This document shows, piece by piece, positions 1-64,000 of a stretch of 64,000 nucleotides of DNA; positions within the stretch are counted from its first letter, which is position 1; each line of letters opens with the position of its first letter. Below the pieces are notes generated by a model. That model saw nothing but the letters and a program-made list of their open reading frames with translations, was not told where the DNA came from and made no database searches. Where the stretch lies: positions 4,867,501-4,931,500 of the forward strand of contig NZ_CP014301.1 in assembly GCF_001562255.1 (NCBI RefSeq), written 5' to 3'. The translations under genes and the position numbers were made by a program. The DNA is from Bosea sp. PAMC 26642. GTDB lineage: Bacteria; Pseudomonadota; Alphaproteobacteria; Rhizobiales; Beijerinckiaceae.

Positions 1-11
1 GCCGATGTCGC

Positions 12-1586
12 TCAGGGGGACCGCGAAACCTCCCAGAGGCGTGGCAGCGAGGTCAGTGAGGAGACATAGCCCTCGACGCGCCTGCCCGTCGCGCCTGCGA
101 CGATGCCGTTGTAGAGCATCACCATCGGCATCTCGGCCAGAAAGCGACGATGCAGATCGTCGAAGATCGTCTGGCGTTCGGCCTTGTCGGCGACGATCAT
201 TGATCGGTCGAGCAGCGCCTGCGCTTGCGGATCGTCCCAGAGCTTGCGCGGCTGCTTGTCCTTCGGCCCCGTCACGGATTCGTACGAGAGGGCCGGATCG
301 AGGCGCCCCGAATACGGAAAGGCCTGGATCTGATAATTTCCCTTGCTGTAGCGGTCGAGCTGCGTCGCCCATTCCAGCACCTCGATCTCGACATTGATCC
401 CGGCCGCCTGCAGCATCTGCTGCGCTACGACGGCGGCGTCGAAGCTCTGCGGATAACGCTTGTTGGCGAGCATCACGATCTTCTCGCCCTTGTAGCCGGC
501 CTCCGCGAGGAGCTTGCGCGCGGCCGCAGGATCGTAAGCGACATCCTCTTCCTGCGCCTTGCTGTGATAGGCCGAGAGCGTCGGCACGACGGAACCGTTA
601 GGCTTGCCCAGCCCGTCGGTCACGGCCGAGACGAGTTCCGCCTTGTCGATCGCGGCGGCGATGGCGCGGCGCAGCTTGGCGTTGCTCAGCACGGGGTCGC
701 GGGTCTGGATGATCAGCCCGACCAGCCCCATATGCGATTTCACCGACAGCTTGACGTTTCCGTTCCCCTTCAGCTCCGCCACGTCCGCGTTGGCGAGATC
801 GGGCACGACATCGATATCGCCGCTGAGCAGGGCGGCTTTCGCAGTCGCGAGGTCGGGTATCACGACGAAATCGACGGTGTCGACAAGCGGGCGCTTTGCG
901 CCGGTAAGCCCGTCGATTGCCCTCGGTAGGGCAGCGTATTCGGCAAAGCGTTGCAGCCGGACCAGCTCGCCGCGTTTCCATTCGCCGAACTTGAACGGCC
1001 CGGTGCCGATCGGCTTCTCGAAGGAGCCGTCGGCCTTGACCGAATCCTTGTGCAGGATGCCGGTCATCGCGCAGTCGGTGCGGGCGAGCGAGCCCAGGAA
1101 CAGCGCGCTCGGTTTGTCGAGCTTGAAGACCACCGTCGCGGGGTCTGCAGCCGTGACGCTCTCGACCTTGACGAGACCGCGCCCGTCGAATTCGGACAGG
1201 CAGCGCCAGTCCGTCTTCGGGTCCATGTAGCGGTTCCAGCTCCAGACGACGTCGTCGGCACTGAGCGCGGCGCCGTTGTGGAACCGCACGCCCTTGCGCA
1301 GCGTGAAGCTGTAGGTCTTGCCGTCCTCGGCGATCGCGACCTTCTCCGCTAGGAGCGGCTTCGGCTCGGAATCCTCACCATACGCCACGAGCCCCTCGAC
1401 CACATGCAGTACGACACCGTCGGTGTTGTGGTCGCGGTTCACGCCGGGGTTGATCGAGCGGATGTCGGCGCGCAGCTGGACCTTGAGCACAGTTGCGGCC
1501 TGCGCGGCCGGAATCAGCGTCGCGAGGGCCAACCCGGCAGATAAGGCGGTCGTCTGAATACGTCGAAGCATCGGCCTGTTCCCCAT
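12..1586 (-). CDS. ABC transporter substrate-binding protein, peptide family (SBP_bac_5)
   Basis: This is a periplasmic binding protein of 524 aa, the normal length for the dipeptide/oligopeptide/nickel class. The N-terminus is a Sec signal ending near AAQA at residues 27-30. The family features are visible: the LAEKVAIAEDGKTYSFTLR strand, followed by GVRFHNG and GTGPFKFGEW. It should capture a peptide or similar cationic ligand and pass it to DppBC-type permeases, which are not in the window on this side and may lie beyond base 1. It sits 33 bp downstream of the acyltransferase-like gene on the same strand, so the two probably share a transcript and a substrate. A second ATG five codons in (1571) is an alternative start. 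Confidence 0.9.
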   Translation of the reverse strand: MGNRPMLRRIQTTALSAGLALATLIPAAQAATVLKVQLRADIRSINPGVNRDHNTDGVVLHVVEGLVAYGEDSEPKPLLAEKVAIAEDGKTYSFTLRKGVRFHNGAALSADDVVWSWNRYMDPKTDWRCLSEFDGRGLVKVESVTAADPATVVFKLDKPSALFLGSLARTDCAMTGILHKDSVKADGSFEKPIGTGPFKFGEWKRGELVRLQRFAEYAALPRAIDGLTGAKRPLVDTVDFVVIPDLATAKAALLSGDIDVVPDLANADVAELKGNGNVKLSVKSHMGLVGLIIQTRDPVLSNAKLRRAIAAAIDKAELVSAVTDGLGKPNGSVVPTLSAYHSKAQEEDVAYDPAAARKLLAEAGYKGEKIVMLANKRYPQSFDAAVVAQQMLQAAGINVEIEVLEWATQLDRYSKGNYQIQAFPYSGRLDPALSYESVTGPKDKQPRKLWDDPQAQALLDRSMIVADKAERQTIFDDLHRRFLAEMPMVMLYNGIVAGATGRRVEGYVSSLTSLPRLWEVSRSP

Positions 1587-1619
1587 CGTTGTGTCGGCTT
1601 GCTGCGGCTGAATGGCGGG

Positions 1620-2765
1620 CTATTCGGCGGCCTTCGCCAGCATCTGCGGATCGGCGGTCAGGCTGTATCGGGTAAAACTGCGGTTCAACGCGGGCAGAGG
1701 ACAGACCTCCATGATCCCCTCCGCCGGCTCCATGATCACCATGGCGACCGTCGCCGAGAGGTTGCCGGTGTCGTTGGGACGCGGCGGACGGCACACCGAA
1801 TGCGGGGTGAGGAAATCGTCGAACAGAGCGTGCTTGAGGTCGTCGGCCGTGAGTTTCCCGCCGGCCTCGTCGAGCAGCTTTCGCACGCGCCAGTCGCGGT
1901 AGAAGCTTTCGGGCACGCGCGGCGTGCCGGTGTCGCGCAGCTTGGTCAGCGCGACCTGCCCGACCCAGTGATTGGCGTGAACGATCAGCCCCTCGGTCGG
2001 ATAGAGCGGGAAAGCCTCGTCCGGCGCGCATTCGAAATCGATCCCGAACCCGGCGACGGTCGAGAGCATCATGTTGTTGGAGCAGGCCTTCGGGGTCGTC
2101 GCGACGGCCTTTATGGCGAAGGCGAAGTGCTCCTGCTCCAGCACCTTGCGGCGGATCAGCGCCAGCGGCACGCCGGCTTGCGTGAAGTCGCGCTCGGATT
2201 CGAGATAGTTTGCGGTGATGCAGATGCCAGCGGCGTTCATGCCGCAACGGGCCAGGCCCCCGGCCTCGACGAAGGTCAGAAAATCCGGCCCGTCATCGCG
2301 CCGCACCCGCAGCACGATCGCGGTCTCGGCGCATTCGGCCTTCCAGTCCCAGTTCTGGCCATGGATCAGGGCGCCATTGGCGCTGCGCTCGGGCAGGATG
2401 ATCGCGCCGGTGCAGCCGTCATCGAGCTCTTCGGTCGCCTCGACCGGCTTGTTCCTAATCAGCCGCGCCTTGGCGATGACCTCGGTGCGGGCGTTGATCA
2501 TAATGATGTCTTCGAGCGGCACACTGGCACCCTCGGCGATGCCGGCCATCTCCTCGATGTAATGCGCGCCGAACGCCTCGATCTCGCGGGCGAATTCGCT
2601 AATCAGGGCCGTCTTGGCTGCGGCCCCATAGCCAAGTTCGCCAAGTTGCCCGCCATAGAGTTCGATCGAACGCTTGACGCGGGCTGGTACCGCCGCGCCA
2701 TGCTGGCGCCCGCGTTCACGGGGTGATCCGGAGACAACCACGAAGGGGCAGGGCTGAATCATCAT
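1620..2765 (-). CDS. C45 family autoproteolytic acyltransferase/hydrolase (acyl-CoA:6-APA acyltransferase-like)
   Basis: The protein has 381 aa and resembles the penicillin acyltransferase (AAT, Ntn-hydrolase) family. The self-processing site is visible as DDGCTG, with the nucleophile Cys118 following Gly117, as in the Gly-Cys cleavage site of isopenicillin-N acyltransferase. It is followed by the conserved GQNWDW. Cleavage before Cys118 would give an alpha chain of about 117 residues and a beta chain of about 264 residues. Bacterial members mostly hydrolyse acyl-amides or peptides, not penicillins. No signal peptide is seen, so it is probably cytoplasmic. Its pairing with a peptide-binding protein and a divergent GntR gene suggests uptake and hydrolysis of an N-acyl amino acid or small peptide. 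The family call is firm; the substrate is unknown. Confidence 0.85.
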   Translation of the reverse strand: MMIQPCPFVVVSGSPRERGRQHGAAVPARVKRSIELYGGQLGELGYGAAAKTALISEFAREIEAFGAHYIEEMAGIAEGASVPLEDIIMINARTEVIAKARLIRNKPVEATEELDDGCTGAIILPERSANGALIHGQNWDWKAECAETAIVLRVRRDDGPDFLTFVEAGGLARCGMNAAGICITANYLESERDFTQAGVPLALIRRKVLEQEHFAFAIKAVATTPKACSNNMMLSTVAGFGIDFECAPDEAFPLYPTEGLIVHANHWVGQVALTKLRDTGTPRVPESFYRDWRVRKLLDEAGGKLTADDLKHALFDDFLTPHSVCRPPRPNDTGNLSATVAMVIMEPAEGIMEVCPLPALNRSFTRYSLTADPQMLAKAAE

Positions 2766-2840
2766 TGTCTCTTCCGGCCCATGGCCTGCAGTTGGCCACT
2801 AATGTATTTCATCTGCAATTAAGACAATCAAGGGCCTTTC

Positions 2841-3728
2841 ATGTCCCAGCCTTCCCGCCTCCAGCAGGATCTCGCCGAGCGCATTCTCGATCTGGCGCGA
2901 GGGGATGGTCTGACCGCCGGCGCGCATCTCAACGAAAGCGTGATCGCGCGACGTCTCGACGTCTCGCGGACACCCGTACGCGCCGCCTTCGCTTGGCTCG
3001 CGGATCGTGGGTTGGTGCGCCGCAATCCGCATCGCGGGCTCGAATTGATCACCACGCCCGGCGCACCGGCGACTAACGCGAGCCCGTCGGATGGTATCGA
3101 GCTTGCGCTGGTGCGGCTGGCCCATGAACGCGGAGCTGGTGAACTGGAGGATGAATTCTCCGAGCAGGAGATCATGCGGCGCTACGGGCTTGGCCGGTCC
3201 GAGATGAAGCGGCTGCTGGCTCGTCTTGCCGAACTCGAGATGGTCGAGCGGAAGCCCGGTTATGGCTGGCGCTTCCTTCAGGAGCCCCGCGATCATTGTG
3301 TTCATGACGAACGCTATCGCTTCCGCCTGCTGATCGAGCCCATGGCATTTCTGGAACCGGGCTTTTCGCTCGACGAGGGCTGGATCGCAGAGATGCGCCG
3401 GCGTCATCTCGGAACACTGGCACAGCCCTGGCGCGAGACCTCGGCGATCAGCTTCTTCGAGATGAATGCGGCCTACCACGAGGGGTTGGCGGCGGCATCG
3501 GGCAACCGCTTCATCCATTCGGCGATCCGTCGTCAGAACCAACTTCGGCGGTTGTCGAACTACGACTGGGTGTTCGGCTTCGAGCGCGTCGAGGTGAACT
3601 GCCGGGAGCATCTCCAGATCCTCGACTCGATCGAGGCCGGGGATCTGGAGGTCGCGGCGGCGCAAATGCGGCGCCATCTGCAGCGCGCCAGCCGGCTGCG
3701 CCGGCCCACTGGGGTGGATTCAGATTAG
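2841..3728 (+). CDS. GntR family regulator, FCD type, with a second winged-helix segment
   Basis: The protein has 295 aa. Residues 5-70 form the N-terminal winged helix (LNESVIARRLDVSRTPVRAA). Residues 110-150 contain a second helix-turn-helix-like stretch (FSEQEIMRRYGLGRSEMKR, then LEMVERKPGYGWRF). The C-terminal half is a helical FCD ligand domain. It is divergent from the acyltransferase/binding-protein pair across 75 bp, so it probably controls that operon and itself. The extra wHTH makes it longer than the usual 220-240 aa FCD regulators. The ATG at 2841 is the first in-frame start and fits the start of the HTH domain. Confidence 0.88.
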   Translation: MSQPSRLQQDLAERILDLARGDGLTAGAHLNESVIARRLDVSRTPVRAAFAWLADRGLVRRNPHRGLELITTPGAPATNASPSDGIELALVRLAHERGAGELEDEFSEQEIMRRYGLGRSEMKRLLARLAELEMVERKPGYGWRFLQEPRDHCVHDERYRFRLLIEPMAFLEPGFSLDEGWIAEMRRRHLGTLAQPWRETSAISFFEMNAAYHEGLAAASGNRFIHSAIRRQNQLRRLSNYDWVFGFERVEVNCREHLQILDSIEAGDLEVAAAQMRRHLQRASRLRRPTGVDSD

Positions 3729-4469
3729 TATTGTTGCTTTTACCGGGCTGGAAAGACATCTCTGCGGGTCATCCACCGGCGTAGACCATGGCGCTCCTAT
3801 GAAGCCGTGCAATACGCGACCCTCGATGGGTAGTGATTAACCACCCGGGGTGGGACGATGATCGTTATTGTCCCAATGGCTTGATCGACTACGATGTCGG
3901 AACGTTGGTCCGCTCGCTCGATCCCCTGCTGTTGGCCGAACTGACGCGCCAGCAGGAACTGCGCCATCGGCAGGCTCACGGGCCGGAGGTGCGCCGTGCC
4001 CACGCCTGATCCGCGGGCATTGGTTTCTGTCCGGCGTTCATCGATACCTCGGAGACGATCGTCGGCGGACAAGGTCGAAAGCGTCCTATAGGCCGTCGCC
4101 ACGGGCTAGGTCCGGGGCTGGCTGGAATTGACCGGACGCCAGACCAGGTCGCTGCTGGTGCATCACCCATCACGTTGCCGTGATTCCGCGCCGCGTCGCG
4201 CCCGTCCCCCGGCGAGCCGATCGGACTGCGAACGGGTTGATCGACCGGCCAAATCGACTGTTGCGACCGGCTCGAAGGAGGAAATTCCACCACATCCAGC
4301 TGATCACGCGGCGTGATCGATCCGTCATAGGCGGTTGGCTCTTTGGCGCATCTGAGTTTCAATTGCTTCCAATGAAATTCAACCGGCGCGCTGTGCGGCA
4401 GGCCGGGATTTGCGGCAGGGCGCGTTGGCACTCTTGCCGTCCTTCTTGATCGAAACCGGGAGGTTTACG
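3729..4469. other. Intergenic region with one unrecognised possible coding remnant
   Basis: No confident gene lies in these 740 bases. The one coding-like stretch is at 3833-4009 on the plus strand: a 58-codon frame from GTG with plausible protein composition (WDDDRYCPNGLIDYDVG, then LVRSLDPLLLAELTRQQ). It has no ribosome binding site and no family I recognise, and may be the tail of a decayed gene. The promoter of the molybdenum hydroxylase operon should lie in the last 150 bases. A clear sigma-70 box could not be picked by eye. Confidence 0.4.
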
Positions 4470-4937
4470 GTGGCGAAGCTCAATGTGAACGGCAAGATGC
4501 TCGACATCGAGGCGGCGGGCGACACGCCGCTGCTCTGGGTCATCCGCGAACAGATCGGTTTGACTGGTACGAAATATGGCTGCGGTGTCGCGCAATGCGG
4601 CGCCTGCACTGTCCATATCGACGGTGTCGCGACGCGGTCCTGTGCGCTCCCGCTCGATGCGGTGACGGCGGAGCAGAAGATCGTCACGATCGAGGGGCTC
4701 TCGCCCGACGGCACCCATCCGGTCCAGCAGGCTTGGATCAAGCACGACGTGCCGCAATGCGGCTTCTGCCAGAGCGGCATGATCATGGCGACTGCGGCGC
4801 TGCTGCAGGCCAATCCCAAGGCGACCGAAGCCGACATCGCCAGCGAGATCACCAATATCTGCCGTTGCGGCACCTATGCGCGGGTCAAGACGGCGATTCT
4901 CGACGTCGTCGCCGGCGGCACGCTCGGTCGCGGTTGA
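4470..4937 (+). CDS. iorA: (2Fe-2S)-binding small subunit of a molybdenum hydroxylase (isoquinoline 1-oxidoreductase alpha type)
   Basis: This 155-aa protein has the two [2Fe-2S] clusters of the xanthine-oxidase family. The plant-ferredoxin cluster uses Cys38, Cys43, Cys46 and Cys58 ([12 protein letters not shown]). The alpha-helical cluster uses Cys97, Cys100, Cys131 and Cys133 (QCGFCQSGM and ICRCGTY). It passes electrons from the Mo cofactor in the partner subunit to an external acceptor. I chose GTG 4470 because GGGAGG lies about 7 bp upstream and the protein then begins at the usual family N-terminus; an ATG at 4410 would add 20 atypical residues. The Mo subunit follows after 13 bp and then sox genes, suggesting one operon. 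The symbol reflects the closest characterised family, not a proven isoquinoline substrate. Confidence 0.88.
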
Positions 4938-4950
4938 GGGGAGAATGATC

Positions 4951-7143
4951 ATGACCGTCTCGACCAAAACCACCGCTTTCAAACCCTCCCGCCGCAGCCT
5001 GCTTGCAGGGTCTGCCGCAGCCGTCGGCGCCTTCTCTTTCGGGTTCGCCATCCCGTTGGGCAGCGAAGCGCAGGCGCAAGGCGCTGTCCCCGAAATCAAC
5101 GCCTGGGTCGTGATCCATCCCGACGACAAGGTGGTGATCCGCATCGTCCGCTCCGAGATGGGGCAGGGCACGCTGACCGGCCTCGCCCAGCTCGTCGCTG
5201 AAGAATTGAACTGTGACTGGACGAAGGTCACGACCGAGTACCCGACGCCGGGCCAGAGCGTCGCGCGCAACCGCGTCTGGGGCAATTTCTCGACCGGCGG
5301 CAGCCGCGGCATCCGCGAATCGCACGACTATGTCCGCAAGGGCGGCGCCGCAGCGCGGATGATGATGATCCAGGCGGCGGCGAACCAGTGGAACGTGCCC
5401 GCCGCCGAATGCGCTGCCGAAAAGAGCGTGATCACGCACAAGGCCTCGGGCCGCTCGCTGCGCTACGGCGAGGTCGCGGCCGCTGCCGCGAAGATCGAGG
5501 CGCCCAAGGACGTTCCTCTCAAGGACCCGAAGGACTGGACCATCGCGGGCAAGCCGCTGCCGCGGCTCGACACCGTCGACAAGACCAACGGCAAGAAGAT
5601 CTACGGCATGGATCTGAAGATGCCGGGCCTGCTCAACGCCGCGATCAAGGATTGCCCGGTCTTCGGCGGCAAGGTGAAGAGCTTCGAGGCGGCCAAGGTC
5701 AAGGACATGCCCGGCGTCAGGCATGTACTCCCCGTCGGCGAAAGCGCCGTCTCCGTCGTCGCGGATACATGGTGGCAGGCCAAGTCGGCGCTCGACGCTC
5801 TGCCGATCGTCTGGGACGAAGGGGAGCATGCCAGGGTCTCCAGCGAGAGCATCGCCGCCTGGCTCAAGGAAGGGCTCGATGCGCCCACCGCCATCGTCGG
5901 CAACCAGAACGGCGACGTGAAGGCTGCGATTGCGGCAGCCGCGAAGACCGTCGAGGCGGTCTACAGCTACCCCTATCAGAACCACGCCACCATGGAGACG
6001 ATGAACGCTACGGCGCTGTGGACGCCGGAAAAATGCGAGGTCTGGACTCCCACGCAGAACGGCGAGGCGGCGCTCGCCGCGACCTCCGAGGCTGCCGGCC
6101 TGCCGTTGGCGAAATGCGAGGCCTACAAGATCGATCTCGGCGGCGGATTCGGCAGGCGTGGTGCCAGCCAGGACTGGGTTCGCCAGGTCGTCGCAATCGC
6201 CAGGCAGATCCCCCGCACGCCGGTGAAGCTGATCTGGTCGCGCGAGGAGGATATGACCCATGGCCGCTATCACCCGGTCACGCAGTGCAAGATGGTCGGC
6301 GCCTTCGACAAGGACAACAACCTGACCGGCCTGCACATGCGCATCTCCGGCCAGTCGATCGTGGCGGGGCTGTTTCCCGGCACGATCCAGAACGGCCGCG
6401 ATCCGGCCGTCTTCCAGGGTCTCAACGCACCCGGCCCCGAAGCCTCGATCGGCTATGGCGTGCCCAACCTGCTGATCGACCACGCCATGCGCAACCCGCA
6501 TGTGCCGCCGGGCTTCTGGCGCGGCGTCAACCTGAACCAGAACACGATCTACCTCGAATCCTTCATGGACGAGCTGGCGCATTCCGTGGGCAAGGACCCG
6601 CTGGAGTTCCGGCGCGGCCTGATGAAGAACCATCCCAAGCATCTCGCCGTTCTGAACGCGGTGGCTGAGAAGGCCGGCTGGGGCAGCAAGTTGCCCGACG
6701 GCGTTTTCCGCGGCATCTGCCAGACCATGGGCTTCGGCTCCTATGTCGCGGCCGTCGCCGAGGTTTCGGTCAGCCCGGCTGGTCAGCTCAAGATCCATCG
6801 CATCGTGGCGGCGACCGACCCCGGCCACGCCGTCAACCCGGCTCAGATCGAGCGCCAGGTCGAGGGCTCCTTCGTCTACGGCCTGTCGGCCTCGCTCTAT
6901 GGCGAGATCACCATCAAGGACGGCCGTGTCGAGCAGGAGAATTTCGACACCTACGAGGTGATGCGGCTGGAGGCGATGCCGGCGGTCGAGACTGTGATCG
7001 TGCCGTCCGGCGGTTTCTGGGGCGGCGTCGGCGAGCCGACGATCGCGGTCGCGGCGCCGGCCGTCCTGAACGCGATCTTCGCGGCGACAGGCAAGCGCAT
7101 CCGCTCACTTCCGCTGAAGAACGCCGATCTGAAGAAGGCGTGA
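4951..7143 (+). CDS. iorB: Periplasmic molybdopterin-binding subunit of aldehyde/isoquinoline oxidoreductase family
   Basis: The protein has about 730 aa and starts with a Tat signal (PSRRSLLAG, then an AQAQ cleavage region), so the holoenzyme is exported folded. The body matches the xanthine-oxidase-family large subunit of the IorB/aldehyde dehydrogenase type, with SEMGQGTLTG near the start, DLGGGFGRRG in the middle and GGVGEPTIAVAAPAVLNAI near the end. The Glu of GVGEP corresponds to the active-site base at the molybdenum. ATG 4951 is preferred over 4945 because the GAGGGGAG ribosome site is then about 7 bp away. The stop codon overlaps the soxX start (GTGA), so translation of the two is coupled. 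The substrate is unknown; aldehydes or N-heterocycles are typical for the family. Confidence 0.88.
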   Translation: MTVSTKTTAFKPSRRSLLAGSAAAVGAFSFGFAIPLGSEAQAQGAVPEINAWVVIHPDDKVVIRIVRSEMGQGTLTGLAQLVAEELNCDWTKVTTEYPTPGQSVARNRVWGNFSTGGSRGIRESHDYVRKGGAAARMMMIQAAANQWNVPAAECAAEKSVITHKASGRSLRYGEVAAAAAKIEAPKDVPLKDPKDWTIAGKPLPRLDTVDKTNGKKIYGMDLKMPGLLNAAIKDCPVFGGKVKSFEAAKVKDMPGVRHVLPVGESAVSVVADTWWQAKSALDALPIVWDEGEHARVSSESIAAWLKEGLDAPTAIVGNQNGDVKAAIAAAAKTVEAVYSYPYQNHATMETMNATALWTPEKCEVWTPTQNGEAALAATSEAAGLPLAKCEAYKIDLGGGFGRRGASQDWVRQVVAIARQIPRTPVKLIWSREEDMTHGRYHPVTQCKMVGAFDKDNNLTGLHMRISGQSIVAGLFPGTIQNGRDPAVFQGLNAPGPEASIGYGVPNLLIDHAMRNPHVPPGFWRGVNLNQNTIYLESFMDELAHSVGKDPLEFRRGLMKNHPKHLAVLNAVAEKAGWGSKLPDGVFRGICQTMGFGSYVAAVAEVSVSPAGQLKIHRIVAATDPGHAVNPAQIERQVEGSFVYGLSASLYGEITIKDGRVEQENFDTYEVMRLEAMPAVETVIVPSGGFWGGVGEPTIAVAAPAVLNAIFAATGKRIRSLPLKNADLKKA

Positions 7144-7601
7144 AGGCGGCGGGAGTGATGTCGCGTCTGGCGTTCGCTGGAGCCATTTTGGCATCCGGCG
7201 GCGCTTCGACCGCTGTCGCGCTCGAACCCTACACGATCGTCGGCGACGCCATCCCGCGCTCGCTCGGCGATCTTGCCGGGAATGCGATGCGCGGCTCTGC
7301 GCTGGTGCGCGATCGCGAGCGCGGCAACTGCCTGATCTGCCACCAGGGCGCGGATGCGTCCGAGCCCTTCCAGGGCACGATCGGCCCGCCTCTGGCCGGC
7401 GTCGGGGCTCGCCTCGACGCGGGCCAGATCCGGCTGCGGCTGGTCGACGCCTCGACGCTGAACCCGCAGACCGTGATGCCGCCCTATTTCCGGACGGAAA
7501 ACCTGCAAGATGTCGCTCCACAGTACCGGGGCAAGCCGGCCCTCTCGGCCCAGGAGATCGAGGATGTCGTCAGCTATCTCGCCTCGCTCAAGACCTTTTG
7601 A
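7140..7601 (+). CDS. soxX: SoxX, monoheme cytochrome c of the thiosulfate-oxidising Sox system
   Basis: This 153-aa exported cytochrome has a single heme site CLICH (residues 64-68) and the distal Met in PQTVMPPY. SoxX pairs with SoxA to couple thiosulfate oxidatively to the SoxY carrier cysteine and takes the electrons released. The order soxX-soxY-soxZ-soxA is the canonical one. The GTG at 7140 overlaps the stop of the Mo subunit; an ATG at 7158 is an alternative that would leave a shorter signal peptide. Its end overlaps the start of soxY. Cytochrome c is also the usual third subunit after IorAB-type enzymes, so SoxX occupies that position here. Confidence 0.92.
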   Translation: MKAAGVMSRLAFAGAILASGGASTAVALEPYTIVGDAIPRSLGDLAGNAMRGSALVRDRERGNCLICHQGADASEPFQGTIGPPLAGVGARLDAGQIRLRLVDASTLNPQTVMPPYFRTENLQDVAPQYRGKPALSAQEIEDVVSYLASLKTF

Positions 7602-8058
7602 GGGTGGTCTCGACCGCCGCCGCGTCGTCGCGGGCGCAGCGGCCGGTCTGCTGGTCGCGGCCTTGCCGGCTCGTGCGGCCACGGAGCCCTCGCCGGAACT
7701 GGCCCAACTGATCGCGCGCATCACCGACGGCGCCGTGCCGGAAAGGGGCCGCATCACGCTCGACATCCCCGCTCTGGTTGAGAACGGCAATTCGGTCGAC
7801 ACCCGGATTCTTGTCGAGAGCCCGATGACCGAAGCCGATCATGTCCGCTGGATCCATCTGATTGCCGAGAAGAACCCGTTTCCCGACATGGCGCGGTTCC
7901 ATCTCGGCCCCCGCGCCGGCCGCGCCGAGGTGGCGACCACCTTGCGGCTAGCGGCCTCGCAGACCGTGACCGCGGTCGCGGCGCTGAGCGGCGGCGGCTT
8001 TGTCATGGCGGATGCCGACATCGTCGTGACGCTGAGCGCCTGCATCGACGGCGGCTGA
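7564..8058 (+). CDS. soxY: SoxY, sulfur-carrier subunit with an atypical C-terminal tail
   Basis: With SoxZ this protein carries sulfur intermediates covalently on a C-terminal cysteine. It is about 164 aa from the ATG at 7564, inside soxX. The Tat-like signal reads DRRRVVAGAAAGLL, then ALPARA. The fold features are present (ESPMTEADHVRWIHLIAEKN and PRAGRAEVATTLRLA). The tail is unusual: family members normally end in GGCGG, but this one ends in SACIDGG. The cysteine is kept five residues from the end in a different setting, without the preceding glycines. No downstream ATG or GTG gives a better start, so soxX and soxY overlap by about 38 bp. Confidence 0.88.
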   Translation: MSSAISPRSRPFEGGLDRRRVVAGAAAGLLVAALPARAATEPSPELAQLIARITDGAVPERGRITLDIPALVENGNSVDTRILVESPMTEADHVRWIHLIAEKNPFPDMARFHLGPRAGRAEVATTLRLAASQTVTAVAALSGGGFVMADADIVVTLSACIDGG

Positions 8059-8068
8059 GGAGAGCAAG

Positions 8069-8392
8069 ATGAGCTTCAACGCCCGCATCACCATGCCCAC
8101 TGAGGCCCGCGCCGGCGAGATCGTCGAGATCAAGGTGCTGACCCGCCATCCGATGGATCGTGGCGGACAGTCCGACGGCAAGGGTGGCACCGTGCCGCGC
8201 AAGATCCTGAACCGGCTGACGGCGACCTATGCCGGCGAGCCGATCTTGCGCTTCGACATGCACACCGGCGTTGCCGCCAACCCCTTCGTCTCCTTCACGA
8301 CGCGGGCGGTCGCGACGGGCGACATCGTCTTCGAATGGCGCGAGGACGGCGGCGCGACCTATACCCGGACCGCCAGGCTGACCGTGACGTGA
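8069..8392 (+). CDS. soxZ: SoxZ, partner of the SoxY sulfur carrier
   Basis: The protein has 107 aa, the normal length for SoxZ, with the typical start (ITMPTEARAGEIVEIKVL), the HPMDRGG motif, and the end DIVFEWREDGGATYTRTA. It forms the SoxYZ heterodimer in the periplasm and itself has no carrier cysteine or signal peptide; it is co-exported with SoxY. A ribosome site GGAGAG lies 6 bp before ATG 8069. The stop codon overlaps the GTG start of soxA (GTGA), giving translational coupling. Confidence 0.95.
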   Translation: MSFNARITMPTEARAGEIVEIKVLTRHPMDRGGQSDGKGGTVPRKILNRLTATYAGEPILRFDMHTGVAANPFVSFTTRAVATGDIVFEWREDGGATYTRTARLTVT

Positions 8393-9159
8393 TCGGGCGA
8401 CGATCGCTGCGTGGATGGATTGCGGCGCTGGCGCTGCTCGCGGCTGCGCCGGCCCTGTCGGAGATCAAGTCCGGCACGGAATTCCTCTCACCCGACATGC
8501 GTCGGCAGCAGGCGGACGAAACCCGCAACCCGGCCTTCTTCTGGGTCGAGCAGGGGCGCGAGCTGTTCAGCCGCAAGCCCGCGCCCAACGGGCAGGCCTG
8601 CATCTCCTGCCATGCCGACCCGCAGCAGAGCCTGCGCGGCGCGGCGACGCATTATCCGCAGGTCGATGCGGCCAGCGGCAAGCTGCTCAACCTCGAAGGC
8701 CGGATCGAGCAGTGCCGGGTCGAGCGGCAGGGGCAGCCGGCCTTCGGCTATGAGAGCTCCGAGCTTCTGGCGATGACCGCCTATCTCGGCTCGCTCTCGC
8801 GCGGCCTGCCGATGGATGTGAAGACCGACGGCGCGGCTAAGCCCTATTACGAGGCGGGCAAGGCCTTCTTCGAGCGCCGGCAGGGCCAGCTCAACCTATC
8901 CTGCCAGCAATGCCATGACGGCCTCATCGGCCAGAAGCTGCGCGGCGACACGGTCAGCCACGGCGCCGGCACAGGCTACCCGGCCTATCGGCTGGAATGG
9001 AACGATGTCGGATCGCTGCACCGGCGCCTCCGCGCCTGCTCGCTCGGCGTCCGCGCAACTCAGTTCGACTACGGCTCGCCGGAATACCTCGCGCTGGAGC
9101 TTTACCTCGCGGGGCGGGCCAGGGGCCTGCCGGTGGAGACGCCGGGGATGAGGCGTTAG
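8389..9159 (+). CDS. soxA: SoxA, diheme cytochrome c
   Basis: The protein is 256 aa from GTG 8389, with a signal peptide ending near PALSE. It has two heme sites, CISCH (71-75) and CQQCH (172-176). The conserved Cys217 in RACSLGVRA is the active-site heme ligand in the SoxA family. The GSPEYLALELYL block near the end is typical. With SoxX it forms SoxAX, which joins thiosulfate to the SoxY cysteine. Two canonical sites place it in the diheme class. It is the last gene of the iorAB-soxXYZA operon; no soxB or soxCD follows, because the next genes are on the other strand. Confidence 0.93.
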   Translation: MIGRRSLRGWIAALALLAAAPALSEIKSGTEFLSPDMRRQQADETRNPAFFWVEQGRELFSRKPAPNGQACISCHADPQQSLRGAATHYPQVDAASGKLLNLEGRIEQCRVERQGQPAFGYESSELLAMTAYLGSLSRGLPMDVKTDGAAKPYYEAGKAFFERRQGQLNLSCQQCHDGLIGQKLRGDTVSHGAGTGYPAYRLEWNDVGSLHRRLRACSLGVRATQFDYGSPEYLALELYLAGRARGLPVETPGMRR

Positions 9160-9191
9160 TCAAGAGCGGGATACGTTGAGTCAGAAACGCA

Positions 9192-9299
9192 CCGTCATTC
9201 CGGGCGTAGCGAAGCGGAGACCCGGAATCCATCGTAAGGCGATGCGCTCTACGATGGATTCCGGATCGGCGCCGCTGCGCGGCTTGTCCGGAATGACGG
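9192..9299. repeat. Intergenic palindromic repeat between soxA and the cytochrome operon
   Basis: This is a nested palindrome. The outer arms are CGTCATTCCGG (9193-9203) and its complement at 9288-9298. The inner 15-bp arms CCGGAATCCATCGTA (9222-9236) and 9250-9264 match perfectly with a 13-nt loop. Such elements are common dispersed repeats in Rhizobiales genomes, and here it can also act as a two-way terminator between convergent operons. A related but different element is at 50256-50390. Confidence 0.8.
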
Positions 9300-9361
9300 C
9301 ACGAAGGGATGGCGGCTACAGAAAGCTGCTGGAATCGTTCATTTCATATTGGGCGAGGCAC

Positions 9362-9769
9362 TCAGAGCTTCTTCCCATCCTTGTCGTACTGCTTGAGGTA
9401 GGCGCTCAGGTCCTTGATCTCCTGCTCGTTCTTGATCCCGGCGAAGATCATCTTGGTGCCGGGGATCTTGGCCTTCGGGTCCTTGATGTAGTCGGCGAAG
9501 ACCGCATCGTCCCAGGTCAGGCCGGCGGCCTTGTTGGCGGCGGAATAGCTGTATCCCTCGACCGAACCCGATGCCCGCCCGAACAAGCCGTTCAGCACCG
9601 GGCCGATCGTGTTCTTCGCCGTCTCGCCGAGCTGGTGGCAGGCGCGGCATTTGTTGAAGGAGCGCTCGCCGGCGGCAACGTCCTGAGCGTGGGCGGACGT
9701 CCCGAGCAGCATCGTTGCGGCAAGGATCGCGGCACTGGCAATCGTGGCGCTGGCATAGAGGGCTTTCAT
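9362..9769 (-). CDS. Class I cytochrome c (c2/c550 type), exported
   Basis: The protein has 135 aa with a signal peptide ending in SAHA (residues 25-28), the heme site CRACH (41-45), NTIGPVLNGLFGR after it, and the distal Met in GTKMIFAGIKN. This is the classic small soluble electron carrier shape. It is the last gene of a three-gene run with fccB and another cytochrome, so it probably carries electrons from the flavocytochrome and SoxAX to a terminal oxidase. The ATG at 9769 gives a standard signal sequence. Confidence 0.92.
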   Translation of the reverse strand: MKALYASATIASAAILAATMLLGTSAHAQDVAAGERSFNKCRACHQLGETAKNTIGPVLNGLFGRASGSVEGYSYSAANKAAGLTWDDAVFADYIKDPKAKIPGTKMIFAGIKNEQEIKDLSAYLKQYDKDGKKL

Positions 9770-9803
9770 GATCGTTCCTTCGTCGGTAGGGAGGTTTTGG
9801 CCA

Positions 9804-11081
9804 TCAGGTAAACATGTCGGCGCAGATGGCGTCGTACCAGGCGATGTTCTCGGCCTGGGTCTGCCTGCGGATCTCGGCGCTCTCGCCCGGCTGCGAGATG
9901 AAGGTCTCGACCGCGGCGATGCGGCCGTCCTTCGGCTCGTAGCGGCCACCGACCTTGATGGCGTCGTCGGTGTCGACGAGGCTCCAGCAGGTGTTGAAGT
10001 AGCGCGCCGGGAAGGTTGGCCCCGCGACCAGTTCGCCACGCAGAATCATCGCAGCGACCTTGGCCTGATTGTTGGCGGAGAAAGCCGATTTCGGCATGTC
10101 GCCGGCGTTGCAGGCATCGCCGAGCACGACGATGTTGGAATCGACGACGGATTTCATGGTCGCCGGGTCGATAGCGCAGTAGCCGCCCGCTGGAGCGAGC
10201 CCCGCATCGCGCGCGATCGCGCCCGCCATCTGGGCCGGGATGACGTTGACGAAGGCACAGTTCTCGTAAGTCTCGAAGCCGGTGACGACGGTGCCGGTCG
10301 CAGGATCGACCGATCTGATGCCGTCATGCACTTTGGGACCGAGCCATTCGATCATCGCGCCATAGCGCTTCTCCCAATCCGGCATGAACACGCCCTGCTT
10401 GGAGAAGCTCTCCTTGGGATCGAGTATGACGATCCGGGCCTTGCGGCGGTTGGTCGCCATCAGCACATGCGCGAACATCGAGGCGCGCTCATAGGGGCCG
10501 GGCGGACAGCGATAGGGATTGGGCGGGGCGATCATCACGATCATGCCGCCATCGGGCACCGCGTCGAGCCTCTCGCGGATCAGCTGCGTCTGCCGGCCGG
10601 GCTTCCAGCCATGCGGCATGGCCTCCTCGGCGGCTTTCGACCAGCCGGGCACGGAATCATATTTCAGGTCGATGCCGGGCGAGAGCACCAGCCGGTCGTA
10701 AGGCAGGCGCCGGCCATCCGTCAGCACGACCTCCTTGCGGTCGCGGTCGATCTGCGTGGCGCGACTGCGGACGAGCGCGATTCCATAAGCCGAGGCCAGC
10801 GCGTCGTAGCGATGGACGATCTCCTCATAGCGCTTGAAGCCGCCGATATAGAGGTTGGAGTGGAAGCAGGTCTGGTAGGTCTCGTTCTCCTCGACCAGCG
10901 TCACCGCGATCGCCCCGGCACTGTCCCTGGCGAGATATTTTGCCGCCGTGGCGCCGCCCGGCCCGCCGCCGACCACGACCACGCGCGGCTTGGCCTGCGC
11001 GAGGACGGTGGGCGCGGCCAGCGTGTTCGCCGCCAGCAGGGCGCCGGAGCCTGCCATAAGATGGCGTCGCGTCGGTTTCAT
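9804..11081 (-). CDS. fccB: FAD-binding subunit of flavocytochrome c sulfide dehydrogenase (SoxF/FccB)
   Basis: The protein has 425 aa. Its N-terminus carries a Tat signal (TRRHLMAGSGALL), then the FAD fingerprint VVVVGGGPGGATAAKYL at about residues 34-50. The family markers YQTCFHSNLYIGG, PPNPYRCPPGPYERA and GDACNAGDMPKSAFSA are present, the last being the second FAD contact. It oxidises sulfide or reactivates Sox proteins in the periplasm and passes electrons to a small cytochrome c. Small cytochrome genes lie on both sides (11101-11436 upstream, 9362-9769 downstream), which fits an FCSD complex. The operon converges on soxA. Confidence 0.92.
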   Translation of the reverse strand: MKPTRRHLMAGSGALLAANTLAAPTVLAQAKPRVVVVGGGPGGATAAKYLARDSAGAIAVTLVEENETYQTCFHSNLYIGGFKRYEEIVHRYDALASAYGIALVRSRATQIDRDRKEVVLTDGRRLPYDRLVLSPGIDLKYDSVPGWSKAAEEAMPHGWKPGRQTQLIRERLDAVPDGGMIVMIAPPNPYRCPPGPYERASMFAHVLMATNRRKARIVILDPKESFSKQGVFMPDWEKRYGAMIEWLGPKVHDGIRSVDPATGTVVTGFETYENCAFVNVIPAQMAGAIARDAGLAPAGGYCAIDPATMKSVVDSNIVVLGDACNAGDMPKSAFSANNQAKVAAMILRGELVAGPTFPARYFNTCWSLVDTDDAIKVGGRYEPKDGRIAAVETFISQPGESAEIRRQTQAENIAWYDAICADMFT

Positions 11082-11100
11082 CGGCCTGTCCTCCGCGCGG

Positions 11101-11436
11101 TCACGGCTTCGGCGCCAGCGCGCCGAAATAGGCGGCGAGCGCCGCGATCTCGTCGCGGCTCAGGCGCGCGGCGATGGTCTGCATCACGGGGTTGTGGCGC
11201 TGTCGGCTGCCATAGGCGTCGAGCACGGCGACGAACTGCTCTTCCGGCCAGCCGACGATCGGCGGGATGCCGCTGCTCCCGCGGCCCGAGAGCTGGTGGC
11301 AGGCGGTGCACTCGGCGGCGAGATAGGCTCCGAGCGCCCGGTCCCCGGCGGCCTCGGCGGGCGCGACGACGAGCAGCAGAACAGCAACGCCCGGCAGGGC
11401 AAACCCTGCGGGACGTCGCGCATGCCGCCATGTCAT
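11101..11436 (-). CDS. Small monoheme cytochrome c, probable heme subunit of FccB/SoxF
   Basis: The protein has 111 aa with a signal peptide ending near APAEAA, one heme site CTACH (43-47), and a likely distal Met85 in HNPVMQTIAA. It starts at ATG 11436; upstream in-frame codons do not form a signal peptide. It lies 19 bp before fccB on the same strand, the arrangement of fccA-fccB or soxE-soxF. It should accept electrons from the FAD subunit. Whether to call it FccA or SoxE cannot be settled without comparison. Confidence 0.85.
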   Translation of the reverse strand: MTWRHARRPAGFALPGVAVLLLVVAPAEAAGDRALGAYLAAECTACHQLSGRGSSGIPPIVGWPEEQFVAVLDAYGSRQRHNPVMQTIAARLSRDEIAALAAYFGALAPKP

Positions 11437-11582
11437 CCTGTCCCTGCCCAAGCCGGGCTCCCTGTCGCAATCGCCCACCAGTCGCCCGGCCTCCGCTGCC
11501 AAAGCAGCAGAGCCGCAAGGCGGGATGATGGAGCCCAGTTCCTTTTTGGAAGAGTTCGCAGGTTCCGTCTTTCACGATCCTG

Positions 11583-12355
11583 TCAGAGGATCGCGAGCAG
11601 GCGCGCCAGCGGTCCGTGTAGCGCGCGCAGGCGAGCGTCATGCTGTGGTCCGAACAGATCTTCAGTGACTCGCGCCTTGATCTTGCGGATGATCTCGATG
11701 AGTTCCCTGATGTCGGGCGCCGTCAGGCCCCGGCGCCGGCTCATCCAGCAGCAGCTTGGGGTCGAGTGCCAGAGCCCTGCCGATCTCCAGCAGGCGCATC
11801 TTGCCATAAGGCAGGTTGCGCGCCTCTTCGTTGGCCAAGGCGTCGAGCCCGACGAACTGCAGGTTACTGGCGGCGCGCTCGCGCGCGTCGTGCTCCTCCT
11901 TGCGGGCTTGCGGCAGGCCGAGCGCCACCGAGAAGAAGCCACTGCGATAGCTGTGGTGCAGCCCGACCATAACGTTTTCCAGGCAGGTCAACTCGCCGAA
12001 GAGCTGGACGTTCTGGAAGGTCCGCGCGATGCCCTGCGCAGCGATCTAGGGGCGAATTGCGCCCGACCAAAGATTGCCCTTCGAAGGCGATCTCGCCGCC
12101 AGTAGGCGTGTAGATGCCGGTCAGCACATTCATCATGGTGCTCTTGCCCGAGCCGTTTGGACGGATCAGGCTATGGATCGTGCCGGGCTTCACCGCCATG
12201 TCGATGTCGTTCAGCGCCTTCAGCCCGCCGAACTGCATCAGCACCTTGCGGATGTCGAGCAGCGTGCCGCCGGCCGGTGTCGTGGACGCAGTGGCGCGTC
12301 CGGAGCGAGAAAACGACCTTTCGTCGCCGACCACCGTGTGGTGATCGCCATCCAC
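11583..12355 (-). pseudogene. Decayed branched-chain amino acid ABC transporter ATPase (livG-like)
   Basis: Three frames carry consecutive pieces of one LivG-type ATPase. Near 12240 is LLDIRKVLMQFGGLKALND, followed by a damaged Walker A (IRPNGSGKSTMMNVLTG, with Arg for the usual Gly). In a second frame at about 11990 are TCLENVMVGLHHSYRSG and DPKLLLDEPAPG (Walker B). In a third frame near the end is IRELIEIIRKIKA. At least two frameshifts separate them, so no working protein is possible. No other liv genes remain nearby. It marks the eroded left edge of the island. Confidence 0.85.
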
Positions 12356-12400
12356 GGGCTGGCTCTCGCGCTGGCCTTTGGCGAGTGGCCGAAGGGCCAG

Positions 12401-12570
12401 GCACCTTAACGTTCAGGTAGTAAAACCCTGCTTGGTAGCGAAGGGTCGGGACATCGCAAGAGCCATGGTGTCAAACCGCAATATCAAAGCGGAACCATGT
12501 AACTCGTTATCGATGCTTACTCTTTGACGCAAAGCGAGAAAGAGTGGTGCCCAGGAGAGGACTCGAACCT
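12401..12570. repeat. Left copy of a ~170-bp direct repeat ending in a tRNA-Leu 3' fragment
   Basis: This block matches 43659-43831 in the same orientation with scattered substitutions and single-base indels. It starts at GCACCTTAACGTT, and both copies share TTGGTAGCGAAGGGTCGGGA and AGAGCCATGGTGTCAA. The last 26 bases (12545-12570) are identical in both copies and, read on the minus strand, are the T-arm, acceptor strand and CCA of a tRNA. The sequence fits alphaproteobacterial tRNA-Leu (ending CTGGGCACCA). No D-arm or anticodon arm follows, so it is a scar, not a gene. The pair brackets 31 kb of accessory genes. Confidence 0.85.
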
Positions 12571-12799
12571 CCAGTAGAGCTACCTAACTACTGAATTATA
12601 AAGGCTTTTTCGACTTCCGCTTAGGTTGCTGTGTGAAAGGAATATGTGAACGGTTGGGCTTGTGATCATAGCGTCGCGACACCCAAAATCCAGACAATTC
12701 AGCACCCATTGCAGCGTCAGCCACGGCTCCATCGACCTAGAGAAAGCTGGCCGCCAGCGGGGTTCTTGGTTGAACCTGCGCGCCGTCGGATCGTCCGTT
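12571..12799. other. Non-coding stretch between the left repeat and hipA relic
   Basis: About 230 bases, locally less GC-rich just after the repeat. No gene, promoter or complete tRNA was recognised. The first two bases (CC) still match the tRNA-Leu T-stem, then similarity ends. Confidence 0.5.
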
Positions 12800-13460
12800 C
12801 TATAAGTCGGCTCTGCTGTCGGGGTGAGTTCCAGCGGAAAAGCCTCGATAGACGTAGGCCCGACGGATCACCTCGCAGTCGGCCTCGTTGACGCCGCAGG
12901 CGCGGGCCGTCGCGTACCATTCGCGATCGACTACCCGGACCATCTCATCGACCAGCGCCTTCGCCTCATCCGGAGCAATCATAAACCGGCGGCATTCGCT
13001 CAATAGGTTGGCCCCGTTGGCGAACCTGCCCTGTGCGCCGCAGGCCATGGCGAGGTCGCGCCGATCCTCTCGCGTCGGCGTCAGGTCATAAGCCGGTGAA
13101 AGGCGCCAGCCTGACCCCAGCGCGAGGGCCGCGTGGTTGCGCGGGTGATCATCGATGTTGGAGACGAGGGCGTTGAACACCATCCGGCGGAACAGCTCAC
13201 GCGCGTCCTCGGCGGGGCGCTCGCTGATCCGGCGCAGGGTCTCGACCAGCAGCACATAGGACCAGCGCGCCCGTCCCTCAGGCGTCTCGTCGGTCTCTAG
13301 CAGGGTCAGGGCCGCTGACCATCCGGGCGCGGGCGTAGCTGTCCTCGACGCGCGTGCGGTGGGAGCGCTTGACGAGCAGAACGTCGCGGCCGCCGATTCT
13401 GGCGACCTGCGACTCGGCCGTCTGCAGGCCGCATTGGCGGGCAAGCTGAAGCGTGGCGTG
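12800..13460 (-). pseudogene. hipA: Truncated and frameshifted HipA-family toxin kinase
   Basis: The C-terminal half of a HipA-type Ser/Thr kinase is readable in two frames. The first (13460 to about 13320) has QCGLQTAESQVARIGGRDVL and VKRSHRTRVED. The second (to the stop at 12800) has LFRRMVFNALVSNIDDHPRN, then WRLSPAYDLTPT. SNIDDHPRNH is the kinase catalytic/metal region and SPAYDLTP the conserved DFG-like region. The first ~200 residues are missing, replaced by the start of an IS110 transposase. No hipB antitoxin was seen. It is inactive as it stands. Confidence 0.85.
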
Positions 13461-13580
13461 CTCGACCTGGAAAACCGACTTCGCCAGATCCAAACCGATG
13501 CGTGCGATGCTCATAGTGGCTCTCCCTCGTTGATCGTTGCCGAATAATGCGCCGCCCACGCGGGTGGTCCATGCCATCAA
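13461..13580 (-). mobile_element. 5' fragment of an IS110-family transposase gene
   Basis: A ribosome site (GGGAGAG) and ATG 13514 begin the typical IS110 N-terminus IARIGLDLAKSVFQV, where the Asp of GLDLAK belongs to the catalytic DEDD set. After 18 codons the frame passes directly into hipA sequence, so only the extreme 5' end of the element remains. The bases up to 13580 are probably its leader. Confidence 0.75.
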
Positions 13581-13956
13581 ATGGGCCGTCCTAGCGCGCC
13601 CGCTACATCACGCTGGAAAGCATCGCGGCATTGAGCGATGATCCCATCGTCGGCATGCCAACCTTGGCTGCCTGACCAGCCCGGCCTAGCCGGTGATCGT
13701 CGTGGCCCTCGGAAGCTACACCACCATCAGGGACACGACCAAGGGACCCAGACATTGCGCAGCGAGTTCAGGTCGAAGTCTCCGGTGTGCAAAGCCCATC
13801 GCTGTTTCCGAAACGGTGACGACCGAGAAGAACCTTTGGCCTCGCTACAACGGCGGCGAGGGATTGCGCCACGAGGTTAGGCTCGCCAAGACCAGATAGA
13901 GCGCGATAGACGGCAATGTATACAAATTAGCCCCAAAAGGTCGTCTTGCGCCGGAT
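13581..13956. other. Region without recognised gene before the first amidase unit
   Basis: Several short frames exist but none has a ribosome site or a recognisable domain. At 13913-13930 there is AATGTATACAAATTAG, which resembles the FCD-GntR operator core of the island (ATACAA) but lies 27 bp from the sigma-54-like element, not the 9 bp seen elsewhere. Confidence 0.45.
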
Positions 13957-13972
13957 CGGCACGCGCTTTGCA
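13957..13972 (+). promoter_or_regulatory. Probable sigma-54 promoter of the first amidase unit
   Basis: The sequence CGGCACGCGCTTTGCA matches the -24/-12 consensus TGGCAC-N5-TTGC at every key position except the first T, with the correct GG-N10-GC spacing. It lies 45 bp before the ATG of the small subunit. The 12-bp operator seen upstream of the four other units is absent at the expected distance. Confidence 0.6.
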
Positions 13973-14017
13973 TGCAATTCTGTGTCGTCCGTGAACGGTT
14001 GCAGAGAGGAGATAAGC

Positions 14018-14224
14018 ATGCAGACCCCGCTGCGGGAGATCGTGGCCGTCCAGGCTCGAACCTGGTCAGGCATTGAGCAGCCCAACGAGGCTGCCGGCAT
14101 CATGGCTGATGCGATGAGCCCCACCATCGAGGGTTTCGCGGCGTTGCGAGGCCAACTCGCCTTTGAGGACGAGCCGTCGAGCTTCGAGGCCGCGCTCCAG
14201 GCGACGAAGGAGCCGCAACCATGA
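14018..14224 (+). CDS. AtzG-like small subunit of amidase 1
   Basis: This 68-aa protein is encoded directly before an amidase and overlaps it by 4 bp (ATGA). That is the arrangement of AtzG-AtzE (1-carboxybiuret hydrolase) and of GatC with GatA. AGAGAGGAG lies just before ATG 14018. The protein is predicted helical with an acidic C-terminal segment FEDEPSSFEAA; the EP pair recurs in all five small proteins of the island. It probably wraps the amidase and stabilises it. The sequence is divergent, so the family call rests largely on size, position and the EP motif. Confidence 0.7.
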   Translation: MQTPLREIVAVQARTWSGIEQPNEAAGIMADAMSPTIEGFAALRGQLAFEDEPSSFEAALQATKEPQP

Positions 14225-15654
14225 ACGCTCAGGCGAAAAGCTCGCTGCTGCATCTGTCGCTGACCGATGCCGCCGATGCGCTCAAGGACGGGGCGGTCAC
14301 CGCAGTCGAACTCACCACCGCCGCACTCGAAGCCTTCACGCGCGTCGACGAGGTGATCAACTCGGCGATCTGGCTCGAGGGCGCGGCCGCGCTGGAGGCG
14401 GCGGAGACACTCGACAAGAAGCGGAAGTCGGGCGCCACGCTCGGGCCGCTGCACGGCCTGCCCCTGGCCCACAAGGACATGTACTACAAGGCCGGCAAGC
14501 TCTCTACCTGCGGCTCGGCGATCCGCAAGGATTTCCGCCCGAGCTACACCGCAACCGTGATGGAGAGGCTGGAAGACGCCGGCTCCGTCACACTCGGCGG
14601 GCTGAACATGGCCGAGTTCGCGCAGAACCCGACCGGCCACAACCAGCATTACGGCCATTGCCGCAATCCCTGGCATCCCGATTACTGCACCGGCGGCTCC
14701 TCTTCCGGCTCGGGAGCTGCGGTCGCGGCGCGGCTGATCTATGGCGCGCTGGGCTCGGACACCGGCGGCTCGATCCGACTTCCGGCTGCGATCTGCGGCG
14801 TTACCGGAATCAAGGCGACGCAAACCCGCGTTTCGCGCCACGGCGTGATGCCGCTCTCCTTTTCGGCCGACAATGTTGGGCCTTTGACCCAGACGGCCCG
14901 CGATGCCGCCCGTTTCCTCGGCGTGATCGCCGGCCACGACCCGAAGGACGCGACCTCGGCCTCCGAGCCCGTGCCCGACTATGAGGCAGCCCTGACCGGC
15001 GACATCAGGGGCATGCGCATCGGCGTTCCGACCAACTACTTCTTCGACGGGATCGATCCCGAAGTGCAGGCTGCCTTCGACGCCGTGGTCGCGGTGCTGC
15101 AGGCGCGCGGCGCCGTCATCGCGCCTGTCACGATACCCCATATGGATGCGGTCGCGACTTATGGCGGCATCGTCTCACGCGTCGAGGGCGGCACGATCCA
15201 TGCCCAATGGATGCGCCAGCGCCCGCAAGACTATGCCGTGCATCTAAGCGGCAGGCTCTATCCCTCACAGGGCATTCCCGGCACCTATTATCTCGAGGCA
15301 CTGGCTCGGCGCGGCGCGATCCTGAAGGCGGTGGCGGCCACGGTCTTCGGCGTTTGCGACGCCTTCATCACGCCGACCCTGCGCATGAAGGTGCCGACGC
15401 TGCTGGCGACCGACATCGATGCCGGCACGCCGGGCGCGATCGAGACGTTCCAAGACGTCTCGATCAACACCAGACCGATCAACTATCTCGGCCTGCCCTC
15501 GGTCAGCGTGCCCTGCGGGCTCGATTCGAACGGCCTGCCGATCGGTTTTCAGATCCAGGGCCGCCCCTTCGCCGAGGCGCGCGTGCTCAAGATCGCCGAC
15601 GCCTATCAGCGCGATACGGACTGGCACCGCCGCTTGCCCCCCAACGTGTCCTGA
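14221..15654 (+). CDS. Amidase 1 (amidase-signature family, AtzE/GatA-like)
   Basis: The protein has 477 aa. The Ser-cisSer-Lys triad is complete: Lys85 in AHKDMYYKAG, Ser160 in CTGGSSSGSG, and nucleophile Ser184 in DTGGSIRLPA, with the standard 24-residue spacing. It should hydrolyse a C-N amide bond in the cytoplasm. It is the most divergent of the six island amidases; it lacks the GPSFDLP-PP-RNPW block of the others and has NPTGHNQHYGHCRNPW instead. It is coupled to its own small subunit and followed after 39 bp by a kinase-like gene. The substrate is unknown. Confidence 0.92.
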   Translation: MNAQAKSSLLHLSLTDAADALKDGAVTAVELTTAALEAFTRVDEVINSAIWLEGAAALEAAETLDKKRKSGATLGPLHGLPLAHKDMYYKAGKLSTCGSAIRKDFRPSYTATVMERLEDAGSVTLGGLNMAEFAQNPTGHNQHYGHCRNPWHPDYCTGGSSSGSGAAVAARLIYGALGSDTGGSIRLPAAICGVTGIKATQTRVSRHGVMPLSFSADNVGPLTQTARDAARFLGVIAGHDPKDATSASEPVPDYEAALTGDIRGMRIGVPTNYFFDGIDPEVQAAFDAVVAVLQARGAVIAPVTIPHMDAVATYGGIVSRVEGGTIHAQWMRQRPQDYAVHLSGRLYPSQGIPGTYYLEALARRGAILKAVAATVFGVCDAFITPTLRMKVPTLLATDIDAGTPGAIETFQDVSINTRPINYLGLPSVSVPCGLDSNGLPIGFQIQGRPFAEARVLKIADAYQRDTDWHRRLPPNVS

Positions 15655-15693
15655 CGCGATGAAGCCGGCATAAACCACGGACCGTCATCCGCA

Positions 15694-16620
15694 ATGAGCG
15701 CGACCAGGCTGCATGCCGACGAGGTGGCGATCGACGCCGCACTCGCCGGCCGCCTGGTCGCCAGCCAATTTCCCGCCTGGCGCGACCTGGCCCTGACGCG
15801 CATCGCATCGGGCGGCACCGACAACGCCATCTTCCGCCTCGGCGAAGAGTTCTGCGTGCGCATGCCGCGCTACCCCGCGGCTGCGGCGCTGGTCGGCAGG
15901 GAAAAGCTATGGCTGTCGCGGCTGGCGCCGCAACTGCCGCTCGCCATCCCCACGCCGCTCGCCATGGGCTCGCCCGGCGAAGGCTATCCGTTTTCCTGGT
16001 CGATCTGCCGCTGGATCGCCGGCGAGGATGCGATGACGGGCAGGCTGTCCGACGGTGGCGCAGCGGCGCGGACGCTGGCGGGCTTCATCGCGGCGCTCCG
16101 GGCGATCGACGCGTCGGGCGGACCGCCATGCGGAGACGCGAATTTCGAGCGCGGCGTGCCGCTCGCGCAACGTGACCGGCGCGTTAGGGAAGCCATCGCT
16201 TTGCTGCCGGAAGACATCGATGCTTGCGCCGTCGCGCGGGCCTGGGAGGAGGCGCTCGCCGCCCCGCTCTGGCCTGACGCGCCGGCCTGGCTGCATGGCG
16301 ACATCCATCCCGGCAACCTGATCCTGCGCGACGGTGCGATCGTCGCGGTGATCGATTTCGGCTGTGTCGGCATCGGCGACCCGGCCTGCGACCTGCAGCC
16401 GGCCTGGACCCTTTTTTCCGCGGCCGAACGCGCGATCTTCCGCGCGCATCTTGCGCCGGACGAGGCGAGCTGGGTACGGGGGAGGGGCTGGGCCTTGTCC
16501 GTCGCGGTGATCGCGCTGCCCTACTATACGGGGAGGAATCCGGTGATCGTCGGCATGGCGCGCCGCGCGATCGATCAGATCCTGCTCGATCGCGGCTTGT
16601 CGGCATGCCGCGCCTCCTGA
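15694..16620 (+). CDS. Aminoglycoside phosphotransferase/choline-kinase-like protein
   Basis: The protein has 308 aa. The APH-fold features are visible: the glycine-rich start GGTDNAIFRLG (40-50), VRMPRY in place of the ATP lysine strand, the catalytic loop LHGDIHPGNLIL (200-211), and the metal-binding VIDFGCVGIGDPACDL (219-234). It should phosphorylate a small hydroxylated or amino substrate, not necessarily an antibiotic. It lies 39 bp after amidase 1, same strand, so it is probably co-transcribed and may modify the amide substrate or a hydrolysis product. It converges with the SDR gene 15 bp away. Confidence 0.85.
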   Translation: MSATRLHADEVAIDAALAGRLVASQFPAWRDLALTRIASGGTDNAIFRLGEEFCVRMPRYPAAAALVGREKLWLSRLAPQLPLAIPTPLAMGSPGEGYPFSWSICRWIAGEDAMTGRLSDGGAAARTLAGFIAALRAIDASGGPPCGDANFERGVPLAQRDRRVREAIALLPEDIDACAVARAWEEALAAPLWPDAPAWLHGDIHPGNLILRDGAIVAVIDFGCVGIGDPACDLQPAWTLFSAAERAIFRAHLAPDEASWVRGRGWALSVAVIALPYYTGRNPVIVGMARRAIDQILLDRGLSACRAS

Positions 16621-16635
16621 TTGTCAGGCTCGGCT

Positions 16636-17415
16636 CTACCGGATCGACGGCCTGCGCTGGCCGCCATCGACATGGATGTCGGCCGCATTGATACCGGCGG
16701 CGCGGGGCGAGACGACGAAGGCGATCGCGTCGGCGATCTCGTGGACTGAGCCTAGCCGTCTCCCCGGAAAATCCTCCGCCTCGAATTTCGCGAAATCCTC
16801 GGGGCGCTCGGCTTTGGTCCGTTCCCAGCCGCCGCCTGGAAAGATGGTCGAGCCCGGCGAGACCGCGTTGACGCGGATGCCCTGTGGTCCCAGTTCCCAG
16901 GCGAGCGAGCGAGCGGCATGGATCAGCCCGGCCTTGGCGGCGGCATATTGTGCGCCGCGCGTCGCCGGCGCGCGACCCGAAATCGAAGCGACGAAGACCG
17001 CATTGGCGATCTCGCTTTGGGCCAGAGCGGGCGTCGCCGCACGCAGCGCCGCGATCGAATGGCCGACATTGAACCGGAAGGTCTTCTCCCAATCCGCATC
17101 GCTGGCATTCGCCAGTTCGCGCTCGCCGAAACTGCCTCCGGCAGTGGCGATCAGGATGTCGAGCTCGTCATAGGCGGAGATTGTCTCCGCGACGGCGCGC
17201 GCGGCATCCTCTGCCAGCGTGAAATCGGCCTGGATGGTGACGACCTCGCCGCCAGCCGCCCTGATCTCGGCGGCCGCGGCGGCCAGGGTGTCGGCGCCGC
17301 GCGCCGCGATGGCGAGCCTGACGCCTTCGCCTGCAAGGACGAGTGCGGTCGCCTTGCCGATGCCGCGGCTGCCGCCAGTGATCAGCGCGATCCTACCCCT
17401 GAGGCCCAGATCCAT
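16636..17415 (-). CDS. Short-chain dehydrogenase/reductase
   Basis: This 259-aa classical SDR has a TGGSRGIG cofactor loop (13-20), Asn116, Ser144, Tyr157 and Lys161 (YAAAK), and an NAG-like motif changed to TAGG. After the active site it has GIRVNAVSPGSTIFPGGGW. It probably oxidises or reduces an alcohol/ketone with NAD(P)H. It is the last gene of the five-gene operon starting at the small subunit at 21228, separated by 1 bp from the acetamidase gene, so it likely processes the carbon skeleton released by amide hydrolysis. Confidence 0.9.
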   Translation of the reverse strand: MDLGLRGRIALITGGSRGIGKATALVLAGEGVRLAIAARGADTLAAAAAEIRAAGGEVVTIQADFTLAEDAARAVAETISAYDELDILIATAGGSFGERELANASDADWEKTFRFNVGHSIAALRAATPALAQSEIANAVFVASISGRAPATRGAQYAAAKAGLIHAARSLAWELGPQGIRVNAVSPGSTIFPGGGWERTKAERPEDFAKFEAEDFPGRRLGSVHEIADAIAFVVSPRAAGINAADIHVDGGQRRPSIR

Positions 17416-17416
17416 C

Positions 17417-18388
17417 TCAGGCGGCCTTCTGCGCGAGGAGTGTCTTGGGCGCGAGGAGCTTCTTGGCGAGCATGCAGTGGATTCCCTTGGAGCCGTTGAC
17501 CGTCTGCGTCACGCGCAGATCGGCGGCGATCGAGCACAGCGTATAGGCATCCTCGCGCGACAGGCCCGCCACCTCGCCGATCAGCACGATCATGTCGCGC
17601 AGCGCCATCTCGGCGCAGCGGTCGAGGTCGGGATCCATGCCCATGGTCAGGTAATGCGTCGGCGTCTCGGCGCGCGGATAGTTAAAGGAGAGATCCTCGC
17701 GCAGGATGAAGGTGAAACGACCTTGCAGAGCCGTTTCGATCGCCGTGACGCAGACCTCGCCGTCGCCCTGCGCCGCATGGCCGTCGCCGCAGGAGAACAG
17801 CCCGCCCTCGACGAAGACCGGCAGGAAGATCGTTGCACCCGCGACCATTTCCTTGTTGTCGAGATTGCCGCCGAAGGCGCGCGGCACGATCGAGGTCACT
17901 CGTCCCCAGGCGGGCGGCGGCGCCGTGCCCATCACCCCGAAGAAGGGCGCGAGCTGCAGCTCAAGGCCCCAAGGCAGCTTGCCGGTCTTCGCATTGAGGT
18001 CGAGCGGGATGTGCAGCAGGCGGACATCGTGGAAGTCGCTCTGCAGCGTGCCGGCGAGCGGGCGGATGACGTTGTAACCCCAGTCCTGCCGGAGCTGGAC
18101 ATCCTCGATCCGCACCTCCAGCACATGGCCGGGCCTGGCGCCCTCGACCGCGACGGGACCGGTCAGGATGTGCCCCGGCAAGGTTTTCTCGGCATGGGCG
18201 TGGACGTCGGCGATCTCGGGCGGGGTCATGAAACCGGCATCGGCCTTGGGATGTACCTCGGGCGCGCCGGTCACGGTGTCGACAGTCACAGTGTCGCCGC
18301 TTGCGATGGTGAGCTTCGGCTTGAGCGCCGCATCGAAGAAGCCCCAATGGCAGGTCGCGCCGCTGGCTTTGAGGTGATGATGGGTCAT
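17417..18388 (-). CDS. Acetamidase/formamidase family protein
   Basis: The protein has 323 aa and matches the FmdA/AmdA family, which hydrolyses small primary amides to acid and ammonia. Typical blocks are present: GHILTGPVAVEGARPGHVLE, then GLFSCGDGHAAQGDGEVC with the conserved GDxHAxQGDGE, and later ETPTHYLTMGMD. It has no signal peptide. It sits in one operon with amidase 2, an EamA permease and an SDR, and adds a second amide-cleaving fold to the island. The substrate could be the small amide left after the first cleavage. Confidence 0.92.
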   Translation of the reverse strand: MTHHHLKASGATCHWGFFDAALKPKLTIASGDTVTVDTVTGAPEVHPKADAGFMTPPEIADVHAHAEKTLPGHILTGPVAVEGARPGHVLEVRIEDVQLRQDWGYNVIRPLAGTLQSDFHDVRLLHIPLDLNAKTGKLPWGLELQLAPFFGVMGTAPPPAWGRVTSIVPRAFGGNLDNKEMVAGATIFLPVFVEGGLFSCGDGHAAQGDGEVCVTAIETALQGRFTFILREDLSFNYPRAETPTHYLTMGMDPDLDRCAEMALRDMIVLIGEVAGLSREDAYTLCSIAADLRVTQTVNGSKGIHCMLAKKLLAPKTLLAQKAA

Positions 18389-18436
18389 GCGTCGTCGTCC
18401 GGTTCGGGGGGCGGGTGTGGTCAGGCAGAAGTTTCG

Positions 18437-19546
18437 TCAGGCATGCGTGTTGTCGGGCAGGCGCGCGACGGCCAAACGGCGCGCGCCGGCATTATGGCGC
18501 ATCGTATAGACCGTGCCGCCGGCGACCAGCGCGGCGCCGACGATGGTCACGAGGTTCGGAATTTCGGCGAAGACCAGATAACCGCTCGCGGTCGCAAGAA
18601 GCAGGCGGACGAAATCGAGCGGAGCCAAGGCGGACGCTTCGCCCATCTGATAGGCGCGGGTGACGAGCCACTGCCCGGCCGTGCCGACGACGCCGATCCC
18701 GATCATCAGCGCCCATTCGTTCGGGGTCGGGTGCGTCCACAGAAAGAGGGCGGGCCCGCCGAGCGCGATCAGCACGACGGCACCCTGCCAGAACAGGATC
18801 GTCTCCGTCTTCTCGGTATGACCGAGCACGCGCACCGAGATCGTGATACCGGCCCCGAACAGCGCTCCGAGAATGGCGAGCAGCGCATAGCCGTTCATCG
18901 CCTCGCCCGTCGGCCGCAGCATGATGACGACGCCGGCGAACCCGAGCGCCATGGCGATCCAGCGCCGTCGGTCGACGACCTCGCCAAGGATGACGATGGC
19001 GAGCAGCGTGACGAACAGCACCTGCGCGAAGCCCAGCGCCGTGGCCTCCGCCATCGGCAGGTAGATCAGCGCCGTGAAGCCGCAGAGCATGGCGCCGAGC
19101 GAGAACATCCCCCGCAGGAATTGCAGTCCCGGACGGCTGGTGTGCATGATCCGAGGCAGGGCACGCCCGACCACCAGACCGAGGATCAGCGTCATCACCA
19201 ACTGGCGGACAATCAGGATCTGCGCCAGCGGCACGCGCCCGCCGGCCAGCTTGATAAGCGTCATCATCACCGCGAAGGCGGCGAAGGCGGCGATCATCAA
19301 CAGCGAGCCGCGCATGTTGGGCGTTGCCGCGCACCACCAGCCATGGGCGCGCTGCAGATGGCGCGGCCGTGCCGCAGGCAATGCGTTCGCCGCCGCCGGC
19401 AGGGCGGTCGCAGCCAGGATGGATGCGGCCGCCGCGAGGCTTTCCAAAGACGGCCCCGCGAGATCGGGGTCGGTGCCGGCCATCTCGGGCGACGCCTCAT
19501 CGCCCATGTCGGCGGCGACGCACCCGTCGGCATAATCCTCGCTCAT
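18437..19546 (-). CDS. EamA/DMT-family permease 1 with a long N-terminal extension
   Basis: The protein is 369 aa from ATG 19546, which follows a good GGAGGGACC site. The DMT core, about ten helices with two EamA repeats, begins at about residue 75 (MRGSLLMIAAFAAFAVMM) and includes FLRGMFSLGAMLCGFTALIY and the second repeat near GTAGQWLVTRAYQMGEASA. The ~70-residue leader is unusual, so an internal start is possible. DMT proteins of this class mostly export or import amino-acid-like metabolites. It lies between amidase 2 and the acetamidase in one operon. Confidence 0.85.
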   Translation of the reverse strand: MSEDYADGCVAADMGDEASPEMAGTDPDLAGPSLESLAAAASILAATALPAAANALPAARPRHLQRAHGWWCAATPNMRGSLLMIAAFAAFAVMMTLIKLAGGRVPLAQILIVRQLVMTLILGLVVGRALPRIMHTSRPGLQFLRGMFSLGAMLCGFTALIYLPMAEATALGFAQVLFVTLLAIVILGEVVDRRRWIAMALGFAGVVIMLRPTGEAMNGYALLAILGALFGAGITISVRVLGHTEKTETILFWQGAVVLIALGGPALFLWTHPTPNEWALMIGIGVVGTAGQWLVTRAYQMGEASALAPLDFVRLLLATASGYLVFAEIPNLVTIVGAALVAGGTVYTMRHNAGARRLAVARLPDNTHA

Positions 19547-19583
19547 GGTCCCTCCGGACCGGGACGATCGCTCCGAAAGTCGC

Positions 19584-21017
19584 TCACGCCGCCTGCCTGA
19601 GCGCGGCCGTGGCCGGTCTGATGCCGGTGAGTGCCAGCGCACGCTCCAGGCTCGCCCCGACACGAAGAACCATCGGCTCGTCGAAGGGGCGCCCGACGAT
19701 CTGCACCGAGAGCGGGAGGCCCGACGCCGAGAACCCCGCCGGCATCGATATGGCCGGGTTCCCCGTCACGTTGAACGGCATGGTCTGGATCGGCCAGTTG
19801 GGCGGGAAGGCATCCGACATACTGTCGAAGCGTGCCGCCGGCGCCAGCGCCGAGGCGCAAAGGATCACGTCGTACTGTTTCAGCAATTGGTGGTTGACCG
19901 CCACCGCCAGTTCCCGGCGCAGGCGATAGGCCTGGGTCAGGTCGGCGCCGCTGGTCAGCGCGCCGAGGATCATCCGGGTGAAGGTCAGCCTGCCGAAATC
20001 GAGCGGCCGCTCGCGGTAGTCCTTCTCATGGATGGCGAAGGCCTCCGAGAACATGATCACTCGCCCGACCGCGTTGAACAGTTCGTAATCGGGGATCGTC
20101 ACCTCCTCGACGATGGCCCCCGCCTTGGCGAGAAGGTTTGCCGCGTTGTCGATGGCCGCGACGACCTCCGGAGAGACGCCCTCTGCTTCGGCGAAGAAGT
20201 GTCGGGGCAGCGCGATCTTGAGGCCGCTCACATCCCCCTCCAGCCCGCTCCGGAAATCCGGCTTCGGCACATCGGCGCTGGCCGGATCGAGCGGATCATG
20301 GCCGGTGATGACCTCCATGGTGAGGGCGGCATCCTCGACGGTCCAGCTCAGAGGGCCGCAATGATCGAGCGTGTAGGAGAGCGGGAAGACGCCGCGCCGG
20401 GACACCAGCCCGTAAGTCGGCTTCAGCCCGACCGTGCCGCAATAGGCGGCCGGCCCGCGGATCGAGCCGCCCGTGTCGGAGCCCATCGCCATGCGGCACA
20501 GCCCCGCCGCCACGGCCGCACCGGATCCCGAGGACGAGCCGCCCGGGATATGCTCGGGGTTCCAGGGGTTGCGGGCCGGCGGAAACGGCAGATCGAAGCT
20601 CGGGCCGCCCAGGGCGAATTCGTGCGTCGAGAGCTTGCCAAGCAGCACGCCGCCGCCGGCTTTCAACTTCTCGGCCACGACGGAATCGGCCGCAGGCACA
20701 TTGTCGACCAGGAGCTTGGAGTGGCAGGTCGTGCGGATGCCGGCCGTATCGTAGATGTCCTTCAGCCCATAGGGCACGCCCTGCATCGGACCGGCATCGA
20801 TGCCCGCCTTGAAAGCGGCGTCGGCGGCCTCGGCATCGGCCAGCGCCCGCTCGGCGGTGACCGTGATGAAGCTGTTCAGCGCGCCGTCCAGCGCCGCGAT
20901 TCGCGCCAGCGCATCCTGCGCGAGCGTGCTCGCAGTCACCTGGCCTGAGCGCAGGGCCGCGCCGGTCTCGGCGATGGAGAGTTCATGCAGGGGCTTGGTC
21001 ATAGCTGTCGCGGACAT
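19584..21017 (-). CDS. Amidase 2 (amidase-signature family)
   Basis: The protein has 477 aa with a complete triad: Lys86 (YGLKDIYDTAG), Ser161 (PGGSSSGSG) and Ser185 (DTGGSIRGPA). It shares with amidases 3-6 the FALGGPSFDLPFPPARNPW block and GLKPTYGLVSRRGVFPLS, so these five are paralogues. It begins 1 bp after the stop of its small subunit. It hydrolyses an unknown amide. A second ATG five codons in (21002) is an alternative start. Confidence 0.92.
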   Translation of the reverse strand: MSATAMTKPLHELSIAETGAALRSGQVTASTLAQDALARIAALDGALNSFITVTAERALADAEAADAAFKAGIDAGPMQGVPYGLKDIYDTAGIRTTCHSKLLVDNVPAADSVVAEKLKAGGGVLLGKLSTHEFALGGPSFDLPFPPARNPWNPEHIPGGSSSGSGAAVAAGLCRMAMGSDTGGSIRGPAAYCGTVGLKPTYGLVSRRGVFPLSYTLDHCGPLSWTVEDAALTMEVITGHDPLDPASADVPKPDFRSGLEGDVSGLKIALPRHFFAEAEGVSPEVVAAIDNAANLLAKAGAIVEEVTIPDYELFNAVGRVIMFSEAFAIHEKDYRERPLDFGRLTFTRMILGALTSGADLTQAYRLRRELAVAVNHQLLKQYDVILCASALAPAARFDSMSDAFPPNWPIQTMPFNVTGNPAISMPAGFSASGLPLSVQIVGRPFDEPMVLRVGASLERALALTGIRPATAALRQAA

Positions 21018-21018
21018 G

Positions 21019-21228
21019 TCAGACCCCTTTCATCAGGGTGACGAGGGAGAAGGTGTTGGACGGCTCCGCGGCGGCTGTGCGGGGCTGGCGCAGCAGCGCA
21101 CACATGCGCTTGAGGTCCCCGTAGCCGGAGAGGACGGCCTCCATCCGGTCCGCCGGGACCGCCACTTCGGCGCGCCGCAGCAGCACGTCCAGCTCGAGCT
21201 TCAGATCGGTCGCGCTCGTCTCGCCCAT
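21019..21228 (-). CDS. AtzG-like small subunit of amidase 2
   Basis: The protein is 69 aa from ATG 21228, preceded by GGGGACAGGGCG. It is mostly helical with a C-terminal TAAAEPSNTFSLV that keeps the EP motif. It is the first gene of the operon small subunit-amidase 2-EamA-acetamidase-SDR and lies directly downstream of a sigma-54 promoter at 21267-21283. Upstream in-frame codons run through that promoter, which excludes longer starts. Confidence 0.75.
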   Translation of the reverse strand: MGETSATDLKLELDVLLRRAEVAVPADRMEAVLSGYGDLKRMCALLRQPRTAAAEPSNTFSLVTLMKGV

Positions 21229-21266
21229 CGCCCTGTCCCCTGTTCCGCTTTTGTCAGCCCGAGCGA

Positions 21267-21304
21267 TGCAACCGTCATGCCATTTCCGCATCATTGTATC
21301 CAAT
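21267..21304 (-). promoter_or_regulatory. Sigma-54 promoter with 12-bp operator (amidase 2 operon)
   Basis: Read on the minus strand, ATTGGATACAAT (21304-21293) is followed after 9 bp by ATGGCATGACGGTTGCA (21283-21267), a TGGCAT-N5-TTGC -24/-12 element. The same 38-bp layout recurs at 21492, 22643 and 42560. Transcription should start near 21256, about 28 bp before the small-subunit ATG. Confidence 0.8.
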
Positions 21305-21491
21305 AAGGCCAAGCATCGGGTCCCCAGGCGGCGGCAATTCTCCTGCCGGCCTGCGGGCGCCGGCGGTGACTGAGTGCGCGCGAGCCCAATAAAGCGGCGC
21401 TCCTGTCTCGGCCTATTAGGCGCAGAAGCCGCTCATCTCGGCGCTCTGGCCTCGTGTCGGAGCGAGGCGACTATTTTGACGGCAGTGCTGC

Positions 21492-21529
21492 ATTGAATAC
21501 AATCAGGCGGATTTGGCATGGGCCTTGCT
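21492..21529 (+). promoter_or_regulatory. Sigma-54 promoter with 12-bp operator (cysteine hydrolase 1)
   Basis: ATTGAATACAAT (21492-21503), 9 bp, then TTGGCATGGGCCTTGCT (21513-21529). The -24/-12 element matches TGGCAY-N5-TTGC. The start site would be near 21540, giving a leader of about 70 bases. It is divergent from the module at 21267-21304, with about 190 bp between them where an activator of both could bind. Confidence 0.8.
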
Positions 21530-21610
21530 GTGATGGGGGGCTATCGTCGGCGCGGCCCGAGGCGGGCCCTGCGTCAGCGCGACCCTCTTCCCGTCGATCA
21601 GGAGCGTCCC

Positions 21611-22318
21611 ATGCATACCATCGCAATCCCGGAATACGTTCTCCAGCGCGTCGTCGAGCGGCGCGGCAAGGTCAGACTGTTCGAGACGCTCGATCCGGCG
21701 CGGACAGCGCTGATCGTGGTCGATCTCCAGAACGGCTTCATGGCGCCGGGCCAGCCCGCCGAAATCGCATATGCCCGCGAGATCGTGCCCAACGTCAACC
21801 GGATCGGGCGGGCGCTCAGGGCGGCCGGCGGCGTTGTCGTCTACATCCAGAACACGATCACCGAAGAGACGCAGGCGCAGTGGTGCGTCTGGTTCGACAA
21901 CTTCACCAAGGGCGACTTCAAGCAGCGCATGATCGCCGCCTTCGCGCGCGGTAGCTTCGGCCATGCGATCTATCCGGAACTCGAGGTCCTGCCCGAGGAC
22001 TGGACGGTCGAGAAGCAGCGCTTCGGCGCATTCGTCGAGGGCTCGTCGATGCTCCATGCGCAATTGCAGGAGCGGGGCGTCGACACGCTGATCGTCGTCG
22101 GCACCGCCACGAATGTCTGCTGCGAGTCGACCGCGCGCGACGCGATGATGATGAACTACAAGGTCGTCTTCGTGTCGGACGCCAATGCCTGTCGAACGGA
22201 TGAGGAGCACAACGCGACGCTCGGCAACATCCTGGCGCTCTTCGGGGACGTCCAGTCGACCGACGAGGTGATTGCCACGATCGGCGCCGGCACCGCGGTG
22301 CTGCAGGCGGCCGAGTGA
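21611..22318 (+). CDS. Isochorismatase-fold cysteine hydrolase 1
   Basis: The protein has 235 aa. The Asp-Lys-Cys triad is visible: Asp38 (VVDLQNGFM), Lys135 (EKQRFGAF) and Cys170 (TATNVCCESTARDA). The family includes biuret hydrolase, N-carbamoylsarcosine amidase and ureidoacrylate hydrolase (RutB), all of which cleave ureido or amide C-N bonds; the NVCCESTARDAMM block is close to RutB-like members. The start at 21611 gives the same N-terminus as the paralogue at 28547 (MHxxxIPxYV). It forms a single-gene unit between a sigma-54 promoter and a terminator. Confidence 0.9.
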   Translation: MHTIAIPEYVLQRVVERRGKVRLFETLDPARTALIVVDLQNGFMAPGQPAEIAYAREIVPNVNRIGRALRAAGGVVVYIQNTITEETQAQWCVWFDNFTKGDFKQRMIAAFARGSFGHAIYPELEVLPEDWTVEKQRFGAFVEGSSMLHAQLQERGVDTLIVVGTATNVCCESTARDAMMMNYKVVFVSDANACRTDEEHNATLGNILALFGDVQSTDEVIATIGAGTAVLQAAE

Positions 22319-22343
22319 ACGACTCCGCTCGTTCTAAAGACAT

Positions 22344-22373
22344 AAGGCCGCGCCCGCGAGGGTGCGGTCTTTT
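22344..22373 (+). terminator. Rho-independent terminator after cysteine hydrolase 1
   Basis: AAGGCCGCGCCC, loop GCGAG, GGTGCGGTCTTTT: a GC stem with two mismatches or wobbles followed by a short T tract, 26 bp after the stop codon. Confidence 0.65.
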
Positions 22374-22642
22374 CCGTGGAAAAAGCCCGCGGACATCCGA
22401 GCGCTCGCCCCCCGAGGCGAAACATTGTGCATTGCAGTATCGGATTGGCGGCAGGGAAGCCAGCCCAGCGTCTTGGTCGCCGCGGATGGCTTAATTGTGT
22501 GCAATAGAGCCTGTTATCATCGGGATGGCGCCGCATCACAGAATGCCTCGCGCGCCGAAAACGGCAAGGAAGTCGATTTCAACGCCCTAGAATGCGCTCA
22601 TTGACTCCGATCCCGACTTCCGCGCGGAGCAGGGGTCATGCT
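22374..22642. other. Spacer between cysteine hydrolase 1 and the ABC transporter operon
   Basis: No gene recognised. The stretch probably holds upstream activator sites for the sigma-54 promoter at 22664-22680, but none can be named by eye. Confidence 0.4.
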
Positions 22643-22680
22643 GCATTGGACACAATCGAGCCGGCTTGGCACGGCCCTTG
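22643..22680 (+). promoter_or_regulatory. Sigma-54 promoter with 12-bp operator (ABC transporter operon)
   Basis: ATTGGACACAAT (22643-22654), 9 bp, then TTGGCACGGCCCTTGCT (22664-22680), a full match to TGGCACG-N4-TTGCW. It is the strongest -24/-12 element in the window together with the one at 42560. The start site falls near 22691, 45 bp before the binding-protein ATG. Confidence 0.85.
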
Positions 22681-22735
22681 CTAAAATTACCCGGTACGCC
22701 GCTCACGACCTCATCGCATCCCGGAGGGAGCCTGC

Positions 22736-24355
22736 ATGCCTCACCACCCGACCACATTTCGTTCGCACGCCGCTCGCTTCGCCGCCGGCATCGCCCTGGC
22801 GTTTGGGGCCGCAGCCCTATCCTCCATCGCTCCCGCACAGGCCCAGACCACGCTGCGCGTCGCGATGACGGCAGGCGACATCCCGGATGTGACCGGGCAG
22901 CCCGACCAGGGCTTCGAGGGCTACCGCTTCGTCGGCTACACGCTCTACGACTCGCTGATCCTGTGGGATCTTTCCCGCTCCGACGTCGAGGCGTCGCTGA
23001 CGCCGGGTCTCGCCACCAAATGGACGATCGACCCCAAAGACAGCCGGCGCTGGATCTTCGATCTCCGCAAAGACGTGAAATTTCACGACGGTTCGGACTT
23101 CAACGCCGAGGCCGTGCTCTGGAACATCTCGCGCCTGACCGACGACAAGGTCCCGCATTTCAACGCCAAGCAATATGCGGCGATGCGCACGCGCACGGTC
23201 AACATCGACCGTGCCGAGAAGATCGACGACCACACTATTGCGATCATCACCAAGGAACCGGACTCGCTCTTCTACATCCAGATGAGCTTCTGGATGATGA
23301 TCTCTAAGGCGCAGTTCGAGAAGGCGGGCTCCTATGAAAAATACGCCCAGATGCCCTCGGGCACCGGACCCTACCGCTTCGCCGGCATGGTGCCGCGCGA
23401 ACGGCTGGAGCTGAGCCGCAACGAGACCTACTGGAACCCCAAGCGCATTCCCAAGCACGACCGGCTCGTGCTGCAGCCGATGCCGGAGGCGACGACGCGC
23501 GCCGCTGCGCTCCTATCCGGCCAAGTCGATTTCATCGAGGCGCCCTCGCCAGACACGATCGCACGGCTAAAGTCGTCGGGCATGCAGGTCATTACCCTGC
23601 CTTATCCGCACAATTGGCACTACCAGTTCAACTTCGTCGATGGTCCGTTCAAGGACAAGCGCGTGCGCCAGGCCGCGAACTACGCGATGGACCGTGGTGA
23701 AATGGTCGAGATGCTCAACGGGCTGGCCCAGGAGGGTTATGCGACCGTGCCACCGAGCTCGCCCTATTTTGGCAAGCCGGTCCTTTACAAGCTCGACCAG
23801 AAGAAGGCGACCGCGCTGCTCAAGGAGGCCAAGTGCCACCCCTGCGAGGTCACGCTGGCGATCTCGACCTCGGGCTCGGGCCAGATGCAGCCACTGCCGA
23901 TGAACGAACTGGTCAAGGCCCAGCTCGAGGCCGTCGGCTTCAAGGTCAAGCTCGAGGTGATGGACTGGAACGCCCTGCTCGACGTCACCTTCAAGGGGCG
24001 CGAGAAGTTCCCCGCCTATCACGCCGTCAATGTCAGCCGCGCCACGCAGGATCCGTTTTCCGGGATCTTCCGCTTCGCTATGCGCAAGCAATGGGCGCCC
24101 GCCGGCGGCAATTGGGGCCATTACGAGAGCCCCGAGATCGAGAAGCTGATCACGGACATCTACAACACCTTCGACCAGACGAAGCGCGACGCGATGATCA
24201 TCCGCGTCCATGAGATCATGAACGACGACGCTGCCATGCTCTTCGTCACCCATGACCTGAATCCCCGTGCGCTCTCGCCCAAGGTCAAGGGCTTCGTCCA
24301 GGCCCAGAGCTGGTTCCAGGACCTGACGCCGATCACCGTCGGCACCACGAACTGA
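22736..24355 (+). CDS. Peptide-type ABC transporter substrate-binding protein 1 of the island
   Basis: The protein has 539 aa. The Sec signal ends at PAQAQ (residues 34-37). The mature protein begins TTLRVAMTAGDIPD and continues with the SBP_bac_5 core (RWIFDLRKDVKFHDGSDF; GTGPYRFAG). It is clearly paralogous to the protein at 40871-42502 (shared AMTAGDIPD, RFVG..LYDS, SGSGQMQPLPMNELVKAQLE, HDLNPRALSPKVKGFV). It captures the island's substrate in the periplasm and delivers it to the permeases that follow. GGAGGGAGC precedes ATG 22736. It is the first gene of a long operon reaching at least the AbrB gene. Confidence 0.93.
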   Translation: MPHHPTTFRSHAARFAAGIALAFGAAALSSIAPAQAQTTLRVAMTAGDIPDVTGQPDQGFEGYRFVGYTLYDSLILWDLSRSDVEASLTPGLATKWTIDPKDSRRWIFDLRKDVKFHDGSDFNAEAVLWNISRLTDDKVPHFNAKQYAAMRTRTVNIDRAEKIDDHTIAIITKEPDSLFYIQMSFWMMISKAQFEKAGSYEKYAQMPSGTGPYRFAGMVPRERLELSRNETYWNPKRIPKHDRLVLQPMPEATTRAAALLSGQVDFIEAPSPDTIARLKSSGMQVITLPYPHNWHYQFNFVDGPFKDKRVRQAANYAMDRGEMVEMLNGLAQEGYATVPPSSPYFGKPVLYKLDQKKATALLKEAKCHPCEVTLAISTSGSGQMQPLPMNELVKAQLEAVGFKVKLEVMDWNALLDVTFKGREKFPAYHAVNVSRATQDPFSGIFRFAMRKQWAPAGGNWGHYESPEIEKLITDIYNTFDQTKRDAMIIRVHEIMNDDAAMLFVTHDLNPRALSPKVKGFVQAQSWFQDLTPITVGTTN

Positions 24356-24368
24356 TCTGCGACCAGAC

Positions 24369-24398
24369 GTGGCCTGTGGCCCCCGCGCCGCAGGCCAC
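24369..24398 (+). promoter_or_regulatory. Intercistronic hairpin after binding protein 1
   Basis: GTGGCCTG and CAGGCCAC form an 8-bp perfect stem with a 14-nt loop and no T tract. Such hairpins behind binding-protein genes usually protect that part of the message and lower expression of the permeases. Confidence 0.5.
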
Positions 24399-24457
24399 CC
24401 GATCCCCCATAGCCCCGATTGCGACCCAGAGCTGACGCGACCCAAGGGAGAACTTCC

Positions 24458-25414
24458 ATGTGGCACTACATCGCCCGGCGCATCGTCTACGCGATCCCGA
24501 TCGCCATCGGCGTCACGGTCTTCTGCTTCGCGCTGGTCTTCTTGGCGCCGGGCAACCCGGTCCAGATGCTGCTTCCCGCCGATGCCAGCCAGGAGGTCGT
24601 CGACCTCATCATGAAGACCTATGGCTTCGACCGGCCGCTGCCGGTCCAGTACTGGACCTGGCTGATGCGCGCCGTCGTGGGTGATCTCGGCGTCTCGATC
24701 CAGTCCAATCGGCCGGTGATCGACGAGGTGCTGCGCGCGCTCGGCAACACCGTCTTCCTATCCTTCGGCGCGGTGATGCTGGCTTTCAGCATCGCTTTCG
24801 TGCTCGGCACGCTGGCCGCCTATTACCGGGGCAGCGCGACCGACCGCGGCGTCACCGCCCTGTCGATCGTCGGCGTCTCGATTCCGAACTACTGGCTCGG
24901 CATCGTGCTGGTCATCATCTTCGCAGTCGAGCTCAACTGGCTGCCTGCGACCGGAATGGGCCCAGGCGGCTCGGAAACCTTCGATCTCTTCAACTGGTCC
25001 CATTTCAAGCACGTCATCCTGCCGATCATCACGCTGTGCATGGTGCCGGTCGGGATGATCACCCGCACCACCCGTTCCGCGGTGTCCGAGGTGCTGGGCA
25101 ACGAATTCGTCAACACGCTGCGCGCCAAGGGGCTCGGCGAACTCGCGGTGATCCGGCACGCGCTCAAGAACGCCATGCCGCAGATCCTGGCCGTGATGGG
25201 GCTGCAGTTCGGCTACCTGATGGGCGGCTCGATCCTGGTCGAGACGATCTTCAACTGGCCGGGGACGGGATTCCTGCTCAACAAGGCGATCCTGACGCGT
25301 GACATCCCCGTGCTGCAGGGCACGATCCTGATCCTCGCTCTCGTTTTCGTCTTTACCAACCTCGTGATCGACCTCTTCCAGACAGCGGTCGACCCGCGCA
25401 TCAAGCGTTCCTGA
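24458..25414 (+). CDS. ABC transporter permease, DppB type
   Basis: The protein has 318 aa and six predicted helices, beginning MWHYIARRIVYAIPIAIGV, the standard start of OppB/DppB proteins. The cytoplasmic EAA loop is EFVNTLRAKGLGELAVIRHA, which docks the ATPase. The end RIKRS follows the typical LxDPR motif (VDPRIKR). It forms the pore with the next gene. ATG 24458 is chosen over upstream in-frame codons because it gives the family N-terminus. Confidence 0.93.
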   Translation: MWHYIARRIVYAIPIAIGVTVFCFALVFLAPGNPVQMLLPADASQEVVDLIMKTYGFDRPLPVQYWTWLMRAVVGDLGVSIQSNRPVIDEVLRALGNTVFLSFGAVMLAFSIAFVLGTLAAYYRGSATDRGVTALSIVGVSIPNYWLGIVLVIIFAVELNWLPATGMGPGGSETFDLFNWSHFKHVILPIITLCMVPVGMITRTTRSAVSEVLGNEFVNTLRAKGLGELAVIRHALKNAMPQILAVMGLQFGYLMGGSILVETIFNWPGTGFLLNKAILTRDIPVLQGTILILALVFVFTNLVIDLFQTAVDPRIKRS

Positions 25415-25424
25415 GGAGGCGATC

Positions 25425-26327
25425 ATGACCGATTTCACCACAGCCACTCGCCTCCTCGTCGCCGCGGAAGAGGCCCCAGCCACCAAGGTCCGCGGCTACT
25501 GGCAGAATGTCGCCTACAGGCTGCGCTACGACTACGTCACGCTCGCCTTCGGCGTCGTGATCATCCTCATTGTGGCGATGGCGATCTTCGCGCCCTGGAT
25601 CGCGCCGAAGGACCCCTACAAGACCTCGATGGCCTTCCGCCTCCGGCCGATCGGCTTCCGCGACTTCTATCTCGGCACAGACGAACTCGGCCGCGACATC
25701 CTCTCGCGCCTGATCCATGGCGGGCGCATGTCGCTGCTTATGGGGGTGGTGCCGGTGGTATTCGCCACGCTGATCGGCGGCTTCCTCGGCGTGCTCGCCG
25801 GCTTCATCGGCGGCAAGCTGAACATGGCGATCATGCGCACGATGGACGTCTTCTACGCCTTCCCCTCGATCCTGCTGGCGGTCGCGATCTCCGGCGCGAT
25901 GGGCGGCGGCATGGCCAATGGCATGGTGGCACTGACGCTGGTCTTCATCCCGCCGCTCTGCCGCATCTCGGAAACCGCGACCACCCAGGTCCGCGGGCTC
26001 GATTTCGTCGAGGCGGCGCGGGCCTCCGGCGGCTCGACCCGCTCGATCATCGCCACGCATATTCTCGGCAATGTGCTCGGCCCGATCTTCATCTACGCGT
26101 CGGGTCTGGTCTCGGTGTCGATCCTGATCGCCTCGGGCCTCTCCTTCCTCGGCCTCGGCGTCGAGCCGCCGCACCCCGACTGGGGCCTGATGCTCTCGAC
26201 CTTGCGTCAGTCCATCTATGTCAACCCGATCGTCTGCGCGCTTCCGGGCGTGATGATCTTCGTCACCTCCCTCGCCTTCAACATGGTCAGCGACGGGCTG
26301 CGCCAGGCGATGGATGTGAGACTGTGA
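25425..26327 (+). CDS. ABC transporter permease, DppC type
   Basis: The protein has 300 aa, with a cytoplasmic N-terminus of about 40 residues and then six helices. Family blocks are [18 protein letters not shown] and the EAA loop [19 protein letters not shown], followed by [17 protein letters not shown]. It lies 10 bp after the DppB-type gene and overlaps the region of the following ATPase start. It is the second half of the transmembrane channel. Confidence 0.93.
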
Positions 26328-26338
26328 AAGGGTCCGTC

Positions 26339-27481
26339 ATGTCCACGACAGAAGCACAGCTATCCCGCCCGCCGCAGCTCGCGAGCGTGCCCGAGGGTGA
26401 CATCCGCGACCGCGGCGGCCCCTCCCAGCCGATGCTGATCGTCTCCGATCTGAAGAAGCATTTCGCGATCAAGGGGGGCATGCTCAACCGGACGCAGGGG
26501 CATGTCCGGGCGGTCGACGGCGTTTCCTTCACGGTGCTCAAGGGCGAGACGCTGGGCGTGGTCGGCGAGTCCGGCTGCGGCAAGTCCACCCTGGCGCGGT
26601 TGCTGATGCATCTCATCCCCTATGACGAGGGCGAGGTCCTGTTCGACGGCGAAGCCATCGGCGGGGTGCGCGGCCTGACCATGAAAGAGTTCCGGCGCGC
26701 CATGCAGATGGTGTTCCAGGACAGCTATTCCTCGCTCAACCCGCGTCTGCCGGTCGAGGAATCGATCGCCTATGGTCCGCGGGTCCATGGCGCCCCGACA
26801 GAGAAGGCCAGGGAGATCGCCCGCGAACTCCTCACCAAGGTCGGGCTCAAGCCCGATCTCTTCGCCCAGCGCTACCCGCATGAACTGTCGGGTGGCCAGA
26901 AGCAGCGCGTCAACATCGCGCGCGCTCTGGCGCTGGAACCGCGGCTGCTGATCCTCGACGAGGCGGTGTCGGCGCTCGACAAATCGGTCGAGGCGCAAGT
27001 GCTGAACCTGCTGCGCCAGCTCAAGCGCCATTTCAACCTGACTTATGTCTTCATCAGCCACGATCTCGACGTGGTGCAGTACATCTCCGACCGCGTGCTG
27101 GTGATGTATCTCGGCGAGATCGTCGAGATCGGGCCGGTGGATGCGATCTACGAGCACCCCAAGCACCCCTATACCCGCGCGCTCCTGGCATCGCGGCTCT
27201 CCTTCGATCCAGCCGAGCGCGTCCACGAGGCGCCGCTCACCGGCGACCCGCCCAACCCGATCAACCCGCCGTCCGGCTGCCGCTTCCGCACCCGTTGCCC
27301 GATGGCGGAAAGCGTCTGTGCCGAGACATCCCCCCGGCTCAACGGCGCCGTCTCGGCCGAAAAGCATGTCGCCGCCTGCCATGTCCAGAACCCGGGGTCG
27401 GGCCACAGCCTCGCGGGCAAGGCGCCGATGCTGGTCGCCAAGCCCAGGGTCGGTGCTGCGGCGCTGGCTGCGACAGCGTGA
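26339..27481 (+). CDS. ABC transporter ATPase, OppF/DppF type
   Basis: The protein is 380 aa from ATG 26339. Walker A is GESGCGKST (76-84), the signature is LSGGQKQR (183-190) and Walker B is [12 protein letters not shown] (203-214). The usual DEP is DEA here, a mild change. The C-terminal oligopeptide-transporter domain has the cysteine motif [16 protein letters not shown]. It powers the importer together with the next gene. A GTG at 26324 overlaps the permease stop but lacks a ribosome site. Confidence 0.93.
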
Positions 27482-27491
27482 GGAGCAAGCC

Positions 27492-28526
27492 ATGACGATA
27501 GCCACAGCGCCATCCATCGTTCCCGGCCCCGTCGCACTCGCCGCGGTTCGGCCACTGGTCGAGGTCGAGAACCTCTCGGTGAAGTTCGTCAGCCGCGAGG
27601 CCACGGTCTCTGCGGTGAACGGAGTGTCCTTCTCGATTCAGCCGGGCGAGGTGCTCTGCATCATCGGCGAGTCCGGCTCCGGCAAATCCGTGACGATGCG
27701 CGCCCTGATGCGGCTCCTGCCGAAGGGAAAGGCCAGGATCGGCGGCCAGATGCGGGTCGGCGACCACGACATCATGAGCCTGAGCGACAAGGAGCTGACG
27801 CAGATCCGCGGCTCCACCATCTCGATGATCTTCCAGGAGCCGATGACGGCGCTCGACCCAGTCTACACGATCGGCCACCAGATCGCCGAAACCGTCGTCA
27901 AGCATGAGGGCTGTTCCTATGCCGACGGGCTGAAGCGCGGGCTGGAACTGCTCGAATTCGTCAAGGTTCCCTCGCCCGAGCGTCGCCTGAAGGCCTATCC
28001 GCATGAACTCTCCGGCGGCCTGCGACAGCGCGCCATGATCGCGATGGCCTTGTCCTGCCGGCCGCAACTGCTGCTGGCCGACGAGCCGACGACCGCGCTC
28101 GACGCGACCGTGCAGATCCAGGTGCTGGTCCTGCTGCGCAAGCTCCAGCGCGACATGGGCATGAGCGTCATCTTCGTCACGCATGATCTCGGCGTCGCGG
28201 CCCAGATCGCCGATCGCGTCGCGGTGATGTATGCCGGCCGCGTCGTCGAATCCGGGCCGGTGCGCGACGTGCTGATGAACCCGCAGCACCCCTATACCCG
28301 CGGCATGCTTGCATCCTCCGTCCATGGCAGCGCGCGCGGCGTCGATATCGAGGCGATCCCCGGCTCGCCGCCCGATATGCGCCGCCTGCCGCCGGGCTGC
28401 AGCTTCGCGCCCCGCTGCAAATTCGCCGAAGACGCTTGCCGCGCGGCCAGTCCGCCGGAAACATCGCCCGCGGCCGACCGCACGGTCTGCTGCTTCAAGG
28501 TCGGCTCGCCCGCCCTGTCCTCCTGA
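27492..28526 (+). CDS. ABC transporter ATPase, OppD/DppD type
   Basis: The protein has 344 aa. Walker A is GESGSGKSV (59-67), the signature is LSGGLRQRAMIAMAL, and Walker B is LLLADEPTTALDATVQ. The C-terminal domain ends with the CSFAPRCKFAEDACR cysteine motif of the oligopeptide subfamily. It completes the importer (binding protein, two permeases, two ATPases). GAGGAGC precedes ATG 27492. Confidence 0.93.
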   Translation: MTIATAPSIVPGPVALAAVRPLVEVENLSVKFVSREATVSAVNGVSFSIQPGEVLCIIGESGSGKSVTMRALMRLLPKGKARIGGQMRVGDHDIMSLSDKELTQIRGSTISMIFQEPMTALDPVYTIGHQIAETVVKHEGCSYADGLKRGLELLEFVKVPSPERRLKAYPHELSGGLRQRAMIAMALSCRPQLLLADEPTTALDATVQIQVLVLLRKLQRDMGMSVIFVTHDLGVAAQIADRVAVMYAGRVVESGPVRDVLMNPQHPYTRGMLASSVHGSARGVDIEAIPGSPPDMRRLPPGCSFAPRCKFAEDACRAASPPETSPAADRTVCCFKVGSPALSS

Positions 28527-28546
28527 CCCCGATTAGGGAGCGTCCC

Positions 28547-29257
28547 ATGCACAAGGTCGAGATTCCCGCCTATGTCACGCAGCATGTCCTGGCCCGACGC
28601 GGCGTCGAGTACGTCTATGCCGATCTCGATCCCGCGCGCACCGCGCTGATCGTCGTCGATCTGCAGAACGGCTTCATGATGCCCGGCGTCGCCCATGCGC
28701 TCTGCGACACGGCCCGCGAGATCGTGCCCAACGTCAATCTGATCGCCGACGCCGTGCGTCGCACCGGCGGCAAGGTGTTCTGGATCAAGAACACCCATGA
28801 CGAGAGCTGCCTGACGTCCTGGTCCCATCTCCACGAGAACCTGACCCGACCCGAGCGGCGGGCGGCGCGTGTCGAATCCATGTCGGCTGGCAAGAAGGGC
28901 CATGAGCTTTGGGCAGACCTGGAGGTCAGGCCGGAGGATGAGATCGTTCAGAAGACCCGGTTCAGCGCCTTCATCCAGGGTTCGTCCGACCTCGAGGCGC
29001 GGCTGCGCGCGCAAGGCTACGACACGCTCATCATCACCGGGACCGTGACGAATGTCTGCTGCGAGTCCACCGCCCGCGACGCCATGATGCTGAACTTCAA
29101 GACGATCATGGTCACCGACGGCAGCGCCGCCAATTCCGACGCCGAGCACAACGCCTCGCTGATCGCCTTCTACCTGACCTTTGGGGACATCATGGACACG
29201 CAGATGCTCATCGGCTGTCTTGAAAAGAACGCCCGATTCCGCGAGGCGGCCGAGTAG
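28547..29257 (+). CDS. Isochorismatase-fold cysteine hydrolase 2
   Basis: The protein has 236 aa and is paralogous to the enzyme at 21611. The triad is Asp38 (VVDLQNGFM), Lys136 (VQKTRFSAF) and Cys171 (VTNVCCESTARDAMM). It follows the ATPase by 20 bp with the same GAGCGTCCC sequence before the ATG as its paralogue. The position in a transporter operon suggests it acts on the imported compound. By family it cleaves an amide, carbamoyl or ureido bond. The two copies differ mainly between residues 85 and 120, where the substrate pocket would be. Confidence 0.9.
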   Translation: MHKVEIPAYVTQHVLARRGVEYVYADLDPARTALIVVDLQNGFMMPGVAHALCDTAREIVPNVNLIADAVRRTGGKVFWIKNTHDESCLTSWSHLHENLTRPERRAARVESMSAGKKGHELWADLEVRPEDEIVQKTRFSAFIQGSSDLEARLRAQGYDTLIITGTVTNVCCESTARDAMMLNFKTIMVTDGSAANSDAEHNASLIAFYLTFGDIMDTQMLIGCLEKNARFREAAE

Positions 29258-29394
29258 CCGGAGCGCTACGGCCTTGCGCGAAAGGACGGAGCCGACTTTT
29301 CGCTGCTGCAAGGCATTTAAACTTTTAGCATCGATAAATCCTTTCGCATTCGAGCGCTTTTGCCCGGATGCAACGTGATCAGCCAGAGAAAACC

Positions 29395-30396
29395 ATGCCT
29401 GCTTTGCCCAAAGTCGCGGTCATCGGCACCGGCGGCACGATCTGTTCCATCGGCGTCGGCCCTTTCGACATCCTCGACTATGGCGCCAATGAGACGATGC
29501 TTCATGCCGACGCCCTCGTGGCGATGTTTTCGGACGTCGCCCAGCACGCCGACATCATCGCTGTCCCGTTCAAGGCGGTGCCGAGCCCCAATATCTACTT
29601 CGAGGACTGGAAGGCGCTCGTCCTGACCTGCGACCGGCTGGTCGTGGAGCATCCCGACCTCGCGGGCATCGTCATCCTGCACGGCACCGCCTCGCTGGAG
29701 GAGACCGCCTATGTGCTCAACCTGAGCGTCAAGGTCGAGGTTCCGGTCGTCGTCGTCGGCTCGCAACGTCCAGCGAGTTCGCTTTCGACCGATGCGGGCA
29801 TGAACCTCGCCAATGCGATCCGCACCGCCGCCTCGCCGCAGGCGCGCGGGCTCGGCGTCCTCGTCCTGCTGAACGACGAGATCCATGCCGCGCGCGAGGT
29901 GACGAAGACCTCGACCTTCCGGCTGCAGACCTTCCGCTCGCCGGATTTCGGCGTGCTCGGCCATGCCGATGGCGACGCGATCGTCTTTTATCGCAAGCCG
30001 GTGCGCAGGACAGCGCCCGATACCGAATTCGACATCCGCACGCTCGAGGCCCTGCCGCGCGTCGATATCGTGCTCGCCTATACCGGCTCGGACGGCACCG
30101 CGGCACGCGCCTTCGTCGCCACCGGCGCTAAGGGCATCATCTCGGCGGGCTTCGCGCCGGGCTTTGCCGGCCCGGCCGATTTCGAGGTACTCAAGGAGGC
30201 GGTCGCGGCCGGCGTTGTCGTGATGCAATCGACGCGGGCGGGGTCGGGCCGCACCTTCAAGGGCAAGCGCCTGCGCGATGCCGGATTCCTGACGACGGAC
30301 AATCTCACCCCCCAGAAGGCGCGGATTCTTTTGGCGCTGGCGCTGACGGTCAGCGCGGAGCCGGCTGAGATCGAACGCATCTTCCTGACCTATTAA
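29395..30396 (+). CDS. Asparaginase-fold protein with altered active site
   Basis: The protein is 333 aa from ATG 29395. The fold is that of bacterial asparaginase: IGTGGTICSIG with nucleophile Thr15, ILHGTASLEETAY, VGSQRPASSLSTDAG, and the end DNLTPQKARILLALALT. In E. coli AnsB the second motif is HGTDTMEETA, where Thr89 and Asp90 are catalytic; here Thr98 is kept but the Asp is Ala99. The partner Lys162 aligns with Pro148. Two of three support residues are therefore missing, so classical asparaginase activity is doubtful. It may act on another amide or bind a ligand. It lies 137 bp after cysteine hydrolase 2 and 3 bp before an EamA gene. Confidence 0.85.
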   Translation: MPALPKVAVIGTGGTICSIGVGPFDILDYGANETMLHADALVAMFSDVAQHADIIAVPFKAVPSPNIYFEDWKALVLTCDRLVVEHPDLAGIVILHGTASLEETAYVLNLSVKVEVPVVVVGSQRPASSLSTDAGMNLANAIRTAASPQARGLGVLVLLNDEIHAAREVTKTSTFRLQTFRSPDFGVLGHADGDAIVFYRKPVRRTAPDTEFDIRTLEALPRVDIVLAYTGSDGTAARAFVATGAKGIISAGFAPGFAGPADFEVLKEAVAAGVVVMQSTRAGSGRTFKGKRLRDAGFLTTDNLTPQKARILLALALTVSAEPAEIERIFLTY

Positions 30397-30399
30397 CCG

Positions 30400-31314
30400 A
30401 TGAGCACGATCCAGAGCGCACCGGCCCGGGACGAACGCGACGCGCGACGCGGCGTCGTCATGATGCTGATCGGCCTGGCGCTGTTTTCGATCCTGAACGG
30501 GGTCGTCAAGGCGCTGGCGGAGACCTTTGCGGTCAACCAGATCATCTTCTTCCGCAACAGCGTCGCGCTCGTGACCCTGCTCCTGATGGCGCGCGGCCTC
30601 GGCGGCTTCGCCGCGCTGAAGGTGCACAATCGCGCCGGCATGGCGCTGCAGGCGCTGCAGTTCACCGCCGTGCTGCTCTTCATCTTCGTGGCCTATCGCC
30701 ACATGCCGCTGGCGGACGCGACCGCCATCTCCTTCCTGCAGCCGGTGCTCGTCTTGCTGCTGTCGGCGCCGCTTCTCGGCGAGAAGGTAACGCGGCTCGG
30801 CTGGATCGCGCTCCTGCTCGGTTTGGGCGGCGTCCTGCTCATGATCAAGCCGACGGGCGGAGGCAGCCTGTTTGGCCTGACCATGTCTGTCATCGGCACG
30901 GTCTTCAGCGCACTTTCACTGATCCAGCAACGCAGCCTGTCGCGCAACGAGACCTCGCTCGCCATCGCCTTCTGGACCCTGGCAGGCTCGGCTCTGCTCG
31001 TATTGCCGAGCCTGCCGTTCAACTGGGTTCAGCCGACGCCGGCGCAATGGGCGCTGCTGATCAGCAATGGCCTGGCGTCGGGCGCCTGCCAGTATCTCAC
31101 GACCCGCGCGCTTTTCCACACGCCGGTGGCGACGATCGCGCCACTCTCCTACACCAAGATGCTTTGGGCACTGATCGTCGGCTTCGTCTGGTTCGGCGAT
31201 GTCCCGACACTGCTGGTTCTCGGCGGCTCGGCGATCGTCATCGCCGCGAGCGCGCTGGTCTATCTGGCACCCAAGCCGGTGCCTGCCCCGGTCAGGCTCG
31301 AACAAGCGCCATGA
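30400..31314 (+). CDS. EamA/DMT-family permease 2
   Basis: The protein has 304 aa, ten predicted helices and two EamA repeats (start MMLIGLALFSILNGVVKALA; mid LLGLGGVLLMIKPTGGG; second repeat GACQYLTTRALFHTPVATIA). It starts 3 bp after the asparaginase-like gene and its stop overlaps the ATG of the AbrB gene, so all are co-translated. It is likely a carrier for the amide substrate or its amino-acid-like product. It shares topology and motifs with the other two EamA genes of the island. Confidence 0.88.
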   Translation: MSTIQSAPARDERDARRGVVMMLIGLALFSILNGVVKALAETFAVNQIIFFRNSVALVTLLLMARGLGGFAALKVHNRAGMALQALQFTAVLLFIFVAYRHMPLADATAISFLQPVLVLLLSAPLLGEKVTRLGWIALLLGLGGVLLMIKPTGGGSLFGLTMSVIGTVFSALSLIQQRSLSRNETSLAIAFWTLAGSALLVLPSLPFNWVQPTPAQWALLISNGLASGACQYLTTRALFHTPVATIAPLSYTKMLWALIVGFVWFGDVPTLLVLGGSAIVIAASALVYLAPKPVPAPVRLEQAP

Positions 31315-32471
31315 AGCTCCCACCATCGCCCGTCGGAGCCTGGATGCATGACGTCCGGGCCGGCTTTGCCGCCATGCGGCCGTCCCGCTTCCCTTATCGC
31401 CGCTTCGCCTTTGCGCTCGCTCTCGGCGTCAGTGGCGGCCTGCTGTTCCAACGCCTGTCGCTGCCGCTGCCCTGGATGATGGGCCCCATGCTGTTGTGTA
31501 CGCTGGGGGCGCTACTGCGCGCGCCGGTGGCCGCGCCGCCGGTCATACGCCCGCCGATGACCATGGTGATCGGCGTGATGCTCGGCGCGGCCTTCAACCC
31601 CGATTTAGTAGCGCGCATCTCGCAGTGGTGGCCGGCGACGCTCGGGCTCATCGCTTTTATCGCGCTCTGCGGCGGCTCTGTCGTCTGGTACTTCCGCGCG
31701 ATCGGCGGCTATGACCGCACCACGGCCTATTTCGCCGGCATGCCGGGCGGGCTTGTCGAGATGATCAGCATCGGCGAGGAGCGCGGCGGCGACGGCCAGG
31801 TCATCGCGCTGGTCCATTCGGTCCGGATCCTGCTCATCGTCATGACCCTGCCCTTCGCCATCCAGTGGCTGGAGGGCGTCTCGCTGAACCGGATGGCCGG
31901 CGCGGTTTCGATGCTCTCGACGCCGGCAACCGCGCAGATCTGGCTCGTCGCCTGCGGCCTTGCCGGCTGCTTCATCGGTTACATACTGAGCCTGCCCGCG
32001 AAATACCTGCTCGGGCCGATGCTGGTCAGCGCGGCCGTTCATCTTGCGGGCTGGAGCGACTTCAAGCCGTCCTTCGAGATCGTCAATGCCGCTCAATTAA
32101 TCCTCGGCGTCGTCATCGGCTGCCGCTTCGCCGGCACCGCGCCGCGTACCGTCGGGCACATTATCCTGCTCTCGCTGGGCTCGACTGCAATCCTGCTGTT
32201 CTGGACCGCTGCCTGCGCTGCCCTGGTCTCTTGGCTGACCGGGTTCCGCGCCATGGCGCTGATCCTGGCCTACTCACCGGGCGGCCTGGCCGAGATGAGC
32301 CTGATTGCGCTCGCGGTCCACGCCGAGGTTGCCTTCGTCGCTGCCCACCATATCATCCGCATCTTCGTCGTCATGGTGGCGGCGGCCCCCGTTTTCGCGC
32401 TGATCGCTCGTCTCGGGCGTCACCATCGTGGCGCGCCAGTCTCGTCCAGCGCAGGCATGCCGGCCGAATGA
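31311..32471 (+). CDS. AbrB-family membrane protein (putative ammonia monooxygenase/regulator type)
   Basis: The protein has 386 aa, about ten helices and two repeats each holding the family signatures: LPWMMGPMLLCTLGALLR and AGMPGGLVEMISIGEE in the first, and KYLLGPMLVSAAVHLAG and AYSPGGLAEMSLIALAV in the second. The PGGL-EM motifs are diagnostic of the AbrB/AmoA-like membrane family, whose function is unclear; the name 'ammonia monooxygenase' is historical. ATG 31311 overlaps the EamA stop. Its place beside nitrogen-releasing hydrolases fits a transport role, which is inference. Confidence 0.9.
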   Translation: MKLPPSPVGAWMHDVRAGFAAMRPSRFPYRRFAFALALGVSGGLLFQRLSLPLPWMMGPMLLCTLGALLRAPVAAPPVIRPPMTMVIGVMLGAAFNPDLVARISQWWPATLGLIAFIALCGGSVVWYFRAIGGYDRTTAYFAGMPGGLVEMISIGEERGGDGQVIALVHSVRILLIVMTLPFAIQWLEGVSLNRMAGAVSMLSTPATAQIWLVACGLAGCFIGYILSLPAKYLLGPMLVSAAVHLAGWSDFKPSFEIVNAAQLILGVVIGCRFAGTAPRTVGHIILLSLGSTAILLFWTAACAALVSWLTGFRAMALILAYSPGGLAEMSLIALAVHAEVAFVAAHHIIRIFVVMVAAAPVFALIARLGRHHRGAPVSSSAGMPAE

Positions 32472-32488
32472 GACGGCGGGCGCCCGAG

Positions 32489-32525
32489 ATTGCATACAGG
32501 TCTATCGGTTTGCCGGGATTATGCA
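32489..32525 (+). promoter_or_regulatory. Degenerate operator/sigma-54-like module before the GntR gene
   Basis: ATTGCATACAGG (32489-32500), 8 bp, then TTTGCCGGGATTATGCA (32509-32525). The operator keeps 9-10 of 12 consensus positions, but the -24 element is poor (TTGCC for TGGCA), so promoter activity is doubtful. It may be an autoregulatory operator of the GntR gene 160 bp downstream. Confidence 0.4.
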
Positions 32526-32686
32526 CACTTTCTCGTCAGAGAGACCGGCGTGCCGTTGACTTAGGGTCAATCAAGCCCTAGGTGCCTGCGCAATGTACAC
32601 GATCGCTGCGATTCCGCTTTCTGCGTGATCATTCCCGACCTCGCGATCATCGCGCTCAAACCCAGTTAGCGACAGGATTGGACATC

Positions 32687-33388
32687 ATGGCGACACGCGG
32701 CGTCTCGGTCACGAACAAGCTCAGGGAGGCCTTGCTCGAGGGCGAATACACCGGCGGCACCCGCCTGAACGAGGTCGATCTCGCGGACAGCCTCGCCGTA
32801 TCGCGCACACCGATCCGCGCCGCGCTGTCGACGCTCGCCGCCGAAGGCCTTCTCGAATACCGGCCCAACAGTGGCTATGCGGTCAAGACCTTTGCTGCCA
32901 AGGATATTGAGGGCATCTATGCCGTCCGTGCCAACCTCGAGGGGCTCGGCGCGCGTCTCGTCGCCCAGCAAGGTCTCTCGGACGTCCATCGTGGCTTGCT
33001 CCACAAGGCGCTGATGGACAGCGAGGATCTGCAATCCGTCGATGACTGGAACGAGGAGGTCGCCGATCGCTGGCGCGATCTGAACGACCGCTTTCACAAC
33101 ACGCTGATCGAAGCGTCGGGCAATTCCCATCTGGCGATGATGCTGCGCAAGTCGCGCGCCATTCCGCTGCTCAACCAGCTGAAATTCCGCTGGTTCGATG
33201 TGGCAACGATGGCCCGCGCCCATGACGATCACAGCCAGATATTCGCCGCCATCACCGGCGGCCAGGTCGTGCGCGCCGAGAGCATCGCGGCCGAGCACGT
33301 CTATCGTTCAGGCCAGCGTATCATTGAGCATTGGCGTAAGATGGATACGCGCAAGCCCATTGCGGCTGCCAAGGCCCGCGCGGCCTGA
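32687..33388 (+). CDS. GntR family regulator, FCD type; likely local repressor of the island
   Basis: The protein is 233 aa from ATG 32687. The N-terminal winged helix has LNEVDLADSLAVSRTPIRAA at about residues 27-46, and the C-terminal FCD domain contains LNDRFHNTLIEASGNSHL and AAITGGQVVRAESIAAEH. It is the only regulator inside the bracketed region. FCD regulators bind TTGTATACAA-like palindromes, which agrees with the ATTGNAYACAAT operators at four sigma-54 promoters here. It probably responds to the substrate or a product. It converges with amidase 3. Confidence 0.88.
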   Translation: MATRGVSVTNKLREALLEGEYTGGTRLNEVDLADSLAVSRTPIRAALSTLAAEGLLEYRPNSGYAVKTFAAKDIEGIYAVRANLEGLGARLVAQQGLSDVHRGLLHKALMDSEDLQSVDDWNEEVADRWRDLNDRFHNTLIEASGNSHLAMMLRKSRAIPLLNQLKFRWFDVATMARAHDDHSQIFAAITGGQVVRAESIAAEHVYRSGQRIIEHWRKMDTRKPIAAAKARAA

Positions 33389-33400
33389 GCGTCATGCCGA

Positions 33401-33424
33401 CGGCACGGCCCGGAAGCCGTGCCG
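33401..33424. terminator. Hairpin between convergent GntR and amidase 3 genes
   Basis: GGCACGGC (33402-33409) pairs with GCCGTGCC (33416-33423) across a 6-nt loop. There is no T tract, but the position, 13 bp from both stop codons, fits a shared two-way terminator. Confidence 0.5.
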
Positions 33425-33436
33425 CGTAGCGCGGAG

Positions 33437-34846
33437 TCAGGCGGCCTTGGCCAGGCCGAGCATATCCGGGCGACGATCACGCCAGGAGGTCGCCTGCTCG
33501 AAGGCATGCGCCGCCTGCAGCAGCACCGCTTCGGCGAAGGGCCGCGCCGCGAGCTGGATCGAGACGGGCAGGCCATTGGGGCCGAAGCCCGAAGGCACGC
33601 AGATCGCCGGCATGCCGGTCAGGTTGAACGCCATGGTGAAGTTCGGCTTGTCGAGATTGTCCCAGCGCGGCACCTGGTCGATCGGTGGCGCCTCGTCGGG
33701 GTTGCCCGCCGTGAGCAGAACATCGACGCCGGCCATCGCCGCCGCCATTTCCGCGATCAGCTCGCGCCGGCGCCGCAGGGCCTGGACATAGTCCATGCCG
33801 GTGCAGAGCGCCGCGAAGACCAAGCGATCACGATAGCGCTGCCCGAATTTCTCCGGGTTCTTCAGCATCATCCGTTCATAAGCGGCGCCACGCTCCACCG
33901 TCGAGATGAAGAAGCCGGCAGCGTTGTATTCCTGCATGGCCGAGAGCTTGATCTCGACGACCTCCGCGCCGAGGCTCTCATAGGTCGCAATCGCCACATC
34001 GATGCCGGCCTTCACCGCGTCGGCGACGGGCCGGTCCGTTTCGTGCCAGCGCCGCAGCACCCCGACCTTCAGCCCCTTGGCGCCCTTGCCGAGGCCGGCG
34101 GTGTAGTCGGGCACCGGTCGGTTCGCGCTGGCGGGATCAGCGGGATCATGCCCCGCGAGCGCCTGCAGCATCAGCGCGCAGTCCTCGGTGGTCCACGCCA
34201 TCGGGCCGATATGGTCGAGCGAGTAGGCTGCCGGTGCGACGCCCGAACGGCTGACCAGCCCATAGGTCGGCTTCAGCCCGACGATGCCGCACAGCGCAGC
34301 GGGGCCGCGGATCGAGCCGCCGGTATCCGTGCCGAGCCCGCCGAGCACGAGCCCGGCCGCGACCGCGGCGCCCGTGCCGCTCGACGACCCGGCCGTGAAG
34401 CGTGTCGTGTCCCAGGGGTTGCGCGAAGGCGGCCAGGGCAGGTCGAAGGAGGGGCCGCCATCGGCGAATTCATGCGTGGTGAGTTTACCCATCAACACGG
34501 TGCCGGCGGCATCGAGCGCCGCGGCGCAGGTCGCGTCGGCGTCGGGAATGTTGCCAAGGTTGTGGGCGGACTGGCAGGTCGTCAGGATGCCCTTGGTGTC
34601 GATGATGTCCTTGAGGCCGATCGGGATGCCGTGCAGCGGCGATCTCGGCCCCGAGGCCTTGATCTCGGACTCGGCCTTTTTGGCGTCGGCCCGGGCGCGA
34701 TCCTCGGTCAGGGTGACGAAGGCGTGCAGCTCCGGCTCGAAGGCCTTGACGCGGGCGAGGCACATCTCGGTGAGTTCGACCGGGGAGAGCTTGCCCGCCT
34801 CGATCAGGGCGGCAGCCTCGCTGATGGCCAGGATGTCCGTGCTCAT
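33437..34846 (-). CDS. Amidase 3 (amidase-signature family)
   Basis: The protein has 469 aa with triad Lys79 (GLKDIIDTKG), Ser154 (TAGSSSGTG) and Ser178 (DTGGSIRGPA). The start overlaps the stop of its small subunit (ATGA). It shares the GPSFDLPWPPSRNPW and GLKPTYGLVSRSGV blocks with amidases 2 and 4-6. It is the last gene of the long minus-strand operon that begins at binding protein 2 (42502). The substrate is unknown. Confidence 0.92.
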   Translation of the reverse strand: MSTDILAISEAAALIEAGKLSPVELTEMCLARVKAFEPELHAFVTLTEDRARADAKKAESEIKASGPRSPLHGIPIGLKDIIDTKGILTTCQSAHNLGNIPDADATCAAALDAAGTVLMGKLTTHEFADGGPSFDLPWPPSRNPWDTTRFTAGSSSGTGAAVAAGLVLGGLGTDTGGSIRGPAALCGIVGLKPTYGLVSRSGVAPAAYSLDHIGPMAWTTEDCALMLQALAGHDPADPASANRPVPDYTAGLGKGAKGLKVGVLRRWHETDRPVADAVKAGIDVAIATYESLGAEVVEIKLSAMQEYNAAGFFISTVERGAAYERMMLKNPEKFGQRYRDRLVFAALCTGMDYVQALRRRRELIAEMAAAMAGVDVLLTAGNPDEAPPIDQVPRWDNLDKPNFTMAFNLTGMPAICVPSGFGPNGLPVSIQLAARPFAEAVLLQAAHAFEQATSWRDRRPDMLGLAKAA

Positions 34847-35046
34847 CGGGCGACCTCCTCGGTGGGGAAGCTGAAGATGTGGGCCGGCTCGGACATGTAG
34901 CTGCGCTCGCCCCTGATCCGGGCCGACATCTCGACGATGTAGCCATAGGCTTCGGCATATTCAGCGATCTGCTCGGTCGTCAGTTGAAATCCGGCGCGCG
35001 CCAGAAAGGCGCCCATCTCGGCTTCGGATGCGATCGGTGTGGGCAT
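34843..35046 (-). CDS. AtzG-like small subunit of amidase 3
   Basis: The protein has 67 aa: a helical N-terminal part (EMGAFLARAGFQLTTEQIAE), then YIVEMSARIRGERSYMSEPA and HIFSFP. The tail, basic residue-Tyr-x2-EPAHIF, is shared with the small proteins at 37470 and 39119 and resembles the AtzG-like (DUF4089) family, which normally precedes AtzE-type amidases. The 4-bp overlap with amidase 3 enforces equal production. An ATTCTCC-complement ribosome site (GGAGAAT) precedes the ATG. Confidence 0.85.
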   Translation of the reverse strand: MPTPIASEAEMGAFLARAGFQLTTEQIAEYAEAYGYIVEMSARIRGERSYMSEPAHIFSFPTEEVAR

Positions 35047-35108
35047 GGCTCAATTCTCCTTCGAGGGGCGGATGCCCGCAGCTTGCGGGCGGCGGAATGC
35101 CGGGCCGG

Positions 35109-35987
35109 CTAAGCCGGCAGCCGGCGCTGCTTGCGATGCTCGTCCTGGAAGATGAAGAGGGTGGCGCTCATCACGATCGCGGCGCCAAACAGCGCCCAGC
35201 GATCGGGAATCTCCTGGTAGGCAAGCCAGGCGAACACCGCGATGAAAGGCAGCCGGGCGAAATCGAATGGCATGACCGTCGAGGCCGGCGCGTTGCGCAG
35301 CGCCAAGAACAACGTCAACCGGCCGGCGAACATCGCTACCGCCATCACCACCAGGAACACCATCATGTCGAGCGACGGTGTCCGCCAGTAGAGCACCGCG
35401 GGGATGAGCCCGGTCACCACCGGGATCAGGGTTGTGACGGCGACGATCCGGCTCATGCTCTCGATCTGCGTCAGCCGCTTGGACACAAGATACATCGCGG
35501 CCATCGACAGGGTCGAAATCATCAGGGCGATGGTGCCGGCATCGAGCGCGACGAAGCCCGGCCGGGAGATCACCATCACACCCGCGAAGCCCACCATTAC
35601 GGCCGCCCAGCGGCTGCGCGAGACGCTCTCGCCGAGCAGCACGCCGGCGAGCGCCGTCACGATGATCGGGGCGGCGAAGGTCATCGCTGTCGCCTTGGCC
35701 AGCGGCACATGGGCGAGTGCGTAGAACCAGGTCAGGTTCGAGATGCAACCGACGCCTGTCATGATCGCGTAGAGCTTGCGCTTCTCGGTTCGGTCGGGCA
35801 GCTCCGCCCCGCCCCTCAACTGCGGCCAGACGAAGACGAGCATGATCAGATTCGTCAGGAAGCTGATCTGAAACGGGTGCAGCTCCGTCGCGATCTGCCG
35901 TACGAGCGAATTCCCGCCCGCCAGGCAGGCCGTGCTCAGGATCATCCAGAGGATGCCGGCCTGAACGGTGTTGCGGGCGTCGGCCAT
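35109..35987 (-). CDS. EamA/DMT-family permease 3
   Basis: The protein is 292 aa from ATG 35987, ten helices, with two EamA repeats (AGILWMILSTACLAGGNSLV at the start; PLAKATAMTFAAPIIVTALA; second repeat NAPASTVMPFDFARLPFIA). An in-frame start at 36098 would overlap amidase 4 and add a non-hydrophobic leader, so it was rejected. It lies between the amidase 4 and amidase 3 pairs in one operon. Confidence 0.88.
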   Translation of the reverse strand: MADARNTVQAGILWMILSTACLAGGNSLVRQIATELHPFQISFLTNLIMLVFVWPQLRGGAELPDRTEKRKLYAIMTGVGCISNLTWFYALAHVPLAKATAMTFAAPIIVTALAGVLLGESVSRSRWAAVMVGFAGVMVISRPGFVALDAGTIALMISTLSMAAMYLVSKRLTQIESMSRIVAVTTLIPVVTGLIPAVLYWRTPSLDMMVFLVVMAVAMFAGRLTLFLALRNAPASTVMPFDFARLPFIAVFAWLAYQEIPDRWALFGAAIVMSATLFIFQDEHRKQRRLPA

Positions 35988-36061
35988 GGCGCAGCAGGTT
36001 CCTTTGCGGTTTTTGAGGAAGCTAGAGGCTGCGGTCTCGCGGGCCGCAGCGCTTAGACGGC

Positions 36062-37468
36062 TTATGCCGCAAGCAGCGATGGCCGCATGGAGCGCCATTG
36101 GGTCGCCTGCTCATAGGCATGGCCGATCTGGGAGACGGTCGCCTCCTCGAAGGCGTGCCCTACCAGTTGCATGGCGACAGGCAGTCCGGTTCCGTCCTCA
36201 TAACCGGCGCAGACGGCGAGTGCCGGAAGGCCCGTGACGTTGAAGGGCATGGTGATCGATGGCTTCTGGTACATCAGCCATTTCGGCACCTTGTCGATCG
36301 GCTGCGCGGGGAAGGGCGAACCCGCCGTCAGCAGAACATCGACACCGACCATCGCCTCGGCGACGGCGGCGCTCAGTTCCTGCCGCTGCCGCAGCGCCTG
36401 CACATAATCGGCGCCCGTCAGCAGCCCGCCCATGCTGATCCGGTCGCGCGCGATCTCGCCATAGAGTTCCGGCGTCGCGCGCAGATCGGCCTCGTGGATC
36501 GCGAAGGCCTCCGAGGACATGATGATCATGCCGACCGCGGCGAAATCCATCAGCGGCGGCAGCGTGACCTCCTTGATCACGCAACCAAGCGACCGGAAGA
36601 CGGCGATCGCCGCCTCGATCGCCGCCAGCACGGGCGGCGCCGCCTCATGGTCCCACTCGTGGAAATGGCGGATGACGCCGATTGTCTTGCCCCTGACCGG
36701 CTCATCGAGCTTGCCCGTGAAATCTGGAGTCGCGACGTCGGCGCAGGCCGGATCGAGCGAGTCGTAGCCCGCCATGGCCTGCAGCATCAGCGCCGCATCC
36801 TCGACCGTCCAGCACATCGGCCCGGCATGGTCGAGCGATTGCGACAGCGGAAGGATGCCCCGGCGCGAGAGCAGCCCATAGGTCGGCTTTATGCCGGCCA
36901 GCCCGCAGAGCGAGGACGGGCTGCGGATCGAGCCCCCGGTGTCCGAACCGGTCGCGCCCAGCACCATGCCGGCAGCCACCGCCGCGCCGGAGCCCGACGA
37001 CGATCCGCCCGTGGTGCGCGTCGGATCCCAGGGATTGCGGGCCGGCGGTGTGAAGAGGTCGAATGACGGGCCGCCGATGGCGAATTCGAAGGTCCCGAGC
37101 TTGCCGGTGATCACCGCGCCGCTGTCGCGCAGCTTCGCCACGGTGAAGGCGTCCTCGGTCGGAACACGGCTCTTCAGCAGGTTGGAATGGCCCGTCGTCG
37201 CCACTCCCGCCGTATGGTAGATGTCCTTCAACCCGACCGGGATGCCGTGCATCGGGCCGCGATGCTCGCCTTTCAATATCTCGGCTTCGGCTGCTTCGGC
37301 CGCCTCCAGCGCCAGTTCCGGCGTGAAGGCGACATAGGTGTTCAAGGTGGCATCGAGCGCCTGCGTGCGCGCGATGCAGGCCTTGGTCAGTTCGACCGGC
37401 GAGAGCTTGCGCTCCGCCATCAGGGTCGAAGCCTCGCGGATGGTGAGCAGTGTCGGATCGCTCTTCAT
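36062..37468 (-). CDS. Amidase 4 (amidase-signature family)
   Basis: The protein is 468 aa from ATG 37468, 1 bp after its small subunit. The triad is Lys81 (GLKDIYHTAG), Ser156 (TGGSSSGSG) and Ser180 (DTGGSIRSPS). Unlike its paralogues it has SPSSLCGLAG after the nucleophile and FDLFTPPARNPW in the shared block, hinting at a different pocket. An upstream in-frame start at 37510 would overlap the small subunit and is unlikely. Confidence 0.92.
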   Translation of the reverse strand: MKSDPTLLTIREASTLMAERKLSPVELTKACIARTQALDATLNTYVAFTPELALEAAEAAEAEILKGEHRGPMHGIPVGLKDIYHTAGVATTGHSNLLKSRVPTEDAFTVAKLRDSGAVITGKLGTFEFAIGGPSFDLFTPPARNPWDPTRTTGGSSSGSGAAVAAGMVLGATGSDTGGSIRSPSSLCGLAGIKPTYGLLSRRGILPLSQSLDHAGPMCWTVEDAALMLQAMAGYDSLDPACADVATPDFTGKLDEPVRGKTIGVIRHFHEWDHEAAPPVLAAIEAAIAVFRSLGCVIKEVTLPPLMDFAAVGMIIMSSEAFAIHEADLRATPELYGEIARDRISMGGLLTGADYVQALRQRQELSAAVAEAMVGVDVLLTAGSPFPAQPIDKVPKWLMYQKPSITMPFNVTGLPALAVCAGYEDGTGLPVAMQLVGHAFEEATVSQIGHAYEQATQWRSMRPSLLAA

Positions 37469-37469
37469 C

Positions 37470-37658
37470 TCAACGGCTCGCCGGGGTGAAGATATGTGCC
37501 GGCTCGGCATTATAGCCGCGTGGTTTGCGCACGCGTTCGCGCATGGCCTGCAGCAGCATATAGGCGCTCCGCATCTCGTCCATGTTCTCGGGTCTAACGC
37601 TGATGCCGGCCCTGTCGAGCAGCACCTGGAAGGCGTCGGCTGAGATGGTCTCGCTCAT
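37470..37658 (-). CDS. AtzG-like small subunit of amidase 4
   Basis: The protein is 62 aa from ATG 37658, which follows GGAGACGACC; another ATG four codons earlier (37670) has no ribosome site. It is helical (ADAFQVLLDRAGISVRPENM) with the tail KPRGYNAEPAHIFTPAS. EPAHIF is identical to the small subunit at 34843. It pairs with amidase 4 by position. Confidence 0.85.
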   Translation of the reverse strand: MSETISADAFQVLLDRAGISVRPENMDEMRSAYMLLQAMRERVRKPRGYNAEPAHIFTPASR

Positions 37659-37688
37659 GGTCGTCTCCATGCAAGGGGGATGGTCAGG

Positions 37689-39107
37689 TCACTCGGCCGC
37701 CATGGCATGCTGCGCCCATTGGGCCGGGCGCAGATCGCGGAAGGCGGTCGCCCTCTCGAAGGCGCTGCCGACGCGCAGCACGAGATCGTCCTGGAAGGGG
37801 CGCCCGACGATCTGCATGTTGAGCGGAAGCCCCGCCGCGGAGAAGCCGGAGCAGACCGACAGGGCCGGCGAGCCGGTGAGATTGAAGACGCGGGTGAAGG
37901 AGGGCCGCGAGCGCGACATCATGTTGCCGAGATCGCCGAGCTTGGGCGCCACGCCCGGCATGGTCGGGCAGATCAGGACGTCTACGCCCTCGAACACGGT
38001 CGCGATCTCGGCGATCAGGCGGCCGCGCTCGCGCAGCGCGTTGACATAGTCGCAGGCCCGCACGAAGGCGCCCATCATGATGCGTTGGCGGGCAAGCTCG
38101 CCGTAAAGCTCCGGCGTCGCCTTCAGCGTTTCCTCGTGGAAGGCGAAGGCTTCCGAGCGCGAGATCAGGGCCGCGACGTCGCCATAAACCGACAGCGGCG
38201 ACAGCGTGACGTCGATCACCGAGCAGCCGAGATCGCCGAAGATGGTCAGCGCCGCCTCGATGCCCGCCGTGATCTCGGGATCGATCTCGGCGTCCGTCTC
38301 GAAGAAATGCCTGACGACGCCGATGCGCAGCCCCTTCACATCCTTCTGCAGGGAGCCGGCGAAATCGGGCTTGGCGACGTCGGCGCTGCCAGGATCGAGC
38401 GGGTCGTGCTGCGCCAGCACGTCCATCATCAGCGCGCAGTCCTCGCTCGTCCAGCACATCGGTCCGCCATGGTCGAGGCTGAAGGAAAGCGGCAGGATGC
38501 CCCGTCGGCTGACCAGCCCGTAGGTCGGCTTCAGCCCCGAAATCCCGCACCAGGCGGCGGGGCCGCGGATCGAGCCGCCGGTATCGGTGCCCATCGAGCC
38601 CATCGCCAACCCGGCCGCGATCGCGGCGCCCGACCCCGAAGACGAGCCTGCCGGATCATGGGCAAGGTTCCAGGGATTCTTCGCCGGCGGCCAGGGCAGG
38701 TCGAAAGACGTGCCGCCGATGGCGAATTCCCAGGTCGAGAGTTTGCCCAGCAGGATGGTGCCGGCCTCCGCCAGCAGTCGCGTCGTGGTGGCGTCCTCCT
38801 CCGGGACATGGTCCTTGTAGAGGGCGGAATGGCCGGTCGTCGGGATGCCCTTGGTGTTGTAGATGTCCTTCAGGCCGATCGGCACGCCATGGAGCGCGCC
38901 CTTGTAGCCGCCATTCATGATCTCGCTTTCGGCCTTGCGCGCCGCGGCCACCGCCTGCTCGGGCAGCACACGGAGATATGCGTTGAGCTGCCCGTCGAAG
39001 GCCTCGATCCGGGAGAGATAAGACGCGGTCAATTCGACCGGAGAGAGCTTCCTGGCCTTCAGCAGCGGAGCGGCCTCGGCGATGGTCAGATCGTGCAGCG
39101 CGGTCAT
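37689..39107 (-). CDS. Amidase 5 (amidase-signature family)
   Basis: The protein is 472 aa from ATG 39107, preceded by GGGAGGCCGCC. The triad is Lys80 (GLKDIYNTKG), Ser155 (PAGSSSGSG) and Ser179 (DTGGSIRGPA). After the nucleophile it has AAWCGISGLKPTYGLVSRRG, and TSFDLPWPPAKNPW in the shared block. It begins 11 bp after its small subunit's stop. It is part of the binding-protein-2 operon. Confidence 0.92.
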   Translation of the reverse strand: MTALHDLTIAEAAPLLKARKLSPVELTASYLSRIEAFDGQLNAYLRVLPEQAVAAARKAESEIMNGGYKGALHGVPIGLKDIYNTKGIPTTGHSALYKDHVPEEDATTTRLLAEAGTILLGKLSTWEFAIGGTSFDLPWPPAKNPWNLAHDPAGSSSGSGAAIAAGLAMGSMGTDTGGSIRGPAAWCGISGLKPTYGLVSRRGILPLSFSLDHGGPMCWTSEDCALMMDVLAQHDPLDPGSADVAKPDFAGSLQKDVKGLRIGVVRHFFETDAEIDPEITAGIEAALTIFGDLGCSVIDVTLSPLSVYGDVAALISRSEAFAFHEETLKATPELYGELARQRIMMGAFVRACDYVNALRERGRLIAEIATVFEGVDVLICPTMPGVAPKLGDLGNMMSRSRPSFTRVFNLTGSPALSVCSGFSAAGLPLNMQIVGRPFQDDLVLRVGSAFERATAFRDLRPAQWAQHAMAAE

Positions 39108-39118
39108 GGCGGCCTCCC

Positions 39119-39310
39119 TCACTTGGTCCAGAGCCGGAGCGCATGGACGGGCTCCTGCAGGTAGCTGCGCTTGACCCGGATGTTGCGGGCGGCAGTCTCC
39201 AGATCGGCGACGGAGCCCTTCAGGGATTCTAGCGTCTCCGGGCCGACCCTCAGGCCGTATTCGGCAAGCTTGGCCTCGATCGGGATCGGCGTGGTTGGCG
39301 TGTCGGTCAT
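39119..39310 (-). CDS. AtzG-like small subunit of amidase 5
   Basis: The protein has 63 aa, begins MTDTPTTPIPIEAKLAEYGL and ends VKRSYLQEPVHALRLWTK. It keeps the basic-Tyr-x2-EP-x-H tail of the other two small proteins in this operon. It lies 42 bp after amidase 6 and 11 bp before amidase 5, so it could in principle serve both. Confidence 0.85.
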   Translation of the reverse strand: MTDTPTTPIPIEAKLAEYGLRVGPETLESLKGSVADLETAARNIRVKRSYLQEPVHALRLWTK

Positions 39311-39352
39311 GGCGGCCTCACTGGGACAGGCGGAGGGGAGGGGGTGGCAGCG

Positions 39353-40777
39353 TTATTCGGCGGCGAGGCTCATTGGCGTTGCGGCCTCGAGGGTCGGCCG
39401 GCGCGCGCGCCAGGCGGTCGCGGCCTCATAGGCCCGGGCGGCGCGGTAGATCGTCGCCTCGCCGAAGGCATAGCCGGCGATCTGAACGGAGAGCGGCAGG
39501 CCGGCGGCCGAGAAGCCGCAGCACATCGTCAGCGAGGGCATGCCGGTGACGTTGAAGGGGAAGGTCAGCGGCGGCTTGTTGAACAGGCCGAATTTCGGAA
39601 CGTCCGTGATCAGGGGGGCGGGCGTCGCGGTCGCGGCGCAGACGACGATGTCGAAGCGCGACATCGTCTGCGCCACCGCCGCGACCAGTTCCGCGCGCAG
39701 GCGCAGCGCCTGGACATAGTCGCTGGCATCGATCAGCCCAGCGAGCAGCAGCCGATCCCGCAGGATCTCGCCATAGAGCTCCGGCTTGCCCTTGATCTGC
39801 GGCTCGTGGATGGCGAACGCCTCCGAGAGCAGAATCATAGACCCGCAGGCAGCGAAGTCGGCGAGCGGGGGCAGGGTGATCTCTTCGACCACGGCGCCGA
39901 GATCGGCCAGCGTCGTCGCAACCGAGGCGACCGCGTCCTTGACCTCGCCCGTGGCGTCGGCCTGCTCCCCGAGTGACGGCAGATAGCCGACGCGCAGGCC
40001 CTTTACGCCAGTGCCCAGCAACGCCTCCGGCGCGGGATCGGGCCTGTCTGCGCTGGCGGGGTCGAGCCTGTCATGTCCGGCCAGCACTTTCATCAGGATG
40101 GCGTTGTCCTCGACCGTCCAGGTCATCGGGCCGATATGGTCCAGGCTTTGCGAGAGCGGCAGCACGCCGCGCCGGCTGACCAGCCCATAGGTCGGCTTCA
40201 TCCCGACGATGCCGCAGAACGCCGCCGGCAGGCGGATCGAGCCGCCCGTATCGGTGCCGAGCGCCGCCGGCAGGAAGCCGGCCGCGACCGCCGCGCCCGA
40301 GCCCGACGACGAGCCCCCGGTGAAATGGGCGAGATTCCACGGGTTGCGCGCCGGCGGGAACGGCAGGTCGAAGGACGGCCCGCCCATCGCGAATTCATGG
40401 GTCGCGAGCTTGCCGAGAATGATTGCGCCCGCCGCCTTCAGCTTCTGGGTGACGAAGGCGTCGTCCTTGGCCCAATTGTCGATAAGCTGGTGCGAGTGTG
40501 CGGTGGTGCGCACGCCCTTCAGGTCGATGATGTCCTTCAGCCCGACCGGCACGCCATGCAGCGGCCCGCGGCTGATGCCGGCCATCACTTCGTCTTCGGC
40601 CTTTTTGGCCTGAGCCAGCGCGAGATCGGCAGTGACCTCGATGAAGGAATGGGTCATCCCGTCGAGCGCCGCGACCCGGGCGATGAGCGCCTTAGTCAGT
40701 TCGACCGGGGAAACGGTCTTGGCCGCGATCCCTTTGGCCAATTCTGCGACGGTCATGAAATGCAGAGGTGCGGGCAT
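39353..40777 (-). CDS. Amidase 6 (amidase-signature family), no small subunit upstream
   Basis: The protein has 474 aa with triad Lys81 (GLKDIIDLKG), Ser156 (TGGSSSGSG) and Ser180 (DTGGSIRLPA). It follows binding protein 2 after 93 bp and is the only amidase in the island not directly preceded by an AtzG-like gene. CAGGAGGC lies just before ATG 40777. It may work alone or share the small subunit encoded at 39119-39310. Confidence 0.92.
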   Translation of the reverse strand: MPAPLHFMTVAELAKGIAAKTVSPVELTKALIARVAALDGMTHSFIEVTADLALAQAKKAEDEVMAGISRGPLHGVPVGLKDIIDLKGVRTTAHSHQLIDNWAKDDAFVTQKLKAAGAIILGKLATHEFAMGGPSFDLPFPPARNPWNLAHFTGGSSSGSGAAVAAGFLPAALGTDTGGSIRLPAAFCGIVGMKPTYGLVSRRGVLPLSQSLDHIGPMTWTVEDNAILMKVLAGHDRLDPASADRPDPAPEALLGTGVKGLRVGYLPSLGEQADATGEVKDAVASVATTLADLGAVVEEITLPPLADFAACGSMILLSEAFAIHEPQIKGKPELYGEILRDRLLLAGLIDASDYVQALRLRAELVAAVAQTMSRFDIVVCAATATPAPLITDVPKFGLFNKPPLTFPFNVTGMPSLTMCCGFSAAGLPLSVQIAGYAFGEATIYRAARAYEAATAWRARRPTLEAATPMSLAAE

Positions 40778-40870
40778 GGCATGGGCCTCCTGACGGCGCC
40801 GACGGGCGGCGGATGGAAAAGGGTGGCGGCGGGGCGGGCCGGGGAGGAAACCGCCCCCGCGCGGTGACGC

Positions 40871-42502
40871 TCAGTCGAGGCTGATCGTCACGAAGTCCTG
40901 CATCCAACTCTGGGCCGGCACGAAGCCCTTGACCTTGGGCGACATGGCGCGCGGGTTCAGGTCGTGGACGATGAAGAGCCGACCGGCCTGCTCGCTGACG
41001 ATCTCGTGCAGGCGGTTGAACATGGCGAGCGACTTCTCCGGCTCGAAGGTGTTCATCGCCTTGTCGGCGAGTTCGTCGAACTCCTTGTTGTCGAACCAGC
41101 CCCAGTTATATCCGCCCGGCGCCCGCCTTGCGGTGGCGAAATGGCCGATCATGCCGGAAACGGGATCGACCGAGCCGAGGCTGATATTGATCGCGTCATA
41201 GGTCGGCGCGCGCTCCCAGCCCTTGAAGAACAGGTCGAGCAAGGCATTCCAGTCCAGCACCTCGAACTTGACGCGAAACCCGACGGCCTCGAGTTGAGCC
41301 TTAACCAGCTCGTTCATCGGCAAAGGTTGCATCTGGCCGGATCCGGAGGTCGATATCCCCACCGTAATGGTGCAAGGATGGCAGCCGGCCTCCTTGAGCA
41401 GTGCCGTCGCCTTCTTAGGATCGTAAGGATAGGTCTTCGGCTTGCCGTAGATCGCCTGGTGCGGGGTGAACAGCGCCTCGCTCGCCTCGGCGATGCCGCC
41501 GAGCATCTCGACCATCTCCTTGCGGTCCATCGCATGGTTGGCCGCCTGGCGGACCCGGATGTCCTTGAAGGCGCCGCGCTGGAAATTGAACTGGTAATGC
41601 CAGTTATGCGGATAGGTTAGCGTGGTCACGCGCATCCCGGCCGCCCGCAGCCGCGGCAGCGTGTCGGGCGACGGCGCCTCGATGAAATCGACCTGGCCCG
41701 AGAGCAGCGCCGCCGCCCGCGTGGTGGCTTCCGGCATCGGGATGAGCACCATCCGGTCATGTTTCGGGACGCGGGCCGGGTTCCAGTAGTCCGGGTTGCG
41801 AACCAGCTCCAGCCGCTCGCGCGGTACGACCGAGCCGAACTTGTAGGGGCCCGACCCCTGCGGTGAGAGTGCATAGACCTTGTAGTCGTTGCCCGCCTTC
41901 TCCAGCGCGCATTTCGAGATCACGAACCAGACGGCCATGTTGTAGGGGAACACCGCCTCCGGCACCTTGGTGTCGATCGCGATGGTGTAGTCGTCGATCT
42001 TGACGGCGCCAGCGACGTTGACGGTGCGCGATCGGTTTCGGGCGAAGTGGACCGTGTTGAACTGCGGCACCTTGTCGTCGGTGATGCGCGCGATGTTCCA
42101 CAGCGCGGCCTCCGCATTCCAGGGGCAGCCGTCATGGAACTTCACGTCGCGCCGCAGCTCAAAGATCCAGCGCTTGGTGTTGGTCGGGTCAGGATACCAT
42201 TTCGAGGCAAGGCCCGGCGCCGGCACAGCCTCGCGGTCCGACCGCGTCAGATCCCAGTTCAGGAAGCTGTCATAGAGCGAGAAGCCGACGAAGCGCTGGC
42301 CCTCCGCGCCCTGGTCGGGATGGCCCGTCCAGTCAGGAATGTCGCCGGCGGTCATCGCGACCCGCAGAACCTTCTCCTGCGCCAGGGCCGGCGTGGACGA
42401 TCCGAGGACGAGGCTTGCGCCAACCGCCAACGCGCCAAAAGCTGTAAATATACGTCCCGGAACGTGGCAACGGAGCGATGGGATCGAAACCGGACACTGC
42501 AT
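40871..42502 (-). CDS. Peptide-type ABC transporter substrate-binding protein 2 of the island
   Basis: The protein is 543 aa from ATG 42502, which follows CGGAGGTTCGC. The signal ends near PALAQ. It is strongly similar to the binding protein at 22736, sharing AMTAGDIPDWTGHPDQG-type and HDLNPRAMSPKVKGFV-type blocks and the central SGSGQMQPLPMNELVKAQLE. No permease or ATPase genes accompany it, so it probably uses the single transporter at 24458-28526 and widens its substrate range. It is the first gene of a nine-gene operon with four amidases. Confidence 0.92.
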   Translation of the reverse strand: MQCPVSIPSLRCHVPGRIFTAFGALAVGASLVLGSSTPALAQEKVLRVAMTAGDIPDWTGHPDQGAEGQRFVGFSLYDSFLNWDLTRSDREAVPAPGLASKWYPDPTNTKRWIFELRRDVKFHDGCPWNAEAALWNIARITDDKVPQFNTVHFARNRSRTVNVAGAVKIDDYTIAIDTKVPEAVFPYNMAVWFVISKCALEKAGNDYKVYALSPQGSGPYKFGSVVPRERLELVRNPDYWNPARVPKHDRMVLIPMPEATTRAAALLSGQVDFIEAPSPDTLPRLRAAGMRVTTLTYPHNWHYQFNFQRGAFKDIRVRQAANHAMDRKEMVEMLGGIAEASEALFTPHQAIYGKPKTYPYDPKKATALLKEAGCHPCTITVGISTSGSGQMQPLPMNELVKAQLEAVGFRVKFEVLDWNALLDLFFKGWERAPTYDAINISLGSVDPVSGMIGHFATARRAPGGYNWGWFDNKEFDELADKAMNTFEPEKSLAMFNRLHEIVSEQAGRLFIVHDLNPRAMSPKVKGFVPAQSWMQDFVTISLD

Positions 42503-42559
42503 GCGAACCTCCGAACGGGCGGGATACACCAGCCGCGATGCGACCTTTCCACCCGACCC

Positions 42560-42597
42560 TGCAACGACCGTGCCAAACTAATCAAATTGTATCCAAT
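42560..42597 (-). promoter_or_regulatory. Sigma-54 promoter with 12-bp operator (binding protein 2 operon)
   Basis: On the minus strand, ATTGGATACAAT (42597-42586), 9 bp, then TTGGCACGGTCGTTGCA (42576-42560), a full match to TGGCACG-N4-TTGCA. The start site falls near 42549, about 47 bp before ATG 42502. Operator and spacing are the same as at 21304-21267. Confidence 0.85.
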
Positions 42598-42940
42598 ATA
42601 GATCTGTAGGGCCGCGCAACTGAACAGAAGCGGCGATCAGAGCGGCGCCATAAGCGACGCAACGATATTCATTGCATCCATAAATGCCACCGAACGTCGC
42701 AGCACATCGAACCGATAAGCCCAGTTGGCGTGGGCATTTGCATTAGAGCGACGCGATGCCCTGTCGATGCCTGGACAATTCCGACCCTAGAAGGGCCATG
42801 CCTCCCGGGCATGCGACAGCAACCCGAACCCGGCGACGCCAGGCGCAAGATATGGATACAATTTGACCTCCTGAACGGAATTTGGGCAAACTTACCCATA
42901 GCCGCATGCAGATCGCGCGGGCCTATTCTCACGAGACGCA
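42598..42940. other. Non-coding right end of the island with an orphan operator-like site
   Basis: No gene recognised. At 42851-42862 TATGGATACAAT, followed by TTGACC, copies the operator and the first bases beyond it from the 42560-42597 module, but no -24/-12 element follows. It may be the leftover of a lost regulated gene. Confidence 0.4.
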
Positions 42941-43690
42941 GGAGATGTCGTCGACGCGCATGACAAGGCCTTCGCCTTTTACGGCGGGGGTCTGCCGGCG
43001 CAGCATCGACGACAGCATGAAGACGGCGGTGGAGACGGTCCTTGTCGGTCGCGCCCGTGAGTACAACCGGCGCTTTCTGCAGATGTGCTCGCATCATCTC
43101 GTCGAGCCGGTGGCCTGCAATCCGGCGGCTGGCTGGGAGAAGGGTCAGGTCGACAACCAGGTCGGCACGATCCGCGACCTGCTGTTCCGGCCAAGGCCGA
43201 AGGTGAAGATGCTCGATGAGCTCAACGCCTGGCTTGCCGATCAGTACATGGCCTATGACCGGCGGCGAAGCACCCCGAGTTCCGCGACCAGTTTGTCATC
43301 GAAGTCTTCGAGGGGGAGAAGGCGCGGTTGATGCCGTATCTGGGGCGCTTCGCCGGCTTCGTCGAGAAGTCTGTGCGGGCGACCACGACCTGCCTGATCA
43401 TGCATGATCGCAACAAGTACAGGATCGACGCTCGTGCGGCGGGTCGCGCCGTGCTGGTGCGCGCACAGGTCGATCGGATCGTTGTGTTGCCCGATCGCGA
43501 GACGGTCGCCGATCACCCGCGCAGCTTCAAGCGCGACCAGGTCGTCTACGACCCCCTGGCACTATCTGCCGGTGTTGATGCGTAAGCCCGGAGCCCGGCG
43601 CCCCGTTCAAGAACTGGGATTTGCCGGCGCCGCTCACCACGGTGCGCGAGAAGCTGTGGCACCTTTACGTTGGGGTAGTAGGAACCCTAC
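42941..43690 (+). pseudogene. istA: IS21-family istA transposase relic, frameshifted
   Basis: The C-terminal two-thirds of an IstA protein is readable in three frames. The first has MKTAVETVLVGRAREYNRR, then CSHHLVEPVACNPAAGWEKG and VGTIRDLLFRPRPKV. The second (from about 43270) has LMPYLGRFAGFVEKSVRAT, then HDRNKYRIDARAAGRAV and DHPRSFKRDQVVYD. The third has WHYLPVLMRKPGA. The N-terminus and the istB ATPase partner are missing. The frame runs to REKLWHLYVG, directly at the start of the right direct repeat. Confidence 0.88.
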
Positions 43691-43831
43691 TTGGTAGCGA
43701 AGGGTCGGGACATTGCAAGAGCCATGGTGTCAACCGCAGTGTCAAAGCGAATGCCATGTAACTTGTTATCAATGCTTAACTCTTCGACGCAAAAGCGAGA
43801 AAGAGTGGTGCCCAGGAGAGGACTCGAACCT
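43659..43831. repeat. Right copy of the direct repeat ending in a tRNA-Leu 3' fragment
   Basis: This block matches 12401-12570 in the same orientation. The final 26 bp (43806-43831, TGGTGCCCAGGAGAGGACTC then GAACCT) are identical in both copies and read on the minus strand as a tRNA T-arm, acceptor and CCA. Beyond that the copies diverge at once. No complete tRNA is present on either side. Confidence 0.85.
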
Positions 43832-44408
43832 ACCGGCCAGTCCCGAATTACTTGAAAAACAAGGAAAATTCCGCCGCCGATTCCAACTCTGTGTGGGAGT
43901 GCAGAGTGGGACCGCTTAGTTCTCAGAATAGAGGACCTGATCCATCTTGCAAGCGGCTACGCTCGATGAAACCGATCCATTTTCTGCGCTGCGTTGATCC
44001 AGAACAGCACGAACTGCGTCAGCGCCGATCCGACGAGCGAGGCGCCTGGCCTGTGAAGACGCACCCAAAGTGCAGTTTCCAGTCCGCCCCTGGGTGGTAG
44101 TCGAAGTCTCAGAGCGCGCGCTGAAGGGAGGGCACGGGGATGGGAGGGTGTCACCAACGCCTTAAAACCAGGGAGCTATAGATCCGACTTCCACGATGGC
44201 CCGTTGCAAGACGCACTGCCAAGCAGTGGCAGGCCGTATTCGCGTCGCCGGGCGCTTAGGTCGCGTCATCAGTATCGCGCCACGCGGTCGCATCTTTAGA
44301 ATTCATGTAAACTACTGTATTTGCAAGCGAAAAGCCAATCGCTTATGACTTCCGCCATGGCGTGCCGGCCTCGGCCTGGCACGCAACCCGACGATGCGGA
44401 ACGAAGCG
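43832..44408. other. Region without recognised gene between the right repeat and fecI
   Basis: About 575 bases, somewhat lower in GC near 44300-44345. Short frames exist but none has a domain or ribosome site. The fecI promoter probably lies in the AT-richer stretch before 44345, but no clear box was identified. Confidence 0.45.
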
Positions 44409-44909
44409 ATGAGCACCCAGAACCTCGATCTGGCCGGCCTCTGCACGAGCGAAGGCGGCCGCCTGCGCCGGCTGATCCACCGCATCGTGGGAAACCGTAG
44501 CATCGCCGAGGATATCGCCCAGGACACCTTCCTCAAGCTCGCCGGCCGGGCGCTCGCTCCGTCGGATCGCGGGCTCGTCTTCCGAACCGGCCAGACCATG
44601 GCTCTCGACCACCTGCGGGCGCGCAAGGTGCGCGACCTGCATGCGCGCTCTGCCATCGCCGGGCCTCCCGAATATGCGCCGTCTCCCGACGTGGTCTTGG
44701 AGGCGCGCGAGGACCTGGGCTCGCTCATGGACGCGCTGGCCGCGCTGCCGCAGCGCACGCAACGCATCTTCCTGCTCTCGCGCCTGGACGGACTGCCGCA
44801 TCCGGCCATCGCGCGAGCGCTCGGCGTCTCGCTCAGCACGGTCGAGAAGGATATGGCGAAGGCGCTCGATCTATGCCGGGCTTGGCGCCGGCAACGGGAT
44901 GGCGATTGA
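44409..44909 (+). CDS. fecI: ECF sigma factor, FecI type
   Basis: This 166-aa sigma-70-like protein has region 2 (LIHRIVGNRSIAEDIAQDTF, then LDHLRARKVRDLHAR) and region 4 (LPQRTQRIFLLSRLDGLPHP, then LGVSLSTVEKDMAKAL). FecI factors are activated through FecR and a TonB receptor when a ferric siderophore binds outside, and then transcribe the receptor gene. The fecR gene follows after 66 bp. ATG 44409 is preferred to 44394. Because the cognate receptor is truncated, the signalling chain here is probably dead or orphaned. Confidence 0.9.
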   Translation: MSTQNLDLAGLCTSEGGRLRRLIHRIVGNRSIAEDIAQDTFLKLAGRALAPSDRGLVFRTGQTMALDHLRARKVRDLHARSAIAGPPEYAPSPDVVLEAREDLGSLMDALAALPQRTQRIFLLSRLDGLPHPAIARALGVSLSTVEKDMAKALDLCRAWRRQRDGD

Positions 44910-44975
44910 GGGATCGAGGCCTTAGAAGCGTTCTGATGATGACGGCCGTATGTTCGGCCTGAAGACGCAGATCCG

Positions 44976-45953
44976 ATGGCCGATCCGACAGACCCCATAC
45001 GACAAGATCAGGCCGAGAGGCGGGAGCGCGAGGCCACGGCCTGGTTCGTCCGGTTGAAGGAGCCTGGGGTGGACGATGCAGAGCGCCTGCGCTTCCGCGC
45101 CTGGCTGGCCGAGGATCCCGAACGGCACGACGCCTTCAACGTGGTCAAACGGCTCTGGTCCGATCTTGAGGAGCCGGCCGCGCTGCTGGGCGCGAGCGGC
45201 TGGCATCGCGAAGGTCCGGAGCGGCGCACACAGTATCGGGGCCTGCGTTGGGCAGCTGCAGCGGCGGCCTGCATCGCCCTGGTCGCGGCGGGCGCGCTAT
45301 GGCGCGACGCCGGGCTGATCGACCGGGCGCGCGCCGATCTGGCGACGCCGCCGGGCGAGCCGCGCGAGTTCATCCTGGTCGACGGCTCGCACGCCTATCT
45401 CGACGGCGACAGCGCCGTGCAGGTTGTGATCGAAGGCTCGGATCGACGCCTCGTCCTCCTGCGCGGGCGCGTCTGGCTCGATGTCCGGCACGATCCGGCG
45501 CGGCCCTTCACGGTCGGCGCCGGCGATGTTGAGACCCGCGTTCTCGGCACAGCCTTCGCTGTCGATCTCGAACCGGCCGCGACGGCGGTCACCGTCGAGC
45601 GCGGCCGCGTCTCGGTCACGTCGACATCTGCCGCCGTCGAGGTCGCGGCCGGCCAGCAAGTCTGGGCCCAGGGCGGACATGTCGGGCCCGCGACCGCCGT
45701 CGAGCCCGAGACCGCGCTCGCCTGGCGGCGCGGGCTCATCGTGCTCGATCAGGCGCCGCTGTCGAAGGTCGTCGACGAACTGGCGCGGATGCAGCCGGGC
45801 AGGGTCTTCATCCGCGATGCAGGCTTGCGCCAATTGCGGCTGTCGGGCGTCTTCCGCGCCGACGATCCTGAGGCCGTTATCGAGGCCATGCAGTCGGCGC
45901 TCGGCCTCAGGATCCTGCGTCTGCCGGGGGTAGCGACGCTGATCTATCGCTGA
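44976..45953 (+). CDS. fecR: FecR family anti-sigma factor
   Basis: The protein has 325 aa. The cytoplasmic N-terminus (ATAWFVRLKEPGVDDAERLR, FRAWLAEDPERHDAFN) binds the sigma factor. One membrane helix lies at about residues 90-108 (LRWAAAAAACIALVAAGAL). The periplasmic FecR domain follows (VWLDVRHDPARPFTVGAGDV; VLGTAFAVDLE), and the C-terminal STN-like part (LSGVFRADDPEAVIEAMQSA) contacts the receptor. It would relay the signal from the TonB receptor encoded next. Confidence 0.9.
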   Translation: MADPTDPIRQDQAERREREATAWFVRLKEPGVDDAERLRFRAWLAEDPERHDAFNVVKRLWSDLEEPAALLGASGWHREGPERRTQYRGLRWAAAAAACIALVAAGALWRDAGLIDRARADLATPPGEPREFILVDGSHAYLDGDSAVQVVIEGSDRRLVLLRGRVWLDVRHDPARPFTVGAGDVETRVLGTAFAVDLEPAATAVTVERGRVSVTSTSAAVEVAAGQQVWAQGGHVGPATAVEPETALAWRRGLIVLDQAPLSKVVDELARMQPGRVFIRDAGLRQLRLSGVFRADDPEAVIEAMQSALGLRILRLPGVATLIYR

Positions 45954-46043
45954 ACAGCCGCGTCCGAAAAAAATTGCTAATCCGTTACGGGGTCGGCGCG
46001 GCTCGCCCGTTCTTATCGATGGAGGCCGTGTCGGCCTCGCGAG

Positions 46044-46727
46044 ATGGCAACGGGGACGAGGCGTATGGCTGGGCGTGGCGGGGCGTGGGTGCTGTATGGC
46101 GTGTCGGTGCTGGCGATGGCGGCGGCGACGGGCGGCGAGGTCGCGGCGCAAGCCCTGACGACGCCGGCGGGCGCGCAGCAGGTGCGGTCTTACCGCTTCG
46201 ACATTCCCACCAAACCCTTGCTCGCGGCCCTCGCCGACTTCACGGCCACGACGCGCATCCAGATCGTGCGGCCGAGCGGAGAGGCGCTGTCGGGCCGCTC
46301 GGGCGCGGTTTCCGGCACTCTGCCGGCGGCCGACGCGCTGGCGCGACTGCTAGCGGGGACGGGGCTGACCTACCGCTTCACCAGCGCCGGCACAGTCACG
46401 GTCGCGCGGGCAGGCGGCGAGGCCGCGGCCTTCGCGCAGGCCGGAGGCGCGATCACGCTCGATACGATCGACGTGCAGGGTATCAACCCTAACGCAGTGG
46501 TCGGGCAGCCGCCCGCGCCATATGCCGGCGAACAGGTTGGCAGCGGCACACGGGTCGGTCTGCTCGGCAACCGCAGCGTCTTCGACACGCCGTTCAACGT
46601 CACCGGCTACACCGAGAAGTCGATCGAGGACCAGCAGGCCCGCAGCCTCGCCGATGTCGTTGCCAGCGATCCCTCCGTGCGCAGCATCTTGCCACCCAAT
46701 CAAAAAAGATCCATCAGGGAACCGTGA
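46044..46727 (+). pseudogene. Truncated TonB-dependent siderophore receptor (FecA/FpvA type)
   Basis: The first ~215 codons of a transducing receptor are present: signal peptide (VSVLAMAAATGGEVAAQA), STN signalling domain (FDIPTKPLLAALADFTATTR to AGTGLTYRFTSAGTV), and the start of the plug (VFDTPFNVTGYTEKSIEDQQ, LADVVASDPSVRSILP). After SILP the frame turns into PNQKRSIREP and stops at 46727, two bases before the next gene. The remainder of the plug and the whole 22-strand barrel (about 550 residues) are missing. It cannot transport; the STN part might still be made. Confidence 0.88.
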
Positions 46728-46728
46728 C

Positions 46729-47928
46729 ATGAAAATCACCGCGATCGAAACGCTGCGGACGGAAGAGTTCGCCAATGTCCTGTGGGTACGCGTGCATACC
46801 GATGCCGGAATCATCGGCCTCGGCGAGACATTTTATGGGGCCGGCGCCGTCGAGTCGCATCTGCACGATACGCTGGCGATGCGGCTGCTCGGCAAGAACC
46901 CGCTGCATATCGAGGCGCTGCACCGCGAGATGACCAACCTGCCGATGGCGCAGGCCTCGACCGGCGTGGAATCCCGCGCGACCTCGGCGGTCGACATCGC
47001 GTTGTGGGACGTGTTCGGCAAGGTCTGCGGCCAGCCGGTGCACCAGATGCTCGGTGGCCTGTGCCGCGACAAGCAGCGCATCTACAACACCTGCGCCGGC
47101 TACAATTATGTCCGCACGCACAACATCAAGCCGATCTCGACCTGGAATCTCGGCGAGACCGAAGGCCCCTATGAGGATCTCGACGGCTTCATGAACCGCG
47201 CCGACGCCGTGGCCGAGAGCCTGCTGGAAAGCGGCATCACGGCGATGAAGATCTGGCCGTTCGACCCTGCGGGAATCGAGAACCAGGGCCTCCACATCAC
47301 GCCTGACCAGATGCGCAAAGCCTGCGAGCCCTTCGAGAAGATCCGCAAGGCCGTGGGCGACAAGATCGAGATCATGGTCGAGATGCATTCGCTCTGGAAC
47401 CTGCCGACCGCGATCAAGATCGCCCGCGTGCTCGAGCAGTACAGCCCGACCTGGTACGAGGATCCGATCCGGATGAACTCGCCGCAGGCGCTGGCGGAAT
47501 TCGCGCGCTCGACGACCGTTTCGGTCTGCGCCAGCGAAACACTAGGCTCGCGCTTCCCCTACAAGGACATGCTCGACCGCGACGCCATGCACATCGTCAT
47601 GGCCGATCTCTGCTGGACAGGCGGTCTCACCGAGGGCCGCAAGATCGCGGCGATGGCGGACACCTATCACCGCCCCTTCGCGCCGCATGACTGCATCGGC
47701 CCGGTCGGCTTCATCGCGGCGATCCACGCCTCCTTCAGCCAGCCCAACACGCTGATCCAGGAATCGGTGCGCGCCTTCTACACCGGCTGGTACAACGAAC
47801 TTGTCGATACAATGCCTACCATCAAGGACGGCTATGTCCTGCCGATGGAAGGGCCGGGGCTCGGTGTCGAGTTGCTGCCCGCCGTGTTCGAACGCTCGGA
47901 CCTGACCGTCCGCCGCTCGAATCTCTGA
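46729..47928 (+). CDS. Mandelate racemase/muconate lactonizing enzyme family dehydratase
   Basis: This 399-aa enolase-superfamily enzyme has the capping domain followed by the barrel with Lys174 (TAMKIWPFD), metal ligands Glu218 (VEMHSLWN), Glu244 (WYEDPI) and Glu270 (CASETLGS), and His320 (APHDCIGP). The EMH with a downstream His resembles the sugar-acid dehydratase (galactonate/gluconate type) subgroup. It removes water from an acid sugar or related hydroxy acid. It starts 1 bp after the truncated receptor's stop, which suggests it arrived by the rearrangement that cut the receptor. A divergent-facing LysR gene follows. Confidence 0.88.
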   Translation: MKITAIETLRTEEFANVLWVRVHTDAGIIGLGETFYGAGAVESHLHDTLAMRLLGKNPLHIEALHREMTNLPMAQASTGVESRATSAVDIALWDVFGKVCGQPVHQMLGGLCRDKQRIYNTCAGYNYVRTHNIKPISTWNLGETEGPYEDLDGFMNRADAVAESLLESGITAMKIWPFDPAGIENQGLHITPDQMRKACEPFEKIRKAVGDKIEIMVEMHSLWNLPTAIKIARVLEQYSPTWYEDPIRMNSPQALAEFARSTTVSVCASETLGSRFPYKDMLDRDAMHIVMADLCWTGGLTEGRKIAAMADTYHRPFAPHDCIGPVGFIAAIHASFSQPNTLIQESVRAFYTGWYNELVDTMPTIKDGYVLPMEGPGLGVELLPAVFERSDLTVRRSNL

Positions 47929-48151
47929 CAGCAAGCCCGGCCGTTTGGCGACGGCATCGGGTGACAACGCGCCACTTCCCGACATTCAGCGGCTGCCCGA
48001 CAGCGGACGTAGATCGCTTCGAGATGGAGGGGCGCTACAAGACGCAGCCGACGGGAGGCGTCGCGTTGTCTGCGCCATCGGCTGCAGTGACACTTGCGAA
48101 GGAACACTCATTTGGCGGAGACAGGGGCCACTCGTCCGCATCCCGCTTCCA

Positions 48152-49090
48152 TCACGGGGCGCCCGGGCCGGCCAATCGCTCGGCGACGGCGTCCTCGCTT
48201 TCGGCGAGCGCCTGGATCGCGGCCCTCACCGTCTCAACGAAGCCCAGCGCCAGCGGCGACCGGAAGCGGCCGGCCGGCCAGACGACGCCGATCTCGTAGT
48301 CAACCGTCGGCCGGAACGGCCGTACGACGACGCCCCGCCCGCGATACTCCACGGCGGTGTATGGATCGACGATGCCGATGCCGGCTCCCGATGCGACGAG
48401 CGAACAGGCGATCATCGACAGCGGCGTCTCCACCCGCATCTGCCGCGTGATCCTCGCGGCTGCGAACAGCGCATCGGTCCGGTAGCGCCACTGGGTCGAT
48501 CCCGCCAGCGAGACGAAGGGCTCGTCGATGAAATCGGCCGGTTCGAGGACGGCCTTATGCGCCAGCCGATGGCCCTCGGGCAACACCGCGACGGCTGCCG
48601 CCGCAGGCAGCGCCTCAATGTCGATGTTGGGGAAGTCGAGAGGATACTGGGCGAAGCCAATATCGCAGAAGCCGGTGGCGACCCAGTCGACGACCTGCGA
48701 GGAGATGCTGCCGTAGATCGCGACATCGAGACCCGGCTTGTCCTTCATGTAGGCCGCGACCAGGCGGGGCAGGAACCCCACGTTGAAGGTCGGCAGCGCC
48801 GCGATGCGCAGGCTCCCAGAAAGCCCCTCGCGCAGATTGCGCGCAGCGTTCTGGATCTGCTCGAGCCCGACGAATTGCCGCTCGACCTCGCGGTATAACG
48901 AAAGAGCCTCATTGGTGGGCACAAGCCTGCTTCCGCGCCGCTCGAACAGGGTAAGCCCCAGCGCGTACTGCAGATCGTGGATCAGTCTCGTGACGGCCGG
49001 CTGGCTGATATGCAGCGCGCGGGCGGCCGAAGTAACCCCTCCTGTCACGATGACGGTTCTGAAGGCTTCAATCTGACGGGGATTCAGCAT
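48152..49090 (-). CDS. LysR family transcriptional regulator
   Basis: The protein is 312 aa from ATG 49090. The N-terminal HTH is AFRTVIVTGGVTSAARALHI then SQPAVTRLIHDLQ; the effector domain begins near GSLRIAALPTFNVGF and includes LPEGHRLAHKAVLEPADFID. It is divergent from the polyamine-type transporter operon (120 bp apart), the standard arrangement for a LysR activator of that operon. The in-frame extension to 49183 is rejected because it lies before the HTH start and lacks a ribosome site. Confidence 0.92.
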   Translation of the reverse strand: MLNPRQIEAFRTVIVTGGVTSAARALHISQPAVTRLIHDLQYALGLTLFERRGSRLVPTNEALSLYREVERQFVGLEQIQNAARNLREGLSGSLRIAALPTFNVGFLPRLVAAYMKDKPGLDVAIYGSISSQVVDWVATGFCDIGFAQYPLDFPNIDIEALPAAAAVAVLPEGHRLAHKAVLEPADFIDEPFVSLAGSTQWRYRTDALFAAARITRQMRVETPLSMIACSLVASGAGIGIVDPYTAVEYRGRGVVVRPFRPTVDYEIGVVWPAGRFRSPLALGFVETVRAAIQALAESEDAVAERLAGPGAP

Positions 49091-49210
49091 GGCTTCGCCC
49101 TCTGACGAGCGATCATAACATTCCGGTATGGCTTGCGCGAATGATTCGATTTGACCCGTTACAATCTGTCGCAGAACCTTCACAGATCACTCGCAAACGA
49201 GGAGGGGCTT

Positions 49211-50248
49211 ATGAAGTTTTCCTGGGTAGGAATGTTGCTGACCACGACGGCACTGAGCGCCGGCACCGCGGCCATGGCACAGCAGAAGACGATGTTCGTG
49301 GCCGGCTATGGCGGCTCCTATGAGCAGACGATGCGCAAGGAAGTCATTCCGCTCTTCGAGAAGCAGGCCAACGTCAAGATCGAATACGTCGCCGGCAACT
49401 CCACCGACACCCTCGCCAAGCTCCAGGCGCAGAAGGGCAACCAGCAGATCGACGTCGCCATCGTCGATGACGGCCCGGCCTATCAGGCGGTCACGCTCGG
49501 CTTCTGCGGCACGCTGACCGACGGCCCCGTCTACAAGGACGTGGCGCCGGTGATGAAGTTCTCGTCGAACAAGGGGGTCGGGTTGGGCCTCGTCGCGACA
49601 GGCCTGTTCTACAACACCAAGATATTCGCCGAGAACAAATGGCCGGCGCCGACCTCGTGGAACGATCTCAAGTCCAAGACCTATGGCAAGAAGATCGTCA
49701 CCCCGCCGATCAACAACACCTATGGCCTGCATGCCCTGATCGCGATGGCGCAGATCGGCGGCGGCGGCGAAAACAATATCGATCCCGGATTCCAAACCTT
49801 CAAGGACGAGATCAACCCCAACATCATCGCCTATGAGCCCTCACCGGCGAAGATGACCGAGTTGTTCCAGAACGGCCAGGCCGTGCTCGGCGTCTGGGGT
49901 TCGGGCCGCGTCAAGGCCTTCGCCGATACCGGCTTCCCGGTCGCCTTCGTCTATCCCAAGGAAGGCAGCTTCGCGCTCGGCGTCGCCGCCTGCCCCATTG
50001 AGGGCGCCAAGAACCCGGCCGAGGCCAACGCCTTCATCCAGTTCATGCTTTCGGCCCCGATCCAGAAGGTCATGGCCCTCGGCGCCGGCTTTGGTCCCGC
50101 CAACACGACCGTGACGCTGACCACGGACGAGCAGAAGGGCCTGCCCTATGGCGAGGACGTGAAGAAGCTAAAGGCCGTCGACTGGGACATGGCTAACGCC
50201 AAGCGCGAGGAGTGGACGCGGCGCTGGAACCGAGAGGTCGAGCGGTAA
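49211..50248 (+). CDS. Polyamine/opine-type ABC transporter substrate-binding protein (PotD-like)
   Basis: The protein is 345 aa from ATG 49211 after GGAGGGGCTT. The signal ends AAMAQQ (residues 19-24). It belongs to extracellular solute-binding family 1 of the PotD/PotF class: TMFVAGYGGSYEQTMRKEVI, QQIDVAIVDDGPAYQA, VGLGLVATGLFYNTKIF, PAEANAFIQFML. It binds a small cationic or amino-acid-like ligand. The ATPase, two permeases and a set of FAD oxidases follow, so the ligand is probably oxidatively deaminated. Confidence 0.92.
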   Translation: MKFSWVGMLLTTTALSAGTAAMAQQKTMFVAGYGGSYEQTMRKEVIPLFEKQANVKIEYVAGNSTDTLAKLQAQKGNQQIDVAIVDDGPAYQAVTLGFCGTLTDGPVYKDVAPVMKFSSNKGVGLGLVATGLFYNTKIFAENKWPAPTSWNDLKSKTYGKKIVTPPINNTYGLHALIAMAQIGGGGENNIDPGFQTFKDEINPNIIAYEPSPAKMTELFQNGQAVLGVWGSGRVKAFADTGFPVAFVYPKEGSFALGVAACPIEGAKNPAEANAFIQFMLSAPIQKVMALGAGFGPANTTVTLTTDEQKGLPYGEDVKKLKAVDWDMANAKREEWTRRWNREVER

Positions 50249-50255
50249 GGCTCCA

Positions 50256-50390
50256 CCGTCATTCTCGGGGCGCCGCAACGCGGCGACCCGAGAATCTCGC
50301 GACACCAAGTCATGACGTCATGCTCGCGTTTCACCCGAGCGTATCTCCCCGAGCGTCCTGAGATGGTCGGGTCGAGCCCGACCATGACGC
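50256..50390. repeat. Palindromic repeat between binding protein and ATPase genes
   Basis: There are two hairpins. ATTCTCGGG (50261-50269) pairs with CCCGAGAAT (50287-50295), and ATGGTCGGG (50363-50371) pairs with CCCGACCAT (50377-50385) with a 5-nt loop. The start CGTCATTCTCGGGGCGCCG resembles the mobile palindromic elements common in Rhizobiales. Its place behind a binding-protein gene would also stabilise that message and reduce read-through. Confidence 0.75.
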
Positions 50391-50422
50391 CCGATCGTTG
50401 AGCTGAAACCTTCGAAAGCCCC

Positions 50423-51463
50423 ATGTCCCATCTCGTCCTCGACGGCCTGACCAAGCGCTTCGGCGGCTTCACCGCCGTCGATGCCATGAACCTCTCCGTC
50501 GAGCGCGGCGAGTTCGTCTCGCTGCTCGGACCCTCGGGCTGCGGCAAGACCACAACCCTGCAGATGATCGCCGGCTTCGTCGATGTCGATCACGGCGGCA
50601 TCCGCCTCGACGGCATCGATCTCGTCTCGGTGGCGCCCAACAAGCGCGGGCTCGGCATCGTCTTCCAGAGCTATGCGCTGTTTCCGCATATGACCGTGGC
50701 GGAGAACATCGCCTTCGGACTTGAGATGCGTGACATCGCCAGGGCTGATCGCGACCGGCAGACGCTCGCCGTGATGGAACTCGTCGGCCTCAAGGGCTTC
50801 GCCGGCCGTTATCCGCGCCGCATGTCGGGTGGCCAGCAGCAGCGCGTGGCGCTCGCCCGCGCACTGGTGATCAAGCCGGCGCTGCTCCTGCTCGACGAGC
50901 CGCTTTCCAACCTCGACGCCAAGCTGCGCGAGGAGATGCAGGGCGAACTGCGCCAGATCCAGCGTTCGGTCGGCACCACCACCATCCTCGTCACCCATGA
51001 CCAGCATGAGGCGATGGCGCTGTCGGACCGGATCGTGCTGATGAACCAGGGCCGCATCGAGCAGATCGGCGCGCCCGACCAGGTCTACGACCATCCCGCC
51101 AGCGCCTTCGTCGCGAGCTTCCTCGGCAAGACCAATGTCTTGGCCGGCACGGGAGACGGGCAAGGCACGGCCACGGTCGGCGACCTCGTGCTGGCGCTGC
51201 CAGGCGCTGGCAAGGGGCCGCTGCAACTGGCCGTGCGGCCCGAGCGCCTGACCTTCGCTCCAGCCGGCGAGCCAGGCCTAGAGGCCCGCATCCTCGGCCG
51301 CGTCTTCCAGGGCACGCATTGGCTTCTCACCGCCGAGAGCGCGGCGGGCGTGCTCACACTGATACGCGGCAATGACGGCGCGGCCGTGCCGCGCGAGGGC
51401 GAGACGGTTCACCTGCGCTTCTCCGCGGCGGACGCCGCGCTCCTGCCCGGAGCGGCGGCATGA
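50423..51463 (+). CDS. ABC transporter ATPase, PotA type
   Basis: The protein has 346 aa. Walker A is GPSGCGKTT (36-44), followed by VFQSYALFPHMTVAENIAFG, the signature MSGGQQQRVALARAL, Walker B LLLLDEPLSNLD, the His switch VTHDQHEAMALSD, and a C-terminal TOBE domain (LQLAVRPERLTF). It energises polyamine/opine-class uptake. Its last codons overlap the permease start. Confidence 0.93.
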   Translation: MSHLVLDGLTKRFGGFTAVDAMNLSVERGEFVSLLGPSGCGKTTTLQMIAGFVDVDHGGIRLDGIDLVSVAPNKRGLGIVFQSYALFPHMTVAENIAFGLEMRDIARADRDRQTLAVMELVGLKGFAGRYPRRMSGGQQQRVALARALVIKPALLLLDEPLSNLDAKLREEMQGELRQIQRSVGTTTILVTHDQHEAMALSDRIVLMNQGRIEQIGAPDQVYDHPASAFVASFLGKTNVLAGTGDGQGTATVGDLVLALPGAGKGPLQLAVRPERLTFAPAGEPGLEARILGRVFQGTHWLLTAESAAGVLTLIRGNDGAAVPREGETVHLRFSAADAALLPGAAA

Positions 51464-52326
51464 GCCTGACGGTCACCGAGCGCAACGCCCCCTTCCTGCT
51501 GACAGGGCCGGCCCTGCTGGTCTTCCTTGGTCTGGTGATCATCCCACTCGGCATGACCGTGCTGCTCTCCTTCTACGATTGGGGGCAGTACAAGGGCATC
51601 GTCCCGGAGTTCACGCTAAAGAACTGGATCGAGGTCTTCACCGACAGCTATTTCCTGGAGATCTTCCTGCGGACCTTCCGCATCGCCTTCTTGGTCACGC
51701 TGGCGGCGATCGTCATCGGTGTGCCCGAGGCCTATATCCTCAACCGCATGGCTCCGGCCTGGCGCAGCGCCTTCCTGTTGGTGATCATCGGGCCGCTTCT
51801 GGTCTCGGTCGTGGCGCGCACGCTGGGCTGGGCCGTGCTGCTGGGCTCGACGGGCCTCGTCAACCAGGGGCTCCTCTCGCTGGGCCTGATCGCGACGCCG
51901 CTCGAATTCATGTTCACCGAGACCGGCGTCGTCATCGCGCTGATCCATGTGCTGATCCCCTTCATGATCCTTGCGGTCTGGGCCTCGCTGCAACGCCTCG
52001 ACCCTCAGATCGAAAACGCGGCGCTCTCGCTCGGCGCGGGTCCGGTGACGATCTGGCGGCGCGTGATCTTGCCGCAGATCGTGCCAGGCATCCTCTCGGG
52101 CTCGATCATCGTCTTCGCGCTGGCGGCGAGCGCCTTCGCCTCGCCGGCGATCATCGGCGGCCGCCGGCTGAAGGTCGCCTCGACGCTGGCCTATGACGAG
52201 TTTCTCAATACGCTGAACTGGCCGCTGGGTGCCGCTGTCGCGACCCTGCTCCTGGTCGCGCTCGTGCTGATCACCGTCGGCTCCAACCGCCTGATCGAGC
52301 GTCGCTACGCACAGGTGTTCGAATGA
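51460..52326 (+). CDS. ABC transporter permease, PotB type
   Basis: The protein has 288 aa and six helices, with the EAA loop ENAALSLGAGPVTIWRRVILP and start LLTGPALLVFLGLVIIPLGM. It overlaps the ATPase gene and the next permease by 4 bp each, so the three are translationally coupled. Confidence 0.93.
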   Translation: MSLTVTERNAPFLLTGPALLVFLGLVIIPLGMTVLLSFYDWGQYKGIVPEFTLKNWIEVFTDSYFLEIFLRTFRIAFLVTLAAIVIGVPEAYILNRMAPAWRSAFLLVIIGPLLVSVVARTLGWAVLLGSTGLVNQGLLSLGLIATPLEFMFTETGVVIALIHVLIPFMILAVWASLQRLDPQIENAALSLGAGPVTIWRRVILPQIVPGILSGSIIVFALAASAFASPAIIGGRRLKVASTLAYDEFLNTLNWPLGAAVATLLLVALVLITVGSNRLIERRYAQVFE

Positions 52327-53123
52327 GAAGAAACGGCCCCCTTGCCCTGATCTTCCACGGGCTCTTCGTCGTCTTCATGCTGGCGCCGCTGCTGATCGTC
52401 TGTGTCGTCGCCTTCACGCCGGAGGGCTATCTGTCGCTGCCGACGCGCGGCCCGAGCCTGCGCTGGTTCAGGGCGATCCTCGATTATCCCGAGTTCATCC
52501 GCGCCTTCCGCGACTCGCTTTGGCTGGCGGCTTTGTCCTCCACCATCGCGATCATGCTGGCGGTGCCGGCCGCGCTCGCCATCGCGCGCTACCGCTTCCC
52601 CGGCCGCGAGGCGATCACGGCGCTGTTCATGTCGCCGCTGATGGTGCCCCATGTCGTGCTTGGCATCGCCTTCCTGCGCTTCTTCACCCAGATCGGGATC
52701 TCCGGCACCTATATCGGCCTTGTACTGAGCCACATCATCGTCATCATCCCCTTTGCGCTGCGGCTCGTGCTCGCGGCCTCCTATGGCATCGACCGGCGCA
52801 TCGAGCATGCCGCGATCTCGCTGGGCGCGGGCACGGCCACGGTGTTTCGCAGGGTGACCCTGCCGCTGATCCTGCCAGGTGTCGTCTCGGGCTGGCTGCT
52901 GGCGGCGATCAACTCCTTCGACGAGGTGACGATGACGGTGTTCATCGCCTCGCCCGCCACCGTGACGCTGCCGGTGCGGATGTTCCTCTACATCCAGGAC
53001 AACATCGACCCGCTCATCGCGGCGGTCTCCGCCTGCCTCATCGCCATGACCGCGATCCTGCTCTTCGCGCTCGACCGGCTGTTCGGGCTCGACCGCCTCT
53101 TCGTCGGATCCGGAAAGGGCTGA
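52323..53123 (+). CDS. ABC transporter permease, PotC type
   Basis: The protein has 266 aa and six helices; the EAA loop is EHAAISLGAGTATVFRRVTLP, followed by PGVVSGWLLAAINSFDEVT, a PotC signature. It completes the importer with the previous permease. It is followed after 5 bp by the first FAD oxidase gene. Confidence 0.93.
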   Translation: MRRNGPLALIFHGLFVVFMLAPLLIVCVVAFTPEGYLSLPTRGPSLRWFRAILDYPEFIRAFRDSLWLAALSSTIAIMLAVPAALAIARYRFPGREAITALFMSPLMVPHVVLGIAFLRFFTQIGISGTYIGLVLSHIIVIIPFALRLVLAASYGIDRRIEHAAISLGAGTATVFRRVTLPLILPGVVSGWLLAAINSFDEVTMTVFIASPATVTLPVRMFLYIQDNIDPLIAAVSACLIAMTAILLFALDRLFGLDRLFVGSGKG

Positions 53124-53128
53124 CAGAC

Positions 53129-54262
53129 GTGACTACCCCTGCATCTTCATCCGAAGCCGACATTGTCGTCGTCGGCGGTGGTGTCGTCGGCGGCGCCATC
53201 GCGCTCGGCCTGGCGCGCGGCGGCGCCCGCGTCACCATCCTCGACGAGGGCGACGTCGCCTTTCGCGCCTCGCGCGGCAATTTCGCGCTGGTCTGGGTCC
53301 AGTCAAAGGGGCTCGGCATGCCCGACTACGCGATGTGGTCGCGTCGCTCGGCCGAGCAATGGCACCAGCTCGCCGATGTCCTCCACGCGGAAACCGGCAT
53401 CGACGTCGCCCACAGCCAGCCCGGCGGCTTCATGCTTTGCCTGTCGGAAGCCGAGCTGGGGCAGCGCCGCCAGACCATGCTGCGGTTGCACAACCAGATG
53501 TCGCTGGCCGATTTTCCCTATGAGATCCTCGACCATGACGAGACGAAGCGTCGCCTGCCCGATATCGGCCCCGATGTCGCCGGCTCGGTCTACAGCCCGC
53601 TCGACGGCCATGTGAATTCGCTGAAGCTGTTTCGCGCGCTGCGCGAGGCCGCGCAGCGTCGCGGCGTCGAGTACAAGCCCAACTGCACCGTCGACAGCAT
53701 CACCCAGAGCGACGGCGGCTTCCGGCTGAAGGGCGCCTTCGGCGAGATCGCGGCCGGCAAGGTCGTGCTGGCCGCAGGACTCGGCAATGCGCGGCTTGCA
53801 CTCATGGTCGGCCTCGATGCGCCGGTGAAGCCGAGCAAGGGCCAGATCATCGTCACGGAGAAGACCGACGCCTTCCTGCACAACCCGATGGTGACGATCC
53901 GCCAGACCGATGAGGGCGGCATCATGATCGGCGACAGCCAGGAGGATCGCGGCTTCGACACGGTCGTCGGCCAGCCGATCCTTTCAGTGATGGCCGAGCG
54001 CGCGGTGCGGATGTTTCCGCGCCTAGCGGGCCTGAACGTCGTGCGCTCGTGGTCGGCGCTGCGGGTGATGAGCCCCGACGGCTTCCCGATCTACGACCAG
54101 TCGCTCAGCCATCCCGGCGCCTTCCTCGTCACCTGCCATTCCGGCGTGACACTGGCTGCCAACCATGTCCTGACGCTCGCGCCCGCCATCCTGTCCGGCG
54201 ATTTGCCGACGACGCTCGATGCCTTTTCCGCACGGAGGTTCCATGTTCCGGCCCATGCATGA
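53129..54262 (+). CDS. FAD-dependent amino acid oxidase/dehydrogenase, DAO family (first copy)
   Basis: The protein is 377 aa from GTG 53129. The FAD site is IVVVGGGVVGGAIALGLARG (12-31), with the DAO C-terminal block SWSALRVMSPDGFPIYDQ and CHSGVTLAANH. Proteins of this family oxidise D- or N-alkyl amino acids to imino acids. Together with the next two genes it matches the heterotrimeric HcnABC-like or D-hydroxyproline/opine dehydrogenase layout. Its end overlaps the small ferredoxin-like gene by 20 bp. Confidence 0.9.
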   Translation: MTTPASSSEADIVVVGGGVVGGAIALGLARGGARVTILDEGDVAFRASRGNFALVWVQSKGLGMPDYAMWSRRSAEQWHQLADVLHAETGIDVAHSQPGGFMLCLSEAELGQRRQTMLRLHNQMSLADFPYEILDHDETKRRLPDIGPDVAGSVYSPLDGHVNSLKLFRALREAAQRRGVEYKPNCTVDSITQSDGGFRLKGAFGEIAAGKVVLAAGLGNARLALMVGLDAPVKPSKGQIIVTEKTDAFLHNPMVTIRQTDEGGIMIGDSQEDRGFDTVVGQPILSVMAERAVRMFPRLAGLNVVRSWSALRVMSPDGFPIYDQSLSHPGAFLVTCHSGVTLAANHVLTLAPAILSGDLPTTLDAFSARRFHVPAHA

Positions 54263-54551
54263 GCTGAAGGCGGCCGAGGCGCTCGGCTTCACCTTCGACG
54301 GCCGCGCCCTGACGGCGCGCACGGGCGACACGGTGGCGGCCGCGCTGCTCGCCAACGGCGTCCAGGCCTGCCGCCAGACGCCGGTCTCGGGCGCGGCCCG
54401 CGGGCCTTACTGCATGATGGGCGTCTGCTTCGAATGCCTGGTCGTCATAGACGGCGTAGGCAACCGCCAGGGCTGCCTCGTGCCGCTGCGCGATGGCATG
54501 CGGATCGAAACCCAGACTGGGCGCCGCCACCCCGATGGGGCAAAGTCATGA
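54243..54551 (+). CDS. Small (2Fe-2S)-binding subunit of amino-acid dehydrogenase (HcnA-like)
   Basis: The protein is 102 aa from ATG 54243 after CGGAGGTTCC. The plant-type cluster is Cys57-x4-Cys62-x2-Cys65-x12-Cys78 (YCMMGVCFECLV, RQGCLV). The beta-grasp start FTFDGRALTARTGDTVAAAL is visible. It passes electrons from the catalytic FAD subunit to the second FAD subunit or to quinone. It overlaps the next gene by 4 bp. Confidence 0.9.
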   Translation: MFRPMHELKAAEALGFTFDGRALTARTGDTVAAALLANGVQACRQTPVSGAARGPYCMMGVCFECLVVIDGVGNRQGCLVPLRDGMRIETQTGRRHPDGAKS

Positions 54552-55996
54552 TCACGCTTACCGCCATCGATCAGATCGCCGAGCATTACGACATCGCGGT
54601 GGTCGGCGCGGGGCCTACCGGTCTCGCCGCCGCCGCGCGCGCTGCCGAACTCGGCCTCTCCGTGCTCCTGGCCGACGAGAACCCCTCGCCGGGCGGCCAG
54701 ATCTACCGCGCCATCACCACGACGCCGGTTACGCAGCGCGGCGTGCTGGGCGAGGACTACTGGAAGGGCGGGGCGCTGGTCGACAGGCTTTGGCCGACGA
54801 ACACGGCCTATGCGCCGGGTTGCACCGTCTGGTCGGTCGCACCCGACGAGGTGGGCGGCTTCGAACTCGGGCTCTCGCTCGGCGGCCAGGCGCGGCTGGT
54901 TGCGACCGACCAGGTCATCCTGGCAACGGGCGCGCAGGAGCGGCCCTTCCCGATCCCCGGCTGGACGCTGCCGGGCGTGATGACGGCAGGCGCCGCCCAG
55001 ATCGCGCTCAAGGCCTCGGGCTTAGTGCCGAGCGGCCGCACCGTAATCGCCGGCTGCGGCCCCTTGCTCTATCTGCTCGCCGGCCAGCTTGCGGCGGCCG
55101 GCGCCAACATCGTCGCGGTGCTCGACACGATGCCGCGCCGCAACTGGCTCTCGGCGCTGGCGGCGCTGCCCGATTTCCTGCGTTCGCCTTATCTCGCCAA
55201 GGGCCTGAAGCTGATGGCGGCGGCCCGCGGCAAGCTGCCGTTCAGGACCGGCGTCACCGCTCTCGCGGCTGAAGGCTCCGGCAAGGTCACCGGCGTCAGC
55301 GTCACCCGCGGCGGTCGAACCAAAACCATCGCCTGCGACGCGCTCCTGCTGCATCAAGGCGTCATCCCCGGCATCAACCTTTCCAACGCCGCCGGCTGCG
55401 CGCAGCATTTCGACCACGTCCAGCTTTGCTGGACGCCGACGGTGGACGACTGGTTCGCCTCATCGATTCCCGGCATCGCCATCGCCGGCGACGGGGCCGG
55501 CATCGGCGGCGCTGAAAGCGCGGCCCTGCGCGGCGAGCTCGCGTCGCTCGATGCGGCGCGCCGGTTTGGCCGCCTGACGCCGGTGCAGCGCGACGAGATG
55601 GCCGGACCGACCCGCATTGCGCTGGCGCGCAGCCTGCGCGGCCGCCGTTTCCTGGACCTGCTCTATCGCCCGGCCGGGGCATTCCTCGCTCCGCCGGCGG
55701 ACGAGACGATCGTCTGCCGCTGCGAGGAGGTCACCGCCGGCCAGATCCGCGATACGGCGAGCCGGCTCGGCGTCACCGGACCAAATCAGATGAAGGCCTT
55801 CCTGCGCTGCGGCATGGGACCGTGCCAAGGCCGGCTCTGCGGGCCGACTGTGGTCGAACTGATCGCACAGGCGCACGGTCTGTCGCCTACAGAGGTCGGC
55901 TACTACCGCCTGCGGCCGCCGGTGAAACCGATTACCTTGGCCGAACTCGCGGCCTTGCCGCCGACCGAGGCCGCGGTCAAAGCGGTGGTTAGGTGA
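54548..55996 (+). CDS. NAD(P)/FAD-binding oxidoreductase subunit with C-terminal [2Fe-2S] domain (HcnB/OoxA-like)
   Basis: The protein is 482 aa from ATG 54548. The N-terminal FAD site is IAVVGAGPTGLAAAARAAEL; the second dinucleotide fold lies near TVIAGCGPLLYLLAGQLAAA. At the C-terminus a BFD-like cluster is formed by VCRCEEVTAGQIRD, then LRCGMGPCQGRLCGP. This is the alpha subunit type of opine oxidases, proline/hydroxyproline dehydrogenases and HcnB. It is coupled by overlaps to genes on both sides. Confidence 0.92.
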   Translation: MITLTAIDQIAEHYDIAVVGAGPTGLAAAARAAELGLSVLLADENPSPGGQIYRAITTTPVTQRGVLGEDYWKGGALVDRLWPTNTAYAPGCTVWSVAPDEVGGFELGLSLGGQARLVATDQVILATGAQERPFPIPGWTLPGVMTAGAAQIALKASGLVPSGRTVIAGCGPLLYLLAGQLAAAGANIVAVLDTMPRRNWLSALAALPDFLRSPYLAKGLKLMAAARGKLPFRTGVTALAAEGSGKVTGVSVTRGGRTKTIACDALLLHQGVIPGINLSNAAGCAQHFDHVQLCWTPTVDDWFASSIPGIAIAGDGAGIGGAESAALRGELASLDAARRFGRLTPVQRDEMAGPTRIALARSLRGRRFLDLLYRPAGAFLAPPADETIVCRCEEVTAGQIRDTASRLGVTGPNQMKAFLRCGMGPCQGRLCGPTVVELIAQAHGLSPTEVGYYRLRPPVKPITLAELAALPPTEAAVKAVVR

Positions 55997-57132
55997 GCGT
56001 GGAGTGTCGTAGCGCCGACGTCATCGTCATCGGGGGCGGCATCCATGGCTGCTCGACGGCGCTGAATTGCGCCATGCGCGGGCTGTCGGTGATCCTTCTC
56101 GAAAAGGACCATGCCGGCCGGCACGCATCGGGCGTCAATGCCGGCGGGGTGCGCCAGCTCGCCCGCCATGTCGCGGAGATTCCGCTCTCTAATGCCTCGA
56201 TGGCGCTCTGGCACAGGATCGAGGACCTCGTCGACGACGATTGCGGCTTCACCTGCGACGGTCAGGTCCTGGTCGCGGAGGACGAGGAAGATCTCGACAC
56301 CTGCCGCGCCCGCGTCGACGACCTGACCCTGCGCGGGTTCCATCATGAGGAGCTCATCGACGCCGCTGAACTGCGCCGGCTGGTGCCGGCCGTCTCCGAT
56401 TTATGCCCCGGCGGCGTGATTTCGCGCCGCGACGGCGCGGCGATCCCGCTGCGCGCGACCCAGGCCTTCAAGCGCAAGGCGGCCAGCCTCGGCGCCGACA
56501 TCCGCGAAGGCGTGCGGGTCACCCGCGTCGTTCGTGACGGCGCGAACTGGCGGGTCGAGACCGATAACGGCTTCTTCCTCAGCCCCCGCATCGTCAATAC
56601 CGCCGGAGCCTGGGCCGACCGCATCGCGGCCGATCTCGGCGAGCCGGTGCCACTTGAGGTGATCGCGCCGATGCTGATGATCACCGCCGCGATGCCGGCC
56701 TTTATCAAGCCCGTCGTGATCCTGCGCCGGCGCAAGCTCTCCTTCAAGCAGTTCGGCAACGGCACCGTGCTGATCGGCGGCGGCTATCTCGGCCGCGCCA
56801 TCCGCGACGAGAACCGCACTGTGCTCGACTGGGGCAAGCTCGCGACCAACGCCAGGACGGTCTGGGACCTGTTCCCCGTCATGCGTGCGGCCCCGATCGC
56901 CCGCGCCTGGGCCGGCATCGAGGCGCGCATGCCCGACGACCTGCCGGTCTTCGGTCCCAGCGCCCGGCACGAGGGCGTCTACCATCAGTTCGGCTTCTCG
57001 GCCCACGGCTTCCAGCTCGGCCCCGGAGCCGGCGCCGTCATGGCCGAGATCATCGCGACCGGATCGACCAATGTCCCGATCGACGGTCTCCAGATTTCCC
57101 GCTTCACCCACCCCCGAGAGAGCAGACCATGA
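55993..57132 (+). CDS. FAD-dependent oxidoreductase, DAO family (second copy; OoxB/sarcosine oxidase beta-like)
   Basis: The protein is 379 aa from GTG 55993, overlapping the previous stop. The FAD site is VIVIGGGIHGCSTALNCAM, then HASGVNAGGVRQLARH, RIVNTAGAWADRIAADLGEP, and the end FGFSAHGFQLGPGAGAVMAE. The complex already has a DAO-type subunit at 53129, so this operon has two different candidate catalytic subunits for one pair of electron-transfer subunits. They may exchange on the same alpha/gamma core to widen substrate range. Confidence 0.9.
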   Translation: MSVECRSADVIVIGGGIHGCSTALNCAMRGLSVILLEKDHAGRHASGVNAGGVRQLARHVAEIPLSNASMALWHRIEDLVDDDCGFTCDGQVLVAEDEEDLDTCRARVDDLTLRGFHHEELIDAAELRRLVPAVSDLCPGGVISRRDGAAIPLRATQAFKRKAASLGADIREGVRVTRVVRDGANWRVETDNGFFLSPRIVNTAGAWADRIAADLGEPVPLEVIAPMLMITAAMPAFIKPVVILRRRKLSFKQFGNGTVLIGGGYLGRAIRDENRTVLDWGKLATNARTVWDLFPVMRAAPIARAWAGIEARMPDDLPVFGPSARHEGVYHQFGFSAHGFQLGPGAGAVMAEIIATGSTNVPIDGLQISRFTHPRESRP

Positions 57133-57476
57133 CCATCAAGCGCAGTATCAGGACCCCGATCCAGAACCGCATCGTCGAGACCGGCAGCCTCGTCTTCGTC
57201 GGCGGCGTCATCGCTGATGACACCACCCAGTTGATGGGCCCGCAGACGCAGAACATCCTGGGCAAGATCGAGGGCTATCTCGGCGAGGTTGGGCTCGACC
57301 GCAAGGCGATCGTCGCAGCCCAGATCTACGTCACCGACCTCTCCCAGAAGAAGGAGATGGATGGCGCCTGGACCGGCTTCTTCGGCGACGACATGCCGAC
57401 CCGCGCCACAGTCGGCGTCGCCGATCTCGGCGGCGGCGCGATCATCGAGGTGGTGGTCACCGCGAGCCGCGGCTGA
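57129..57476 (+). CDS. RidA family enamine/imine deaminase
   Basis: The protein has 115 aa, the usual length, with TGSLVFVGGVIADD, LGEVGLDRKAIVAAQIYVTD and the conserved Arg in PTRATVGVADLGGGAIIEV. RidA proteins hydrolyse reactive enamines/imines to ketones and ammonia. Placed last after two FAD oxidases, it would clear the imino acid they produce. It overlaps the previous stop by 4 bp. Confidence 0.93.
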   Translation: MTIKRSIRTPIQNRIVETGSLVFVGGVIADDTTQLMGPQTQNILGKIEGYLGEVGLDRKAIVAAQIYVTDLSQKKEMDGAWTGFFGDDMPTRATVGVADLGGGAIIEVVVTASRG

Positions 57477-57891
57477 CCACGGCGTCAGAACATGACATGT
57501 CGATCATCATGTCGGCGCAGCATCACCGTGGTCTAACTTCCTCCAGGGTGCCGAGGTCAAAATCGGCGTGTACGGCGACCCTTTTTTCATCGCCACCTGA
57601 CCCCCAGGTCAGTACAGACATTTCTCTATTCGCGGCTCGCGCAATGTACGTCGCAACGAATTAAGGGCGCGCGCCGCATCTATGCCCGGACGCAACGCGC
57701 CAACTGCCGACATTCGGCCGATGCCGGAAAGCGGACGTATCCGATCAACGATTCGCGGCTGTCAGCGTCCGACCCACGGCGGCAGTCACGCTCTTCGCTC
57801 ATCGCCTGGGCCCGTCGCGCTGCCTCGCACGCGGCCGACGGGGTGGCTGAAGGGCCGTTAGCCCGCTGGGGCTCGCTGGGAGCCGCGAGGA
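57477..57891. other. Intergenic region without recognised gene
   Basis: No coding sequence supported. CTGACC (57597-57602) and GGTCAG (57607-57612) form a short palindrome that could be an operator or part of a terminator. Local base composition is slightly lower in GC around 57580-57660. Confidence 0.45.
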
Positions 57892-58527
57892 TCATAGGCG
57901 CCGGTCCTGCGGCTTGCGCCGCCTCAGCAACATCCATGCGCGGAGATCGAACAGCGCGACCGCGGTGGCGCCGACGACGAGCGCGCAGAGCGCGAGCTTG
58001 GAGACGCTCCCCATCGTCCCCTCGATCAGCAGAGCGTGGACGACTCCGCCGAGCACGACCAACATCACGAGCACGGTATGGCCAAGACGCCAGAGCCGCG
58101 GCCTGATACGCAGGGGCCGCCGCAGCGCGGCGAGCAGCGCCGCGGCGAAGGCGGCCCACATAGCGACGACCCCCCAGGCCGAAAACGGCGTCGGCGAGTC
58201 GAAGAGAAGCGCGTCGACGACGTCGGGCGGGCTGGTCAGCCACAGCCCGGCGACATGAATGATGATCGCCGTGACAAGCGCGGTTCCGACCCAGCGATGC
58301 ACCCGACGCCCGCGCGGGACCGGGAGCCCCGGCAGGTATCCGGCCGCGAGCAGGGGCTGCAGCAGAATGAGCGCCAGCGCCAAGACGCCGGCGAAACCAG
58401 CCACGATATAGATCGGCCCACGCCAGGCGAGCAGCGGGCTCGTTGCAGCGACGGCGAGCGACACGACGATCGCGCCCGCGACCACGGCCCAGATCAGGGC
58501 CGCCCTCATCGACGGCATGCGGCTCAC
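57892..58527 (-). CDS. Ferric reductase-like transmembrane cytochrome b
   Basis: This 211-aa membrane protein has about six helices. Heme-ligand-type histidines are seen in RRVHRWVGTAL, IIIHVAGLW, RLGHTVLVML and GVVHALLIEG, the pattern of the ferric-reductase-like/cytochrome b561 class. It overlaps the Tat-exported gene upstream by 4 bp, so it may supply electrons to, or anchor, that partner. Substrate and partner activity are unknown. Confidence 0.82.
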   Translation of the reverse strand: MSRMPSMRAALIWAVVAGAIVVSLAVAATSPLLAWRGPIYIVAGFAGVLALALILLQPLLAAGYLPGLPVPRGRRVHRWVGTALVTAIIIHVAGLWLTSPPDVVDALLFDSPTPFSAWGVVAMWAAFAAALLAALRRPLRIRPRLWRLGHTVLVMLVVLGGVVHALLIEGTMGSVSKLALCALVVGATAVALFDLRAWMLLRRRKPQDRRL

Positions 58528-59024
58528 GCCGACTGGAGCACGAAGTCGGCCTTCAGGCTCTTGTCTCGGGAACTCTGCATCACCGGGCGCAGGAACACGG
58601 TCTTGAAGGCTGCATCGTCATAGGCGAGATGGCCGTGCGCCTGCCCGAAGGCCGGGATGATCTGCGGCATCTCCAGACGGAACACGCCATTGGCGTCGGT
58701 CAGCGTCGCGCCGTGGCTTTGTGCATCGGTCTCGTAGCCCTCCGTGGTATGGGCCCAGATCTGGATACGGATCCCGGGCAGTGGCGCGCCATCGCCGGCC
58801 CGGCGCACCGTCCCGGACATCCAGAAGCCGCCATTGCCGATCCGCTGCACGATCGGCGCGCCCGGACGGTAATTGTTGGCGCCCCCGCGCATCGAGCCCG
58901 TCGGCGCCAATCCCTGTGCCTGAGCCGGCTGAATGATGGCCGGCGCTCCCTGTGTGATCACCGTCGCGCCAAAGGCGGCCCCGGCAGCCAGCAGGCCGCG
59001 GCGTGTCGTGGAAATGGGCAGCAT
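58524..59024 (-). CDS. Tat-exported protein with an intradiol-dioxygenase/transthyretin-like fold
   Basis: The protein has 166 aa. The Tat signal is STTRRGLLAAGAAFGATVIT. The mature part has a beta-sandwich pattern like the C-terminal core of intradiol dioxygenases: FWMSGTVRRAGDGAPLPGIR, IQIWAHTTEGYE, LTDANGVFRLEMPQIIPAF, GHLAYDD. The helical N-terminal dimerisation region and a full Tyr/His iron site are not obvious, so dioxygenase activity is uncertain. It is coupled to the cytochrome b gene. Confidence 0.75.
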   Translation of the reverse strand: MLPISTTRRGLLAAGAAFGATVITQGAPAIIQPAQAQGLAPTGSMRGGANNYRPGAPIVQRIGNGGFWMSGTVRRAGDGAPLPGIRIQIWAHTTEGYETDAQSHGATLTDANGVFRLEMPQIIPAFGQAHGHLAYDDAAFKTVFLRPVMQSSRDKSLKADFVLQSA

Positions 59025-59441
59025 CGCTTGCTCCGTGGATCGAGGTTACAGCCCGTCGGCAAAGGCCACGAGCCTCCCGTTCGACTGCAGTCCTACTGAA
59101 GCTATTCGGCGAAATCTCGTCGGCCAGCGGGGCACACGGCTTCGTGACGACCGTTGCCGAGGGACAATCTTCGCTCCGACTCTCGGCATGGCATGGCCGC
59201 GCACGCTTAGGGCGCATCCATCTCTGCGTGACCGAGGCCAATCGGCCATCGACCAAGCTCGTCCCCTCGGCGCCATTAGAGGACCTCAGCGCTATCGCGG
59301 GAAGCAGACGTTGGCGAATACCCTGCGAGGAGCGCGCTCTTGGTCCGCTTCTCTTCTGTCTCCCGCCGGACTATCCCACATCCGTATCGAAGCTCCCGTC
59401 GAAATCGGGCGGATCGATATCTGACAGGTTCGACGCGTGCA
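59025..59441. other. Region without recognised gene
   Basis: About 417 bases between the Tat protein gene and the end of the flavin reductase gene. Open frames here lack domains and ribosome sites. The promoter of the cytochrome b/Tat pair should lie near 59030-59100. Confidence 0.4.
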
Positions 59442-60137
59442 TCAGAGCCGCCGGTTGGCTGACTTGGGGTCGGACGCAAAGGTCGCGACAGACATGGTCG
59501 GCAGATCGAAACAGTCTCTCGTCGTTGCATAACCGTGGCCACCCATGCGGCCGATCGCGTCGAGCGCGAGGGGGTCGACATGCAGGTGCTGGTTGATCGT
59601 ATCGGCGCGGAAATGCGCATAGACGACCTCGCCCAGAATGATCTCGCGCGAATTCCCGATGCCGAGCGTCGTATGGTGGCGGCATTCGAAGGCGGCGGGG
59701 GCCTGACCGATCCATGGACAGGGTACCTTCACGCCCGGCATCGCGGTCAACCCGGCCTCGGCCAGCTCGTCGACGCCGGGCTCGAAGGGCGTGGCGCAGA
59801 TGTTCATGCCCTCGACCAGCGCATCGGAGACGATGTTGACCGTGAAGGCCAGCGTCTCGCGGATGTTGCGGCCGGTGTCCTTCTGTCCGCCGGCGGGGCG
59901 ATACTCGACGCCGAGCGCTACGATCGCCGGATCGGCCGAGAGGCAGTTGAAGAAGGAGAACGGCGCTGCGTTGACGACGCCCCGGCCGTCCACGGTGGTG
60001 ACGAGTGCGATCGGACGCGGCACCACCGCGCCAATCAGCAGCTTGTAGCGCTCGCGCGGGGATAGCTCGGCGAAATCGAAGGTGACGAAGGAGTCAGAGG
60101 TCCCGCCGATCTGTGGCGGGGTCAACGTTTCGGTCAT
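59442..60137 (-). CDS. Flavin reductase family protein (FMN-binding split barrel)
   Basis: The protein has 231 aa, with LIGAVVPRPIALVTTVDGRG, NAAPFSFFNCLSADPAIVAL and NIRETLAFTVNIVSDALVEG typical of the DIM6/NTAB flavin reductases. It reduces FMN/FAD with NAD(P)H for a monooxygenase, or acts alone. It starts inside the stop of the GntR gene (ATGA overlap), so the two are one unit and the reductase is probably under that regulator. Confidence 0.9.
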   Translation of the reverse strand: MTETLTPPQIGGTSDSFVTFDFAELSPRERYKLLIGAVVPRPIALVTTVDGRGVVNAAPFSFFNCLSADPAIVALGVEYRPAGGQKDTGRNIRETLAFTVNIVSDALVEGMNICATPFEPGVDELAEAGLTAMPGVKVPCPWIGQAPAAFECRHHTTLGIGNSREIILGEVVYAHFRADTINQHLHVDPLALDAIGRMGGHGYATTRDCFDLPTMSVATFASDPKSANRRL

Positions 60138-60841
60138 GGTGTCGTCAGTCCTTCGCTCAAGGCATAGGGCGCGAGCACTTCGCGGATGTCGCGCTCGCCG
60201 CGCGGCGTCAGCAGGGCCCGCGTCACCACGGCCTGCAGGTGATGGTCCATCAGATGGGCGGCGCGCGCGGCGTCTCCGGCGCGCAAGGCCTCGATCAGCT
60301 GGCGATGCTCGGAGACGGCGCATTCGGAGGAATGCGGCCGTCCGTAGATCGCCAGGATCAGCGAGCAGCGCGACGAGACCTCCTGCACATAGCGCAACAG
60401 CAGCGCATTGCCGGTCATTTCGGCAAGCCGGATATGGAACTCGCCGGCGAGCCGGATCGATTCCGGTCTATCTCGGCCCAGCGCGCTTTCCTCCTGCCGC
60501 ACATGCGCCTCGAGCTCGGCCGCCTGCGCGGATGTCAGCTGGCCCGCCAGGCTTTCAGTCACCTGCCGCTCCAGCCCACGCCTGACGTCGAAGACGTCGC
60601 GCGCTTCCTCCAGGGTCGGGTAGGCGACCGAGGCGCCGCGATTGGGCTTGAGCTCGACCAGCCCCTCGACGGCAAGGCGTCCGAAGGCCTCTCGCACCAG
60701 AGTGCGGCTAACACCGAGCTGCTCGCCGATCGAATCCTCCGGCAGCTTCATGCCGGGCTTGAGCGCCTGCTCGATGATGGCGCGACGCAGCGCCCGATAG
60801 ACCGATTGCGCCCGCAATCCAGGCGTCCGCGGTTCGCTCAT
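60134..60841 (-). CDS. GntR family regulator, FCD type
   Basis: The protein is 235 aa from ATG 60841. The winged helix is LPEDSIGEQLGVSRTLVREA at about residues 33-52; the FCD domain includes LAGEFHIRLAEMTGNALLLR and SEHRQLIEALRAGDAARAAH. It is divergent from the dipeptide-type ABC operon at 61103, and the strong inverted repeat at 60948-60976 lies between them, which makes it the likely regulator of both directions. The long in-frame extension upstream is antisense to the binding protein and was rejected. Confidence 0.9.
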   Translation of the reverse strand: MSEPRTPGLRAQSVYRALRRAIIEQALKPGMKLPEDSIGEQLGVSRTLVREAFGRLAVEGLVELKPNRGASVAYPTLEEARDVFDVRRGLERQVTESLAGQLTSAQAAELEAHVRQEESALGRDRPESIRLAGEFHIRLAEMTGNALLLRYVQEVSSRCSLILAIYGRPHSSECAVSEHRQLIEALRAGDAARAAHLMDHHLQAVVTRALLTPRGERDIREVLAPYALSEGLTTP

Positions 60842-60947
60842 CGTACCCCGTCTCCGTACTGCTGCGGCCGCTCCCGCGACCTGTGCCGGCGCAGTCAATG
60901 TCACGGGTTCAGGCTCCGCTCCAGTTTTTCGCTTGTCATCAGAAATC

Positions 60948-60976
60948 GCATACAATACGTTTACAGTATCGTATGC
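60948..60976. promoter_or_regulatory. Inverted-repeat operator, likely for the adjacent GntR regulator
   Basis: GCATACAATAC (60948-60958), spacer GTTTACA, GTATCGTATGC (60966-60976): 10 of 11 positions are complementary. Each arm contains an ATAC/GTAT core typical of FCD-GntR operators, so two dimers may bind side by side. It sits in the divergent promoter region between the regulator and the binding-protein gene. Confidence 0.65.
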
Positions 60977-61102
60977 AAGTTTGATAATTTTTTGCACACG
61001 ACGTGCTGCGTTTCGCGCCAGTCTGCGTGGAATTGCGGCAGAGGCAGGCAGTCCGGGAGCGCCGATGCGCCGCTCCGGTCCAGGCAAACGGGAGTTGGCG
61101 CG

Positions 61103-62707
61103 ATGAAGAAGGCTGGCCTGACACGCAAGAACTGGATGCTGGCAGCGGTTGCTGCGCTCGCCCTGAGCGGAACCGGCGGCGTCCCCGACACGGCGAGCGC
61201 CAAGACGTTGAAATGGGGTGCCGCCCGCGAGATCGCCTCGCTCGACCCCTATTCCTATGGCGACACTTTCACGCTGTCGGTGCTGAACCATGTCTATGAG
61301 GGGCTGGTGCGCTACACCGGCGATCTCAAGATCGAGCCTGCTCTGGCCGAGAGTTGGGAGACGGTCTCGCCGACGGTCTGGCGCTTCAAACTGCGCCAGG
61401 GCGTCAAGTTCCATAACGGCAACCCGTTCACCGCCGAAGACGTCATCGCCTCGCTGGAGCGCGTCACGCATCCGGATTCGCCGCTCAAGGGCAATCTGCC
61501 GGCTTACAAGTCGTCGCGGAAGATCGACGCGTCGACGGTCGAGATCGAGGTCAACGGCCCATATCCGCTGCTGCTCAACGACCTGACCAACATCTTCATC
61601 TTCAACAAGCCCTGGCTCGAGGCCAACAACGCGCTGCTGCCGACCGATTCCGGCAAGGGCGTGAAGGGGTACGCCACCGACAACACCAACGGGACCGGGC
61701 CGTTCGTGGTCGAGAGCCGCCGCGCTGATTCCAAGACCGTCTACGTCAAGAACCCGAACTGGTGGGACAAGCCGCAGCACAACATCGACGCGATCGAGTT
61801 CATGCCCATCGCCTCGGCCTCCACGCGGGTGGCGGCGCTGCTGTCGGGCGAGATCGACTTCACCAACGTCGCTCCGCTGCAGGACCTGCCGCGCCTTGCG
61901 GCCTCGCCTGACGTCAAGGTCCTGCAGACCAACGAACTGCGCACGGTGATCTTCGCCTTCAATCTCAAGGACGCGTTGTTCGAGAGTGACGTCAAGGACA
62001 AGAACCCGCTCAAGGACATCCGCATCCGCGAGGCGCTCTACCGCGCCATCGACATCGACGCGGTGCAGAAGCGCGCCATGCGCGGCCTCTCGCGCAACAC
62101 AGGCGCGCTGATCGCCCCGGCAATCCCGGGCTACGAGGCCTCGCAGGACGTGCGGCTGCCCTTCGATCTCGACGGCGCCAAGAAGCTCCTGGCTGCGGCC
62201 GGCTATCCCAACGGCTTCAATTTTCAGATGAACTGCCAGAGCGACGGCCTCGTCAACGAGGAGGAGTTCTGCCAGGCAGTCGCCTCGATGTGGTCGCGGG
62301 CCGGCTTAAAGCCCAATCTCAGCCTTGGACCGCGCAGCCAGCAGACCCCTAAGCGCGTCAAGGGCGAGTTCGACGTGATCTCCTTCGGCTGGGCCAACGA
62401 GCCGATGATCGACGCCTACTCGATCCTGATCCAGGTGATGCGGTCGAAGAGCGGCTCGGGCGGCGTGTTCAACTGGGGCAACTGGGGCGATCCCCGGATC
62501 GACGCGCTGATCGACAAGGCCGGAGTCGAGCTCGACACGCCTAAGCGCATCGCGATGATGCAGGAGGCGCTCAAGATCGCCAAGGCTGAGCACCTCTTCA
62601 TCCCGATGCACCAGCAGCCGATGGCTTGGGCGATGCGCAACAGCGTGGCGCAGACCGTGCAGGCCTCCGACAACAAGCCGAGGCTGTGGCTGACGACGCT
62701 GAAGTGA
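61103..62707 (+). CDS. ABC transporter substrate-binding protein, peptide family
   Basis: The protein is 534 aa from ATG 61103 after CGGGAGTTGGCG. The signal ends near DTASA (residues 29-33). The core has WRFKLRQGVKFHNGNPF, NGTGPFVVESR and LKDIRIREALYRAIDID. It belongs to the dipeptide/glutathione class and is only distantly similar to the island's two binding proteins. Two permease genes follow, the second cut by the window end. Confidence 0.93.
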   Translation: MKKAGLTRKNWMLAAVAALALSGTGGVPDTASAKTLKWGAAREIASLDPYSYGDTFTLSVLNHVYEGLVRYTGDLKIEPALAESWETVSPTVWRFKLRQGVKFHNGNPFTAEDVIASLERVTHPDSPLKGNLPAYKSSRKIDASTVEIEVNGPYPLLLNDLTNIFIFNKPWLEANNALLPTDSGKGVKGYATDNTNGTGPFVVESRRADSKTVYVKNPNWWDKPQHNIDAIEFMPIASASTRVAALLSGEIDFTNVAPLQDLPRLAASPDVKVLQTNELRTVIFAFNLKDALFESDVKDKNPLKDIRIREALYRAIDIDAVQKRAMRGLSRNTGALIAPAIPGYEASQDVRLPFDLDGAKKLLAAAGYPNGFNFQMNCQSDGLVNEEEFCQAVASMWSRAGLKPNLSLGPRSQQTPKRVKGEFDVISFGWANEPMIDAYSILIQVMRSKSGSGGVFNWGNWGDPRIDALIDKAGVELDTPKRIAMMQEALKIAKAEHLFIPMHQQPMAWAMRNSVAQTVQASDNKPRLWLTTLK

Positions 62708-62711
62708 GTAC

Positions 62712-62757
62712 GCCGCCAGCCCGGGACGCGCCACGGGCGCGATCCCGGGCTGGCGGC
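62712..62757 (+). promoter_or_regulatory. Long intercistronic hairpin after the binding-protein gene
   Basis: Arms 62712-62726 and 62743-62757 are perfectly complementary over 15 bp, and the 16-nt loop can pair further (CGCGCC with GGCGCG). There is no T tract. It probably blocks 3' decay of the binding-protein message and lowers downstream expression. Confidence 0.75.
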
Positions 62758-62789
62758 ACGGTCCGCGCAGTCCTGGGGATGGAACGACG

Positions 62790-63782
62790 ATGCCGGCCTT
62801 CCTGCTCAAGCGCCTCCTGAACGCTGCCGGCGTCATGCTTGCAGTCGCGTTCATCGCCTTCCTGATCTTCCGCTTCGTCGGCGATCCGGTCGAGCTGATG
62901 CTCAACGAGCAGGCAAGCCAGGCGCAGCGCGACGAACTGCGAGTCCGGCTCGGCCTCGACAAGGGCTTTGTCCTGCAATTTGCGACCTTCGTCGGCAATG
63001 CGGTGCGCGGCGATTTCGGCATCTCATACCGCAACCAGCAGGAGGTGTTCACGCTGATTGCGGAGCGCTTCCCGGCGACCTTCGAGCTCGTGCTGGTCGC
63101 GACCTTCCTGTCACTGGCTGTGGGCATCCCGCTCGGGGTCTACACCGCGATCGCGCGGGACACCCTGCTCGCCAAGGCCCTACAGTTCGTCTCGGTGCTC
63201 GGCGTCTCGCTGCCGAGCTTCGCGCTCGGCATCCTGTTCATCCTGACCTTCTCGGTGACGCTGCAATGGCTGCCGGCCTTCGGGCGCGGCGAGACCGTGC
63301 AACTTGGCTGGTGGAGCACGGGCTTCCTGACGCCGTCGGGACGTAAGGCTCTGATCCTGCCCGGGGTCACCCTGTCGCTGTTCCAGATCACGCTGGTGAT
63401 GCGCCTCGTGCGCGCCGAGATGTTGGAGACGATGCGCACCGACTTCATCCGCTTCGCCCGGGCCCGCGGGCTGACCACGCGCGCCGTCAACTTCCATCAC
63501 GGCCTGCGCAACTGCCTGATGCCGGTCATCACCGTGACGGGCCTCCAGATCGGCAACCTGATCGCCTTCGCGCTCGTCACCGAGACTGTGTTCCAGTGGC
63601 CCGGCATGGGGCTGCTCTTCGTTCAGGCCGTCACCTTCGTCGACATTCCGGTGATGGCGGCCTATCTGATCGTCGTTTCCTTCATCTTCGTCTCGCTCAA
63701 TACGCTTGTCGACCTGACCTATGCCTGGGTCGATCCGCGCTTGCGCGAGGATGCGATCGCCGGAGGCGCCAATGCCCGGTGA
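62790..63782 (+). CDS. ABC transporter permease, DppB type
   Basis: The protein has 330 aa and six helices, with start FLLKRLLNAAGVMLAVAFIA, FGISYRNQQEVFTLIAERFP, and the EAA loop DFIRFARARGLTTRAVNFHH. The end VDLTYAWVDPRLR carries the family DPR motif. It lies 82 bp after the binding protein, beyond the hairpin, and overlaps the next permease. Confidence 0.93.
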   Translation: MPAFLLKRLLNAAGVMLAVAFIAFLIFRFVGDPVELMLNEQASQAQRDELRVRLGLDKGFVLQFATFVGNAVRGDFGISYRNQQEVFTLIAERFPATFELVLVATFLSLAVGIPLGVYTAIARDTLLAKALQFVSVLGVSLPSFALGILFILTFSVTLQWLPAFGRGETVQLGWWSTGFLTPSGRKALILPGVTLSLFQITLVMRLVRAEMLETMRTDFIRFARARGLTTRAVNFHHGLRNCLMPVITVTGLQIGNLIAFALVTETVFQWPGMGLLFVQAVTFVDIPVMAAYLIVVSFIFVSLNTLVDLTYAWVDPRLREDAIAGGANAR

Positions 63783-64000
63783 GACCGTGCAACCTTCGCG
63801 TTGGCGCCAACTCCTCGACAGCGACGTCGGCTGGAGCTTCCGCCGCACGCCGGCGGCCTGGCTCTCGGCCATCGTACTGGCGCTACTGATCCTGACGGCG
63901 TTCTTCGCCCCGCTGATCGCACCGCAAAACCCCCACGACCTCGCCCAGATCTTCATCGACAAGGCGGAGATCCCGCCGATCTGGAACAAGGACGGGGAAT
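63772..64000 (+). CDS. ABC transporter permease, DppC type (partial, cut by window end)
   Basis: The first 76 codons from ATG 63772, overlapping the previous stop by 11 bp. The N-terminal cytoplasmic part and helix 1 (AAWLSAIVLALLILTAFFAP) followed by LIAPQNPHDL match DppC-type permeases. The remainder lies beyond base 64000. Confidence 0.85.
   Translation, partial: MPGETVQPSRWRQLLDSDVGWSFRRTPAAWLSAIVLALLILTAFFAPLIAPQNPHDLAQIFIDKAEIPPIWNKDGE

Follow-up and report, generated by a model that had tools for sequence, protein, structure and literature searches.

Gene content and extent of the module

The window analysed here, a stretch of 64,000 nucleotides from Bosea sp. PAMC 26642, carries a discrete chromosomal module of about 28.4 kb (13950..42400, approximately 13.95–42.40 kb, given without strand), which was delimited by blastn of the window against loci of the same genus. 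Homology with other Bosea copies begins at 13911–14002 in five genomes and ends at 42379–42403 in six, with flanks of about 1.6–5 kb compared in most genomes and blastn pieces of less than 150 bases ignored. An earlier sequence-only reading had drawn the island at 14018..40777; the island is real but its right edge was placed too early, as the unit extends to about 42.40 kb and thereby includes a second solute-binding protein.

The module opens on the forward strand with the small gene s1 (14018..14224; 68 aa, of a divergent type, with the motif LRGQLAFEDEPSSFEAAL), taken as the small partner of A1 from its position beside A1 in relatives and its dN/dS, and with A1 itself (14221..15654), an amidase-signature enzyme according to PF01425 and the tree. 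Apart from the small genes, all further genes were identified by Pfam. An APH-type kinase (15694..16620, forward) follows, which was detected in only some module copies on the locus maps and is probably an accessory gene. The reverse strand then carries a short-chain dehydrogenase (16636..17415), an acetamidase/formamidase-family protein (17417..18388; PF03069 and PDB relatives), a first EamA-type transporter (18437..19663, start unrefined and overlapping A2), the amidase A2 (19584..21017) and its partner s2 (21019..21228, 69 aa). A central block on the forward strand comprises a first isochorismatase-fold hydrolase (21518..22318, with RutB among its nearest solved chains), a first family-5 solute-binding protein (22736..24355), OppB- and OppC-type permeases (24419..25414 and 25425..26327), OppD- and OppF-type ATPases (26324..27481 and 27141..28526, the latter being the open frame, with a coding part probably from about 27.48 kb), a second isochorismatase-fold hydrolase (28436..29257, true start probably further in), an asparaginase-family protein (29368..30396, below the type II cut-off), a second EamA-type transporter (30400..31314), an AbrB (PF05145) protein (31311..32471, start provisional) and a GntR/FCD regulator (32582..33388).

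The remainder lies on the reverse strand: A3 (33437..34846) with its partner s3 (34843..35046, 67 aa), a third EamA-type transporter (35109..36098), A4 (36062..37468, ATG at 37468) with s4 (37470..37658, 62 aa), A5 (37689..39107; ATG at 39107, a GTG at 39122 also being possible) with s5 (39119..39310, 63 aa), which is also directly downstream of A6, then A6 (39353..40777), which has no small gene upstream, and finally the second family-5 solute-binding protein (40871..42529), whose true start is probably near 42.40 kb because module homology ends near the 5' end of the gene.

The two cysteine hydrolases, the asparaginase-like protein and the acetamidase named in the sequence-only reading were thus all confirmed by Pfam, the former two being of the isochorismatase fold. 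A PDB search of the isochorismatase-fold and FmdA proteins returned RutB, yecD-type and acetamidase chains, none of them close. In an NCBIfam scan of the six amidases and nine other module proteins, a set without the Opp permeases and ATPases and the EamA and AbrB proteins, none of the best 25 matches per protein exceeded its cut-off.

Counting PAMC 26642, the module is present in 8 of 67 Bosea genomes. A shorter version in G168 and G150 lacks A3, A5, A6 and the asparaginase within the 20 kb fetched, so that the full gene set is not obligatory. Several amidases per locus are also found elsewhere (four in L040, three each in L070 and L074), and parts of the gene set recur in other loci, namely asparaginase, isochorismatase, A3 type and FmdA in L048 and L049, and binding proteins, A5 type, isochorismatase, AbrB and asparaginase in L042. 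A plasmid search with A5 (E≤1e-90) gave 27 records, every one below 60% identity, and hence no close plasmid copy of A5.

The small proteins and their amidases

All six amidases reported by the sequence-only reading are members of PF01425, and the Lys, the cis-Ser and the nucleophile Ser are kept in 6/6 in the alignment. The genome holds 18 PF01425 matches, two of which are pieces of one frame, leaving about 17 amidase genes. The five small ORFs (62–69 aa) lie directly upstream of A1–A5 as had been described, s1 and s3 with an ATGA overlap, s2 and s4 with a gap of 1 bp and s5 with one of 11 bp. They behave as genes and evolve under purifying selection among close relatives: pooled dN/dS values for s1 to s5, obtained by aligning the relatives' stop-to-stop frames to the window ORFs, were 0.11, 0.18, 0.23, 0.12 and 0.14 against 6–7 close orthologues of the same genus, and chance ORFs were rejected on this ground. 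Values against G168, the sole distant copy compared, were higher (0.49–0.56 for s1, s2 and s4).

The proteins s2–s5 are part of a large family which has no Pfam model. An iterative family profile recovers s2 (E 1.2e-16, s2 itself being among the profile rows), s3 (3.3e-22), s4 (2.6e-21) and s5 (3.5e-15). At E<1e-3 it has 112 matches among the 20,330 frames of 116 fetched loci, a few places being counted twice where loci overlap. The members do not adjoin amidases by chance: 111 of them border on an amidase frame or lie within one, and the remaining one, in L053, stops some 10 bases short of its amidase. As the loci were fetched by amidase query, this count speaks only for amidase edges within them. 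Members occur upstream or downstream of the amidase or fused to it, and in the 22 natural fusions the small domain is C-terminal, behind the amidase. In the PAMC 26642 genome there are four strong profile matches, all beside module amidases, the next (E 0.0019) lying inside a 454-aa frame. The family was found in at least 22 of 289 genomes of the class, with up to 21 candidates scored in each genome, and its profile matches 2140 of 2995 candidate proteins; none of the 120 matches listed has a Pfam domain, and wherever the source gives a name it is "hypothetical".

The protein s1 is far more divergent than s2–s5 (hhalign probability of 42 against the small family) and accompanies A1 in 11 further regions fetched from other genomes, where A1 identity falls as low as 62%; by sequence it appears to be a remoter relative of the s2–s5 family.

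Distances among the amidases and among the small proteins are congruent (r 0.62 over 106 pairs), which means that the pairs travel as units. Five rows (A5 of L062 and L092, A6 of L113, L120 and the window) were dropped from this set because the sole small gene was assigned to the neighbouring amidase, and for seven rows with more than one candidate priority was given to fused, then upstream, then downstream genes. Outside the 120-row clade only the L092 row has a partner, a small gene that lies between two amidases and probably belongs to the other one. As for A6, s5 was rejected as its partner by descent, the nearest non-Bosea relatives of s5 being paired with A5-type amidases; s5 may nevertheless also be shared by A6.

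In a tree of 141 amidases A1 falls outside the clade of A2–A6. This was a quick tree without bootstrap and with long-branch warnings, from which partial amidases, matches below 150 bits, L135, L136, L161, L162 and L088, and other near-identical Bosea copies such as L111 were omitted. A2, A3 and A5 are each placed firmly within groups of amidases from other bacteria; the nearest groups of A4 (support 88/59) and A6 (87/81) are weakly supported. At least A2, A3 and A5 are of separate old origin. The enzyme-helper pairs look like old units gathered in the module and not like fresh copies, and an ancient duplication of the pair, before the pairs spread, is likely.

Relation to AtzE-AtzG and GatCAB

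The suggestion that the small proteins are AtzG-like held for s2–s5, on the strength of profile-profile comparison, a weak fold ranking and the natural fusions; the s1 family alone gave no match to AtzG. In the profile-profile comparison the s2–s5 family matches AtzG with a probability of 91 and a score of 31.8 (shuffles reach at most 12.6); a link to GatC is also seen, which is weaker. Direct Pfam searches gave no match of s1–s5 to the AtzG-like family PF13318 at E up to 10, nor to the GatC family PF02686. In this genome PF13318 exceeds its cut-off only beside another amidase at 2.269 Mb, and the single PF02686 match (E≤0.001) is at 1.2066 Mb. A PDB sequence-profile search with the small family placed chance EF-hand matches above GatC, with no AtzG chain among the matches listed.

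Compared with AtzE-AtzG, the 1-carboxybiuret hydrolase of Pseudomonas sp. ADP (PDB 6c62), the module differs in holding five pairs, in the C-terminal fusions and downstream partners among the relatives of these pairs, and in its amidases, which score 265–322 bits against AtzE models (TIGR02715 and NF006631) with cut-offs of 425.75 and 461. Some likeness to GatC-GatA is suggested by the fold searches: GatA tops the matches of the amidase domain of a natural fusion (VIA; rows cover residues 7–469 only), and GatC chains rank first, weakly, for the AF2 model of s3. Among solved structures, GatA is also the closest to A5 in sequence. However, there is no GatB among the Pfam-scanned module genes, the best of the six amidases reaches 322.6 against the GatA cut-off of 481.1, and the alignment shows that the module amidases do not keep the Arg of the GatA KVRTLI motif, the residue that binds the glutamine carboxylate.

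A published non-systematic survey of about 500 gatCAB sets reports no natural gatC-gatA fusion (PMC7541841); the 22 fusions described here have the opposite order, with the small domain behind the amidase. Within the genus, a further amidase-signature hydrolase, acting on a small amide, is the ANSA amidase of acesulfame-degrading Bosea. Identity with that enzyme was rejected on account of its different setting: it is plasmid-borne with a LysR regulator, and the main texts on it make no mention of GatC or AtzG (PMC10413263, PMC11500405).

Proposed function and alternative explanations

We consider it probable, at about 0.7, that the module serves the uptake and breakdown of small amides by two-subunit amidases of the GatC/AtzG type together with Opp-type transport. 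The Opp-type ABC transporter and the two family-5 binding proteins would import amide compounds, the six amidases, two isochorismatase-fold hydrolases and the asparaginase- and acetamidase-family proteins would release ammonia or amine, and products may be carried by the EamA and AbrB proteins. A2/s2, A3/s3, A4/s4 and A5/s5, and less surely A1/s1, would act as two-subunit hydrolases in which a GatC/AtzG-like subunit of two predicted helices and a Glu-Pro-Ala-x-x-Phe-type tail docks by this tail on the amidase of its pair, either to stabilise that enzyme or to close its active site, as AtzG does for AtzE. The physical binding in this organism, the docking and the stabilising role are inferred, as is a use of the amides to supply nitrogen or carbon; for an obligate complex the 22 natural fusions are indirect support. 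The module does look like the dedicated, undescribed amide-degradation system that the sequence-only reading had surmised, and no such cluster was found in the open-licence literature searched.

It offers a defined gene set in which to look for a new route of amide degradation used by soil bacteria. In addition, many database entries named GatA or plain amidase may need a small partner missed by annotation, and if the AtzG precedent holds, such amidases expressed alone would yield insoluble or inactive protein.

How the pairs are used can be seen in two ways. General nitrogen scavenging, in which each pair has a small-amide substrate of its own and only transport and regulation are held in common, has somewhat less than an even chance: the separate old lineages of at least A2, A3 and A5, the different neighbours of relatives in other bacteria and the gathering of four unrelated amide-hydrolase families in one place speak for it, although a single block with sharp ends is more than loose scavenging genes require. 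The degradation of one multi-amide compound, imported via Opp and attacked in sequence by all six amidases together with the four further hydrolases, is the more doubtful of the two. It would account for the inheritance as a block, the single GntR-family regulator inside the module and the recurrence of parts of the gene set in other loci, but the G168/G150 version lacks three amidases and the asparaginase in the 20 kb fetched, and no substrate could be named. Equally tentative is a wider proposal, namely that the module encodes a whole undescribed pathway by which a single class of multi-amide natural products or pollutants is degraded, that at least four different two-subunit amidases which run it belong to a third GatC-dependent class besides GatCA and AtzEG, and that in this class the small subunit serves specificity or assembly as a mobile part, which evolution has put ahead of the catalytic subunit, after it or in fusion behind it.

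That one pair was repeatedly duplicated in tandem inside the island, as had been proposed for A2–A6, is very improbable. The common organisation of the pairs and the 49–53% identity of A5 to A2, A3, A4 and A6 would agree with it, yet forcing the Bosea A2–A6 into a single clade cost 489 log-likelihood units and was rejected (AU p 2.3e-5), as was a grouping of A5 with A6 (p 4e-7), which was named after seeing the tree. We give as little credit to the small ORFs being spurious, encoding leader peptides or encoding regulators that have nothing to do with the amidases, as might be supposed from their shortness and from the lack of curated Pfam (s1–s5) and NCBIfam (s2–s5) matches; purifying selection, the C-terminal fusions, the conserved up- or downstream pairing and the AtzG profile link argue against it. 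Finally, extra tRNA-dependent amidotransferases, i.e. GatCA paralogues, can practically be dismissed despite the closeness to GatA in sequence and fold and the many relatives named GatA by JGI, given the scores below the GatA cut-off, the lack of GatB among the scanned module genes and the presence in this genome of a GatC with an adjoining best amidase match, presumably GatA, at 1.2066–1.2083 Mb.

Paired amidases and small genes

In the genome of 5.51 Mb, of which the window covers 4.8675-4.9315 Mb, a profile search found 18 matches to the amidase-signature family (PF01425), two of them being pieces of one frame. Six amidases (A1 to A6) lie in the window, and the alignment shows the Lys, the cis-Ser and the nucleophile Ser in all six. 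Directly upstream of five of them lies a small ORF: s1 (68 aa) and s3 (67 aa) share an ATGA overlap with A1 and A3, s2 (69 aa) and s4 (62 aa) are separated by 1 bp from A2 and A4, and s5 (63 aa) by 11 bp from A5. A6 has no small ORF upstream, s5 being situated between A6 and A5. The sequence-only reading, which had listed six amidases with intact triads and five small upstream ORFs, is thereby confirmed by PF01425, alignment and sequence.

The small ORFs are genes. In comparisons with 6-7 close same-genus orthologues, pooled dN/dS was 0.11, 0.18, 0.23, 0.12 and 0.14 for s1 to s5, respectively, and 0.05-0.13 for the amidases, whereas against the distant copy in the Bosea genome G168 the values were 0.49-0.56 for s1, s2 and s4 and 0.28-0.40 for A1, A2 and A4. 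Furthermore, s1 adjoins A1 in each of the 11 other regions fetched that have A1 at an identity of at least 62%, and its LRGQLAFEDEPSSFEAAL stretch is nearly invariant across copies.

The small-partner family

Pfam gave no convincing match to any of s1-s5 at E up to 10, and no NCBIfam model matched s2-s5 at 1e-3. The AtzG-like model PF13318 has one over-cut-off match in the genome, located at 2.269 Mb and adjoining another amidase. Nine seeds served to start an iterative profile, which at convergence matched, with a threshold of E<1e-3, 112 of 20,330 frames from 116 loci, with overlap between a few of the loci. By script placement, 111 of these matches adjoin or fall inside an amidase frame, and the remaining one (L053) ends about 10 bases ahead of its amidase according to tblastn coordinates. 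The partner may lie upstream or downstream of the amidase or form the C-terminal domain of one protein; such fusions number 22, in 20 loci. When 5.8 billion proteins were searched with a profile of the family, 2140 of 2995 candidates matched, and the 120 matches listed are without a Pfam domain, the named ones all being "hypothetical". The small partners form an unnamed family with natural fusions, which both strengthens and widens the earlier proposal that the small proteins go with the amidases.

The family was found in 22 of 289 genomes of the class; besides our genome with its four members, two contain five and one contains four, spread over several contigs. Two loci (L070, 8385-11686; L074, 5319-8581) each carry a tandem of two genes in which amidase and small domain are fused; the tandem follows a third amidase, whose small gene is separate. 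A PF13318 match in L182 is located within a 668-aa open frame, which could be a fusion or merely a long open frame. Many of the listed relatives of A5 are called GatA by JGI; in the one case tested, A5 itself, the score was far under the GatA cut-off.

Descent of the pairs

In a quick tree of 141 amidases, a clade of 120 (SH-aLRT 97) holds A2-A6 and nearly all partner-bearing amidases, and A1 branches outside it. A partner was detected for 110 of the 120, five of them solely via a gene common to a neighbour, and for one of the 21 amidases outside. The amidase and partner distance matrices correlate with r 0.62 over 106 pairs (2000 permutations, at most 0.12), and with 0.43 when close amidases are left out (permutations at most 0.13). 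Amidases and partners evolve together. Outside Bosea, the five closest relatives of s5 all accompany A5-type amidases, and in four cases the small gene is downstream of the amidase; s5 therefore belongs with A5 by descent, and A6 is without a partner of its own.

The suggestion that A2-A6 are duplicates of a pair made within the island has to be rejected. In a careful tree of 48 rows, A2, A3 and A5 are each placed in a well-supported clade with amidases from other bacteria, and a constraint that unites the Bosea A2-A6 in a single clade lowers the log-likelihood by 489 units (AU p 2.3e-5). A grouping of A5 with A6, named after the tree was seen, is also rejected (p 4e-7). A4 groups only with its Bosea orthologue from a smaller module version (wider group 88/59), and the nearest relatives of A6 are weakly supported (87/81).

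Extent and role of the module

Other Bosea copies are homologous to the window from 13,911-14,002 (five genomes) to 42,379-42,403 (six genomes); G159 additionally has a flavocytochrome gene left of the module in common with the window. Judged by A1 at 92% identity or more, the module is present in eight of 67 genus genomes including our own. A5 shows 93% identity or more in seven of them, and in G165 a fragment of it lies at the edge of a contig; the module is broken across contigs in G163 and G165. The locus L111 holds a relative with 95% A5 identity. In G150 and G168 the module is smaller and rearranged, comprising A1/s1, A2/s2, A4/s4, the two isochorismatase-fold genes, the acetamidase/formamidase-family gene FmdA, the dehydrogenase and OppB-D; A3, A5, A6 and the asparaginase are absent within the 20 kb fetched. 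Parts of the gene set recur in L040 (four amidases, Opp and isochorismatase), L046, L042 and L048/L049.

That a single block combines Opp-type uptake genes with four unrelated families of amide hydrolases points to amide import and hydrolysis, with the amidase/small-protein pairs being likely two-subunit hydrolases. None of the enzymes scanned reached a curated functional cut-off. A single sequential pathway is somewhat less likely than scattered substrates, and a role of the amidases in tRNA amidation is very unlikely.

An APH-type kinase (15694-16620) was detected in only some module copies (G190, G159) and is therefore probably not part of the core. Immediately left of the module, an ORF with a HipA C-terminal domain (12800-13444) is possibly a remnant. 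Further left are genes for SoxY, SoxZ, a SoxA/TsdA-type cytochrome and a flavocytochrome c sulphide dehydrogenase flavoprotein (7510-11081), a molybdopterin-domain protein upstream of these (4876-7143), and an AAT (6-aminopenicillanic acid acyltransferase-like) protein (1620-2765) beside a putative family-5 binding protein ORF (region 12-2765).
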